The notes below the pieces were generated by a model, which was not told where the DNA came from, did not search any database, and saw only the letters and a program-made list of their open reading frames with translations. This document shows positions 1 through 41,126 of a DNA stretch of 41,126 nt, in pieces. The stretch spans positions 1 to 41,126 of the forward strand of contig JAQTOZ010000005.1 in assembly GCA_028713205.1 (NCBI GenBank), written 5' to 3'. Each line of letters starts with the position of its first letter. Positions within the stretch are counted from its first letter, which is position 1. This DNA is from Candidatus Omnitrophota bacterium. GTDB taxonomy: Bacteria > Omnitrophota > Omnitrophia > Omnitrophales > Aquincolibacteriaceae. Position numbers and translations under genes: made by a program.

Positions 1-284
1 ATCGCGCCCAAGATCCCGCCCAGGAGGGCACCCCAAACCGCGGTGTTCGATGCCCCGAGTTTTTTGACCCCGATAACAACCGCCAGATATTCCAAAACCT
101 CCACGGCGACGTACAGAGCGAATAGAATAATCAGAGTGCTCAGATTCACGGCCGCAAATTGGGTCATGAGCGCAAAAATCAAGGCCCCGGCCAAAATCAT
201 GAGCGTGCCGCCGCCGGCAAACAAAGTCGCTAAAATCCCGGCAATGCTCGACAAAATCAAAATGGCATAAGCGATGGAAATCAC
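1..284 (-). CDS. DUF456 family membrane protein (3' end outside window)
   Basis: Partial gene: 94 codons are visible and the reading frame runs off the left edge. The start is a GTG with a strong GGGAGG Shine-Dalgarno just upstream (288-295). The visible protein is almost entirely hydrophobic, with Gly-rich turns, a hydrophobic Leu-Glu-Tyr helix, and then a Lys-Lys-Leu-Gly-Ala-Ser segment followed by Trp-Gly-Ala-Leu-Leu-Gly-Gly. This matches the general plan of DUF456 proteins, which are small integral membrane proteins of unknown function with a GAS...G..G signature. No function can be assigned. It lies upstream of nothing visible and 108 bp downstream of the TVP38 gene on the same strand. 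Confidence 0.6.
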   Translation of the reverse strand, partial: MISIAYAILILSSIAGILATLFAGGGTLMILAGALIFALMTQFAAVNLSTLIILFALYVAVEVLEYLAVVIGVKKLGASNTAVWGALLGGILGA

Positions 285-392
285 AAACCCCTCCCGGATC
301 CGCTCGCCGTTTCGGAATTGAATTCATAAGCCGCCCAAACCTCATCCTTGCTGTTCATGGGATGACCGGTCAAATTCTGATCAATCCTTTTT

Positions 393-1079
393 TTACTTAA
401 TTTTTTCGGACAACACATTTTGTGCAAAACGTTTCAAATAATAGGAAAGCCACACCGTCGCAAGCAACCCCGCGATCAGGAAAAGCCACTCTTGCCAGGA
501 ACGTTGATGAGCGCGCACCCCCAAGTCGGAGATGCTTTCGAATAAGGTCCCCAGATAGGTATAAACAGAAGCCGACGGGATCGTTCCCAAGACCGAGGCC
601 CCGCAATAGTGCAAGGCCGGAATACTTGTGCTTCCGAAAGCGTAATTTCCGACTAAAAAAGGGAAAACCGGCGAGAGCCTGGCCAGCGCAACGATTTTCC
701 AGCCGTCCTTCTGTGCGGCCCGTTCGAGTTTCACAAACTCCGGCCTGGCGCCGAGTCTTTTTTCCACGACCCCGCGCAAGAGGTAACGACCGATCAAAAA
801 AGCGCCCACAGAGCCCAGCCCGACTCCGCACAAACTGAGCAAAACACCCTTCCAAAAACCGAAAAGCACGCCGCTTGAAAACGTAAAGACGATCGATGGA
901 ATAAAAAAAACGCAAGTCAGTGCGTAGACCAAAACAAAAATCACCGCACCCAAACTTCCGAAAGAGCCGATCCACGTCAGCGTTTTTTCAAGCAGCCCCG
1001 TGCGGTTCAAATACCAGGCGAGGCCGCCGATCCCGATCAGAACCAAGCCGCGCAGAAGGACCTTGAGTTTGCCGGTCAT
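393..1079 (-). CDS. TVP38/TMEM64 (VTT/DedA-like) membrane protein
   Basis: Integral membrane protein of 228 residues. The VTT domain is recognisable from a Phe-Ile-Pro-Ser segment leading into a Ser-Ser-Gly-Val-Leu-Phe-Gly turn, a Gly-rich helix ending Gly-Arg-Tyr-Leu, and Arg-Leu-Ser-Pro-Val-Phe-Pro followed by Asn-Tyr. These are the re-entrant-loop features of the TVP38/TMEM64/DedA superfamily, whose members include lipid scramblases; the exact substrate here is unknown. I chose the ATG at 1079 because AAAGGGGG lies 7 nt upstream and because it overlaps the stop of the upstream gene as ATGA, a typical translational-coupling arrangement. A longer frame upstream exists but would lie inside the neighbouring gene. 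Confidence 0.85.
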   Translation of the reverse strand: MTGKLKVLLRGLVLIGIGGLAWYLNRTGLLEKTLTWIGSFGSLGAVIFVLVYALTCVFFIPSIVFTFSSGVLFGFWKGVLLSLCGVGLGSVGAFLIGRYLLRGVVEKRLGARPEFVKLERAAQKDGWKIVALARLSPVFPFLVGNYAFGSTSIPALHYCGASVLGTIPSASVYTYLGTLFESISDLGVRAHQRSWQEWLFLIAGLLATVWLSYYLKRFAQNVLSEKIK

Positions 1080-2089
1080 CGGTGCCCCCTTTGAGCGTTG
1101 CCCCGATTGCTCCCGCAAAGGGCATGAATCCATTGCCGCATCCACCGGACAAACAAGGAAGCACCCCTTTCCCAAAAACCGGCCACTTGGCCCGGCCATG
1201 TCGAATGATGAAAGATAAAACCGCTTTCATTCACTTCGAAAGACACGATATCGTCCCGCCACCTGAGCGGCAATGGCGCAAAAAGTTCGTGACGAACCGA
1301 ATACTCTTTAAAGTGGAAACTCATGATTTCACGACGATTCCCCGCAAAAAAAAGCCTGCCGTTTTGCCAAACACAAGGGCCCCACACAAAATCGGGATCC
1401 CGCTGAGTTTTTTCGCCGTAGGTTTCTTCGATTTGACGGATCCATTTTTCGTCGCGATCGTCACAATTGTCGGTGCCCACCAATCTCTGATAAAAACCCT
1501 TGATCTTGCCTGCCCGCTCGAACTCCCGCACCGTTTTTCCGAACCCGTAGCCATGGCGCATCGTTTGCCCCAATTCATCGAAACAGCAGCCCCAAGGCGC
1601 TTGAAAGGCCTCTCGATAATAAGGATTTTGCCGGTACAACGTGCTGATCAAAGGCACATTCCGGTAAAGCGTGCAGGACCCGACCACGGTATGCGGATAA
1701 CTCGAAATAACGTCAAAGGTGTCCAGCATCTCATCGGTAATAAATCGACGGATATCGCCCCAAATAATATCGAAATCACAATGCCCCCAAAAATCGCGCC
1801 CCTGCAGATACGCCTCAAAGACATGACCGAAAGCAGGCCGGAAATCGCACACTTTGAAACCGTCCGGTATCTGAGGCTCCGTCCCGGTTTTGGCTTTAAT
1901 GAGCTCTTTTAAATCCGCGATTGAAATTTTGACAAACCGGATATTCTCTCCGGTCTTGCGCTCAGGCAGACAATCCGTAAAGAACAGCCAATCGACATTC
2001 CGGTTCCATTCGCAAGTCTTCAAACAAATGTCGAACCAGTTGGGCACTTTGCCAAAACAATGGCCGATCAACACGATTCGGTTGCTCAT
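1076..2089 (-). CDS. DUF6625-type putative glycosyltransferase
   Basis: 337 residues. The N-terminus starts with a beta strand typical of a GT-A fold (ILVxIGHCFGKVP-like), then Trp-Leu-Phe-Phe-Thr-Asp, a Lys-Val-Cys-Asp-Phe-Arg-Pro-Ala-Phe-Gly segment, and Asp-Phe-Trp-Gly-His-Cys-Asp-Phe-Asp. These are hallmarks of the DUF6625 family, glycosyltransferase-like proteins where the Asp-x-Asp supplies metal and sugar-nucleotide binding. The acceptor is unknown; cell-surface polysaccharide is plausible. It overlaps the TVP38 gene by 4 nt, so the two are probably co-translated. The ATG at 2089 has a purine-rich GGGGA about 10 nt upstream. Confidence 0.7.
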   Translation of the reverse strand: MSNRIVLIGHCFGKVPNWFDICLKTCEWNRNVDWLFFTDCLPERKTGENIRFVKISIADLKELIKAKTGTEPQIPDGFKVCDFRPAFGHVFEAYLQGRDFWGHCDFDIIWGDIRRFITDEMLDTFDVISSYPHTVVGSCTLYRNVPLISTLYRQNPYYREAFQAPWGCCFDELGQTMRHGYGFGKTVREFERAGKIKGFYQRLVGTDNCDDRDEKWIRQIEETYGEKTQRDPDFVWGPCVWQNGRLFFAGNRREIMSFHFKEYSVRHELFAPLPLRWRDDIVSFEVNESGFIFHHSTWPGQVAGFWERGASLFVRWMRQWIHALCGSNRGNAQRGHR

Positions 2090-2192
2090 GGATTCTTTTC
2101 CCCGGAGACTCCGACGCGGCGATGTTCAGATTATCCACGCCCGGCATTTTATCTTCGATGATTCAAAAGAAGAAATAATACGGATGGTCACA

Positions 2193-2798
2193 TTAGTTCT
2201 GGGATGAAGTCCTGTCTTGACCGCCACCGCCATAAAATTGCGAAGTGCCCCCCGACGAATAAGCGGGGCCTTGATAACCGCCGCTACCGCCGTAAACTTG
2301 TCCCATCGTCCCGGAAGAATGGGGCTTGCCAGGAGGACTTCCGTTACCGCCGTAAAACTGCGTGGTCCCGCCGGCGGAATAGGCATTGCCTTGATAGCTA
2401 CCGTCTTGACCGTAAATTTGCGTGGTTCCGCCGGACGTATAAGCATTGCCCTGATTGCTACCGTCTTTACCGTAAAACTGTGTCGTCCCGCCGGACGAAT
2501 AGGCATTGCCCTGATAACTGCCGTCTTGACCGTAAAATCTTGTCGTCCCGCCGGACGAATAAGCCGTGCCTTGATAGCTGCCGTCCCCGCCGTAAAACTG
2601 CGTTGCCCCGCCGGCCCCGGATGAACCGTAGGCCGTTCCTTGATAACCGCCGGTGGACTGCGTGGCCGTACTGCCCGAAGTATTCGAGGAGCTTTGCGAA
2701 CTACCGTCTCCTCCGTAAGGCGGATATGCGGCGTCCGCAAATGGCGACAGCGGCATCGCCAAGGCCATCAAGATCATGGATATGAAAAAATTTTTCAC
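2193..2798 (-). CDS. Secreted Gly/Ser/Tyr-rich repeat protein
   Basis: 201 residues from a GTG start with GGAG 8 nt upstream; starting here gives a clean signal peptide (Lys-Asn, about 17 hydrophobic residues, Phe-Ala-Asp-Ala). The mature protein is about seven imperfect copies of a 20-residue unit of the form GGTTQFYGxDGSYQGNAYSS, encoded by a 60-bp DNA tandem repeat (roughly 2215-2620). The composition (Gly, Ser, Tyr, Gln, Thr; no Cys) suggests an extracellular, low-complexity or amyloid-prone surface or matrix protein. I recognise no enzymatic domain. Copy number is likely to vary between strains through slippage. The 3' neighbour is the DUF6625 gene 103 bp away. Confidence 0.75.
   Translation of the reverse strand: MKNFFISMILMALAMPLSPFADAAYPPYGGDGSSQSSSNTSGSTATQSTGGYQGTAYGSSGAGGATQFYGGDGSYQGTAYSSGGTTRFYGQDGSYQGNAYSSGGTTQFYGKDGSNQGNAYTSGGTTQIYGQDGSYQGNAYSAGGTTQFYGGNGSPPGKPHSSGTMGQVYGGSGGYQGPAYSSGGTSQFYGGGGQDRTSSQN
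2215..2620 (-). repeat. 60-bp coding tandem repeat
   Basis: Tandem imperfect 60-bp units, each on the plus strand centred on a ccgtaaaa-ctgcgtggt-like core, encoding the 20-residue repeats of the secreted protein. Both base and residue changes separate the copies, so the array is not recent in every unit. Confidence 0.8.
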
Positions 2799-2924
2799 GC
2801 AAAATCTCCATGGGACATCATGAACATGATACGAAAACTTGCATCTGATTGTCCGAACACTACAAAGCCCCGAACTCTCGGCATAGAGCCTTCCGCCATC
2901 GTTCTGACTCTCCACCCAACGGCG

Positions 2925-3317
2925 CTAAACCGTCTTTTCCGGAGTTTCAGCCGGAAGTTCAACCGGAGCAGCAACCGGAACCTCAGCTACAGGTTCGGCC
3001 GGCAAGGACTCCAACGAAATAAGTTTTTGTTTCGTCGTATCCAATTCGGTTCGAGTAATCACCAACTCGCTGCTGATTTTCCCCAACTCCTGTTTCGTCA
3101 ATTCAAGACTGGCCTGAGTATCTTCCAATTTTTTCTGCACTTCCGCTGTCTGAGCACTCGCCGTCAATAGCTGGGCGTCCTTCTGTTTCAGAATTTGATT
3201 GAGCTCGCTCACTTCGTTTTGCAATTGCTCAATCTTTTTGGAATCGCCGCAACCGCTCGCAAGAAAAGCTGCCATGACAAATCCCAGCAGCATCCATCCA
3301 CTTTCCCTGATCCTCAT
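2925..3317 (-). CDS. Coiled-coil lipoprotein
   Basis: 130 residues. The ATG at 3317 has a perfect AAAGGAG about 10 nt upstream and gives a lipoprotein signal with the lipobox Leu-Ala-Ser-Gly-Cys at residues 20-24. After acylation at Cys24 the protein is a single long heptad-rich coiled coil (roughly residues 28-105; repeats of Leu-x-x-Thr-x-x-Glu-Leu), ending in a Pro/Ala/Val/Glu-rich tail (Pro-Ala-Glu-Pro-Val-Ala-Glu-Val-Pro). This resembles small Lpp-like or outer-membrane-anchored spacer lipoproteins, but I cannot name a family. A CCCGT/ACGGG hairpin (3338-3353) lies just upstream of the ribosome-binding site and may influence expression. Confidence 0.75.
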   Translation of the reverse strand: MRIRESGWMLLGFVMAAFLASGCGDSKKIEQLQNEVSELNQILKQKDAQLLTASAQTAEVQKKLEDTQASLELTKQELGKISSELVITRTELDTTKQKLISLESLPAEPVAEVPVAAPVELPAETPEKTV

Positions 3318-3454
3318 CGTAATCGTTCTCCTTTCGCCCCGTAAAAACACGGGCCTAGATCGCATTTTGTTCAACGGTCTGTTCCTTTTCGTCTTTCTCG
3401 ACTTTCGATGTCTAACCTTGAGCCGCTTATTCTTTTTATTCTTTGTCACGCACC

Positions 3455-4969
3455 TTATTTAATTTTCCGCACACCCGGCAAAACGGCTTCGGTAACTTTG
3501 GGAGGATGCCCGTAAAGGCTTGCGTAAATTTCGTTGTACCGGTCCTTGCCGCCGATCAAACCGCATACCAGCGGCATGACCTTCCGGGCCTCCCCACTCA
3601 TGGCACGGGCAATATTCTGGATGTCCCATTGCGCGTGAGCGTCTTCTCTCAGGCGCGAAATGTGATAAAGCTCGCGGGCATTCACCCGCATCAACACCCG
3701 TTTGCGATGGGCATTGGTCAAAATATAAGGGGCCGCCAGCGGGACCTCCCGGCGGAGGGTCTGATAGGCTTCATTCGTTTTCTCGACCATGGCCCGGAAT
3801 GGCTCCTCCAGACCGGTCTCCCGAACGGATTCCGGCACCGTAATCCCCAAGCGCGGATCGTAGGCTTGCGCAGTCGTCGTGGCCATGCGATGCCGTTTCA
3901 GTTGCCCAAAGCAAGCGGCCGAAAGTACGATCTGATAGGTAAGGTTCACATACTCAAACTCACGAAGCATGGAATCATAGAGTTGCAAATTCCGGAAGAC
4001 CGTCTCAAAAATTCTTTTCCGGTCGGACTCGGACATGGCCTTCGCCATCACCTTGCATTGCTGGTAATCAAGATCCGAGGAAGTATGCAGAAGCGCCGCC
4101 GCAACAAGGGTGTCGGAGTCTTCGTTATACTCAATAAGCTGTACATCCGCACGGTCCTTACCGGACACATCGCCGGGTGCCTTCCGGATCATGTCCCCGG
4201 CGAGTTCTTTTAACTCGGGATAAGTTCTAAGATCGCGATCGTTGGCCGAATGAAATAGCACAATGGAAGGCGCCACTTCCGAAATTGCGCCGTAAACAGC
4301 CCGCCCGAGTTCTTGAATTTCAGACAACGGATGGGATGCAAATCTTCGCAACATAAGCTCCAGGTTGCGGGCATTTACGGTCAACCCCACCTGGGATTCC
4401 GTGGCCAGTGCCGTGATATAACGGGCATCTTCCTTGGCCCAGCCTTCCAGCAGATTGTGATTTTTCTCATCCTTCGCAAGCTGGACGTGTTTTTCAAAAA
4501 CATACGTCTTTAACTTCGCAAAAAACTGATGGTAGGCCTCATTCTGCTGCCGGATCATCTCCGTAAAAATGGCTTCGTAGCGGGTCCCCTTGATTTCACC
4601 GGGGATGACAAAATCCTTGTCCAGGGTGATATACCGCTGGGATTTTTCGGTGTAGGAACAAAGCCGGAACTTCTCGAGCTCTTCCATGGCAAGCCGCGAG
4701 ACCCCCAGAATATCCAGATTAAACACCGCGTGTTCGGCTACCGAATGGTGTCCCATCTTAAAAATGATCGTTTGGTTGGACTTGCGTGCGCGTTCCACTT
4801 CGTTGCGCGAATCGTCCCGGAGTTCATTGACCGGCCGCGGATCCCTGCTGATACGGGCATAAGCGGCGGACAGCACTTCCGGTGTGACGTCCATGCGTTC
4901 GCGGCCCTCTTTTTGCAGCTCGCGCAATACGGTTGTGTCCACATTGTATCCGGCCAAGTAAACTTTCAT
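3455..4969 (-). CDS. thyX: Two-domain ThyX-family flavin-dependent thymidylate synthase-like protein
   Basis: 504 residues, about twice the size of ordinary ThyX. ThyX methylates dUMP to dTMP using FAD, NADPH and methylene-tetrahydrofolate. Domain 1 (about 1-245) has Gly-His-His-Ser-Val-Ala-Glu-His (73-80), then Ser-Arg-Leu and Lys-Phe-Arg-Leu-Cys-Ser-Tyr-Thr-Glu-Lys-Ser-Gln-Arg-Tyr (100-113), where the usual Arg-His-Arg is degenerate. Domain 2 (about 270-504) keeps Arg-His-Arg (359-361) but has Met-Ala-Thr-Thr-Thr in place of the usual Ser-rich stretch. Each half ends with a ThyX-like Asn-Ala-Arg...helix. Whether it makes dTMP or has another flavin role is unclear. AAAGGG precedes the ATG. 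Confidence 0.75.
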   Translation of the reverse strand: MKVYLAGYNVDTTVLRELQKEGRERMDVTPEVLSAAYARISRDPRPVNELRDDSRNEVERARKSNQTIIFKMGHHSVAEHAVFNLDILGVSRLAMEELEKFRLCSYTEKSQRYITLDKDFVIPGEIKGTRYEAIFTEMIRQQNEAYHQFFAKLKTYVFEKHVQLAKDEKNHNLLEGWAKEDARYITALATESQVGLTVNARNLELMLRRFASHPLSEIQELGRAVYGAISEVAPSIVLFHSANDRDLRTYPELKELAGDMIRKAPGDVSGKDRADVQLIEYNEDSDTLVAAALLHTSSDLDYQQCKVMAKAMSESDRKRIFETVFRNLQLYDSMLREFEYVNLTYQIVLSAACFGQLKRHRMATTTAQAYDPRLGITVPESVRETGLEEPFRAMVEKTNEAYQTLRREVPLAAPYILTNAHRKRVLMRVNARELYHISRLREDAHAQWDIQNIARAMSGEARKVMPLVCGLIGGKDRYNEIYASLYGHPPKVTEAVLPGVRKIK

Positions 4970-5034
4970 GACATCCCTTTCTAAGATCGGTTTGTTAAAA
5001 AATCCCGGCTACCGGTTTGACTCCGCCGGAAGGC

Positions 5035-5769
5035 TTAAGCCGTTTGGGTCCAAATCCTTTTTAACTCGTACGCCTTCTTCTTGTCTTCGGACGCCGCTGT
5101 TTGGTTCCTCAATTTTTCGTAAACACCGGCACGCCGGAAATAGGCGGCCGAGAGGTTAAAAGCGTCGGTTTGCCCCGCCCGTTCGATGGCTTGGGTGTAA
5201 TCCTGCAAGGCGTCCTTGAGACGTCCCAAATTTTCGCGCGCCCATCCCCGGCCGTAATAAAGCTCGGTCAAATCGATTTCCGTCGGAGACTTCGCCAGCT
5301 CAAAGGCCTTATCATAATCCCTCAACGCATCTTCATGCCGGTTGAGCAACGATTCCGCATAGGCACGGCCCTTGTAAAGCGTGTAATCATCCGGAGCGAT
5401 TTCGATGGCCCGCGTCAAGTCGGCGATAGTTTTGTCATACTTTTTCTCCGCAAAAAAGAGAAAAGCACGGGATTCGAATAAGGACACATTTTGAGGGTCC
5501 TTCGCAATGGCTTTGTTATAATCGTCCAGCGCACCCCGTAAATCGCCCATCTTCCATCGAACCATCGCCCGCTCGCTGAACACCTCCGCATCCTGAGATT
5601 CCGTCCCAAGATACCGGTCATAGGCCGCCAAGGCCCCGGCATTATTGTCGGACGCGGCATATTCCCGGGCGGACTGCAAAAGATTTTCGTCCGCAAAAGC
5701 TCCGGCACGACCCCCGAATATCACGGGCAGGGCCAACAAAAAAAAGGCTACCCCTTTGATTCTTCTCAT
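5035..5769 (-). CDS. Secreted TPR-repeat protein
   Basis: 244 residues. The start at 5769 has GAGG 8 nt upstream; an ATG two codons earlier (5775) has it with no spacing. A signal peptide (Arg-Arg, hydrophobic stretch, Ala-Gly-Ala-Phe-Ala) is followed by five to six TPR units through the rest of the chain (for example Ala-Leu-Asp-Asp-Tyr-Asn-Lys-Ala-Ile-Ala-Lys-Asp-Pro and Ala-Ile-Glu-Ile-Ala-Pro-Asp-Asp). TPR arrays mediate protein-protein contacts; being exported, this one is probably a periplasmic assembly or scaffold protein. A shared promoter-like motif lies 105 bp upstream. Confidence 0.8.
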   Translation of the reverse strand: MRRIKGVAFFLLALPVIFGGRAGAFADENLLQSAREYAASDNNAGALAAYDRYLGTESQDAEVFSERAMVRWKMGDLRGALDDYNKAIAKDPQNVSLFESRAFLFFAEKKYDKTIADLTRAIEIAPDDYTLYKGRAYAESLLNRHEDALRDYDKAFELAKSPTEIDLTELYYGRGWARENLGRLKDALQDYTQAIERAGQTDAFNLSAAYFRRAGVYEKLRNQTAASEDKKKAYELKRIWTQTA

Positions 5770-5870
5770 CGGCATCCTCGCGGCAAGGGCAGGGCTTTAC
5801 AATTGTCACGGATCCCGGACAAACAGAAAGCAGCGGTCCCTTCCATCGGTACAGTTATGGATAAGTAAGT

Positions 5871-5907
5871 GGGATTTTACAACCGAACCGCAATTTGTGG
5901 GAGCGAA
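5871..5907 (-). promoter_or_regulatory. Promoter-like motif, copy A
   Basis: On the minus strand: an AT-rich stretch, CCCACAAATTGCGGTTCGG, then TTGTAAAAT (TAAAAT at 5874-5879). The same arrangement occurs upstream of the PNPOx gene and glgB in the same orientation. TAAAAT could be a -10 element. The -35 match is poor, so the motif may be a binding site and not a standard promoter. Confidence 0.4.
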
Positions 5908-5963
5908 AAATCCGCGATGCGACGGACATGCTTCCTTTGGAACAAAGCACTCCCTGCTTCCGG

Positions 5964-6515
5964 TCAGGCCCCGGAACGGCCTTGCTTTCGCCATCGGGGG
6001 ATGAGAAAAGGAGTGTCTTTCTTATAGTCCCGGTAGGCGGCCCCAAAACGTTTTTCGAGCTCTTTTTCTTCGATCAACTTGATTTCTGCAAGCAACAATA
6101 GAATAAAGAACCCTGCGGCCAAAAATGCGCCGTAACGATCGAATAAAAACGCCCATCCGAGCAAATACAGAAAAAACCCCATCATCATGGGATTACGGAC
6201 ATAACGATAAGGACCGTTTTGCAGGAAATTTTTCGTTGGAATTGCCGGAACCGGCGTCCCCTTGCCGAAAACAAGCTGCCAGAATACGGCCGTCAGCACC
6301 CAGGGGACCCCCAGGACAAAACAAAACGACGCAACCGAACGGGTCCATGCAATCGGAAGAACGGCACCTTGATCAAGGGACCTGCCGGTCAAGAAAACAA
6401 GAGCCGGTATGCCTGCAAGGAAAAAAGCCGCGCCCAGCAACGTTGATATTAGCCGTACGGCAAGGCTGTGATGCTTCTGAGCTTGCGCAACCAGCCATGC
6501 AATGAATGGATTCAC
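5964..6515 (-). CDS. Isoprenylcysteine carboxyl methyltransferase (ICMT/PEMT)-like membrane protein
   Basis: 183 residues, multi-pass. The diagnostic C-terminal half has Asn-Gly-Pro-Tyr-Arg-Tyr-Val-Arg-Asn-Pro-Met-Met-Met-Gly, a hydrophobic hairpin, Glu-Glu-Lys-Glu-Leu, Phe-Gly-x-x-Tyr-x-x-Tyr, then Thr-Pro-Phe-Leu-Ile-Pro. This is the SAM-binding region of ICMT/PEMT/NnrU-type membrane methyltransferases; bacterial members act on small lipophilic or phospholipid substrates and the substrate here is not predictable. I chose the GTG at 6515 because AGGTGA lies 4 nt upstream; a TTG at 6530 and another GTG lie further up with no good ribosome site. It is followed by the TPR gene on the same strand after about 195 bp. 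Confidence 0.8.
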   Translation of the reverse strand: MNPFIAWLVAQAQKHHSLAVRLISTLLGAAFFLAGIPALVFLTGRSLDQGAVLPIAWTRSVASFCFVLGVPWVLTAVFWQLVFGKGTPVPAIPTKNFLQNGPYRYVRNPMMMGFFLYLLGWAFLFDRYGAFLAAGFFILLLLAEIKLIEEKELEKRFGAAYRDYKKDTPFLIPRWRKQGRSGA

Positions 6516-6616
6516 TCGATTCACCTGCAATCAGGGGCTTCGCGCTTCCCGTCCCGCTTTCGCGCGCCAATTCACCATACGCCTTTCGGCGGGACGGGTA
6601 TAGTTTACAATTATCT

Positions 6617-6704
6617 CCTTAAGCACCAATGTCCAGACTTTGGGGCTTCCTACCTCGGCGAGGTATCAATCTTAAAACTGACAAATAGATAATGGAGCTT
6701 AAGG
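6617..6704. repeat. Nested inverted repeats in intergenic leader
   Basis: CCTTAAGC (6617-6624) and GCTTAAGG (6697-6704) are perfect complements and enclose a TACCTC-GGC-GAGGTA hairpin (6651-6665). The structure sits between the DUF2934 stop and the ICMT gene, so on the minus strand it could act as a terminator or leader; there is no T-run. Weak evidence. Confidence 0.3.
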
Positions 6705-6705
6705 T

Positions 6706-6891
6706 TTATGCCTTACCGCTTTTCACCAAACGCTCGGCCTCAAGCCAGTTTTCGAGATCTTTGCCTTGCACGCGGCCTTTTTTCTCCCAAAGTTCCTTGG
6801 CCTTTTTCTGAATACGCGCAGTGACGTCTGATCCTGAAGCACTGCTGGTTTGAGATTTGCTCCATCCGGAATTACTTGAATCCTTTGCCAT
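6706..6891 (-). CDS. DUF2934-like small protein
   Basis: 61 residues, cytoplasmic, no membrane segment. The N-terminal third is Ser-rich and disordered (Ser-Ser-Asn-Ser-Gly-Trp-Ser-Lys-Ser), the C-terminal part is Ile-Gln-Lys-Lys-Ala-Lys-Glu-Leu-Trp-Glu-Lys-Lys-Gly, then Asp-Leu-Glu-Asn-Trp-Leu-Glu-Ala-Glu. This is the DUF2934 signature (I-x-x-x-A-x-x-L-W-x-x-x-G ... D-W-x-x-A-E), a short family common in Planctomycetes and proteobacteria with no known function. The ATG at 6891 is set by a strong GAGGAGG. Confidence 0.8.
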   Translation of the reverse strand: MAKDSSNSGWSKSQTSSASGSDVTARIQKKAKELWEKKGRVQGKDLENWLEAERLVKSGKA

Positions 6892-6928
6892 TTTCGATTC
6901 CTCCTCTAAGTTAACCGCCTGATTGTGT

Positions 6929-7624
6929 TTACGATTCAAGACTTTCCCCAAAACGGCGGATATCTTGAATCATTGCGTAGGGACGTTGTTTTGTGTTTTC
7001 ATACGCCCGCCACGCATAAGACCCTATAATGCCCAAACCAAAAAGGTTGAGCGCGCTAAAAAAAGTAATAGAAACAACCGTTGCAGAGAAGCCGGGGAGG
7101 CTAACCATCCCCAATATCCTGCTGCACATGTCTAAGAATGCATAACAAACCGAAAGACAAATTCCGGCACCGCCAACCCATAATAGCACTTTAATCGGTA
7201 AATCAGTAAAGACGAATAGACTGTCGGATAAACACTTGAATCTCTTTCCCAGATCCCAGGCAGATTTACCGCTGTGTCTTTCCTGGCGATTATAATATAC
7301 CGTTTTTCTTCTGAAGCCAGCCAAAAATATCAGCGAGATAAGCGAACTGTGGGCCTCGTTCAGTTTTAAGGTCTCCCCCGCAAAACGTCGGGTACATCCA
7401 AAAACGTCGACGCCGCCTTTGGGAATTTCTTTCACAATCAATCGCTTGATAATGCCCAGGGTCGCAAGCGAATCCGTATGATACGCAAACGGGATTGTCA
7501 AATCGGGCACGATGCCGCTCTTTCCGGACATAAGCACACTGGCCAGAAAAAATGAAAATACGGCTAAGATCATGGGGATGATCTGCTTTTTGCCGTAAAT
7601 AGAACCGATTTTTTCCGTTATCAT
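6929..7624 (-). CDS. Chimeric glycosyltransferase remnant (polytopic N-term joined to GT2/GtrB C-term)
   Basis: 231 residues from the ATG at 7624; a GTG nine bases upstream is also possible. Residues 1-70 (TM at about 15-32, then Asp-Leu-Thr-Ile-Pro-Phe-Ala-Tyr-His-Thr-Asp-Ser-Leu and Ile-Ile-Lys) look like the start of a polytopic glycosyltransferase. From Asp-Val-Phe-Gly-Cys-Thr-Arg-Arg onward it resembles the C-terminal half of a GtrB-type GT2: His-Ser-Ser-Leu-Ile, Arg-Gln-Glu-Arg-His-Ser-Gly-Lys-Ser, then two membrane helices ending Glu-Asn-Thr-Lys-Gln-Arg-Pro. The GT2 catalytic domain (Asp-Asp and Asp-x-Asp) is absent, so this is probably a deletion fusion with no transferase activity. 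It begins 16 bp after the hydrolase stop. Confidence 0.65.
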   Translation of the reverse strand: MITEKIGSIYGKKQIIPMILAVFSFFLASVLMSGKSGIVPDLTIPFAYHTDSLATLGIIKRLIVKEIPKGGVDVFGCTRRFAGETLKLNEAHSSLISLIFLAGFRRKTVYYNRQERHSGKSAWDLGKRFKCLSDSLFVFTDLPIKVLLWVGGAGICLSVCYAFLDMCSRILGMVSLPGFSATVVSITFFSALNLFGLGIIGSYAWRAYENTKQRPYAMIQDIRRFGESLES

Positions 7625-7639
7625 GACACCCACAAAAAT

Positions 7640-8383
7640 TTAGCCGCCGACGCGTTGGCTTTGCAATGTCTTCTGGAACCAATGGACACAAATCCGCTCA
7701 AATTCATCCGGATGGCTGTCGAATATTTTTTCAGCATGCCCGGCCCCCGGGATGACCGCGATTTCCTTCGGTTCCTTGGCCGCTTTGAACAACCGTTCGC
7801 TATGCGAAGGCTTGATCAGCCAATCCTCCGCCCCGTGCACAAACAAAACAGGGGTCGGAGAAATCCGTTCAACGACGTCGATCGGCCTCACTTTGGGCAG
7901 GAAGGGATTTCCGGGACGGATCCCTTTGCCTTTGCCCTTGGGACCCAAATTCAGCCGGAGATCATTCAACATCTCTTTTTCCCAAAAATGAAAATCGATT
8001 TTCCAAAAATCACAGGGCGCGCTCACCGCCATCGCGCTATCGATCAGCCGGTTTTGACCGGCCTCGATCAAGACAATGGCTGCTCCCAAAGAGAACCCGA
8101 TCACACCCACGCGCGGATACCCCTGGTCCCGCGCATAAGACACAACGGCCTTTAAATCCAGGCACTCGCGGCTGGTCCATGAAAAAAGTCCTTCGCTTTG
8201 ACCATGCCCCCGGAAATCGAAACTCACGACATCAAAATCCCGGGCCAATCGCTCCGCCATGGCTCTAAAAAGGTAGGCATCTTTATTGTTATAAAATCCA
8301 TGCGCCAGGACAACCACCTCCGGATGGCCCGTTTTCCGGTGGTCGATCGCAATTCGATGGGCATCTTCGGTCACGATATGCAT
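7640..8383 (-). CDS. Alpha/beta-hydrolase
   Basis: 247 residues, no signal peptide, so probably cytoplasmic. His-Gly-Phe (29-30) supplies the oxyanion region. The nucleophile elbow is Gly-Phe-Ser-Leu-Gly (Ser98); Asp187 in Gly-Ala-Glu-Asp-Trp and His216 in Gly-Ala-Gly-His complete the triad. Arg-Gly-His-Gly-Gln-Ser (58-63) is the classical strand-4 turn of lysophospholipase/serine aminopeptidase-like (Hydrolase_4) enzymes. Substrate unknown; an esterase or acylglycerol lipase role would be typical. The start has no strong ribosome site. It lies between the PNPOx gene (47 bp) and the chimeric gene (16 bp), all on one strand. Confidence 0.8.
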   Translation of the reverse strand: MHIVTEDAHRIAIDHRKTGHPEVVVLAHGFYNNKDAYLFRAMAERLARDFDVVSFDFRGHGQSEGLFSWTSRECLDLKAVVSYARDQGYPRVGVIGFSLGAAIVLIEAGQNRLIDSAMAVSAPCDFWKIDFHFWEKEMLNDLRLNLGPKGKGKGIRPGNPFLPKVRPIDVVERISPTPVLFVHGAEDWLIKPSHSERLFKAAKEPKEIAVIPGAGHAEKIFDSHPDEFERICVHWFQKTLQSQRVGG

Positions 8384-8430
8384 TTGGATTCAGGAGTACT
8401 TTCTTCCGGAGTTGCGGGGCTTGATTCTAT

Positions 8431-8934
8431 TCACGGCAGTTTCGGAAGGAATTCGAAGGACCGGTTGGCTTTGAAGACCCGGCCCGGTTTGATCGCCGCC
8501 GCTTCCAGCGCGGTAAACTTCACAATGAAGAAATCGTCCGGCAAATTGTTTTCGGCATCCCGGGCGGAGTAAAGGCCTTTGGTCCTTTGGATGATCCGGT
8601 CCGCTTCATACGATATGAGTTTTCGTTCCCACAGCTTTTGCGTTCTTTCATACTCCTCGCCCGAATCCATGATCGTGCAAAGCCCGGTCAGACGGAACCC
8701 CCTGAACTCAACGTCATCCATAAAGGATAGGGACGCCTGAGGGATCTCTTTTAAATTGGAGTAGGTTTGCGTAAATTTATAATCCAGGAACAGGACTTCG
8801 TTGGGCGCGACAATGTCCACAAGCATCTTAGCGGCCGAGTTCGGCTTCCATTTCTTGTTGCAGGAGGCAACATAGACCACCTTGAGATGTTTTTTCTTGT
8901 CTAAAAAACAATCAAAAATTTCCTTAAAGGTCAT
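8431..8934 (-). CDS. Pyridoxamine 5'-phosphate oxidase-like FMN-binding protein
   Basis: 167 residues. A split-barrel flavin fold is indicated by the order Val-Val-Tyr-Val-Ala-Ser, Lys-Pro-Asn-Ser-Ala-Ala-Lys, Leu-Phe-Leu-Asp-Tyr, Gln-Thr-Tyr-Ser-Asn-Leu-Lys and Ala-Ser-Leu-Ser-Phe-Met-Asp, then Arg-Gly-Phe-Arg-Leu-Thr-Gly. Many such proteins bind FMN and reduce unknown substrates; true PdxH activity is not implied. GGGAGG lies 6 nt before the ATG. A shared promoter-like motif lies 60 bp upstream (8989-9027). Confidence 0.75.
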   Translation of the reverse strand: MTFKEIFDCFLDKKKHLKVVYVASCNKKWKPNSAAKMLVDIVAPNEVLFLDYKFTQTYSNLKEIPQASLSFMDDVEFRGFRLTGLCTIMDSGEEYERTQKLWERKLISYEADRIIQRTKGLYSARDAENNLPDDFFIVKFTALEAAAIKPGRVFKANRSFEFLPKLP

Positions 8935-8988
8935 GACCGCCTCCCGGTCGGATACCGGATTCTACCGCCTTTGGCTCTTGTGACGTAA

Positions 8989-9027
8989 GCGGAATTTTAC
9001 CTCTGAAACGGGATTTTGTGGAAAAAA
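8989..9027 (-). promoter_or_regulatory. Promoter-like motif, copy B
   Basis: Minus-strand T-run, TCCACAAAATCCCGTTTCAG, then GAGGTAAAAT (TAAAAT at 8994-8999), 60 bp upstream of the PNPOx start. It is the most diverged of three copies. The T-run also follows the glgB stop and could serve glgB termination, although I see no convincing hairpin. Confidence 0.35.
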
Positions 9028-9072
9028 ACACCATCGCGGTTGACCATCATTCATTCGTATCTATTTCGCCTT

Positions 9073-11322
9073 CTAGCAGTGGCGGAAGATGCAGGCGGAC
9101 AGGGGCGGCAGGTGGAGATTCAGTGAAAACGGCCGTCCCTGCCAGGCAACGGAATCGGAGTGAAGGCCGCCGCAATTGCCCAAACCGCAGCCGCCGTATT
9201 CCCGTCCCTGGCTATTGAAAATTTCCTGGTAATAGCCGTACCGCGGAACGCCGACACGGTAATTTTCACGAATAACGGGCGTCATATTAAAGACGAATAC
9301 GAGTAACTGGTTGTAATGCCGCGACCAACGCAGGAAGCTGATCACGGAAGAGTCGACATCCGAAAAATCGATCCACTCGAAACACTCGCTACGGAAGTCC
9401 CCTTCATAGAGGGCAGGGTTTTCGCGGTAAATCCGGTGAAGGTCGCGCAAGAGAAGATTGATCCGCGTGTGCGGCGCGTACTGCAGAAAATGCCAATCCA
9501 GGGATTGTTGCACATTCCACTCGCTACGCTGGGCAAATTCACTGCCCATAAAAAGAAGCTTCTTACCGGGATGCGCGAACAGATACGCCAGAAAGACCCG
9601 CAGGTTTGAAAATTTCTGCCAGTCATCGCCGGGCATCTTTTCCAGCAAGGCCCTCTTGCCATGCACCACTTCGTCGTGCGAAATCGGCAGAATGAAATTT
9701 TCCGAGTACGCGTACCACATCGAAAAAGTCAGCATCCCCTGATGGTATTTGCGGTAAACCGGATCTTTGGAAAAATATTCCAGGACATCGTGCATCCAGC
9801 CCATGTTCCATTTCATGCTGAAACCCAGCCCTCCCGTATACGTGGGCCGCGAGACACCGCCCCAGGCCGTGGACTCTTCGGCGATCGTCAGCACGCCCGG
9901 GAAACGCGCGTGCACTACCTCGTTGAATTTTTTCAGGAATGCGACCGCCTCCAGGTTCTCGTGCCCGCCGTACACATTGGGTTCCCATTCGCCGGGCTTG
10001 CGCGCGTAATCCAGATACAGCATGCTGGCCACGGCATCCACCCGCAGTCCGTCGACATGATATTGGTCCAGCCAAAACAAGGCATTGGAAATCAGAAAGT
10101 TGCTGACCTCGCGTTTGCCGAAATCAAAAACCAGCGTACCCCACTCGCGGTGCTCGCCCTTCCGCCAGCTTTCATAGGCGTAAATTTGCCGCCCGTCAAA
10201 GTCCACCAGCCCATGCCCGTCCCTGGGAAAATGCGAAGGCACCCAATCGAGGATCACCCCGATACCGTTTTGATGACAATAGTCAATAAAATACATAAAC
10301 TCGGCCGGCGTCCCGAACCGGCTGGTCGGCGCGTAGTAATTGATGACCTGATAGCCCCATGATTCGTCCAAGGGATGTTCCATCACCGGCATCAACTCGA
10401 TGTGCGTATATCCCATGAATTTTACGTACTCCACGAGTTCATACGCTAAATCCCGGTAGTTTAAAAAGCCCCAGTTCTTTTGCCCGTCCCGTTTCCAGGA
10501 CCCGAGATGGACTTCGTAAATCGAAACGGGAGATTCGAAAAGGTCTTTTTGCATCCGCGATTCCATCCACATCTGGTCTTGCCACGCGTATGCATCGAGC
10601 CGGGCCACGACGGAGGCACTGTTTGGCCTCAACTCCGCCGAAAACGCGTAGGGGTCGGTTTTCAAACGAATTTGCCCGTCCACTTCCGATTTGATCGCGT
10701 ACTTGTAGACTTCGCCTTCTGTCAATCCGGGGATGAAAAGCCCCCAAACGCCCGAGTAACGGATCTTCGCCATCGGATGCGTGCCGGTCATCCAATGATT
10801 AAAATTACCGACCACGCTGACACTTTTCGCGTTGGGAGACCACACGACAAAATAAACGCCGGAAACTCCTTTTAGAAGCATCGGACGGGCGCCTAATTTT
10901 TCGTAGCTGTGGTAATGAGTGCCCTCCCCGATCAGGTAAAGGTCGAAATCGCTCACCTCGGGGGGAAAAGCATAGGGATCTTCCGATTCCTGCTCAAATC
11001 CTGTTTCATCGAAAAACCCTATTTTGTAGGGATTTATTTTCGAGGTCCGTTCACAAACGGCCTGAAACAGACCGTTGGGATGGATTTTTCGCATCGGTGT
11101 CCGGACGCTTTTCTTCTTCGACAGCCGGATCCACGCTTGCGTCGCACGCGGAAGGAAAGCCCGGACCACGACACAACGTTCCTCTTTGAACACATGCGGC
11201 CCAAGAATTTTGAACGGATCGTTCTCATCAAAACAAACCACCCGTTCCATATCGGATGGCAGCGGAAGCCCTTTGTCTTTTCCGGACCGGCTCGTCTTTT
11301 TCCGTTTAGGCCGTGAAAGCAT
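9073..11322 (-). CDS. glgB: 1,4-alpha-glucan branching enzyme
   Basis: 749 residues. It moves alpha-1,4 chains to alpha-1,6 positions in glycogen. An N-terminal Arg/Lys-rich stretch leads into an N1 region and a CBM48-like sandwich (about 145-250). The GH13 barrel carries Asp-Gly-Leu-Arg-Val-Asp-Ala (nucleophile Asp429), Ala-Glu-Glu-Ser-Thr-Ala-Trp-Gly-Gly (acid/base Glu near 482), and Ile-Ser-His-Asp-Glu-Val-Val-His-Gly-Lys (Asp550). Length is ordinary for GlgB. No other glycogen gene is in the window, so it is isolated. AAAAGGGA precedes the ATG; a promoter-like motif lies 57 bp upstream. Confidence 0.95.
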   Translation of the reverse strand: MLSRPKRKKTSRSGKDKGLPLPSDMERVVCFDENDPFKILGPHVFKEERCVVVRAFLPRATQAWIRLSKKKSVRTPMRKIHPNGLFQAVCERTSKINPYKIGFFDETGFEQESEDPYAFPPEVSDFDLYLIGEGTHYHSYEKLGARPMLLKGVSGVYFVVWSPNAKSVSVVGNFNHWMTGTHPMAKIRYSGVWGLFIPGLTEGEVYKYAIKSEVDGQIRLKTDPYAFSAELRPNSASVVARLDAYAWQDQMWMESRMQKDLFESPVSIYEVHLGSWKRDGQKNWGFLNYRDLAYELVEYVKFMGYTHIELMPVMEHPLDESWGYQVINYYAPTSRFGTPAEFMYFIDYCHQNGIGVILDWVPSHFPRDGHGLVDFDGRQIYAYESWRKGEHREWGTLVFDFGKREVSNFLISNALFWLDQYHVDGLRVDAVASMLYLDYARKPGEWEPNVYGGHENLEAVAFLKKFNEVVHARFPGVLTIAEESTAWGGVSRPTYTGGLGFSMKWNMGWMHDVLEYFSKDPVYRKYHQGMLTFSMWYAYSENFILPISHDEVVHGKRALLEKMPGDDWQKFSNLRVFLAYLFAHPGKKLLFMGSEFAQRSEWNVQQSLDWHFLQYAPHTRINLLLRDLHRIYRENPALYEGDFRSECFEWIDFSDVDSSVISFLRWSRHYNQLLVFVFNMTPVIRENYRVGVPRYGYYQEIFNSQGREYGGCGLGNCGGLHSDSVAWQGRPFSLNLHLPPLSACIFRHC

Positions 11323-11375
11323 TCGTGTCCCTTTTTGTAATCGGCTTGCGCCCGTAGAGGGCTTTCATCAAACAC

Positions 11376-11413
11376 GGAATTTTACAACCGAATCGCAAAA
11401 TTTAGGAATAAAA
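11376..11413 (-). promoter_or_regulatory. Promoter-like motif, copy C
   Basis: Minus-strand TTTATTCCTAAATTTTGCG, then ATTCGGTTGTAAAATTCC (TAAAAT at 11379-11384), 57 bp upstream of glgB. Nearly identical to copy A over GGTTGTAAAAT. Confidence 0.4.
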
Positions 11414-11431
11414 AAACGATTACGCAATAGG

Positions 11432-11794
11432 AATTGTGTTCTTTTCTGCTGAAACTAAGAGGCGTTTCGCTCAAATGCTCCGGCTTCTGGAAAACTAAGC
11501 CCGGCTCGGGTGAGGAGGCCTCCGTCATTCCGCAATGAGACGGGTGGATTGCCGAATTGGATTCGCAGCACTACCATTCTAAGCAGATGGCGGATGGGAA
11601 ACCGCGGCCCCATAGGGGAACGCGGAGGGACCCATACGACAGATGCCGTAGAATGGTTGCAAGGAATCCACTGAGGCAAGAGGCCGGCTCATTGCGGCTG
11701 CCGGTTTCCTTCACCCGATCCGGGCAAGTTTTCAAACGAACCCTCCGCAATTCGCTCACCGCCTCTTAGCTCTGCCGAACGAAAGAACACAATT
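11432..11794 (+). ncRNA. Candidate structured ncRNA element, copy 1 (core 11546-11684)
   Basis: Fills most of the 590-bp gap between glgB and the PP2C gene. The ends are perfect 13-bp inverted repeats (AATTGTGTTCTTT at 11432-11444 and its complement at 11782-11794), continuing into long complementary arms (CTAAGAGGCG 11455-11464 with CGCCTCTTAG 11760-11769; CCGCAATGAG 11530-11539 with CTCATTGCGG 11688-11697). Inside are nested helices: GGATTC/GAATCC (11559/11664), ACCATTCT/AGAATGGT (11573/11650), ATGGG/CCCAT (11594/11631), CCGCG/CGCGG (11602/11621) and CCCC-ATA-GGGG (11608-11618). Purine-rich unpaired segments are on the plus strand, which suggests plus is the RNA strand. It matches no RNA family I can name. 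Confidence 0.6.
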
Positions 11795-11913
11795 TTGGTT
11801 GCATAGTCAAAAAAACGGTTTCCCTTTTTCAGCACTTACGGGAATCGGTTAAAAGGTGTAAAATGATTATCGAGTCATTGTGAAAATCATCCCGGGAAAG
11901 GAAGCATCCAATC

Positions 11914-12666
11914 ATGACCAAAATAAAAACTGAGATCCAATACGCCGCCGTCACGGACATCGGACGGGCCCGGCCAAACAATGAGGATTTCTGGCGGGCG
12001 GTCCCCGAAATGGGCCTTTACATGGTTTCCGACGGCATGGGAGGCCGCGCCTCCGGCGAAGTTGCGGCGGAGATGGTCATCGAACTCTTACCCATACTTT
12101 TCAAACACAAATTGCCCGCCGATCTGCCGCTGAACACGCCCCGCATGCGTGCGATCGTCAACGACACCCTGCTGCATGCAAGCCTGCGGATCTTCGAGGC
12201 CGGCGAAAAGAACCCGTCGCACCGGGGTATGGGCGCGACCGTCGTCTTTTGCCTGTTCCGTGGCCGGGAAGTTCTCACGGCACATGTCGGCGACAGCCGT
12301 GCCTACCTGTTTCGCGCACACCGGCTCACGCGGCTCACCAAAGATCACTCCGTTTTTCAGCTACTCGTCGATCAGGGAGAGGCGGTGGAAGAGGAAGCCT
12401 CCGGACATCCGGCGCGTTTTCAATTAACGCAATGCATGGGACACGGCATGCTGATCGAACCGGGGCTTTCCGTCATGGAATGGATACCGCAAGACCGTAT
12501 CCTTCTGGCCAGCGACGGACTCTTTGATATGATCGACGACGGCACCATCGAAAAGACCCTTCAAAAATACTCGGAGCCTTCCGAGGCCTGCAAGGAACTT
12601 GTCGCGGCCGCCAACAACGCGGGCGGAAAAGACAACATCACCGCCCTCGTGATCGACTTTCCCTAA
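11914..12666 (+). CDS. PP2C-family serine/threonine protein phosphatase
   Basis: 250 residues, cytoplasmic, Stp1/PrpC-like in size. The metal-site motifs are in order: Arg-Pro-Asn-Asn-Glu-Asp (Asp25), Ser-Asp-Gly-Met-Gly-Gly (Asp40-Gly41), Arg-Gly-Met-Gly-Ala-Thr, Val-Gly-Asp-Ser-Arg-Ala-Tyr, Thr-Lys-Asp-His-Ser, Leu-Ala-Ser-Asp-Gly-Leu-Phe-Asp and Gly-Gly-Lys-Asp-Asn-Ile-Thr. It removes phosphate from Ser/Thr proteins with Mn/Mg. No Hanks-type kinase partner is in the window. AAAGGAAG precedes the ATG; a TGTAAAAT about 50 nt upstream may be the -10. It is the only long plus-strand gene in the first 39 kb and converges on the rhomboid-like gene. Confidence 0.9.
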   Translation: MTKIKTEIQYAAVTDIGRARPNNEDFWRAVPEMGLYMVSDGMGGRASGEVAAEMVIELLPILFKHKLPADLPLNTPRMRAIVNDTLLHASLRIFEAGEKNPSHRGMGATVVFCLFRGREVLTAHVGDSRAYLFRAHRLTRLTKDHSVFQLLVDQGEAVEEEASGHPARFQLTQCMGHGMLIEPGLSVMEWIPQDRILLASDGLFDMIDDGTIEKTLQKYSEPSEACKELVAAANNAGGKDNITALVIDFP

Positions 12667-12698
12667 AACGGCACGGGCATCCGGTCCAACACGATTTT

Positions 12699-12716
12699 GT
12701 CCGCATTCATGCGGAC
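12699..12716. terminator. Hairpin at convergent gene ends
   Basis: GTCCGCAT-TC-ATGCGGAC, a perfect 8-bp inverted repeat, lies in the 40-bp gap between the PP2C stop (12666) and the rhomboid-like stop (12707), overlapping the latter. It lacks a T-run on either side, so a terminator role is only suggested by position. Confidence 0.35.
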
Positions 12717-13363
12717 GCCTCGGAATGCCAGCGGCGCACCAGCGGCAGCGATAGCCATCCCAAAAAAAAGGCGACGACATGCGACAGGCCGGCGATGAGA
12801 AGAATACTTTGGTCATTTTGGAACAGGATCGTCCGGGAAGAAACGGCGAGCAGGCCGGACCCGATGGAAACGGTCAGAATCAATTTTGCGATCTTCGAAA
12901 TTTTGCTCCACTGCCAAATCGCAAGTCCGAGGCATCCGAAATAACCCGCCGAAGGTCCCACATCACGGGCAACGATGAGGACCGTACCGGTTGAAAAACC
13001 GAAGAGATGCAAAGGCAACGCAACCATCAGAGAAACAAACAACAAGGTCAATAAATGAAACCCCCAAAACATAAACGCCGTCAACCGGGCGCCGATCGCA
13101 TATTCGAGAGTGCCCACGGCCAAAACGATCATGAGAAACGCCTGCCAAAACGCGCGCGCGCTTTCGGTCACCAACGCCGAGGTCAACAAACGTTCCCAGT
13201 GGCCGCGCCATAAGTCCTGGGGCGCAAACCCCAAATGCTCCAGCCAGCCGGCCGACAACCTCCCGATATGTGTTTCGGTAAGAAAAGCAATCACCGTCAG
13301 CGCAAAAAGGAGCACGACGGTAAACGGGAAAAACCTTCGTCGCGAACTTTTCGATTCCTCCAT
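12707..13363 (-). CDS. Rhomboid-like intramembrane serine protease
   Basis: 218 residues with about six membrane helices. Trp-Arg-Gly-His-Trp-Glu-Arg-Leu-Leu-Thr-Ser follows the first helix, as in rhomboids; the putative nucleophile is in Gly-Pro-Ser-Ala-Gly-Tyr-Phe-Gly and the histidine in Gly-Leu-Ser-His-Val-Val-Ala-Phe-Phe-Leu-Gly. Rhomboids cut transmembrane substrates inside the bilayer. The Gly-x-Ser-x-Gly and the last-helix His-x5-Gly support activity, but overall similarity looks weak, so a rhombosortase-like or inactive relative is possible. The ATG at 13363 has AAAGGAT upstream. It could be one of the proteases acting on exported precursors here, but that is speculation. Confidence 0.65.
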   Translation of the reverse strand: MEESKSSRRRFFPFTVVLLFALTVIAFLTETHIGRLSAGWLEHLGFAPQDLWRGHWERLLTSALVTESARAFWQAFLMIVLAVGTLEYAIGARLTAFMFWGFHLLTLLFVSLMVALPLHLFGFSTGTVLIVARDVGPSAGYFGCLGLAIWQWSKISKIAKLILTVSIGSGLLAVSSRTILFQNDQSILLIAGLSHVVAFFLGWLSLPLVRRWHSEASA

Positions 13364-13480
13364 GGGACATCCTTTCTCATCCGAAGAGCTTGAATTTTCC
13401 TTTGTTCTCCGCCGCTTAAACACCCGGCAGCCTAAGTCTGTGCATCCATCCCTCGTATCGTCACGGCTGAACGTTTGCGA

Positions 13481-15031
13481 TCAGGCGCCTGCGGGCCCGA
13501 TATCGGTCTGACAGTTTTGTTTTCTGATTTGATCCAAAATATTTTTCGCGGCCGCATATTTGGGATTGATGTCTAAAAGAGCTTTATAACAGGCCATCGC
13601 TCCGCACGCGTTTCCCTGCTGCGCATATTCATCCCCCCGGGCTTTGTACCAATCCAGCATTTCGCCGTGATGCGGGGAAACCTTCATGGCCTGCACATAT
13701 TCGCCGTATGCCTCCTGGTACCGGCCGGTCATCACCCAATAGGTCGCCAGCGTGTAATGCATTCTCGTATTATCTTCCGTCACTTGAATCGCATGCCGGA
13801 ATAAGGTCTCGCTGTTTTCCCAATATCCCGCCTGCCGCCTGGCCATTCCCGTCAAAAGCAACAAAGCGGCCACCCCCGCCACGGCAAAAATTCGGCGCGA
13901 AACAACGGATCGTGCCGCGAGGTCCGCCCCGCCCCAAACAACCATGATAAAAATACCGGTAAGCGGGACATAGGTATAGCGGTCGGCCATCGCATGAGCG
14001 CCGATTTGCAAGATGCCGATCATCGGCGCCAATATCCCCAGATACCAAAACCAGCCGGTGAACAAGTAGGGCCTCCGTTTAAAAAAAATCAAAACGAGTG
14101 CGGTGACCGCAACCAGAAACAGAGCGGCCACGGCCCATTGCCCGAACACAATCCTCCCATAGGGATAAAACACGGCGAGGTCAAAAGGCCATATGGTTTT
14201 TACGAGATATTCATAATAGGAAAAAACCGCATTTTTTAATCGGATGGACATGGGCAAAACTTGCGGCGAAGTCACAGCCTTGCTTTGCAGTTGCGCGAGT
14301 ATGCCCACCCCCACAGCCAGCGCGGAGAGCAAAAAGAAAGGGACTTTTTCCCGCAGCATGCGGCACCATCCGCAAAAATCTTTCCACGGAGTCCCGACAC
14401 GGCCCAGCGGCCAAAAATCCAAGAGCAACAACACACAAGGGAAAACCACAAACAACTGTTTCGTCATCAGCCCCAGCACAAAAAGAATATAGACGGGTAC
14501 GATTCTCGCAGGACGGTCATTCTGCTTTACCGCACGGGCATAAGCGCCCATGGCCATGATCCAAAACATTGTCCCGAGCAGGTTGTACCGTTGCGATATC
14601 CAGGCGACCGCTTCCACATGAATCGGATGCAAGCCAAAGAGCGCCGCGACGAAAAAGCTGCGCCAATATTTCCCCGTCATGCGATACAGCACGAGGAGCA
14701 ATAGGAAAGTGTTAGCAATGTGCAGGAGGATGTTGGTCGCGTGAAAACCGGGCGCATTAAACCCGTAGACTTTGACGTCGGCCATCATCGAAATCCAAGT
14801 CAGTGGCTGCCAATGGCCGCATTTAAAAGCCCCCAAAGACCAAAGGACGCCTTCCGGGCACAGACCTTTTTGGACATGCTCGTTGTATAACGCATAGCAG
14901 GTATCGTCGAAGAGAATAAAATCGGCATGCAACAGGCCGGCGAAGGCATACAGGAGTCCGCCCAGCAATCCGACAAGCGCCAGCCATGGCAGGATTTTTC
15001 GTGTCAGGAAACTGCGGCTATCATGCGGCAT
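13481..15031 (-). CDS. TMTC-like membrane glycosyltransferase with TPR domain
   Basis: 516 residues. An N-terminal helix precedes Phe-Asp-Asp-Thr (the acidic loop typical of GT-C enzymes), His-Trp-Gln-Pro-Leu-Thr-Trp, His-Ala-Thr-Asn-Ile-Leu-Leu-His, Leu-His-Pro-Ile-His-Val-Glu-Ala-Val-Ala-Trp and Ser-Gln-Arg-Tyr-Asn-Leu-Leu; about ten membrane helices follow, then TPRs from about residue 420. This matches TMTC/DUF1736-type proteins, which transfer sugars (mannose in eukaryotes) to proteins at the membrane; the usual Arg-Lys-Asp is here Arg-Tyr-Asn. AAGGAG is about 12 nt from the ATG, slightly long. A TATAAT lies about 57 bp upstream (15085-15090). Confidence 0.75.
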   Translation of the reverse strand: MPHDSRSFLTRKILPWLALVGLLGGLLYAFAGLLHADFILFDDTCYALYNEHVQKGLCPEGVLWSLGAFKCGHWQPLTWISMMADVKVYGFNAPGFHATNILLHIANTFLLLLVLYRMTGKYWRSFFVAALFGLHPIHVEAVAWISQRYNLLGTMFWIMAMGAYARAVKQNDRPARIVPVYILFVLGLMTKQLFVVFPCVLLLLDFWPLGRVGTPWKDFCGWCRMLREKVPFFLLSALAVGVGILAQLQSKAVTSPQVLPMSIRLKNAVFSYYEYLVKTIWPFDLAVFYPYGRIVFGQWAVAALFLVAVTALVLIFFKRRPYLFTGWFWYLGILAPMIGILQIGAHAMADRYTYVPLTGIFIMVVWGGADLAARSVVSRRIFAVAGVAALLLLTGMARRQAGYWENSETLFRHAIQVTEDNTRMHYTLATYWVMTGRYQEAYGEYVQAMKVSPHHGEMLDWYKARGDEYAQQGNACGAMACYKALLDINPKYAAAKNILDQIRKQNCQTDIGPAGA

Positions 15032-15084
15032 ACGACGTCTGAACTCCTTCCGGTGTCATCCCTCATGTCTCTCCGATTTTTCGG

Positions 15085-15113
15085 ATTATACTCCCGGTCC
15101 GTTTTCCGCACTA
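15085..15113 (-). promoter_or_regulatory. Candidate promoter for the TMTC-like gene
   Basis: TATAAT at 15085-15090 on the minus strand, 54 nt before the start, with only a weak TAGTGC 17 nt further up as -35. A CCGA-TTTT-TCGG hairpin lies just downstream. Confidence 0.3.
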
Positions 15114-15198
15114 GGCAGTTTTCGCCGCATCGCGAAAATGTTTTTGCGTCTAAGCCTTGCGCGGCTTTGCCATGAATTTTAGCCTTTGATCGCAACAT

Positions 15199-15378
15199 CG
15201 ACAACATCCTGGCGAATTGCTCGCTCAAAGCCTCCGGTTTCGGAAAGGACTACAGGCAATTTGTCGGGGGCCCCTCGCTGTCGGTAAAACACACCGCATC
15301 GTTTCCCCTCGACAACATTGCCTAAGTCTTTCAGCGAAACCTGCGGCATTTGCTCGCAAATTCGCCAGGATGTTGACA
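15199..15378. repeat. Long imperfect inverted repeat (about 180 bp)
   Basis: Arms of about 70 bp pair almost throughout: CAACATCCTGGCGAATT near 15201 with AATTCGCCAGGATGTTG near 15360-15375, GGTTTCGG/CCGAAACC-type pairing in the middle, and AGGCAATTTGTCGGGGG with CCCCTCGACAACATTGCCT. The tip is a short CGCTGTCGGTAAAACACACCGCATCG segment. I see no coding potential. It could be a MITE-like element, a bidirectional terminator or a double-stranded RNA source. Confidence 0.6.
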
Positions 15379-15624
15379 TAACTCGAAAGGGGTGAGTTAT
15401 TCGCTATCGGCCGCCATGAATCCCGGCCGGATTGCCGAATCGGATTCGCAACGCTACCATTCTTGTCATATGGCGGATGGGAAACCGCGGCCCCCTAGGG
15501 GAACGCGGAGGGACCCATACGACAGATGACGTAGAATGGTTTCAAGGAATCCGCTGAGGCAAGAGGCAGGAGCTCATGGCGGCCCACATTCGCTGACCGT
15601 CTCTTAGATAAAAGCAGGCTTTAT
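15378..15624 (+). ncRNA. Candidate structured ncRNA element, copy 2 (core 15429-15567)
   Basis: About 92% identical to copy 1 across a 139-nt core (11 differences by eye), but the outer arms have no sequence similarity and still pair: GGCCGCCATGA at 15409-15419 with TCATGGCGGCC at 15574-15584, and ATAACTC/GAGTTAT at 15378/15394. An A-T pair in the outer helix of copy 1 is a C-G pair here, a compensatory change. It is downstream of the giant gene's stop and next to the long inverted repeat. Confidence 0.6.
15608..15624 (-). terminator. Possible terminator of the giant gene
   Basis: Minus-strand ATAAAGC-CT-GCTTTTAT hairpin starting 26 nt after the stop codon, with T-rich 3' arm. The stem is short and imperfect. 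Confidence 0.35.
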
Positions 15625-15649
15625 GATCAGTAGCGGTACGGGGAAAACG

Positions 15650-16699
15650 TTATGCCGACCACTGAATGACGTAGCTGTTTTTGATTTGCGCCCAAACGGC
15701 CTCACAAAACTCCGCCGCAATTTGCAGACGCCCGTTTTGTCCCACGCGGGCAAACGTGGCATGGATCTGCTTCAGCAAGGCCGCGGCCGTAAAAGATTCG
15801 ATCAAATTCAAAGCGACCTGTAGGGCCCCGGGCCGGTTGTAATCCAGCGGAATAATATTTTCCCGGATCCCGTATTTTTCTTTCAAGCCATTGAGGAGTT
15901 TCACCGTATCCTGGGGCGAACCTAATCCCTCAAATAAAGATGCCTGGATAAAAATACGCTTCGGCGTCAAATTCCCCCATTCCAATTCGGTGAAATGAAC
16001 GCGTTTGCGATATTCGGTCAACAGCTTCTGAAGCTTGGGGACCCGGACATTTGCCAAGGAATAACGGTCCGCGCCTTCTATATATATATCAAAGGCCGGG
16101 TGCCGGTCCAAGAAAGCCAGGAGTTCGTCCAAACGTTCATCCGTCTTTCCCGGCTGAAGCATGGCAAGTTCCTGCGCGCGGATGAAAACGGCGGCCGGTG
16201 CCGTCATTTCATGAATCGGTTTCATGCGTGTCTCGGAACGGGAAAGCCCTCTGGACTCCGTCGCAAGAGCAGCTTTGAGTTCCTTCCAGGATGAAAAACC
16301 TAAAACACGGGCGGCTTTGGCTTTGTGCCGATTTGAAACTTTCTGGCCCGGCGCCCGCTGTTCCATCATACGGACAACGACCCGCTTCGATTCGGGCGTC
16401 AAATAGGAAAACGGTGTGGGTTGGTCCGAGGTCAGGGCAAACCAACGTTCGGGATCGGGACTAAATGTCAGGCCGTCTCTTTCCATGGCTTTTCTGTCAA
16501 ACGCAAGCCGCACCTTCGGCTCGCTGGGCGAATAACCTTCCCCGCCCGCCACGGCAATCGCATAATCTTCATGCTGGGCAAAATAAGTCCCGGCACGAAG
16601 CGTACCCGCCTTGACCATCATTCCCGGAATCGCTTTTTCTAAAGTTTCGTGATGCAAAATTTTTCCGAGGTCCTTACGTCGTGCCTGCCCGTCCGGCAG
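15650..16699 (-). other. Modules 11-12: C-terminal unknown domains
   Basis: Two small domains divided by RSETR (4092). The first has Trp-Phe-Ala-Leu-Thr-Ser-Asp-Gln-Pro; the second begins after Met-Lys-Pro-Ile and has Phe-Ile-Gln-Ala-Ser-Leu-Phe-Glu-Gly-Leu-Gly. I recognise neither family. Confidence 0.4.
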
Positions 16700-19600
16700 G
16701 CGGGTTTCGGACCGAGTATCTGTACCACTACGCCTCAGGTTGAAAACGATATCTGTTTGTTTGATCTCCTCGATTGAAAGCGGTTCGTGGTACTTCGGAC
16801 CGGGGCGACTGAGGCGAATGTTGTCCCAAGCACTATCTTCATTCCAATGGCGATGGAAGATCAAATGAGGCGGATGCGAAGAAAAATAGAGCCAGATTAT
16901 CAACTCCCCTGCACAATAGCAATTTCGGTCAACCCTTTCTGCCTCCTCAATTCCGATCCCCGTCACTGAATACCGAAGTTCTTCCGGAAGATCAGCTAAT
17001 TGTTCAAGTTGCTCCGGACTAAAAATATATTCAGCAGGGATAACAACGGTATTGGGGGCATCCCAATCAAGATCATCCCGCTGCCGGCTGCTGGCAAGAA
17101 GCCGAACCGGGATTTGAGCACGCTCTTTGGCATCCGCCATAGAATACGTTTTGGCTTTGATCCGGGATTGTCCGGTCTCCATCCACCTCATCAAATTCAT
17201 GACTATTTTTTCCATGGGCGCGTCCTGGGTCGTATGTGCCGCCGCTGCAGCTTTGAGTTCGGATATCGTAACTTTCACAACCGGCAGTTGATAGAGATGC
17301 GCCGCTAATTCTTCGGACCAGTCTTTGGTTTCGCTAAAACCACCCGGCCAAGTCGATTTCCCCAAAACAGAAGAATCATCAAACGACGAAGCATGATCCG
17401 TAAGCCAAATAATACCGTCCAGCCGGACAAAACCTTGTTTTTCCTCAAAACCTTCAACGCGATAATATCCCCGGTAGGGTTCTTCGGGAGGCTCATACGG
17501 AAGATTTTCTTTGACCGGATGTGAAGTCCTCATGCTCGTGGGTCGAACCATGAAAGGCAGACCCGCGATAAGGGATCTTTCACCTGCTGCATCTTGGGCC
17601 GGGCTGAAATAAGCCGCGACGGTATCATCGGACAAAAATTCGATCTTGCCGCCGGACACGGCGGTTAAATAATAGGTCAGCATTGACTTGCCTGACCCCA
17701 CATCTCCGATAATTAAAAACCCCCTCGCTGGCTGATCCGGAGATGCTCGATAAGCAACAAGATTTCCCCTCAACCAATGAGATTCGCTTTCTTTCAACGA
17801 CAGCAGCACGGGATCCTCTTTGCCGACAGCCTCCCAAAAAATATCAGCCACAGCCAAATCCTTCTCGCCTCTTTCCCGGCGCTCGATCAAGGAACGATAT
17901 AAATCGCCAAAGGAGTAAAGCTGGTTTGCCAAATCGATAAAAGCAGACAAATCACGGATTTCGGAACGCGTTAGGTCTTGGGGCTTGCGTCTTGGGTCTT
18001 GAGTCAGACTTTCCGTTGCGTCACGCCGCATCTCCGAGCGGGCTTCGGGTTCGGTCCGGTCCAGTTCCTGTTTCCGGGCATCGGCAACAATGCTTTCTAA
18101 AACGATCGAAATTCCATTCGCGGTACGTAAGAAAGCTTTCCTGTGCTCCGGCCATAACGTTGTTTTGAATGCTTCAAGCTGGACGATGGAATCCATGTTC
18201 TGCCGGATTAAAACACGTAAGTTGTCGGGGATATAACAAAAATTAGCGGCGAGTCGTTGTTCGAGATCTCCAATCTCGGCCGCATCTGCTTGTTCAGGAT
18301 GCAGGAGTAAAGCGCGAAGTCTTAAATACGCCAGTGCATAGCTCAAATCCGCATTCGCGCCGTTAATTTGATAATAAGCCCGCTGCCTCGTCCCGTCGAA
18401 ACGCTGGAATGGCGACGGGAGTGGCCAAAGCCGGCGCAAGCCCCGCGCTACCGATTTCGCATAACCCGTCTGGATTTGATCTGCGAAAAGTTCAAAATCA
18501 AGCAAGGCCTTCACGATCGTAGTCAATTTACCGAGCGTCATGGACTCTCCGGAAATGGCGGCATCCGCCACGTATGCGTCGACAACGCGTTGCCGGTTTT
18601 CGGCCAGCAGTTTAAGGCGGCCGGTTTCCTGAAAGAGTGTTTCGCGTAATCTCTCTCTGTCGAATGCTTTTTGACTACCGAATTCTTTTTGGCCCAGACG
18701 GATTCCGAATTTTTCCGTGTTATCGGTGACACCCCCCCACTGGAACATTGAAATCTCGAGGTGTTTGGTTTCTCCGAGGGCAAGACTTAACTGTGCGCTG
18801 ATTTCAACATCCCCGGCAATTAAATTTTCAATCTCTTGTTGCAACCACGCAGGCACACCGTCATCACCGGGCCGCACACTGGGAACGAAATTAATTTTAT
18901 TCATCAACACCGGATCGCGGACTTCGGACCGGGCAGATTGAGTGTCTAGCGAATAGCGCCCGCCTGTGGCGAGCGCGGCAGGGTTCGCGGTTAGTTTTTC
19001 GGTTTTTCCTAAACGTTCGCCGCTATCCGCTATCCGCTGTTTGGTACGCGTCTCCGAGCGTGCCGAAACAGCCTGACCGATGAACATTTCGAGTGAAAGC
19101 AGGGAATGCGGTGAACCGCCGATTTGAGCGACTTGGCGCGCGCCGATATGGACACGAAAGCCGGCGACCTCCATGGCCTCTTCGATTTCAGCGCGGGAAT
19201 AGCGGATGTAAAGCGTGCGTTCGTATTCTGCCTGGGTCAACGGTAAATTGGTCAAAGGCGATGTGGCCAAAATCCATCCGCCGTCGTTGAGTTGACGCCT
19301 CGCACTTCTAAAAAACCTGAAGCGGTCCGTCTGGCCGGCGACGTCAATCGCGATCACGAGATCATATTTTTCCTGCGGCTCCGCCAGTTCCTGAGCATCG
19401 GCGACAACGGTTTCAACTCCGATGGCCCGGGCAAATTCCGCATTGCGCTCGCTGATGTCCACCCCCTTCACGTGATGTCCGTCTTGAATCAACGCGGCCT
19501 CCAACTGCCCGCGTCCCGAACCGAGAGATAGAATTTTTAGTTTTCTGCCCAAAACCTGGCTTAACATATTAATTTTGGCGCGATACCAATTCAGAATTTG

Positions 19601-22600
19601 CGGATTCAGCTGCACCATACCGACCGGCGCTCCGAGTCCGTCCGGATACTTGCGAAATCCCTGATCATCAAAATGCCGGTAGAATTCTTTGACCTGCTCG
19701 GGCGTCGGAACTGGAAATTCGGGTTCGGAAGATGAGTTTGACTCACCCGGCCGCACGATACGAATCTCGGAGCGCACTTCAGGAGATATATCGCGAGCCG
19801 AATCCGCAGACAACGTATTGATCCGGTAAATGATAGCGGGCCGATCTGCATAACCGAATTTGACGCGTGCGGCTTCCTCCGGTGTCATGTCCAAATTTAC
19901 ATTCTCGGGCGAACTGAGGATTGTCACTTGATATTTCGAATCCGATTTGAGATAGCCCCCGAGCGATTCCAACACGAGAATTCCGCCGGTGACCAAATCG
20001 TCTTCGATATCCAAATTTTGCAAGCGGAACATTTCTCCGTCCCAAGCAACGTCATTGGAATAAGCCTTGTCCGGCGCTTTAAACAGTCCCCAATGCGCTT
20101 TGCCTCCGGTCCCGAACTTTTCGAGGTACTGTCGATAGAGAAGTTTGCCTTGGAGATCTTGCGTTTTCGATGAGACGCCGGAGACATAAATAATTTCGCG
20201 CGTTTTACCTTGATAATCAAATTGAATCAAATAAACATTGTCTTCTCCGGGCATAAGTTCCGGCCCCCTGATATTCCCCACGCCGATGGCCTGCAAGAGC
20301 TCCAGCTCCTTGATCAAAAATGGGCGAATGCCGTTCTGCTGTAAGATAGTCGTCCCGGCGAGTCCCCGCGTCATGGATTTCTTTGCAAGATATTCTGCGA
20401 CTTTGTCTGCGCCGGCATCTCCTTTGTCAAACTGCGCCTCGTCGACAAAAATAAACCGGTCGGTGTGCGGAAAGAGCCTTAAGGCGTTGGCAATATCGGC
20501 ACCGCCTGCAATGTAAAGTCCGGTAATCTTCCCATTGACCGCAGGCCGTGGACTATTTCGTTGAATCAACAGCGCAGCTTTTTGCAGATAGACGTCATTG
20601 TCCTCATCCCCGACCAGACCGATCCATTTGTCATGACGCATCTCTGAACGGACTTTACCTTTGATTTGAATTTTTTCCGGATCGCGGCCGAAATGTCGCA
20701 AGGCCGCGGGCCAGCTGCCGTATACCGCCGTGGCCCGGTTGAGCACCCCCCCCAGTTTGCGGCGCTGCATGGCAGCGGTACTGAGTTCTTCATCGCTCGA
20801 TCCGTCAATCACCGCCCGCATCGCAGCTTCGGTCCATTTTGTCTCCTTATGAGTTTTCCGGCGACTCATATCTTTGCGCCGTATGGACAAAACATCCGCC
20901 GCGGCCCAACCGCGCTTGACGGCATGACGCCTCATTTTCTGCAAGGCACCCCGTTTAACGTCCCGAATGCGCTGAGTTTTCGCGATACCTGTTTGGGCTG
21001 CGATTTCTTCATTGGTGTCCAAACGTAGCGTATCGATACCATAATCCAATCGAATCACTTTTCGTTGCTCATCGTCTAAAGTCTTTAGCAGTGCATTGAG
21101 ATGCCGAAGAGCAATTCCGGAATCCTCGCTCAGGCGGGCTCGCCCGGTAATCCCGCGGCGGAACGCATCAAAAGCAAAACGACGGAAACGCATCAAAGAG
21201 GCATTCCCCGGTTTACTCTTGGCTTTCCAAACACTACGGTCCCGGGCAATGCGTCTCCGGATCTGATTCAAAGACCGTGCCGGACGTTCACCCAACCCGA
21301 AATGAACGCTCAAATATTTTCTTTCCAAAGGACGGAGGCCAAACCAGATTTCACGCAAAAGCCGCATGCGGGCATTCGCCGGTTTCCGTTTTTCGCGGAT
21401 CTCCGCAACCATTTGCCTGAGCTCCGCTATGGTCACGCCGACATTTTCCGGAATCTCCGACATGACTTTCGGACGATAAGGCGAACGGCCGAAGCCTTGT
21501 TCGGCCAATTCCCTGCCTTCGATCAGATTTTTCAAATTCTCGCGTGCGCGAAGCAATAATTGTCCGAGGCGGCCGCGGCTGTACGGTCTCCCCCGGTAGG
21601 CAACTCCCAGCTCGAAAAGCATTTGCGCAAATCCTTTCCTTTTCCGCGCGCGATGACGGTTGACACCGAAACGCAATTCCAGCATCAATCGCTGATTCAC
21701 GGGCAATCGTTCCCATAGCTCCGGGGTAATCGCATCTACCGGAACTCCGATTTTTTCGGCGATGAGCTCAAGCCCGGGCCGGGCAGCTTTCAAACGTTGA
21801 ATCGCGTGATAAGTCAAACCGATAAGCCGTCTTTCACTTTGCATAACAACGCCGGCGACACTTAGCTGCTGCAATCTTTCTTTGATGCTGGAACGTTCCG
21901 GAGTATCCGGCGGGAAAGCGCAAACGATGATTTTCCAATCTTTCTCCGACAAGGCATGACGCAGCGCCGGATCTTTAAGCCGTTCGACCGCAATACCGGT
22001 ATCCTGATGCAAGGTGTCCCAATTGACAATTTCTTCATCGCCCGTCACTGTGGATGCCGCTACCGTGACCGTCGCAATCCCATCAGGTCGCCCGGATGAT
22101 AGTTCAGCAAGACCCGCCGCAACCGCAAGCGACAGAGCAATTTCAGTTGCATCTTCCGCAGGAACAACCGGCGCTGGTTTTTCGGTAAGCATTGTTGCCG
22201 GTGCCGGGCGTTTTTGAGAAATGATCGTCAGCCGCGTCCCTTTAATTTCATCGGGCGTAATATTCCATAGATAAGGCGGGATACCCGCCGTGCGCAGGCG
22301 CGTGCGGGCCTGGTCCAACAAATCCAGCAAACGCCCGCTGTGGGAAGCCACGTGCAAAATGAGCGTACTTCCGTTTGCGTCGACGAGATAAATCTCGGAC
22401 ATGGCGTTGGCATCATCATAAATAAATTTGCGCAAATACTGCATGACCGCCGGTGTATCAGCAAATTGCCCTTCCTCTAAAATTTTCCTCGGTGTTTTCG
22501 CTACCGCCTTTCGCTCTTGCCATGGATGCGGGCTCAAAACTCTTTCATCCGGAACCACATCGTCATCAGGTTCTTCCTCCTGTCCTACCTCGTCCCTCCG

Positions 22601-25600
22601 AACCGATTCGACATCTCCGTCTTGCGACGGCCATTTCCGGTTTTTCTTTTTTGATTTTCCTTCCGGTTTATCACGGCGGACTTCGGACCGGGCGAATTGA
22701 GTGTCTAGCGAATAGCGTTTAGCGGTTAGTTTTTCGGTTTTTCCTAAACGCTTCACGCTATCCGCTATCCGCTGCTTTGTTCGTGTCTCCGATCTCGTTT
22801 CGAGTATCGGCTTAAAAACAATGGTTGTGCGTTTGATATCCTCAACCTTAAGTGGCACGCGAAATTCCGGAGCAAGCGTCGGAGACCAATAAGTATCCTC
22901 ATCCCAGTCGCGGGAATAAATACCAACCGGCGTATGCGAAGCAAAATAAAGCCGGATGGTTAAATCTCCTTTTCGATCACCCCACTTGTCGACAATGACG
23001 TCGTCCTCGATTTCGATTCCCGTCACGGAATCCCGCAATTCCGCCGGTAATGCGGTAAGTTGTTCGAGTTGCGCCGGATTAAAAATCGCATCAGCCCGAG
23101 TCATGTCGAAACGCGGCTTGGCCCATACGAAATCCTCGCGCTGCCGGCGGCTGGTAACGATGCATACCGGAATTTCGGCGCGCTCTAACGGATTCGCCAA
23201 AGAATATTGCCGCACCGGCGTTCGCATCGCGTCGTTTTCCATCCATCCAAACAAGTCCCGTGTCATTTGTTCCATGGGTGCGCGTTGATTTGAACGTGCC
23301 GCCGCCGCGGCCGCCTCAAGTTCGGGAATCGCAACTTTCAAAACCGGAAGACCTTCCAGGCGGGTTGTAAGATCATCAGACCAATGGTCGGTCTCGGAAT
23401 CACCGGCCGGCCAGGTCGATTTTTTCAGGGACAAGAAATTTTCAAACCGTCCGGCGTTATTCGTAAGCCAGATGATGCCGTCCAGCCGTACAAATCCACG
23501 TGTTTCCCTAAAATCTTCGACACGGTAATAGCCGCGGTAATTTTCTTCGGGTTCTTCATACGGGAGACCTTCCCGAACCGGATATGATGTCAACATCGCG
23601 AAAGGCTCGATCATAAACGGAAGGCCGGCAATCAGAAACTTGTCTTCTGCCACATTTTGAGACGGCCCAAAATAAGTCGCCACGGTGTCCTCCACCATAA
23701 ATTCCACTTTGCCTCCCGATTCAGCAGCTAAATAATAGGCCAACATGGTTTTTCCGGAACCGACATCACCGACGATCAAATAACCGTGGGCTGGTTGATC
23801 CGGTGATGCACGGTAGGTAACCAGATTCCCCGTCAGCCAATGGGGTTCGCTGTCTTTCAAAACCGATAACTCGGCATCCTTTCCGAGAGCGGTTTCCCAA
23901 AACACATCATTCACCGCCAAACCGCTTTCACCGTGTTCTCGGCGGTCGATCAATGTTCGCCATGTTTCTCCGAACGGGTAGAGCCGGTCAGCCAGCGCGA
24001 TATACGACGCGAGTGTGCGGGTTTCGGCCCGCCCGAAAGAAAAAACGGGCACCGGAGCACCGGGCACACGTGCACCTGTCCCTGGTGTTCTGGCGTTCTG
24101 GTGCTCTGGTGTTCGTCGCGTCTCGGACCGGGAAAAGTTAGCGGTTAGCGCAGAGCGGGTAGTGTCTAATTTTTCGGTCTGTTCCAAACGCTCGCCGCTC
24201 ACCGCTATCCGCTGTTTGACTTGTACCTCCGACCTTGTCCATTTGAGAATTTGCTCTTTCTTGGCCAAAAGAACTTCACGTATTTTTTTCATTTCCGGCC
24301 TCATCAGCACCAGAACTTCGCGCGGAATCTCCCGCCGCTCTTCGATCGTTTCACCGTAGTACGCCTCGGCGGGAAGTTTTCTCGTTTCCTGCGTCCTGGC
24401 TTCTATGATTCCGTGAGGAACGGCGACATCGCGGCGCAAACGTTCCGAAAGCATATAGGGCAGAAAATCATCGCTTTGCGCGGGAAAGTCATACGGGATA
24501 ATTTTAGACCGTGCCTCGGGCAAAAGCACAGGCTCCATCGCTTGAAACTGGCCGCGGTCCATGATAATCGATTGAATGTCCCGCAGTTCCACCGTCATGC
24601 CGGACGCCAGCGAAAAATACCGTTCATGATAGTCACCGCTGAGACTGATCGAGGCATGGCCGTACCGGGCAAGCTTGTTGAAATAATCCACCGAAAAAAC
24701 AAGAATCAAGGGGCGATGCCCTTCCCGCAGATTCGCATACCATAATCCGCTCACATCGCTGAGCTCATTGCCCATCCCGGAATGAGAATGGGTATCTGTT
24801 CCCGCATACCGGTACCGTCCCCACGTCGAAAGTGCCCGGGCTTCTTCATCGGTGGCGGTGACACGGAACACCTGCCCCTGGGATAGATAAAAAAAAGACA
24901 AAAATTGCGATTCCGCCAAGACACGGAAACGCACGGACTCCTCGACGCCGGCCCATTCGCGAATGGCCGCGGTCAACGCTTGCCGATTGTTCCCGAAGCC
25001 GGCAAAAAAATCGATCGTCTCGTTCAGTGCCGCCTCGGCGAAAGCACCGATCCCTTGCGACCAAAAGACATAGTCCCTCATATCGGGCGTCTCCGCACTC
25101 TTCGGACCGGTATCAAGCCGCATCTCGGACCTGGCAACTTGTTGATCTTCGCTGTTCCGCTCCAAGCGAAAGCCGTTTTCGGTCTGCGAAGAAAGGACCG
25201 GCACCAAATCCAGACCGGCATACATCGCAAAACGGAACAAAGGCGAATATTTCCAAACTTCACGCTCTTCGTTTTTTTCAAAAATAAAGTTGTTCAGGGC
25301 ATGAAACCCGATCGAAGCCATAAGCGATTGCGCGGTAAGCCGGCCGTAAGAAACGGCCTTTTGGTATGGAATATCATAATTCACCTGCGACTCCGTATAG
25401 ACCCAATGGCACAGGGCAAACAAATCATGAGAGATCCGCAACGCCGTGTGAAAAGGCTCCCCCCATTTGAGTTTGACGAACATCGGCAGATAATACCTGA
25501 ATAAAACCTCTTCCAGGAGGGGTGCTGCGAGAATGTCACGAATCGCGATCCTCTCGGCTACACCCGCGATCAAGCTTTCGCGTTCCAGTTGCAAATTCAA

Positions 25601-28513
25601 ATCCGTCCATATCTTAGTCAACATTTTCCGGATTGTTTTGAACGTTTTTCGCCGCCAATCCCGCATTCCGTACCGGAAGGAATCTCCGAAAGATTCCAAT
25701 AGGGTATCACCGCCGACGGCCGCGATCATATCAGGCAAAGCCCGGATCACGTCCGCAGACGCTAAATCAAGTCCGGGCAACTCCGACACCCGCCGGAAAT
25801 AATCGCGCACCGTGTCCCCGAACAGAAAACGATTCCCTGCTTCCAAAAGTTCGCCAAGCGTTGACGGCAGGTGCGTCGCCCGCAAAACCGGCCCACCCTC
25901 CGCGGATACGGCATGAGCGCGTACGGCCGAATTGAAGATGTCGAATCCGCCAGCTACAAATGCGGCCGCGCCGGGAATGGGGATGTCGATCCCTCGCGTT
26001 CCCGGACGAACGCGCCGGTCGATCCGGACCGCCACCTGCAGCCGCTCGGAAAGCACGGGAAGCGGATGGGCGCTTGTCCGAACCTCCGATCTCGGGAATC
26101 TTTCTTTTCGGGTGGAAATGACGGCTGCAAATTTCCCGACGTCAGACTGGTCCACATTATGCTTTTCGGGATTTGCGACGATGGTCCGGTGTTCCCATCC
26201 GCTCTTCGGGAGCATAGCTATCGCATCCCGAGATTCACCCAAATAGCCTCCCGCAGAAATCACGACGTCCGGCTGAGTCTTGCGCAAAATCTCGTAAAGG
26301 GCTTCCGGACCGAAATCATATCCGATATCCTGCGCCACGACACAGTGCTTCAAATCCCCGGGATCAACCCGGTCCAAGGAACCAACCACCTCATAAACGA
26401 GGCCGTTACGCTTGGCAAGTTTCCGGATGCCGGCATGTTTATCGAGTTTATGTTCGACGAAAATGATTTTGGCGGCACCGAGTTTTCCGGCCGCCAGGCC
26501 GACCAAACCGTAAGTCCCCGCGCCGAAATCGACAAAGACCTTACCTTGAATTTGATCCCGGATTTCAACCAGGGACGCAATGGTCAAATTTGTGGGCGAA
26601 ATCGGCCGGAATTGCGGCCGCACGTCATCAAGCCAAATCGGAATGAATTTACGCCAAATCTTAGGGGACGCGACACGATCTTGAAATTCCCGGTCGAGAT
26701 AGACCAGAGGCCCGATATTTCTCAAAATGTATCCGCGGGAATGCCGGTTGCTGCCCGCAAAAACAACGGGAATCCCCTTCGCGCCTGAACCGGCGTCTTT
26801 CGGAACAATCGTACTGTCGACGAACGACAGAATTTCCGGATCACGCTCGCGGAGGGCCTTCAAAATTTCTTTTTCCAATTCATCTTGCACCTGCCGAGTC
26901 TCCGAGCGGTAAAAATGAGCGTTTAGCGACGAGCGGTTAGCGGCTAGATCGTGAGTTGGTGCTGAACGCTTAACGCTATCCGCTATTGGCTGTTTTGTCC
27001 GCATCTCACTTCTCATCGCCAGATCGATTTCCTCCGGCGTGGCCTCGCGGCCCTTACGGAGCAAACCGGCAGTAATCGCGTCAATCCGCTGAAGCTGCGC
27101 CTCCCACGGAAGCTCCTGGGCGATATTTTGCCGTACGATCCCGAGCGAACCCGGCGCGCGTGAGGCGCGGCTCACATTGAGCGGCACTTCGACCGAATCG
27201 TAGCCCAAAGTCATGAGTTTGCGGTAATAAGCCTGATGCCGCTCGGAAACGGTCCCGATTTTCGGCGATACGATTTGGTAAGCAAAACCCTGCGTCTGAA
27301 GTATTCTTTTGATCGGATCCTTGTGGAACCCTCCGAAAATCAGAACGGCAATTTTTTCTTCCGGATTTTCCTTGAAGACCTGAAGCGCCTTTTCGATCGC
27401 CAGTTCGCGTTCTTCGGCGGTGTCATAAAATCGCACGGCGTCGGCCAGCGCTTTTTCCCAGGCGCGGGAAAGGACCACGGAATGTTTCGTCGCATCCGCA
27501 ATCAACGCGGCGATCGCGGCGGTATTCAGATGCCGGAGCTCCGGTTTGATCCCGGCATACTCGGCCGCGCCGATTTCAACGGCGATCAGCCGTTTCAGCA
27601 GCGTCACGGACCGGTAATACCCGTAAATCTGACGGTCCCGATCCGTCGTCAAAAACCGCCCGGCGGTTTCTTTTTCAAGATCCAGGATTTCCCGCCAAAC
27701 CGCGCGGGCATCGATACCTCCGGCGGTTTCCGGGAATTTTCCGTTTTTGCCCGCCAGCGCCTGCAAAAGGGACGCAAGCACCGGATAGCGCCCGGATTTT
27801 TCAAGAAAATCATTTTCGCCGCCGAGTCCGGCCAGACGCCGGACATATTCCGGCGGATTGAGTTGCTGGGCTTCGAATTGCGCTTTGAGTTTCAGAAATG
27901 TTTTTAGCTGCTCCGAAAAACGGCTTTGCGCCATTCGATTGATTTCGGACAAAAGATAATCCAGGTCCTGCTCCGCCGCGTCCTTCTGCTTCGCGGTCTT
28001 GCGGTACCATTCGATATTTTTCATGTGCAGCCCGAGATCATCCGCACCGATCAGCTTAAAGTCTTTCCGGCGGTTGATATGCGCAAATTCAGCGCCGCTG
28101 ACGCGAAGCTTGTCCATCAGGAACCGGGAAACACAGCGCCGGACATGCGCGTCCTTCATGAATCCGAAATAGCGGTCGGTCGGCACCGGTCCTTCATACC
28201 CTTCTTCGAATACCGTTTTGACGCCGGCGGTTTCGGTCAGATGGCCGATGATCGCGGCAATATTTTGCTGGGCGTCCAAAGAATCATGAGCATCCTGGAT
28301 ATAGATGATCAATTTCCCCGAAGGACCTTGTGCAGATTCCTCGACCGAAGCAAACTTTGAAGGGATACTGCAGGAAGGCATCGCCCCTAAAACGGAAGGA
28401 TCCCCCGGCTTAGCACCGGAAACACTACCGGCGTAAAGCGTTGGTCCGTTAAAAAGTAGACAGATTGCGGCAACGGCAGCCGTTAGCCGCCGGGCACACT
28501 GGTTTTGATACAT
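15650..28513 (-). CDS. Giant secreted multimodular protein with RSExR motifs (candidate polyprotein)
   Basis: 4287 residues, nearly a third of the window. The ATG at 28513 is preferred over one at 28567: a TTGACA/17-nt/CACACT promoter spans 28549-28577, so the earlier ATG would not be in the transcript, and the later one gives a clean signal peptide (Arg-Arg, hydrophobic core, Leu-Tyr-Ala about residue 28). Modules, by residue: TIKI-like 62-417; methyltransferase-like 542-807; CPBP protease-like 813-1127; unknown 1133-1422; P-loop 1500-1906; linker plus three sigma4-like HTH 1947-2621; unknown 2627-2913; methyltransferase 2919-3151; unknown 3200-3491; P-loop duplicate 3521-3933; two unknown 3939-4287. 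RSE[MTVI]R begins at 501, 536, 808, 1128, 1462, 1907, 1942, 2622, 2914, 3152, 3195, 3492, 3516, 3934 and 4092, with variants RSEVQ 1427 and RAETR 1495. I infer exported precursor cut between modules; direct function unknown. Confidence 0.9.
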   Translation of the reverse strand: MYQNQCARRLTAAVAAICLLFNGPTLYAGSVSGAKPGDPSVLGAMPSCSIPSKFASVEESAQGPSGKLIIYIQDAHDSLDAQQNIAAIIGHLTETAGVKTVFEEGYEGPVPTDRYFGFMKDAHVRRCVSRFLMDKLRVSGAEFAHINRRKDFKLIGADDLGLHMKNIEWYRKTAKQKDAAEQDLDYLLSEINRMAQSRFSEQLKTFLKLKAQFEAQQLNPPEYVRRLAGLGGENDFLEKSGRYPVLASLLQALAGKNGKFPETAGGIDARAVWREILDLEKETAGRFLTTDRDRQIYGYYRSVTLLKRLIAVEIGAAEYAGIKPELRHLNTAAIAALIADATKHSVVLSRAWEKALADAVRFYDTAEERELAIEKALQVFKENPEEKIAVLIFGGFHKDPIKRILQTQGFAYQIVSPKIGTVSERHQAYYRKLMTLGYDSVEVPLNVSRASRAPGSLGIVRQNIAQELPWEAQLQRIDAITAGLLRKGREATPEEIDLAMRSEMRTKQPIADSVKRSAPTHDLAANRSSLNAHFYRSETRQVQDELEKEILKALRERDPEILSFVDSTIVPKDAGSGAKGIPVVFAGSNRHSRGYILRNIGPLVYLDREFQDRVASPKIWRKFIPIWLDDVRPQFRPISPTNLTIASLVEIRDQIQGKVFVDFGAGTYGLVGLAAGKLGAAKIIFVEHKLDKHAGIRKLAKRNGLVYEVVGSLDRVDPGDLKHCVVAQDIGYDFGPEALYEILRKTQPDVVISAGGYLGESRDAIAMLPKSGWEHRTIVANPEKHNVDQSDVGKFAAVISTRKERFPRSEVRTSAHPLPVLSERLQVAVRIDRRVRPGTRGIDIPIPGAAAFVAGGFDIFNSAVRAHAVSAEGGPVLRATHLPSTLGELLEAGNRFLFGDTVRDYFRRVSELPGLDLASADVIRALPDMIAAVGGDTLLESFGDSFRYGMRDWRRKTFKTIRKMLTKIWTDLNLQLERESLIAGVAERIAIRDILAAPLLEEVLFRYYLPMFVKLKWGEPFHTALRISHDLFALCHWVYTESQVNYDIPYQKAVSYGRLTAQSLMASIGFHALNNFIFEKNEEREVWKYSPLFRFAMYAGLDLVPVLSSQTENGFRLERNSEDQQVARSEMRLDTGPKSAETPDMRDYVFWSQGIGAFAEAALNETIDFFAGFGNNRQALTAAIREWAGVEESVRFRVLAESQFLSFFYLSQGQVFRVTATDEEARALSTWGRYRYAGTDTHSHSGMGNELSDVSGLWYANLREGHRPLILVFSVDYFNKLARYGHASISLSGDYHERYFSLASGMTVELRDIQSIIMDRGQFQAMEPVLLPEARSKIIPYDFPAQSDDFLPYMLSERLRRDVAVPHGIIEARTQETRKLPAEAYYGETIEERREIPREVLVLMRPEMKKIREVLLAKKEQILKWTRSEVQVKQRIAVSGERLEQTEKLDTTRSALTANFSRSETRRTPEHQNARTPGTGARVPGAPVPVFSFGRAETRTLASYIALADRLYPFGETWRTLIDRREHGESGLAVNDVFWETALGKDAELSVLKDSEPHWLTGNLVTYRASPDQPAHGYLIVGDVGSGKTMLAYYLAAESGGKVEFMVEDTVATYFGPSQNVAEDKFLIAGLPFMIEPFAMLTSYPVREGLPYEEPEENYRGYYRVEDFRETRGFVRLDGIIWLTNNAGRFENFLSLKKSTWPAGDSETDHWSDDLTTRLEGLPVLKVAIPELEAAAAAARSNQRAPMEQMTRDLFGWMENDAMRTPVRQYSLANPLERAEIPVCIVTSRRQREDFVWAKPRFDMTRADAIFNPAQLEQLTALPAELRDSVTGIEIEDDVIVDKWGDRKGDLTIRLYFASHTPVGIYSRDWDEDTYWSPTLAPEFRVPLKVEDIKRTTIVFKPILETRSETRTKQRIADSVKRLGKTEKLTAKRYSLDTQFARSEVRRDKPEGKSKKKNRKWPSQDGDVESVRRDEVGQEEEPDDDVVPDERVLSPHPWQERKAVAKTPRKILEEGQFADTPAVMQYLRKFIYDDANAMSEIYLVDANGSTLILHVASHSGRLLDLLDQARTRLRTAGIPPYLWNITPDEIKGTRLTIISQKRPAPATMLTEKPAPVVPAEDATEIALSLAVAAGLAELSSGRPDGIATVTVAASTVTGDEEIVNWDTLHQDTGIAVERLKDPALRHALSEKDWKIIVCAFPPDTPERSSIKERLQQLSVAGVVMQSERRLIGLTYHAIQRLKAARPGLELIAEKIGVPVDAITPELWERLPVNQRLMLELRFGVNRHRARKRKGFAQMLFELGVAYRGRPYSRGRLGQLLLRARENLKNLIEGRELAEQGFGRSPYRPKVMSEIPENVGVTIAELRQMVAEIREKRKPANARMRLLREIWFGLRPLERKYLSVHFGLGERPARSLNQIRRRIARDRSVWKAKSKPGNASLMRFRRFAFDAFRRGITGRARLSEDSGIALRHLNALLKTLDDEQRKVIRLDYGIDTLRLDTNEEIAAQTGIAKTQRIRDVKRGALQKMRRHAVKRGWAAADVLSIRRKDMSRRKTHKETKWTEAAMRAVIDGSSDEELSTAAMQRRKLGGVLNRATAVYGSWPAALRHFGRDPEKIQIKGKVRSEMRHDKWIGLVGDEDNDVYLQKAALLIQRNSPRPAVNGKITGLYIAGGADIANALRLFPHTDRFIFVDEAQFDKGDAGADKVAEYLAKKSMTRGLAGTTILQQNGIRPFLIKELELLQAIGVGNIRGPELMPGEDNVYLIQFDYQGKTREIIYVSGVSSKTQDLQGKLLYRQYLEKFGTGGKAHWGLFKAPDKAYSNDVAWDGEMFRLQNLDIEDDLVTGGILVLESLGGYLKSDSKYQVTILSSPENVNLDMTPEEAARVKFGYADRPAIIYRINTLSADSARDISPEVRSEIRIVRPGESNSSSEPEFPVPTPEQVKEFYRHFDDQGFRKYPDGLGAPVGMVQLNPQILNWYRAKINMLSQVLGRKLKILSLGSGRGQLEAALIQDGHHVKGVDISERNAEFARAIGVETVVADAQELAEPQEKYDLVIAIDVAGQTDRFRFFRSARRQLNDGGWILATSPLTNLPLTQAEYERTLYIRYSRAEIEEAMEVAGFRVHIGARQVAQIGGSPHSLLSLEMFIGQAVSARSETRTKQRIADSGERLGKTEKLTANPAALATGGRYSLDTQSARSEVRDPVLMNKINFVPSVRPGDDGVPAWLQQEIENLIAGDVEISAQLSLALGETKHLEISMFQWGGVTDNTEKFGIRLGQKEFGSQKAFDRERLRETLFQETGRLKLLAENRQRVVDAYVADAAISGESMTLGKLTTIVKALLDFELFADQIQTGYAKSVARGLRRLWPLPSPFQRFDGTRQRAYYQINGANADLSYALAYLRLRALLLHPEQADAAEIGDLEQRLAANFCYIPDNLRVLIRQNMDSIVQLEAFKTTLWPEHRKAFLRTANGISIVLESIVADARKQELDRTEPEARSEMRRDATESLTQDPRRKPQDLTRSEIRDLSAFIDLANQLYSFGDLYRSLIERRERGEKDLAVADIFWEAVGKEDPVLLSLKESESHWLRGNLVAYRASPDQPARGFLIIGDVGSGKSMLTYYLTAVSGGKIEFLSDDTVAAYFSPAQDAAGERSLIAGLPFMVRPTSMRTSHPVKENLPYEPPEEPYRGYYRVEGFEEKQGFVRLDGIIWLTDHASSFDDSSVLGKSTWPGGFSETKDWSEELAAHLYQLPVVKVTISELKAAAAAHTTQDAPMEKIVMNLMRWMETGQSRIKAKTYSMADAKERAQIPVRLLASSRQRDDLDWDAPNTVVIPAEYIFSPEQLEQLADLPEELRYSVTGIGIEEAERVDRNCYCAGELIIWLYFSSHPPHLIFHRHWNEDSAWDNIRLSRPGPKYHEPLSIEEIKQTDIVFNLRRSGTDTRSETRLPDGQARRKDLGKILHHETLEKAIPGMMVKAGTLRAGTYFAQHEDYAIAVAGGEGYSPSEPKVRLAFDRKAMERDGLTFSPDPERWFALTSDQPTPFSYLTPESKRVVVRMMEQRAPGQKVSNRHKAKAARVLGFSSWKELKAALATESRGLSRSETRMKPIHEMTAPAAVFIRAQELAMLQPGKTDERLDELLAFLDRHPAFDIYIEGADRYSLANVRVPKLQKLLTEYRKRVHFTELEWGNLTPKRIFIQASLFEGLGSPQDTVKLLNGLKEKYGIRENIIPLDYNRPGALQVALNLIESFTAAALLKQIHATFARVGQNGRLQIAAEFCEAVWAQIKNSYVIQWSA
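16715..17953 (-). other. Module 10: P-loop domain, HPr-kinase-like (copy 2)
   Basis: Walker A Gly-Asp-Val-Gly-Ser-Gly-Lys-Ser (3603-3610), with the same order of neighbouring segments as module 5, including Tyr-Arg-Gly-Tyr-Tyr-Arg-Val and Leu-Asp-Gly-Ile-Ile-Trp-Leu-Thr. An internal duplication of about 400 residues. Confidence 0.6.
17954..18040 (-). repeat. AAGACCC-type word repeat inside the linker, related to intergenic copy
   Basis: Between RSEMR 3492 and RSEIR 3516 the minus strand repeats AAGACCC-like words. TCTTGGGTCTTGAG (17990-18003 on plus) recurs exactly at 36791-36804 in a non-coding gap. Confidence 0.6.
18041..18916 (-). other. Module 9: unknown, mainly helical
   Basis: About 290 residues, helix-rich, no motif recognised. 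Bounded by RSEVR 3195 and RSEMR 3492. Confidence 0.4.
19061..19759 (-). other. Module 8: class I SAM-dependent methyltransferase
   Basis: Clear motif I Leu-Ser-Leu-Gly-Ser-Gly-Arg-Gly (2995-3002), acidic Gly-Val-Asp-Ile-Ser-Glu, Val-Val-Ala-Asp-Ala-Gln-Glu-Leu, and Asp-Leu-Val-Ile-Ala-Ile-Asp: the UbiE/Methyltransf_11 plan. Confidence 0.75.
19775..20635 (-). other. Module 7: unknown Rossmann-like domain
   Basis: Begins Ile-Gly-Leu-Val-Gly-Asp-Glu; contains Leu-Tyr-Ile-Ala-Gly-Gly-Ala-Asp then Phe-Ile-Phe-Val-Asp-Glu, suggesting a nucleotide or SAM-binding Rossmann fold. Bounded by RSEMR and RSEIR. Confidence 0.4.
20651..22675 (-). other. Module 6: charged linker plus three tandem sigma70-region-4-like HTHs and an HNHR-like repeat
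   Basis: After a Lys/Asp/Glu-rich stretch, three units share Leu-x-x-x-x-Arg-x-x-Leu/Ile-x-Leu/Val-x-Phe/Tyr-Gly with a downstream Arg-rich helix (2270-2332, 2393-2452, 2473-2532), as in sigma-70 region 4. A Tyr-Gly-Ser-Trp-Pro-Ala-Ala-Leu-Arg-His-Phe-Gly segment (about 2598-2609) resembles homing-endonuclease-associated repeats. These are DNA-binding signatures. Confidence 0.5.
22676..22795 (-). repeat. In-frame linker repeat (TAGCGGA-type), copies at 26894-27013, 24116-24235, 22676-22795 and 18917-19060
   Basis: Four linkers share a layout RSExR - TKQRIADS-like - about 20 residues - RSExR, with DNA based on tandem TAGCGGA/TAGCG words. Copies 3 and 4 (22676, 18917) are nearly identical in DNA, with a 28-nt insertion in the latter. 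Similar words occur in the non-coding gap near 31440-31490. Confidence 0.6.
22796..24016 (-). other. Module 5: P-loop domain, HPr-kinase-like (copy 1)
   Basis: Walker A Gly-Asp-Val-Gly-Ser-Gly-Lys-Thr (1582-1589) follows a Leu-Thr-Gly-Asn-Leu-Val strand and is followed by a segment ending Asp-Thr-Val. The order resembles the HprK/PEPCK-type core (kinase of a Ser-protein), an analogy from motif order only. Confidence 0.5.
24017..24130 (-). repeat. CTGGTGTT-type word repeat inside the linker
   Basis: Low-complexity tandem words (CTGGTGTT, CTGGCGTT, CTGGTGCT on plus) encode Pro/Ala/Arg/Gly-rich residues between RSETR 1462 and RAETR 1495. Confidence 0.55.
24248..25117 (-). other. Module 4: unknown domain
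   Basis: About 290 residues, with Tyr-Ala-Gly-Thr-Asp-Thr-His-Ser-His and Arg-Pro-Leu-Ile-Leu-Val-Phe-Ser-Val-Asp-Tyr. I do not recognise the family. It is followed by a basic helical tail up to the RSEVQ variant. Confidence 0.4.
25133..26077 (-). other. Module 3: CPBP (Abi) intramembrane protease-like domain
   Basis: All three family motifs are present in order: Glu-Glu-Val-Leu-Phe-Arg (1001-1006, EExxxR), Phe-Ala-Leu-Cys-His (1032-1036, FxxxH), His-Ala-Leu-Asn-Asn (1071-1075, HxxxN). Hydrophobicity is lower than in typical CPBP proteins, so membrane insertion is uncertain. Bounded by RSEVR and RSEMR. Confidence 0.6.
26093..26890 (-). other. Module 2: class I methyltransferase-like domain
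   Basis: Val-Phe-Val-Asp-Phe-Gly-Ala-Gly-Thr-Tyr-Gly (about 659-669) is a Rossmann motif I, followed by Glu-His (ribose-binding position). Ends at RSEVR 808. Confidence 0.5.
27263..28330 (-). other. Module 1: TIKI-superfamily-like (ChaN/TraB/EreA-like) domain
   Basis: Begins with Ile-Gln-Asp-Ala-His-Asp-Ser, then Val-Phe-Glu-Glu-Gly-Tyr-Glu-Gly, Ala-Glu-Phe-Ala-His-Ile-Asn-Arg-Arg, and near the end Phe-Gly-Gly-Phe-His. Acidic and histidine pairs at both ends match the metal-site plan of TIKI-type domains. The same domain opens the radical-SAM protein downstream at 34118-35212. Confidence 0.45.
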
Positions 28514-28548
28514 AACCCCATATTTACCAATGAGATAAAAAGTATTAA

Positions 28549-28577
28549 AGTGTGCCCGCTGACGCATTCTTTGTCAA
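28549..28577 (-). promoter_or_regulatory. Sigma70-like promoter of the giant gene
   Basis: TTGACA (28572-28577), 17-nt spacer, CACACT (28549-28554) on the minus strand. It overlaps an upstream in-frame ATG at 28565-28567, so the ATG at 28513 is the probable start, with a leader of roughly 30 nt. Confidence 0.6.
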
Positions 28578-28687
28578 TTCGCGGAGGAAGATTTCCTAAC
28601 ACATTCGGCACAAACAGGTTACATGAGGCGATCCTGATGATTTTTGCGGAACATACTGAAGGAGGGCTTGAATCGGACAATTTCGCT

Positions 28688-28727
28688 TTTAAGGGCGCAC
28701 CCTTCAGAAATTGGGTGCACCCTTAAA
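28688..28727 (-). terminator. Stem-loop downstream of the Spy-like gene
   Basis: Arms of 15 bp (28688-28702 and 28713-28727: TTTAAGGGTGCACCC-type) with a 10-nt loop; the single mismatch becomes a G-U wobble on the minus strand, supporting minus-strand transcription. It begins 15 bp after the Spy stop but lacks a T-run. Confidence 0.5.
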
Positions 28728-28741
28728 GTTATGAACTGCTT

Positions 28742-29272
28742 CTAATTACTGGGCTGCTCGGTTTCTTGCTCTTCCTGATGATGTTTTCTGCCGTGATTCT
28801 TCCATTTCGCTTTGAAGGCTTCTCGCTTCTCTTCCATTTTCTGATGGAGCTGTTTGAATTGCTCCGGTGTCAAAATGGTACGGATCTCGAGAATTCCCTC
28901 GACACGGTTCTTCACTTTCTGGGCACTGAACGCCGAAAGTTCATTCGTCAATTGATCGATACGCGCGCGGTCGAGCTCGGGTTTATCAAGCTCCGCACGA
29001 AGCTCACTGCGTTTTGTCTCGATCCCTTTGAAAATCTCTTCCTGGCGCTGTTTCATACTCGCATGCTGGTCTTCGATCTGTTTTTGCTGTGCTTCGGTCA
29101 GGCCGAGATCGGCCGTCATTTTTTTCATCATCGCTTCCCGTTTCTGATGAAATTTTCCTTTTCCGTCTTTACCGTTTTCTCCCCAACCCTCGAAGGCGTA
29201 AGCCGGCGTACTGACAAGCGCGACACCCAACAAAGCCACCCAAATCATTTGTCGATTCATTCGATGTTTCAT
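28742..29272 (-). CDS. Spy/CpxP-like (LTXXQ) periplasmic chaperone
   Basis: 176 residues. The ATG at 29272 has a perfect AAGGAGG 8 nt upstream. Signal peptide (Met-Asn-Arg-Gln, hydrophobic, Tyr-Ala-Phe) then a helical, charged protein with two LTxxQ motifs: Leu-Thr-Glu-Ala-Gln-Gln (about 60) and Leu-Thr-Pro-Glu-Gln-Phe (about 130). This is the Spy/CpxP family, ATP-independent periplasmic chaperones that sense and damp envelope stress. Downstream of the sigma/anti-sigma pair on the same strand, so probably a target of that sigma. An internal RSELR here is part of a helix and, unlike elsewhere, not at a domain edge. Confidence 0.8.
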   Translation of the reverse strand: MKHRMNRQMIWVALLGVALVSTPAYAFEGWGENGKDGKGKFHQKREAMMKKMTADLGLTEAQQKQIEDQHASMKQRQEEIFKGIETKRSELRAELDKPELDRARIDQLTNELSAFSAQKVKNRVEGILEIRTILTPEQFKQLHQKMEEKREAFKAKWKNHGRKHHQEEQETEQPSN

Positions 29273-29341
29273 AACGTTATCCTCCTTGATTGCTTTCTTC
29301 ATCTTAGACATCCGGCTCCGCCAAAAAGTTTCCGAAAACTT

Positions 29342-29845
29342 TCAACTAAAAAAGTATTGCTCGACGGAAGTCCCCAAAGAGCCGTTGCCGGTATCGGGGT
29401 CCTGCCCGTTCTCGCTGATGCCCATCAAATTGAGCATTTGATCCCCCAAATAATTGCTCACGCTCGAGGAGCGCGGCGGGACATGCGTCAAAAGGACGAT
29501 CAACAAAACCGCAAACGCCAATCCGGCCCCGCCCATAACGATTCTGGGAACGGTCAGAATTGGATCCAAAAACGCACGCGTCCGCTCCCAAAAACTCCCG
29601 GAGGAAACCGCGGCCGCTTGTCTCGCCTCCAGCGACTCCTTGATCTTCAGCCAAACGGATTCGGGCGGCTGAAGCGGTTGGGCTTCCCGGAAAGACCGCG
29701 CCAACGCTTCAATCGTACGCTCCCGGAACTCCCGGCAAAGGGTACACGCGCCAAAATGCGTCTCGATGTCACGCGGAAGCTTTGCCGGCAACTTTTCTTC
29801 CGCATAAGCACGCACCAGCGTTTCCTGAACTTTTTTACAATTCAT
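29342..29845 (-). CDS. Anti-sigma factor (zf-HC2 type)
   Basis: 167 residues. Zinc-binding anti-sigma domain: Cys3, His30, Cys34, Cys37 (His-x3-Cys-x2-Cys). One transmembrane helix (about 103-123), then a periplasmic tail. The start overlaps the sigma factor's 3' end by 11 nt. It probably sequesters the adjacent ECF sigma and releases it upon envelope stress. Confidence 0.85.
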   Translation of the reverse strand: MNCKKVQETLVRAYAEEKLPAKLPRDIETHFGACTLCREFRERTIEALARSFREAQPLQPPESVWLKIKESLEARQAAAVSSGSFWERTRAFLDPILTVPRIVMGGAGLAFAVLLIVLLTHVPPRSSSVSNYLGDQMLNLMGISENGQDPDTGNGSLGTSVEQYFFS

Positions 29846-30398
29846 AGCTCACCCCGCTTTTTCTGGCATAGGCCACCAGCGCTTCCCGGGCACGTTTCAA
29901 CCGGGAGCGAACGGTATTGATATTGATTTTCAAAACCTCGGCCATTTCCTCGTAACTCAAATTTTCGATCTCTCTTAAAATCATGCAGGCCCGTTGTTCG
30001 GGCGATAGAGCGGAAAGCAGGGACTGGACCGCCGCCTCCCGTTCGCTCTGTTCCAGGCGGCCCCGTTCATCCGGAGGCACGCTTTGGGTCAAGATGACGG
30101 AGTCGTAATCGGTACGGCGGTTTCTTTCCTTGGACAAACGTCTGCCGCAATTGATCGCCGTATTGACGGCGATGCGGTAAATCCAGGTCTTCAGCGAGGA
30201 CCGGTTTTCGAATTCATGAAGTTTTTCGTAAACTTTCATGAACACGTCCTGCGTGACCTCCTCCGCTGACGCACTGTCGCGGACCACCCGCAACGCCACG
30301 CTATAAACAAAGCCGGCATAGGCATCATAAATTTCTTTAAACGCTGTCATCTCTCCGGCCGTAGCGCGCTCCAGGATATCTTGCGACAACTCATTCAT
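29835..30398 (-). CDS. ECF RNA polymerase sigma factor (RpoE-like)
   Basis: 188 residues. Region 2: Phe-Lys-Glu-Ile-Tyr-Asp-Ala-Tyr, Asp-Val-Phe-Met-Lys-Val-Tyr and Lys-Thr-Trp-Ile-Tyr-Arg-Ile-Ala; region 4: Leu-Ser-Pro-Glu-Gln-Arg, Glu-Ile-Glu-Asn-Leu-Ser-Tyr-Glu-Glu-Met-Ala and Thr-Val-Arg-Ser-Arg-Leu-Lys-Arg-Ala-Arg. It directs RNA polymerase to stress promoters. The ATG at 30398 has TAGGTG upstream; an in-frame extension to 30548 has no family similarity. A TATTAT-rich stretch upstream (about 30430-30440) may be the promoter. Confidence 0.9.
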   Translation of the reverse strand: MNELSQDILERATAGEMTAFKEIYDAYAGFVYSVALRVVRDSASAEEVTQDVFMKVYEKLHEFENRSSLKTWIYRIAVNTAINCGRRLSKERNRRTDYDSVILTQSVPPDERGRLEQSEREAAVQSLLSALSPEQRACMILREIENLSYEEMAEVLKININTVRSRLKRAREALVAYARKSGVSYEL

Positions 30399-30571
30399 CG
30401 TTGCACCTACCGGACGCCGTCCGCAGGGAGCGGTCATATAATACCGACGTCTCCCTGCAAACGGCATCCCGTCATTGACTTTATCAGCATAACTCAAAGA
30501 TCCGTAGCCCCCTAGAAAAAATTTCTCGTTCATCATGACACCCCTCAAGGCTCACCGTCGCACCTTTTCCT

Positions 30572-31345
30572 TCATGCATTCCCTTTGGCATACAACATTT
30601 TCAATTGCTCTTCCGTCGGCTTTTCGGGATAGAACTCGCCGGAAGGGCCGACATACCCCTTGGCCGACTTGGTCAAGGTCACCGGCGTAAAACTTCCGTT
30701 AGCATTCGGAACATTGACGGTCATTTCTTCCGGCTCGTCTTCAACGGGCGGTCTCGCCGCCTGCGAATTGAGCGCATACATGGCCTTCAGTTGGTCCGCC
30801 GTCGGGTAGTCCGGATAAAATTCTCCCCTGGGCCCGGTATAACCATTGCTGTACTTTTGCAACACCACCGGCATATAACTGCCGTTGGCGTTCGGAACAT
30901 TCACCACCACTGTTTTCTCCGGCGCTTCCACGGAAACCGGATTGGAAACCACCACCGGCGCGGGAGGATTGACGACGGCGTAACCGGCCGGTTCTTTGAC
31001 ATAATAGGTGTTGTTGTAAAAATAGTAGACATCGCCACCGTGGTCGATTTCCCGGTAGCCAACCGGCAGGCTGGCAATGACGGCACCGAACGGTGCTGCC
31101 ACCATAAAAAATCCCGACGGCGTGGGCCGGTAAAAGCAACCGTGATACTGATAATAACGGTCCCCCCTGACGTCGATCGTCACATACCCGCGCGGTAAAT
31201 GCGGGACATAATGCTCGTACCGGGGGGAAGAATGCCCCCGACGGCCGTCGGGCCGCGCGAAAGCTTCGGTCCCGTTGATCCCCGTCAAAACAAGCAGTGC
31301 CCCCAGAAAAAACATTCCAAGCGAAATTGATTTTTGGTTCTTCAT
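30572..31345 (-). CDS. Secreted DUF6515-like protein with two C-terminal repeats
   Basis: 257 residues. Signal peptide (Leu-Gly-Met-Phe-Phe-Leu-Gly-Ala-Leu-Leu-Val-Leu, cleavage near Ala-Phe-Ala). A Tyr-Tyr-Gln-Tyr-His-Gly-Cys-Phe-Tyr-Arg-Pro segment and a Tyr-Tyr-Phe-Tyr-Asn-Asn-Thr-Tyr-Tyr-Val segment, each before Gly-Tyr/Phe, fit DUF6515. Two copies of Val-Asn-Val-Pro-Asn-Ala-Asn-Gly-Ser ... Gly-Glu-Phe-Tyr-Pro ... Leu-Lys follow. Function unknown; envelope localisation likely. The start at 31345 has AAAGGAAA 9 nt upstream; ATGs at 31351 and 31375 are alternatives. Upstream of the sigma gene on the same strand. Confidence 0.75.
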   Translation of the reverse strand: MKNQKSISLGMFFLGALLVLTGINGTEAFARPDGRRGHSSPRYEHYVPHLPRGYVTIDVRGDRYYQYHGCFYRPTPSGFFMVAAPFGAVIASLPVGYREIDHGGDVYYFYNNTYYVKEPAGYAVVNPPAPVVVSNPVSVEAPEKTVVVNVPNANGSYMPVVLQKYSNGYTGPRGEFYPDYPTADQLKAMYALNSQAARPPVEDEPEEMTVNVPNANGSFTPVTLTKSAKGYVGPSGEFYPEKPTEEQLKMLYAKGNA

Positions 31346-31429
31346 TTTCATTTTCCTTTGTTTGAGATGTTTCACTTTGGTATTCCCTGCGAATCCGTAA
31401 TCCGACTCTATCGCTTAGACAAAGGCCTC

Positions 31430-31530
31430 AAGCAAAAAGTTCCCGGAATAAGAGCGAGCGTATAGCGTCGAGCGGGTAGCGGATAGGGAAATAAAAACCG
31501 TAGACAACAGACCATAACCGTAGGAGCACG
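31430..31530. repeat. Non-coding TAGCG-word and ACCGTAG-word repeats
   Basis: In the 280-bp gap, AGCGAGCGTATAGCGTCGAG and AGCGGGTAGCGGATAG words match the linker repeats of the giant gene; ACCGTAGACAACAGACC-AT-AACCGTAG follows. No gene is apparent in this gap. Confidence 0.5.
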
Positions 31531-31627
31531 ATCACCGCGCCCATGACTCGTGACGGGCAGTCCACCTGCATTTTCTTGCTCCATGTATCGGCCGTTCGCC
31601 GTCTCTCTCACCCTTTGTCGCACACAA

Positions 31628-34600
31628 TTATGCCGCTATTCTAACCACCAAACTCGAGCGAAAAGCATGAAGCTGATCTCTTAAAACAAAATCCACAACT
31701 TGAAAAAAACCGTTTCGCTGACCGATTCCTGGTATCGTTTTGTCAGAAACCGCAAGAAGCAGAGCAGCCCAAACATCCCGGTCCTCCAAAAGCAGAAATG
31801 GCACGATCCCTTGCGGTAAGATCCCTGCGGTTTCGGCCTGAACGCCGTGCGTGAAGAGCATCACGCGGCAAGCTCTTTCTTTTTGACCCATGGGTCTTAA
31901 GGCCTGCGAAGAGGCTTGAAAAAAGACCGGTCTCCCCTTAAAAAGCTTTGTTAATTCCAAATCGGCGGGCTCGCCGTCCGTTAAGACAAACAACTTTCCG
32001 CGCCCCCCTTTTAATCGTTCGCTCAAAGCAAATATTTCTGTTCGCAATTCGGACCGCGACCTGAGAGTTTTCTGGTTGACATATAAAGAGAACGGAATGT
32101 TTTTTTGTGCAACGGCATCTTCGACAAGATGCCCATCCGTCCGTAATTCCGACCGCTGGTCCGGCGTCCGGGATTCAAAACCTATCCGGGACAGGACCCT
32201 CCGCAGATATCCATCGTCATCGCGGATCCTGCCACTGGCGACATCGCCGGAAACACGCGCCACTAATTCGAGTACACGCTCATCCGTTCTTTTGGCGATG
32301 GCCTCGAGCTCCTCTTTTGAAGCGCTTTTCTGCATGGCCCAGCCGAGAGCTTCCATTAAATCAAGATAAAGAAGGCCGTTTTCTTCCAGATGTCGCTGAC
32401 ACCGGCGGACATTGCCATCTTTCTTGGCAGGATCGAAAATTTTGGATTTGACCTTCAGCGCGTAAAAAATCGCGGCCGTTTTTTTGCTGATGGCATCCAC
32501 CCTACGGGCGATCTCGGCGACCGCATTGTCCCTGAAACGGAACCCGTACGACATGGAATTGACATCTTCCGCTCCCAGCAGTTTTACGTCCCCTAACCGC
32601 TGGACCATCTTCGAACCGTGGTTGATCAACATCGGCCGGAAGGGCCACTGATTTCCCTCGATCAGGTCGTTCTCGCGAAAATACCGTATGTTCTCCAGCA
32701 TTTCGTCAATCGTCAGCTCCGGGTCGAACATGATGAATCCGATGTCGACCCCTATTCCCATTTCCCGCAATAGCCGGATGGCATCGGTCACCTCGGATAA
32801 TTCCAAGCCCCGGTTGTACCGTTGGAGTTGAGATCGATTGCCTGTCTCGGCGCCGATAAACACCCGGACGAGGCCGGCCTTTTGAAGCCGCAACAACATT
32901 TGCCGGACCGGACCGTTCTGATGGTCCGGATCATTTTTCCGGTAGATGATGCTGGGCCGCGTAAAAATCCTGAACGAAAATTTGATGCGGTACTTTTCTC
33001 TCAGTTTCTCGATACCTTCGGCGATTTTGACGATCCTTTCGATTTTTTCGTCTTCGCGCCCGCCCAGGAAATCATCGTCCGAAAATTCGACTTCCGTGAC
33101 GCCGCGTGACATCGCCGCATCCAGAGTCGCGAGGACTCTCTCGACCGTAAATCCTTCCCAGCTTGCCGTACTTCCGCTTTCGACGACCAGCCCGCCCCTG
33201 CGAAAGGACGTCCGGGTGCAATAAGAGCAACCTCCCCAGGGACATCCTCTGGATGCCTGAACCTGCACGTTGCCGCCCCGGCCGGCGATGGCCGCATAGC
33301 TATTGGAAGCCGGAAGATGTTTCAAGTAAACCAAGTTGGGTGCCGTAACAGGCGTCGATATCATCTCTCCGGTTTCTTTGTCCCGATAGATGGCACTCGG
33401 CACATCCGATAGTTTTGACTCACCCTGAGCGACCCTAACAAGACTCCGCATCGCCAGTTCACCTTCCCCTCGTATCACAATGCCTTGCGGACACAGTTCA
33501 ATGAATTTTTCGGGAATATAGGTCGGGATCTGATTGCCGAAGACCGCCATGATTTTTCTTTCCAGGATGGCCGGCTCCGCATTTAACTTTTTGGCCAGCA
33601 ACTCCACAAGCGCCATCGAACCGGGCTGAACGGAAATACCGATGATGTCCGGAGAACCGGACATCGCTTGATCCCATATCGTATCGAGCTCCTGCGGCTC
33701 ATTCGTCCAAAGCATGCTCACGTCGACTTGTTTTCCGAATTCTCCTTTCAAATCACCTGCCAGGGTTTCAAGCGACAGGTTATTCCACACGTTATAATGC
33801 GTTGGAGATCCGACGCCGATAAAACAAACCTTGATGGGAGGAGGCGATAGATGGGATTGCTCTCCACGCACTTCGGCCCGGTAAACGGCCGGCGGGTCTC
33901 GCGACACCCGTTGCGGCATCCTTCTTAAAGCCAGTTCCATTTCTCGAAGAGAAGGCTTTCTGGGCAGAGCTCGTACAATTCCCGCAAGCCGCTCCATTTC
34001 AGACAGAAACCCGGTAACGGCCTTTGGGTTCCACTGCATGAGGACAAGGTCCCCGGGATTTTTCGTTGCCTGGGGCACAAGTTGAATCCCCGGTGTCCGG
34101 TGAATGCCCCGGGCCATGAGCTCGCGATAGTATTGTTGATGCTTTGAACTTGTGGAACTCATGCGGGGGATGATAAGCGCATAGGAAAATCCGAGATTAT
34201 TAAATATCCTTTTCAGGTTTTCGCTGTGGAACCCTCCGAAAACCAGCACCGCAGTCCCGGCGTCCGGATCTTTGGCAAAAGCGGCCAGCCTTTCCTCGAC
34301 CGCCCGGTCACGCGCACGGGCGCATTCATAAAAATCAAGGGCATACCCGATCGAGTCCTCCCAGCGTTTGGACAGGACCGTGGACTGCCGCATGGACCCC
34401 GCGAGAAAATCAGCCAGCTTTTCAGTGCTGAATCCCTCCAAAGAATCCCGTAGCTCATCGTATTCTTCCGCCATGATCTGGATCCGGCTGAGTTTTTTGA
34501 GGGCACGAATGATTTCATCATAGCGAAAGATCTCCCGCTGGGTTTTAGACGCAAGATAACGGGCCGCCCAAGCCTCTTCATATCCCTGAATTTCCTTAAA

Positions 34601-35404
34601 AAGTGCCGCCGGATCCAGCGCGTCGGTTTTTTTGATGGCGCTCGCATCCTCCGCGTGACCGATCGAAAGCAACCGCCCCACCTGTGGAAGATTTTCCGCC
34701 GTCCCGGATTTTTCTTCCCAGGAAACCATCCGCTTCAAATAGTCATAGAAATCCAGGGTCCCCGAATCGAATCGCTTCTTGAGCTCCATCCATCGTTTGA
34801 CCTCGCGGGGGAATTGACGGCGGATGAGATTTCCGACAGCTTCGGCCATGGCCTCCAAATCTTTTTCGATCGCCTCTTGCCGCTCGCTGAGAGACTGATA
34901 GGCGGCAATATTTTTCCAATAAAGTTCCGTGCAGTCGATTCCGACCAAACGGAAGCCTTTTCTCCGGTTGATGTGCGCGTACTCAGCGCCGCTAATCCGC
35001 AGCCGGTTCATGAAATAGTAAGAAACCCGTTCTCTTATTTCCGGGTCATGGATCTTCCTGAAATACCGGTCCGTGGGAATAAGGCCGTCATACCCTTCTT
35101 CGAAAACAATCCCAACACCTTGGTCTTCGACAAAATACCGGATGATCTTCGCAATATGCGCCTGGACCTCCAGGGAATCATGGGCATCCTGGATAAAAAA
35201 AATGGTCTTGCCGGAAACACCCCTGTGAAACTCGCTGATACGTCCTAATTCAGGCGAAATCTGAAGAAAGGGTTCTACCGGAACGGCTGGAGGCGGCATG
35301 GCACCGGAATGGTCTGCCAAGCATGGCATATTGCCGCCTTGGATCATAAAAAGAATGAGCAAAGTCTTCAGGACGATGCCCCGCTTGGTTTTTGACTTGA
35401 TCAT
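31628..35404 (-). CDS. Secreted TIKI-like/B12-binding/radical SAM multidomain protein
   Basis: 1258 residues; the ATG at 35404 follows a GTG by one codon. A Lys/Arg start and hydrophobic stretch ending Pro-Cys-Leu-Ala look like a signal peptide. Residues 65-429 copy module 1 of the giant protein (Ile-Gln-Asp-Ala-His-Asp-Ser; Phe-Gly-Gly-Phe-His). RAEVR at 509 then a B12-binding-like region (524-699) and a radical SAM domain (713-939) with Cys721-x4-Cys726-x2-Cys729, a looser spacing than Cx3Cx2C. Gly-Ala-Glu-Thr-Gly (about 852) is typical of the fold. RSELR occurs at 1084 and 1117, followed by a short Val-Leu-Thr-Asp-Gly-Glu-Pro domain. Radical chemistry needs reduced iron-sulphur, so export is puzzling. 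A LacI operator lies 39-58 bp upstream. Confidence 0.85.
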   Translation of the reverse strand: MIKSKTKRGIVLKTLLILFMIQGGNMPCLADHSGAMPPPAVPVEPFLQISPELGRISEFHRGVSGKTIFFIQDAHDSLEVQAHIAKIIRYFVEDQGVGIVFEEGYDGLIPTDRYFRKIHDPEIRERVSYYFMNRLRISGAEYAHINRRKGFRLVGIDCTELYWKNIAAYQSLSERQEAIEKDLEAMAEAVGNLIRRQFPREVKRWMELKKRFDSGTLDFYDYLKRMVSWEEKSGTAENLPQVGRLLSIGHAEDASAIKKTDALDPAALFKEIQGYEEAWAARYLASKTQREIFRYDEIIRALKKLSRIQIMAEEYDELRDSLEGFSTEKLADFLAGSMRQSTVLSKRWEDSIGYALDFYECARARDRAVEERLAAFAKDPDAGTAVLVFGGFHSENLKRIFNNLGFSYALIIPRMSSTSSKHQQYYRELMARGIHRTPGIQLVPQATKNPGDLVLMQWNPKAVTGFLSEMERLAGIVRALPRKPSLREMELALRRMPQRVSRDPPAVYRAEVRGEQSHLSPPPIKVCFIGVGSPTHYNVWNNLSLETLAGDLKGEFGKQVDVSMLWTNEPQELDTIWDQAMSGSPDIIGISVQPGSMALVELLAKKLNAEPAILERKIMAVFGNQIPTYIPEKFIELCPQGIVIRGEGELAMRSLVRVAQGESKLSDVPSAIYRDKETGEMISTPVTAPNLVYLKHLPASNSYAAIAGRGGNVQVQASRGCPWGGCSYCTRTSFRRGGLVVESGSTASWEGFTVERVLATLDAAMSRGVTEVEFSDDDFLGGREDEKIERIVKIAEGIEKLREKYRIKFSFRIFTRPSIIYRKNDPDHQNGPVRQMLLRLQKAGLVRVFIGAETGNRSQLQRYNRGLELSEVTDAIRLLREMGIGVDIGFIMFDPELTIDEMLENIRYFRENDLIEGNQWPFRPMLINHGSKMVQRLGDVKLLGAEDVNSMSYGFRFRDNAVAEIARRVDAISKKTAAIFYALKVKSKIFDPAKKDGNVRRCQRHLEENGLLYLDLMEALGWAMQKSASKEELEAIAKRTDERVLELVARVSGDVASGRIRDDDGYLRRVLSRIGFESRTPDQRSELRTDGHLVEDAVAQKNIPFSLYVNQKTLRSRSELRTEIFALSERLKGGRGKLFVLTDGEPADLELTKLFKGRPVFFQASSQALRPMGQKERACRVMLFTHGVQAETAGILPQGIVPFLLLEDRDVWAALLLAVSDKTIPGIGQRNGFFQVVDFVLRDQLHAFRSSLVVRIAA
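32588..33268 (-). other. Radical SAM domain of the secreted protein
   Basis: Contains the Cys-x4-Cys-x2-Cys cluster (residues 721, 726, 729), Glu-Val-Glu-Phe-Ser-Asp-Asp-Asp-Phe-Leu, then Ile-Gly-Ala-Glu-Thr-Gly and Asp-Ile-Gly-Phe-Ile-Met-Phe-Asp-Pro. The B12-binding-like part precedes it at 33308-33835. Confidence 0.7.
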
Positions 35405-35442
35405 CACTTATTGCCCCATTCCCGTTGAATATGAATGCCATA

Positions 35443-35462
35443 AAATTCAAACGTTTGAATTT
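35443..35462. promoter_or_regulatory. LacI-family operator upstream of the radical SAM gene
   Basis: AAATTCAAACGTTTGAATTT, a perfect 20-bp palindrome with the CG centre typical of LacI/GalR sites. It lies in the 80-bp gap before the radical SAM gene, and the same core precedes lacI. Confidence 0.8.
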
Positions 35463-35483
35463 TTCTTGAAAAAAAAGGTCCGT

Positions 35484-36521
35484 TTACTTCTGATTCTGAC
35501 TGACAGACTCCCTTACAATGAATTTCGCATCGATGCACCGGTCGATCATCTTTTTGTCGCCAAATTCCAGGATATCCAGCATCAAGGCCACCGCTTCCTG
35601 CCCCATCTTAAAAAAAGGCTGCTCCACGGTTGTCAGCGGCGGATGGGTATATTCCGTAATCGCGATGTTATCAAACCCAACAACCGAAACTTCCTCGGGA
35701 CACTTGATCCTGGCTTCCTTTAAAGCCTTCAAACATCCGATGGCCAAATCATCATTGGCGCAACAAATAGCGGTCGGTTTTTCAAATCTCGAGAAAAGCG
35801 TTTGCGTGGCCTCGTACCCGTGCGGGACCGAAAAACATGTGGCGCCCACGATCAGATTTTCGTCCAGCGCGATTTTGTGTTTCTTGAGGGCCTTGAGATA
35901 GCCCGTAAATCTGGCCTTGGCGTCACAGCTCTGATTCGGTCCTTTGATCATCGCAATACGCTCATGCCCGCATTGGGCCAGATACGACACGGCATTCAAA
36001 CTAGCTAGTTCATTATCGCAATAAACATGATGGGTCCCGTGCCCGGGGTGATAGGTGCAAATCACGATGACCGGCACGCCCATTTTTTTTAGTTCTTCAA
36101 AAAAATCAGCGCTCGTATCCGGGGCCGCGGTCACAATGCCGGCCATTCTTTTTCCGTGAAGGAGCTCCCGTGTCTCCGTATCCATTTTACCTTCCTTGGC
36201 CAGCAAAAAGTGAAGATCCAGCCCGTGTTCCGTAGCACCGCTCATCACACCGGAAATCATTTTGGCAAAGGGCTCGCTGGCGATCATCTCCGCAAAAAAA
36301 GGCAACGCAAACACAATGGTATTGGATTCCCGGCTGACCAGCTGGCGCGCGGAATGGTCCGGAAAATAATTCAGCCGTTCACAAATCTCCAGGATCTGTT
36401 TGCGGGTCTCCGGATTCACACGGTGCGCTGTCTCTTCCCGAAGGGCCAAAGAGACAAGGGAATAATGGCACCCTGCTTCCTTTGCGATATCTTTAATCGT
36501 CACCCTGTTTTTCTGAGGCAT
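35484..36521 (-). CDS. LacI-family transcriptional regulator
   Basis: 345 residues. N-terminal HTH Val-Thr-Ile-Lys-Asp-Ile-Ala-Lys-Glu-Ala-Gly-Cys-His-Tyr-Ser-Leu-Val-Ser-Leu-Ala-Leu, hinge Ala-Arg-Gln-Leu-Val, then a periplasmic-binding-like sensor (Ile-Val-Phe-Ala-Leu-Pro-Phe; Asp-Asp-Leu-Ala-Ile-Gly; Val-Gly-Phe-Asp-Asn). Sugar or nucleoside-type effector unknown. Its own promoter (TTGACA, 17 nt, TATTTT) is followed by the palindrome, indicating self-repression. Immediately upstream of the radical SAM gene. Confidence 0.9.
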   Translation of the reverse strand: MPQKNRVTIKDIAKEAGCHYSLVSLALREETAHRVNPETRKQILEICERLNYFPDHSARQLVSRESNTIVFALPFFAEMIASEPFAKMISGVMSGATEHGLDLHFLLAKEGKMDTETRELLHGKRMAGIVTAAPDTSADFFEELKKMGVPVIVICTYHPGHGTHHVYCDNELASLNAVSYLAQCGHERIAMIKGPNQSCDAKARFTGYLKALKKHKIALDENLIVGATCFSVPHGYEATQTLFSRFEKPTAICCANDDLAIGCLKALKEARIKCPEEVSVVGFDNIAITEYTHPPLTTVEQPFFKMGQEAVALMLDILEFGDKKMIDRCIDAKFIVRESVSQNQK

Positions 36522-36549
36522 ATTTTCCTTAACGGAGGTTTTTCTATAA

Positions 36550-36565
36550 ATTCAAACGTTTGAAT
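36550..36565. promoter_or_regulatory. LacI-family operator upstream of lacI
   Basis: ATTCAAACGTTTGAAT, a perfect 16-bp palindrome directly 3' of the -10, matching the core of the 35443 site. Position over the transcript start fits repression. Confidence 0.8.
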
Positions 36566-36566
36566 A

Positions 36567-36595
36567 AAAATACCCTATAACCTTTTGTTTGTCAA
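36567..36595 (-). promoter_or_regulatory. Sigma70-like promoter of lacI
   Basis: TTGACA (36590-36595), 17-nt spacer, TATTTT (36567-36572). Confidence 0.7.
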
Positions 36596-36639
36596 ATTCT
36601 GTTAATCAATTTTCTTAACTTATGCTTTGATAATAGGTT

Positions 36640-36817
36640 GGAATCAGCGCTCAGCGATTAGCCAAACTCTGATCTTTCAGTAACGGCGTGACGGTGCTTC
36701 GGCGAATTTACCCCAATACTCCCATACACCCTCTCTCCGTTACTTGGTCGGCGTTTCCCCTTGTCTCTTGTCTCTCGCCCCATGCCTCTGTCTTGGGTCT
36801 TGAGACTTGCGTCTCGT
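36640..36817. repeat. Non-coding word repeats (TAGCG, GTAACGGAG, GAGACAAG, AAGACCC types)
   Basis: The gap after the histidine kinase gene has no gene. It holds short degenerate words: CAGCGCTCAGCGATTAGC; GTATGGGAG and GTAACGGAG (complement); CTTGTCTCTTGTCTCTCGC; and TCTTGGGTCTTGAG, which recurs in the giant gene. A related stretch lies at 39340-39415. Confidence 0.5.
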
Positions 36818-38149
36818 TTACGCCGCCGGAGGATTGAAAGGCAAGGTGAAACGGAAGGACGTACCGCGGTTGAGTTCGGATTCCACCCAAATCTTGCCGC
36901 CGTGGGCAAGCACAATCTCTTTGGCGATGGACAATCCCAGGCCGGTACCGCCGGCTTTGCGTTCGCGCGCATTTTTGAGCTGCTCGAATTTTTCAAACAC
37001 TTTGGGGATTTCTTCCGGGGACATGCCGCAACCCGTGTCGGTCACGCTCACTTGAACGGACTCCCCCTGACGCCGTGTGGTCACGCGGATAGAACCTTGA
37101 TCGGTAAACTTACCGGCATTATTGATGAGGTTGATCAAGACCTGGATGATCCGGTCTTTATCGAAAACAAGTTTCGGCAACGACGCGTCCGGGTCCGCGA
37201 TCAGTTCCAGTCCTTTTTGCGTGAGCGTGTTTTGCATCATCTGGATCACATCCGAGACCGTGGCGTTGATATCGTTTTCGCTCATTTCAAAGACCATTTT
37301 TCCGGCCTCGAATTTTTGCACCGTCAGGATGTCCGTGGAGATCCGGTTGAGCCGCACGATATAATCTTTCGCGACACCGATCCAGTGTTTCTGATCCGGA
37401 GTCAGAGGGCCCAGAAGGCCGTCCCCGATCAGATCAATGGCGCCTTGAATCGCCGCCAACGGCGAGCGAATCTCGTGAGAGGCCATCGAGACGAACCGGT
37501 CCTTCATATCCATCGCCTCGTTGAGTTTGTCTTCGGCCTCTTTGATCTTGGTCATATCACTGCCGATGCACAGGATTTCCCGGTGTTTCTTGTCCGCCTG
37601 GAACGACTTGTTCGTCCACAGGACCCAGACCCGCTCGCCGTTTTTCTTCATGTTTTCATTGATGTTGGTTTTGTAATTTTCGGAATCCGTGATGATATCG
37701 CTGATCATGTCATGCATGTCCTTGCCGGTGGTTTCCGTCTCGGGCACAATCGTCCCGATCACGCTCTTGCCGAGGATCTCGTCTTCCGAAAATCCGAAAA
37801 ACTCCTGGGCAAATTTATTGAAGAACGTGACATTCCCTTGGTCGTTCATTCTCAGGATAATACTGTTGGAAAATTGCACCAGCTCGCGGTAATTTTTTTC
37901 CACATGGATCTTGGAAGCGACGGCAAATTGCAATGCCGCGCCGAATAGCAGGAAGACAGCGATCATCAAGAGGCGCACGGCGATTTCTTGAGGAGCGGAA
38001 GGCAGCAGATGGGAATAAAAACTGCCGTCGCCCAACAAAACATTGCTCAGCGACCGCAGCCCCCAAATCACGATGCTGACGAAAACAAACGAAAGCAGGA
38101 TATGGTCCATCACCCAAGTCGAGAAACGGGATATCCATTTTTCTTTCAT
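36818..38149 (-). CDS. PAS-domain sensor histidine kinase (orphan)
   Basis: 443 residues. Two membrane helices (about 17-40 and 57-79), a PAS domain (about 88-205), HisKA with Ser-His-Glu-Ile-Arg-Ser-Pro-Leu (His225), and HATPase with Asn-Asn-Ala-Gly-Lys-Phe, Asp-Thr-Gly-Cys-Gly-Met and Gly-Gly-Thr-Gly-Leu-Gly-Leu-Ser. It autophosphorylates on His225 in answer to a signal read by PAS or the membrane. No response regulator is next to it. The ribosome site is weak (GGAG about 13 nt upstream). Confidence 0.9.
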   Translation of the reverse strand: MKEKWISRFSTWVMDHILLSFVFVSIVIWGLRSLSNVLLGDGSFYSHLLPSAPQEIAVRLLMIAVFLLFGAALQFAVASKIHVEKNYRELVQFSNSIILRMNDQGNVTFFNKFAQEFFGFSEDEILGKSVIGTIVPETETTGKDMHDMISDIITDSENYKTNINENMKKNGERVWVLWTNKSFQADKKHREILCIGSDMTKIKEAEDKLNEAMDMKDRFVSMASHEIRSPLAAIQGAIDLIGDGLLGPLTPDQKHWIGVAKDYIVRLNRISTDILTVQKFEAGKMVFEMSENDINATVSDVIQMMQNTLTQKGLELIADPDASLPKLVFDKDRIIQVLINLINNAGKFTDQGSIRVTTRRQGESVQVSVTDTGCGMSPEEIPKVFEKFEQLKNARERKAGGTGLGLSIAKEIVLAHGGKIWVESELNRGTSFRFTLPFNPPAA

Positions 38150-38235
38150 GGCGATACTCTATCTCCAATCCGCGGCAGCTTCAAATTATTTATGCCGAAG
38201 GGATCCGTGGACGGCCATGATCCCGGGAACCATGC

Positions 38236-39177
38236 TCAGGTCATCGCGGAAGGTGAGGACAACTCATCCAAAGCGGGAAGGATCGTTGTTGGGATCCCAT
38301 CGGTATCCGAGGCCAAGAGCGCTTTTCGCAAAGAATGCTCGATCCGGAATTCACTCCGGGACTGCATCGCAAGATAAGACCGGACCCTGCTTTTCCAACC
38401 CGCAAGCCAGCGGCTTTCGTTGCGTTCAGGCGGTGAATTCGCCACACGCCTGATCACCACCGACTCGGCCGCCCTGACAAATTCACCGATGACATCCTGA
38501 TCCGGATCCGTGATTTTCATCTCTTCCAACACCTGAAGCAGCCCCCATCCTTGCCCGTGATAGCGCTCACCCGGGAATACTCCGTCGCCGTTGAAATTGA
38601 CATAATCCACAAGCGGGTACAAACCTCCGCCGGTTTGCAGTATCAAAGAAAGTTTTTGCCGGATGTCGCCTTCGGAGTCTTGCGAGACCGCCTTGAGCAT
38701 CCTTGGAATCGATCGCCTTAAACGCTCGACAAGAAATTCCGTTTGCATCGTTTTGGTATCGGATAAAAATTCCCTTAATAAATCCAGATCCCCGTTCCGG
38801 ATATCTTCGTTAAAGGCATCCCTCGTGGCCCAAGGCGCATGCCGGTCTTTTAATGACCGGAACCACTCGGGAAGCTGAACGCCTTTACTTTCAAAAAAGG
38901 ATAACAGCTCGGGAAAACTTTCCCTGAAGGGACCCTCCTGGCCGGCCGGATACCAGATGAAGTGTCCAATCCCGAGGGAAGGGAAATTCTCTCCTTCATT
39001 CCAGCCAAGAAGTTCTGAATCTTTTCCGCCGCATTCGTTATCAAAAATGAGCTCACCGATCAAATCGACTTCCGAGCGAAATCCCGTCACCGATTCGGCA
39101 CAGGACTTTCCGTCTGCAAAAAGCAAGACGCAACCGATCAATAACAGGAATACCATCTTTTTTCTGACAGCGTTCAT
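38236..39177 (-). CDS. Secreted lysozyme-like family protein with C-terminal RSEFR
   Basis: 313 residues; the ATG at 39177 gives a signal peptide (Met-Val-Phe-Leu-Leu-Leu-Ile-Gly-Cys-Val-Leu-Leu-Phe). The domain has Asn-Glu-Cys-Gly-Gly (47-51), Trp-Asn-Glu-Gly-Glu (59-63), Ser-Leu-Gly-Ile-Gly-His-Phe-Ile-Trp-Tyr-Pro (67-77) and Gly-Gln-Gly-Trp-Gly-Leu-Leu-Gln-Val (208-216). I recall this pattern from uncharacterised secreted proteins that look lysozyme-like; a peptidoglycan role is an inference. RSEFR at 274-278 separates a 35-residue tail from the domain, as in the two multimodular proteins. GGGG just upstream is a weak ribosome site. Confidence 0.7.
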   Translation of the reverse strand: MNAVRKKMVFLLLIGCVLLFADGKSCAESVTGFRSEVDLIGELIFDNECGGKDSELLGWNEGENFPSLGIGHFIWYPAGQEGPFRESFPELLSFFESKGVQLPEWFRSLKDRHAPWATRDAFNEDIRNGDLDLLREFLSDTKTMQTEFLVERLRRSIPRMLKAVSQDSEGDIRQKLSLILQTGGGLYPLVDYVNFNGDGVFPGERYHGQGWGLLQVLEEMKITDPDQDVIGEFVRAAESVVIRRVANSPPERNESRWLAGWKSRVRSYLAMQSRSEFRIEHSLRKALLASDTDGIPTTILPALDELSSPSAMT

Positions 39178-39339
39178 GACAACCCCGCTTCTTCTCAACT
39201 TGAAGATATAAAATCCGTCCGTCCAAAGCTATTAATGTATCGACCGACTAAAATTCTTTTGAACGGCAAGCATCGCTTGTTTTCCGGTTACCAAAGGGAT
39301 ACACGACGTGACGGGATGTTTCTCCGATATCCCGGTACT

Positions 39340-39415
39340 CCCATACGTCCTTACTCCGTTACTTGTTCGGCGCGTCCACGCGTTTCCGCGTCGCCGTGTC
39401 TCTCGCTCCTTGTCA
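39340..39415. repeat. Non-coding word repeat, second copy
   Basis: In the 373-bp gap before the small plus-strand gene: TACTCCCATAC, CTCCGTTACTTG and TGTCTCTCGC words match the gap near 36715-36780. Nothing else is evident in the gap. Confidence 0.45.
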
Positions 39416-39550
39416 CAAGGCAGCCCAGGCGGAAAAAGGTCAATGAAAAGATGCCTCAGGTGCTATTCCCGCCTTTTCGCTTTCTTTATGATGGGATTGA
39501 GAGAAATCAGTACACCGGCAGCAGATTTTAAGATAAGAAAAGAGGTCTTT

Positions 39551-39784
39551 ATGGTTCGCTCCACCGCGAAAAACCTAATGTGGGTCATCGCAATTTGTTG
39601 TTTTATTCTGATCTCCGGCTATGCATGGGCATCGCTCGGTGAAACCACAGGACAAGTCGGCAAAAGCGCCATTGATACCGGCATGGATTTGGTCAAACTG
39701 CCTGTCGATTTGGTCAAAACCATCGGGTATTCGATAAAACTCGTGGGAGAAGTCATCGTTTTCCCTTTTACGCTTTTGTTTTAA
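39551..39784 (+). CDS. Small secreted protein, exosortase-associated-like
   Basis: 77 residues. GAGG is 5 nt before the ATG. Signal-like helix (Leu-Met-Trp-Val-Ile-Ala-Ile-Cys-Cys-Phe-Ile-Leu, cleaved near Ala-Trp-Ala) then Lys-Leu-Pro-Val-Asp-Leu-Val-Lys and a hydrophobic Val-Val-Phe-Pro-Phe tail. It shares the order Leu-Pro-Val-Asp...Phe-Pro-Phe with its 3' neighbour, so it may be a shortened relative of TIGR04073. Function unknown. Confidence 0.6.
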   Translation: MVRSTAKNLMWVIAICCFILISGYAWASLGETTGQVGKSAIDTGMDLVKLPVDLVKTIGYSIKLVGEVIVFPFTLLF

Positions 39785-39809
39785 CGACCAAGACCGAAAA
39801 GAGGCAACC

Positions 39810-40223
39810 ATGACGTTGGCAAGACCGTGCGGGATCCGCAAACAAGTTTGTATCATGACGCTGTTGGCAGGCATTCTTTTGTTGCCGGGGGTCCATGACG
39901 TATACGCAACGGCAGCTTCCGCGCAAGCGGTAACGTCCGTTGCCAAAACATACACCTGGAAGGGAAAACTCAAGCGCGGTGCCCTGAATATCGTGAGCTC
40001 GCCCGTCGAAATCGCGCGATCGATTTCGATCGAGAGCGACAAACGCAGCCTGCTCTACGGCTGGACGGTCGGCCTCCTGATGGGCTTCGGCGATGGGATC
40101 CTTCGCTTCGGGGCCGGGGTTGTGGACCTTTGCACGTTCCCGTTTGATTTTCCCAAAAAGGATAAAGGACCGCTCCTCAACCCCGAATATGTCTGGGAAA
40201 AGCCGGGACCGAGGTATGCTTAA
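39810..40223 (+). CDS. TIGR04073 exosortase-system-associated protein
   Basis: 137 residues; GAGG 5 nt before the ATG. Signal peptide, then Lys-Leu-Lys-Arg-Gly-Ala-Leu-Asn-Ile-Val-Ser-Ser-Pro-Val-Glu-Ile, Leu-Met-Gly-Phe-Gly-Asp-Gly, Thr-Phe-Pro-Phe-Asp-Phe-Pro and Pro-Glu-Tyr-Val-Trp-Glu-Lys-Pro: the TIGR04073 family, found in PEP-CTERM/exosortase organisms. Its role in surface protein sorting is inferred from co-occurrence. Overlaps the next gene by 8 nt. Confidence 0.75.
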   Translation: MTLARPCGIRKQVCIMTLLAGILLLPGVHDVYATAASAQAVTSVAKTYTWKGKLKRGALNIVSSPVEIARSISIESDKRSLLYGWTVGLLMGFGDGILRFGAGVVDLCTFPFDFPKKDKGPLLNPEYVWEKPGPRYA

Positions 40224-41126
40224 AAAAATCGGATTAGAAAAAATAGCTGTTTCAAATTTCATCCGAAAACATGTCGGATGGATCATCGCTGCCGTTGTCG
40301 TTTTGCTGGCTTTGTTTTCGCTCCAGGTCTTTCCGGTAAAGTTTTTGGTCCTGCGCCAGGACCCGCCCTTTTTAAGTTTTAAAGAGCTGCAGATCCTATC
40401 GCAAAATCCTCATCCGCCCCGCTGGCTGGAAAAAAAGCTTGAACGTTTCTGGCGCACGCCCCTGATCAGCAACGAAGCGTATTACAACGGCGTTCGGGCA
40501 CACCGGCCTGTCGACGAGAAACTCGGACCCGTTCTGACGGTCGCCAGTTGGAATATCGAAAAGTCCTTCCGCATTCCGAAAGCCATCCGCGTTTTATCGG
40601 CGGGCGAAGATTTTGAAAGCATGATCGATGCGTCCAAAGCACCCCCGGGGTCGGATCTGCGCGCAACCATCCTCCGCCAACGCGAACGCCTGACGCATGC
40701 GGATGTGATCGTGCTTCAGGAAATGGACATCGGGGTCAAGCGTTCGGGGTATATCGACGCAGCCGGTACCCTGGCCCAGGCCCTCAAGATGAATTACGCT
40801 TTCGGCTGCGAACAACTGGAGATCGACCCGGTCGCGCTCGGACTGGAAAAAATCAAATACGAGAGCGGCAGCGAAGACACCGAGGCCACGCAGCACTTCG
40901 CCGTGGACCCGGACCGTTACAAAGGGGCCTTCGGACAAGCGGTTTTGAGCCGTTATCCGATCAAGCGCGTGAAGGTCTTTCAATTAAAATATCAGGCCTA
41001 CGATTGGAACAACTCGGAAAGAAAAAAAATCGGCTTTTTGGAAAATGCCCGCCGTGAAGGCACGCAAGTTTTGTTCGAAAATGAATTGACCCGCGAGATC
41101 AAAGCCGGCGGGCGAATTTTCTTCCA
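40216..41126 (+). CDS. Endonuclease/exonuclease/phosphatase (EEP)-fold protein (3' end outside window)
   Basis: At least 303 residues, open at the window end. One N-terminal membrane helix (about 22-40), then Val-Ala-Ser-Trp-Asn-Ile-Glu-Lys, Val-Ile-Val-Leu-Gln-Glu-Met-Asp and Phe-Gly-Gln-Ala-Val-Leu-Ser-Arg-Tyr, the EEP metal and catalytic motifs (Asn, Glu). EEP enzymes cut nucleic acids or phosphodiesters; here membrane-anchored. Overlaps TIGR04073 by 8 nt, so co-translated. Confidence 0.8.
   Translation, partial: MLKKIGLEKIAVSNFIRKHVGWIIAAVVVLLALFSLQVFPVKFLVLRQDPPFLSFKELQILSQNPHPPRWLEKKLERFWRTPLISNEAYYNGVRAHRPVDEKLGPVLTVASWNIEKSFRIPKAIRVLSAGEDFESMIDASKAPPGSDLRATILRQRERLTHADVIVLQEMDIGVKRSGYIDAAGTLAQALKMNYAFGCEQLEIDPVALGLEKIKYESGSEDTEATQHFAVDPDRYKGAFGQAVLSRYPIKRVKVFQLKYQAYDWNNSERKKIGFLENARREGTQVLFENELTREIKAGGRIFF

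Follow-up and report, generated by a model that had tools for sequence, protein, structure and literature searches.

A nested-hairpin repeat of Omnitrophota is probably a modular, non-autonomous mobile element with IS256-type ends

Introduction

Two intergenic segments of a single Omnitrophota contig (JAQTOZ010000005.1) carry almost the same long, nested hairpin. Is such a repeat a structured RNA, or is it mobile DNA whose folding is kept at the level of the DNA itself? The question was raised by an original prediction made on a window of 41,126 nucleotides, the whole stretch analysed here, which described two copies of a structured non-coding element and counted a MITE carrying an RNA among the alternatives.

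Results

Two nested hairpins in the window

The near identity of the two copies was borne out: 11541-11687 and 15424-15570 share 90% identity across 147 nt, and the 139-bp core is 92% identical. The nested helices that had been named are present in both, with folding energies far below those of shuffled sequences. Copy 1 reaches a minimum free energy of −176.3 kcal/mol over 364 nt (z = −9.3), copy 2 of −96.7 kcal/mol over 186 nt (z = −7.8), and in neither case did any shuffle fold as well. The reported change of an A-T pair into C-G is genuine too, as GCAATGAG/CTCATTGC in copy 1 corresponds to GCCATGA/TCATGGC in copy 2 and in the copies of contigs C126 and C59. Copy 1 folds equally well when its reverse strand is used, so that the fold by itself does not indicate an RNA.

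Copy 1 extends further than had been described. Its inverted repeat spans 11418-11808 and forms a 391-bp nested quasi-palindrome. Copy 2 is a shorter derivative, in which the core hairpin D sits in shorter arms and adjoins a second, related hairpin (15202-15375); this second palindrome was absent from the original prediction and has 4 further copies in the assembly. The features are as follows.

11410..11417, no strand: left 8-bp target-site duplication AAAAAAAC, read directly from the flanks
11418..11808, no strand: element copy 1, complete 391-bp nested quasi-palindrome (fold and inverted-repeat search; full-length 68% homologue in another family)
11418..11444, plus strand: left terminal inverted repeat, IS256-type (GATTACGCAATAGGAATTGTGTTCTTT); its 27 bp align in register with an end of the IS256-family element in G016, at 85% identity
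11455..11501, plus strand: outer arm module A, left, including CTCCGGCTTCTGGAAAACTAAGCC (sequence comparison)
11546..11684, plus strand: core hairpin module D, copy 1 (covariance-model match 11550-11678)
11723..11769, plus strand: outer arm module A, right (sequence comparison)
11782..11808, minus strand: right terminal inverted repeat, IS256-type (GACTATGCAACCAAAATTGTGTTCTTT on the minus strand; inverted-repeat and end comparison)
11809..11816, no strand: right 8-bp target-site duplication AAAAAAAC, read directly
15202..15375, minus strand: second hairpin, core E between arms of module A', a relative of D in the opposite orientation (palindrome search)
15409..15584, plus strand: element copy 2, core D in shorter arms GGCCGCCATGA/TCATGGCGGCC (covariance-model match 15433-15561)

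For the second hairpin (core E), the covariance-model match falls on the minus strand of loci L091 and L094.

Copy 1 has a divergent gene on either side, one glgB-like (9073-11322, minus strand) and one for a PP2C phosphatase (11914-12666, plus strand). It contains no large ORF, and a scan around it found no sigma-70-like promoter or terminator. Copy 2 lies between the gene for a TPR protein and a gene for 4305 aa (15650-28567, minus strand), whose only recognised parts are a methyltransferase domain and an Rce1-like stretch. The Rfam 15 covariance models gave no match at gathering threshold over the window and none up to E = 10 in 11300-11900, in agreement with the original statement that the element could not be matched to a known family.

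Copies in the assembly are dispersed, decayed and nested

The repeat is not confined to the pair first described. The assembly, an Omnitrophota MAG of 3.1 Mb in 295 contigs, matches its 139-bp core at 11 places, in both orientations, several of which are cut by contig ends (C239, C130, C233) or by other insertions. All copies inspected sit between larger ORFs and carry no transposase. The order seen at copy 2, second palindrome then core hairpin, recurs in C169 and C149. An internally deleted derivative was found in C199, with the arms kept, the interior gone and a join at CCGGCTC; since this motif is present in both arms of copy 1, the join fits a deletion between short repeats.

A further palindrome of about 75 bp (CTCGCCACAAAGC...AAAAAGCTTTGTGG...CTTTTTGGCGG) was found beside AATG within the arms of three elements (C24:2160-2606, C126:5507-5990 and C149; loci L002, L007 and L008), so that palindromes are nested in palindromes. 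In C149 and C190 the core itself is broken up by other hairpins. Short perfect hairpins (CCCCGGGC...GCCCGGGG, CACAGTTCTCATTTCGAAATGAGAACTGTG, CCGTTATGATCATCGATTG...) cluster near two contig starts (L008, 100-175; L011, 18-260); these, including the two that interrupt the core, could be either real insertions or assembly effects.

The ends resemble those of IS256-family elements

The terminal inverted repeats of copy 1 (11418-11444 and 11782-11808) are 78% complementary without gaps. The element starts GATTACGCAATAGGAATTGTGTTC after the left AAAAAAAC and reads GACTATGCAACCAAAATTGTGTTC at its other end before the right AAAAAAAC, and is therefore bounded on either side by an 8-bp direct repeat, itself a low-complexity sequence. 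Similar ends are found on the copies of C24, C239, C130, C233 and C97, the C130 end being GATCATGCCAATAAAATTGTGTCCTTT. The C24 copy has a decayed direct-repeat pair, CCCGCAAG/CACGCAGG. No target-site duplication was found for C126, C59 or C169, and most other copies are without a clean one.

The ends of IS256-family elements contain AATTGTG, which prompted us to compare them with those of the repeat. Genes of this family (PF00872) are present in 11 of 58 relatives. An IS256-family element of genome G016, from the same family as the host (locus L052), encodes a Transposase_mut protein (E 2e-62), ends in GATCATGCAATAAGAATTGTGTCCTTT and TAAGCTGTATATGGAATTGTGTCCTTT, and has an 8-bp sequence, CTCTGAAC, duplicated outside. 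Both ends of copy 1 and that of C130 match its end GATCATGCAATAAGAATTGTGTCCTTT. Copy 1 aligns with this IS from base 1 of both, over 27 bp at 85% identity. The E value, from a small search, is 0.018, but the alignment keeps register at either boundary; no similarity was found beyond the ends, and none inside the IS. The outer ends of the C126 copy resemble a second IS256-family end, AAATCGTATCCTT, from G008. The original prediction had itself named a match to a transposon end as a refuting result, and the terminal repeats provide such a match.

Copy 1 has the characters of a MITE: terminal inverted repeats, a target-site duplication, 391 bp without a transposase gene, 11 dispersed core matches in its genome, and ends matching an autonomous element, here that of G016, of the same family and another genome. 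An IS256 derivative should also have its partner transposase in the same genome. No match to PF00872 was found in the host assembly (G000), an absence that is not final because the assembly is 93% complete, and the partner is for this reason deduced from the related genome. No enzyme that would mobilise the element was found in the MAG.

Relatives in one order share the interior and differ in their ends

A search with the full element gave a full-length homologue at 68% identity in another family of the same order, which a search with the arm pattern places in Omnitrophota NC_groundwater_286 (JACPCP010000025.1); the arm pattern also gave a shorter relative in Omnitrophica CG11_45_26 (PCVY01000076.1). 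More relatives came from a second search round (G028, G034, G002, G008), and G014 and G041 were added by searching with a covariance model built on the core. The homologues listed overall are those of G028, G034, G002, G014, G041 and G031, and all matches fall in one order. Searches of viral contigs, phages and plasmids gave no relatives, and the exact core pattern had no match in genome-contig and viral-contig collections. Arm-pattern matches in Bdellovibrionales and Myxococcales (two) were set aside as chance, no related hairpin being present there, and BLAST matches at L072-L077 and L081, outside any related hairpin, also looked like chance.

Two architectures were found, a single rod with modules A-B-C-D, or two hairpins, A-E then C-D. 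G028 has both, the rod in its contig C25 and the two-hairpin form in C4. A direct repeat of 14 bp borders the rod of G028, next to a tRNA gene, and one of 9 bp the G002 element; in both, the outer ends differ from those of copy 1. Relatives with other ends and direct repeats of 9-14 bp imply that one transposase does not explain the family. Core D is enclosed by unrelated outer palindromes in G014 and G041, and by different arms in G028 and G034. Taken with the differing ends, this indicates that the interior outlives its ends.

The relatives of G028 and G034 (L099, 1280-1420; L101, 1300-1440) have 434 bp in common at 73% identity, upstream of different genes. This stretch includes a possible short reading frame (LPxxIDNGLSRP) and is perhaps part of a larger composite element. 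A second end motif, GGCAGAATCTCCCGCCTC...GTCGGACACTCGGCC, and the self-palindromic GGAGAAATTCTCC recur at the ends of relatives in these two genomes (L069, L101, L078).

Pairs covary strongly and are poor in G-U

If the structure is kept as an RNA, one strand should be able to carry G-U pairs; no such tolerance is expected of palindromes that template switching corrects in the DNA, or of elements read as DNA hairpins. Covariation statistics, proposed with the original prediction, gave a very strong signal. In a table that includes six antisense rows and a model-fitted alignment, 34 of the 38 core pairs were changed on both sides and 95.9% of cells were paired, compared to 71% in shuffles, none of which came close, and 33-49% when the alignment was slid. 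A recount over the 23 sense-strand cores, antisense rows removed, gave 778 Watson-Crick, 14 G-T, 12 A-C and 25 other pairs (829 in total). G-U thus accounts for 1.7% of core pairs and is no commoner than A-C, so that the G-U tolerance on one strand that generally goes with covariation in a structured RNA was not found. With a symmetric alignment, which ignores RNA energies, G-T and A-C numbered 36 and 40 in own-genome copies, 9 and 19 in cores, and 8 and 11 in full relatives. These counts are descriptive, because sequence pairs with common ancestry are not independent. For comparison, 27 tRNAs had 44 G-T in 567 pairs (7.8%), the G-T fraction being the only one fair to compare because ARAGORN brackets may hide A-C. 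Single changes among young copies, a small sample, lean slightly to G-T (15 G-T, 8 A-C, 14 other), next to 18 double Watson-Crick changes.

Double Watson-Crick changes make up most of the changes, which is what template-switch repair of a DNA palindrome should produce, and template switching can create stems (PMC8794818). The internal loops are conserved in position and purine character and are strand-specific (GAAT/CTGA; GGGAAA opposite CGGAGGG; single purine-purine mismatches), which goes beyond what template switching alone predicts. They may serve protein recognition, or be interruptions that keep a long palindrome tolerable. Their persistence, and that of the hairpin modules, across several families under different outer arms suggests a protein-recognised DNA hairpin or a limit to palindrome perfection; we have modest confidence that the interior of the element has a function.

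Discussion

The element is real and most likely mobile, a nested-hairpin MITE of an unusual modular kind, and a functional RNA is disfavoured. We consider it probable that these repeats are non-autonomous, MITE-like mobile DNA of Omnitrophota, built of long nested hairpins whose arms are kept at the DNA level. In this genome, complete copies carry IS256-type terminal inverted repeats at both ends, and the ends and duplication observed at copy 1 make it most likely that an IS256-family transposase supplied in trans inserted them, with 8-bp target duplications. Their interior consists of modules, arms A-C and cores D and E, each a hairpin part that recurs in three or more families of the order. 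As pairs change on both sides together, with hardly any G-T and no excess of G-T over A-C, we infer that the arms most likely stay complementary through processes acting on the DNA: template-switch repair inside the quasi-palindrome, selection on a DNA hairpin that is extruded, or both. Of the MITE carrying an RNA that had been envisaged, the MITE is supported, by its 8-bp direct repeats and IS256-like ends, and the RNA, given stems so poor in G-U, is not.

Known mobile elements offer partial parallels. QMITE1 and QMITE2 of Coxiella burnetii are gene-less MITEs of 150-400 bp, each over its whole length one stable hairpin (mfold −193 kcal/mol for QMITE1), with terminal inverted repeats and direct repeats, and QMITE2 receives further insertions (PMC5896051). 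They are like the Omnitrophota element, as far as their description goes, in all these general traits: no gene, a whole-length hairpin, terminal inverted repeats and direct repeats. They differ in belonging to one species plus alphaproteobacterial matches, and neither cross-genus covariation nor modular nesting figures in the part of that description available to us (PMC5896051). With the IS256-family IS of G016 the element shares the terminal 27 bp and the 8-bp target duplication; it differs in being a palindrome without transposase, with similarity limited to the ends. REP/REPIN elements, which go with RAYT transposases, are, like it, intergenic imperfect palindromes with conserved mismatches, but REPs measure 20-40 bp (PMC3733652), whereas the Omnitrophota elements are 120-390 bp long and in few copies, and the lone RAYT is not linked to them.

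A functional RNA of about 130-390 nt, carried by or spread with the MITE and having core D/E in the originally predicted orientation as its working part, is unlikely in our view. Such an RNA would account for the very strong covariation, for loop letters conserved across genera (the GAAT/CTGA loop, GGGAAA opposite CGGAGGG, and TTAGA) and for the slight lean of young copies to G-T, and in size and complexity of the predicted fold the element is comparable to OLE, ROOL, GOLLD, raiA and HEARO. It differs from these in its lack of an Rfam match, its scarcity of G-U and its mobile DNA ends; moreover both strands of copy 1 fold equally well, and neither promoter nor terminator was seen near it. In C59 and C169, GGGA-GA-CCGCG / CGCGG-AGG-GA-TCCC fits a kink-turn layout. 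By eye this layout is not kept in the other homologues, and we rejected it as a family-wide feature. It is extremely improbable that the repeats are assembly artefacts or chance palindromes, as the truncations at contig ends and the perfect hairpins near the starts of C149 and C190 might suggest: both window copies lie well away from the ends of their 41-kb contig, and homologues at 68% with the same architecture occur in independent assemblies of other origin. The artefact reading is already refuted for the family, and individual truncated copies are doubtful.

More room, although still limited, should be left for a hairpin module that a recombinase recognises as single-stranded or cruciform DNA and that itself moves or is excised, having been captured inside different transposon ends, by analogy with the REP elements of Y1/RAYT transposases or with attC sites. 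The occurrence of core D within unrelated palindromes or different arms would fit, as would the position-conserved purine-purine mismatches, the asymmetric loops on one strand, the insertion of other hairpins within palindromes, and pairing restricted to Watson-Crick, which suits a DNA hairpin. Yet the single PF01797 gene (Y1, REP-type transposase) of the assembly (G000:C85:4406-4735) has no related hairpin in its flanks, on which ground a REP/RAYT system was rejected; neither REP elements nor usual attC sites come near the elements in length, no attC boxes (GTTRRRY / RYYYAAC) were seen by eye in the element, and no excised or circular form was seen. A more specific proposal, which we regard as doubtful, is that the core, a DNA hairpin module conserved in fold, poor in G-T and common to Omnitrophota families, has a recognition system of its own; the module would pass between transposons whose ends are unrelated, and a putative protein would bind its folded strand. 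If true, the core hairpin would be a class of mobile DNA with a secondary structure conserved as that of an RNA would be.

Returning to the modular MITE that we favour, no paper was found that connects Omnitrophota with MITEs or with this particular repeat, and as far as the literature searched shows this is an undescribed mobile element of Omnitrophota. Strong covariation is commonly taken as proof of a functional RNA. The nested-hairpin family is a sharp warning case for covariation-based RNA discovery, because 34 of 38 pairs covary and yet transposon ends are present and the G-U signature is absent. It also offers a natural case for testing whether compensatory changes arise from DNA template switching.

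Follow-up and report, generated by a model that had tools for sequence, protein, structure and literature searches.

In viral and prohormone polyproteins, one short recognition peptide marks each joint, and the site and its reader co-vary between lineages. MARTX toxins are processed after Leu by an inositol-phosphate-activated cysteine protease domain and are delivered via RTX repeats. The giant ORFs of Omnitrophota have so far been described as functionally obscure; those of Omnitrophota/Velamenicoccus archaeovorus are a subject of Seymour et al. 2023 (PMC10066038), parts of which were used here for comparison.

The window analyzed, a stretch of 41,126 nucleotides from Candidatus Omnitrophota bacterium, encodes two proteins, P0001 and P0002, considered with a probability of about 0.5 as members of a family of Omnitrophota precursors that are exported, resemble polyproteins and are read by a trans factor, most likely an endoprotease. 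All 15 copies of RSExR noted in P0001 in the preliminary description were found, together with the variants RSEVQ and RAETR; the residue numbers given there are 18 lower because they were counted from the ATG at residue 19. The parts of P0001 are as follows (NTD and CTD, N- and C-terminal domain).

15650..28567 (-), giant ORF P0001, 4305 aa, putative exported modular precursor, probable start M19 at 28513
28430..28513 (-), signal peptide, residues 19-46, ...LTAAVAAICLLFNGPTLYA-G, hydrophobic core ahead of the NTD
27140..28378 (-), TIKI/Ere-like NTD, residues 64-476, invariant H94, E122, R387 and H415
26999..27013 (-), RSEMR (519), joint of NTD and linker
26894..26908 (-), RSETR (554)
26078..26092 (-), RSEVR (826)
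25133..26092 (-), module 826-1145, Rce1-like (CAAX protease family)
25118..25132 (-), RSEMR (1146)
24221..24235 (-), variant RSEVQ (1445)
24116..24130 (-), RSETR (1480)
24017..24031 (-), variant RAETR (1513), opens the first P-loop module
22796..24031 (-), module 1513-1924, first P-loop module
22781..22795 (-), RSETR (1925), closes the first P-loop module
22676..22690 (-), RSEVR (1960)
20651..22690 (-), module 1960-2639, sigma-70 region-4-like stretch (E = 9e-4, below the Pfam cut-off)
20636..20650 (-), RSEMR (2640)
19760..19774 (-), RSEIR (2932)
19061..19774 (-), module 2932-3169, methyltransferase
19046..19060 (-), RSETR (3170)
18917..18931 (-), RSEVR (3213)
18026..18040 (-), RSEMR (3510)
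17954..17968 (-), RSEIR (3534), opens the second P-loop module
16715..17968 (-), module 3534-3951, second P-loop module
16700..16714 (-), RSETR (3952), closes the second P-loop module
16226..16240 (-), RSETR (4110), joint with the CTD
15653..16240 (-), CTD, residues 4110-4305, ending ...IQWSA-COOH
18932..19060 (-), one of four short RSExR-flanked linkers, 116-nt direct repeat family
22691-22795, 24131-24235 and 26909-27013 (-), the other three such linkers, same repeat family

The two P-loop modules of P0001 are 53% identical, with the homology spanning from joint to joint. P0002 represents a minimal version of the same plan, in which the two RSELR and one RAEVR reported earlier were present. 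P0003, which had been proposed as a third carrier, does contain its RSEFR, but this single copy is at chance level and the shared NTD is absent, so the protein was ruled out as a member of the system.

31628..35407 (-), P0002, 1259 aa, SP-NTD-RAEVR-[B12 radical SAM]-RSELR-linker-RSELR-CTD (...VRIAA)
33866..33880 (-), P0002 RAEVR (510)
32141..32155 (-), P0002 RSELR (1085)
32042..32056 (-), P0002 RSELR (1118), joint with the CTD
38236..39198 (-), P0003, one RSEFR at chance level, without the NTD

The carriers of the motif share a signal peptide, a TIKI/erythromycin-esterase-like NTD, enzyme-like modules and a CTD ending in -[A/S]A, the last being a feature separate from RSExR. A signal-peptide-like hydrophobic core precedes the NTD in 63 of 68 relatives. 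The H/H/E set of the NTD is invariant (H94, E122 and H415, each 100% conserved), and the 2His/2Glu catalytic motif of the TIKI superfamily (PMC6254334) is present with Asp92 (99%, in QDAH) replacing the first Glu. The distance of 28 residues between H94 and E122 equals that between His-3902 and Glu-3930 in the TIKI endopeptidase RRSP (PMC6254334). The AlphaFold model of the NTD (pLDDT 89.8) has a core of alternating strands and helices, with the best Foldseek matches to EreC 6xcs (probability 0.96), 3b55, ChaN 2g5g and HopBA1 5t09, at E values of at least 0.014 and low TM. Only 5 of 48 NTD members matched Pfam ChaN, with E values up to 0.1, and no PDB sequence was matched in a profile search with the NTD. 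The NTD is predicted, from sequence and model, to be a TIKI/Ere-type hydrolase-like domain. The structure model of the CTD was weak (pLDDT 67) and a Foldseek search with it revealed no convincing match for naming a fold. Some motif-like strings sit within the last CTD helix and not at a joint. A C-terminal sorting tag of the PEP-CTERM, LPXTG or T9SS CTD type was rejected as the role of RSExR, since the motif is internal and repeated: P0001 has 15 exact copies and relatives have as many as 21.

To evaluate the frequency of RSExR, 101 contigs from this genome were used (775 ORFs in 1.015 Mb, about one third of the genome). ORFs of at least 1000 aa held 124 of the 127 copies, where about 1.2 were expected, confirming that the motif occurs far beyond chance, as had been claimed. 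These 124 copies were spread over 18 giant ORFs. The 743 shorter ORFs contained three copies versus 3.9 expected, and because P0003 is among these three, its copy is regarded as fortuitous. RSExR was thus not equally common in cytoplasm-type ORFs of normal size, a preset comparison through which the proposal passed. The giants with RSExR accounted for about 17% of the predicted protein residues in the sampled third of the genome; the sample had in part been selected for contigs of this kind. The motif is not peculiar to the window; the protein system of which it is part extends across the genome and the order. Its R-S-E-x-R core is strict and the flanking residues are without conservation. Searches of the literature for RSEMR, RSEVR, RSEIR, RSETR and RSExR revealed nothing relevant, and no description of processed Omnitrophota polyproteins was found in the literature searched.

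The location of the motif between domains, noticed in the preliminary description, was borne out by two tests that agree. None of 20 Pfam domains was interrupted by RSExR versus 7.9 expected (P = 0.0005). Relative to regions of homology, 81 motifs were located within 20 aa of homology ends versus 28 at random, and 31 within homology cores versus 135 at random. The disorder propensity peaks at the motif, and nearly every joint bears it, including those between the NTD and the first module and ahead of the CTD. The spacing of the motifs is bimodal (n = 118), with 34 linkers shorter than 60 aa and 79 modules of at least 150 aa. The data support RSExR as the mark of module joints in exported giant proteins such as P0001 and P0002, which thus consist, like a polyprotein, of independent modules with a recurring recognition peptide between them.

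The joint peptide is lineage-specific, which is a new result. Most families of the order use RSExR; family f7 has A[A/S/G]SLG (four giants and a genome-wide pattern count) and family f2 has [A/S]GFG[A/V/S] (two giants). In the joints, A.SLG was detected 15 times versus 0.3 expected and GFGA 14 times versus 0.14 expected, with AxSLG enriched genome-wide in f7 genomes only. The homologous CTD is preceded by AKSLG in f7 and by RSELR in f1. Across two NTD subtypes, the motif tracks the genome and not the NTD subtype, which suggests a trans-acting reader. A near-uniform peptide per genome, swapped in sister families, is expected with a dedicated cellular reader, most likely a cutting enzyme. No clear joint motif was present in several of the genomes examined (G016, G002 and G025).

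The dibasic or Arg-specific protease initially suggested as this enzyme is disfavored because of the swapped Arg-free joints (AxSLG in f7, GFGA in f2), found in sister families with the same architecture, and because no C11 or C25 protease was found. Clostripain (C11) was not found in the genome itself and gingipain (C25) was detected in 0 of 20 genomes, the latter being a weak result as the control matched nowhere. With Arg not at the joints throughout the family, substrates of the gingipain/clostripain type were rejected. RSELR, AASLG and AGFGA are so unlike that one protease lineage reading all of them would need large shifts in specificity.

Rather unlikely, but with several observations in its favor, is an explanation in which the joint peptide serves as a docking, anchoring or covalent-attachment site for a binding or transpeptidase-like partner, and the intact giants form a surface coat or scaffold. 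A role as coat or adhesins is proposed for Velamenicoccus giant proteins in the consulted parts of the source (PMC10066038). The motif lies in exposed positions between the folded units, and its uniformity within a genome would suit any trans reader. Moreover, an RNase III module apparently lacks a catalytic Glu, a GH77 module showed only one expected active-site motif and better-scoring stand-alone copies exist, so that part of the modules may be no more than folded beads. Docking accounts less well for motifs at nearly every joint, even next to the NTD and CTD, whereas 34 of the 118 spacings are short variable linkers enclosed by motif pairs, which cleavage explains better.

The motif could also be a by-product of giant growth, with module-linker cassettes copied or shuffled by recombination in motif-coding DNA and the peptide having little function of its own, which seems improbable. 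Some linkers, such as those of the 116-nt family, are DNA-repeat-like and recurrent. The Ser codon of RSExR is TCN in 120 cases and AGY in four in this genome, and mostly AGT in the f7 motif, a strong lineage bias from which it follows that copies within a lineage share ancestry. The uniformity of the motif within one genome could thus be owed partly to linker copying. Against this stands the variety of the coding sequences: 119 of 124 motif 15-mers were distinct in this genome, 28 of 31 in genome G030 and 15 of 15 in f7, while R, S, E and R are fixed and the flanks random. Neutral copies would be expected to diverge in the protein too. The codon variety confirms the earlier view that selection acts at the peptide level and disfavors a DNA-recognition or recombination site as the sole cause of the motif. 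A chance or composition artefact of very long R/S/E-rich proteins, suggested by the length of the giants and the fortuitous copy in P0003, is refuted by the about 100-fold excess over composition in the giants of this genome, the de novo finding of RSE.R as the leading pattern in many independent genomes and in the majority of those with RSExR, the lack of copies in 13 other ORFs of at least 1000 aa and the codon variety.

Our best guess, predicted from the sequences, is endoproteolytic maturation of exported polyproteins. The precursor comprises a Sec signal peptide, the TIKI/Ere-type domain, separately folded enzyme-derived modules and a CTD ending in -[A/S]A. The short peptide exposed at each joint, RSExR in this genome, AxSLG in f7 and GFGA in f2, would be recognized by a genome-encoded reader acting in trans, most likely an endoprotease, which after export would cut the precursor into modules and release the short linkers between paired motifs. 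The TIKI-like NTDs themselves may be this endoprotease, acting in trans. Somewhat short of an even chance is given to the broader proposal of an Omnitrophota "maturation code". Each genome would have its own pentapeptide, evolving jointly with a protease that acts in trans, and dozens of exported multi-enzyme polyproteins in every genome, with lengths reaching about 24,000 aa, would thereby be cut into individual proteins outside the cytoplasm.

Many Omnitrophota giants can now be described by one anatomy, in which a signal peptide and a TIKI-like head are followed by modules with a fixed peptide at their joints and by an -[A/S]A tail, which provides a testable rule for reading the giant ORFs of this phylum. 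Should cleavage occur at the joints, the numbers of genes and proteins now counted for these bacteria would be incorrect, and a set of exported enzyme-derived proteins would become candidates for a part in the lifestyle, predatory or host-dependent, that has been proposed for the phylum. The lineage-specific peptides represent a natural experiment on protease-substrate co-evolution.

In comparison with known systems, the Velamenicoccus giants (PMC10066038) are alike in phylum, ORFs over 20 kb, few annotated domains and a surface or predatory role proposed in the consulted parts of that source, where a shared NTD, joint peptide, C-terminal -[A/S]A and lineage code were not found in the description; many members of the present family, in contrast, encode cytoplasm-type enzymes. 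The NTD resembles the TIKI/erythromycin-esterase/ChaN superfamily in the H/E/H set and the His-Glu spacing of RRSP, but it is distant, with Asp as the first acid, a long helical insertion and a position always at the N-terminus of a modular precursor. MARTX toxins are likewise long exported chains of separate effector modules, and their RRSP module family has the TIKI fold (PMC6254334), but their cysteine protease domain and RTX repeats were not seen here, where the NTD is N-terminal and one peptide is present at every joint. Viral and prohormone polyproteins are similar in the single joint peptide, the seemingly disposable linkers between paired sites and the lineage co-variation of site and reader, whereas the present system is bacterial, draws on many kinds of enzyme module, has dozens of precursors in each genome and has a putative reader. 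The maturation code, if true, would be a bacterial counterpart of their processing at the scale of a proteome.

All RSExR copies listed in the preliminary description were found in the window, with its residue numbers shifted by 18 because the count had begun at the second ATG. The proteins named as carriers were:

15650–28567, minus strand: P0001, giant ORF of 4305 aa
31628–35407, minus strand: P0002, minimal precursor, ORF of 1259 aa with RAEVR and two RSELR
38236–39198: P0003, with one RSEFR

The source genome of the window (3.15 Mb, 295 contigs) was sampled through the window and 100 further contigs, comprising 1.015 Mb and 775 ORFs. This sample contained 127 RSExR, an absolute density biased upward since part of the contigs was picked via a pattern-search flag; this choice does not account for the difference seen, within contigs, between long ORFs and short ones. 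As many as 124 copies were located in 18 ORFs of at least 1000 aa (about 1.2 expected), with none in the 13 other ORFs of this size. The remaining three fell in 743 shorter ORFs, where 3.9 were expected, and the single RSEFR of P0003 is thus attributed to chance, which removes this protein from the carriers. In the whole genome, the RSExR DNA pattern occurred 413 times vs. 85 in the reversed control, and most of 20 relatives searched likewise showed an elevated count.

The main finding is that the precursors carry a joint peptide that acts as a lineage code. RSE.R was the top short pattern identified de novo in giants of genomes G000, G004, G008–G012, G014, G029 and G034. The joints carried RSELR only in G030, RSEVR/RAEAR in G042, R[SA]E[TK]R in G006 and R[APST]E[LM]R in G005. 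No RSExR was present in giants of family f7, the joints of which carried A[A/S/G]SLG (15 vs. 0.3 expected), and f2 joints carried [A/S]GFG[A/V/S] (GFGA 14 vs. 0.14 expected), both peptides resting on few giants. Two precursors from these sister families were homologous apart from the joint peptide:

L222 (G044:C87), 1081–11224, minus strand: ORF of an f7-type giant, A[A/S/G]SLG joints
L056, 9982–20239, plus strand: [A/S]GFGA joints

AxSLG, counted genome-wide in one codon form, was enriched in the three f7 genomes only (41, 63 and 44 vs. 7, 10 and 20 in controls) and depleted in five other genomes. A homologous C-terminal domain (CTD) was preceded by AKSLG in f7 and by RSELR in G030, and subtypes 0 and 1 of the N-terminal domain (NTD) were each seen with RSExR and with AxSLG, depending on the genome. 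Because the joint peptide varies by lineage, following the genome across NTD subtypes, a trans-acting, genome-encoded reader would explain these sequence patterns best.

The claim that the motif lies between domains was borne out, as none of 20 mapped Pfam domains held one (7.9 expected, P = 0.0005). The all-against-all comparison of 53 giants placed 81 motifs within 20 aa of homology ends, where random placement gave 28 (at most 50 in 200 trials). Inside homology cores there were 31 motifs vs. 135 at random. In P0001, the homology between two modules (53% identity) extended from one joint to the next, namely RAETR(1513)–RSETR(1925) and RSEIR(3534)–RSETR(3952). RSExR spacing was bimodal (34 intervals below 60 aa, 5 of 60–150 and 79 of at least 150), and disorder propensity was highest at the motif. 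The short intervals were variable linkers, part of them recurring DNA repeats, such as the 116-nt family at 18948, 22683, 24123 and 26901 of the window. The window also contained a 60-nt spaced direct repeat in five copies (2251–2610) and a 147-nt direct repeat, 90% identical, not within large ORFs (11541–11687 and 15424–15570).

Pfam modules in the giants, corresponding to whole enzymes or signalling units, were GT4, NAD-dependent epimerase, DUF218, GNAT, PP2C, FHA, RNase III-like, GH77, LOG, Rce1, methyltransferases and B12 radical SAM. The RNase III module, with Ala in place of Glu of ERLEFLGD, and the GH77 module, with just one of the expected active-site motifs, look catalytically eroded in sequence; stand-alone genes with better scores also exist for both families. 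P-loop signatures were intact in both P-loop modules of P0001, and a phosphomutase module in G044 retained TASHNP, DPDADR and RPSGTE. An RSExR protein lacking the NTD (L038:3644–7120, plus strand) likely reflects a frameshift or assembly break, since its start falls within a glycosyltransferase and the frame directly upstream stops at 3646.

A signal peptide was detected in 63 of 68 N-terminally complete members by a crude hydrophobicity test and was followed by a single domain of about 420 aa, the NTD. All 47 genomes of the order contained this domain, at the start of open frames that ranged from about 250 to 24,000 aa, as did 85 of 145 genomes sampled across the phylum; long frames were observed in G005:C88 (23964 aa), G018:C1 (24618 aa) and G045:C26 (16199 aa). 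The relatives sharing it were Omnitrophota, save one short, weak Firestonebacteria match, and all genomes named among the matches were MAGs. In that Candidatus Firestonebacteria contig (L075, JAAXVQ010000017.1), the start of the same signal peptide and NTD lies at a contig edge, outside Omnitrophota.

A CTD of about 190 aa was common to many members and usually began directly after the last motif. The last residue was Ala in all complete members but one (G027_C12, with a run of Ns in its C-terminal sequence), mostly as -AA or -SA, whereas 56 of 614 control ORFs ended in A and 14 in [A/S]A. Examples of -[A/S]A-COOH ends in the window are:

15653–15661, minus strand
31631–31639, minus strand

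Such an end resembles a C-terminal recognition tag, possibly for a PDZ or tail-specific protease. R[SA]ExR-like strings, not at a joint, recurred in the last CTD helix (L041, L225, L230, L240), in L041 as RSELR 16 aa before the C-terminal end; they may reflect the composition of an R/E-rich helix or a real site. Between P0001 and P0002 (28742–31375, minus strand), genes for a Metal_resist/LTXXQ (CpxP-like) protein, a sigma-70 family factor and DUF6515 form an envelope-stress-like set adjoining the exported giants.

As the mechanism, we propose and favour endoproteolytic maturation, in which the precursors would be exported and then cut by an endoprotease. It is favoured because the joints appear exposed, paired sites flank linkers that would be disposable, the site co-varies with the genome and the NTD keeps an intact TIKI-type hydrolase site. 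That the giants stay intact as scaffolds, with a partner binding the motif, is rather unlikely.

In the surroundings of 121 RSExR copies, no conservation was observed beyond R-S-E-x-R except weak preferences for A directly before and R directly after; x was T, M, L, I, V, S or A, and the sole common variant was RAExR (Ser to Ala). The proposed selection on the peptide held, as 119 of 124 DNA 15-mers were distinct and the peptide is therefore the thing kept. Copies within the source genome probably share ancestry, judging from their Ser codons, biased to TCN (TCN:AGY 120:4). Cassette copying of a motif with little function is quite improbable.

Under endoproteolytic maturation, the cutter would be the NTD in trans or else another protease; the protease search covered two families. 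The NTD would need to act in trans because its subtype and the joint peptide do not correlate. Residues invariant in 69 NTD sequences (P0001 numbering) were H94, Q100, E122, G123, Y381, R387, GGFH(412–415) and P435. The AlphaFold model (pLDDT 89.8) was closest to erythromycin esterase EreC, 3b55, ChaN and HopBA1, all distant (E-values of at least 0.014), and the Pfam family most often matched by members was ChaN (Tiki superfamily), with weak scores. The NTD is regarded as a candidate protease for the joints. The TIKI endopeptidase RRSP possesses a 2His/2Glu set of His-3902, Glu-3900, Glu-3930 and His-4030 (PMC6254334). The same arrangement occurs in the NTD as D92-x-H94, E122 and H415, with E122 likewise 28 residues after the His.
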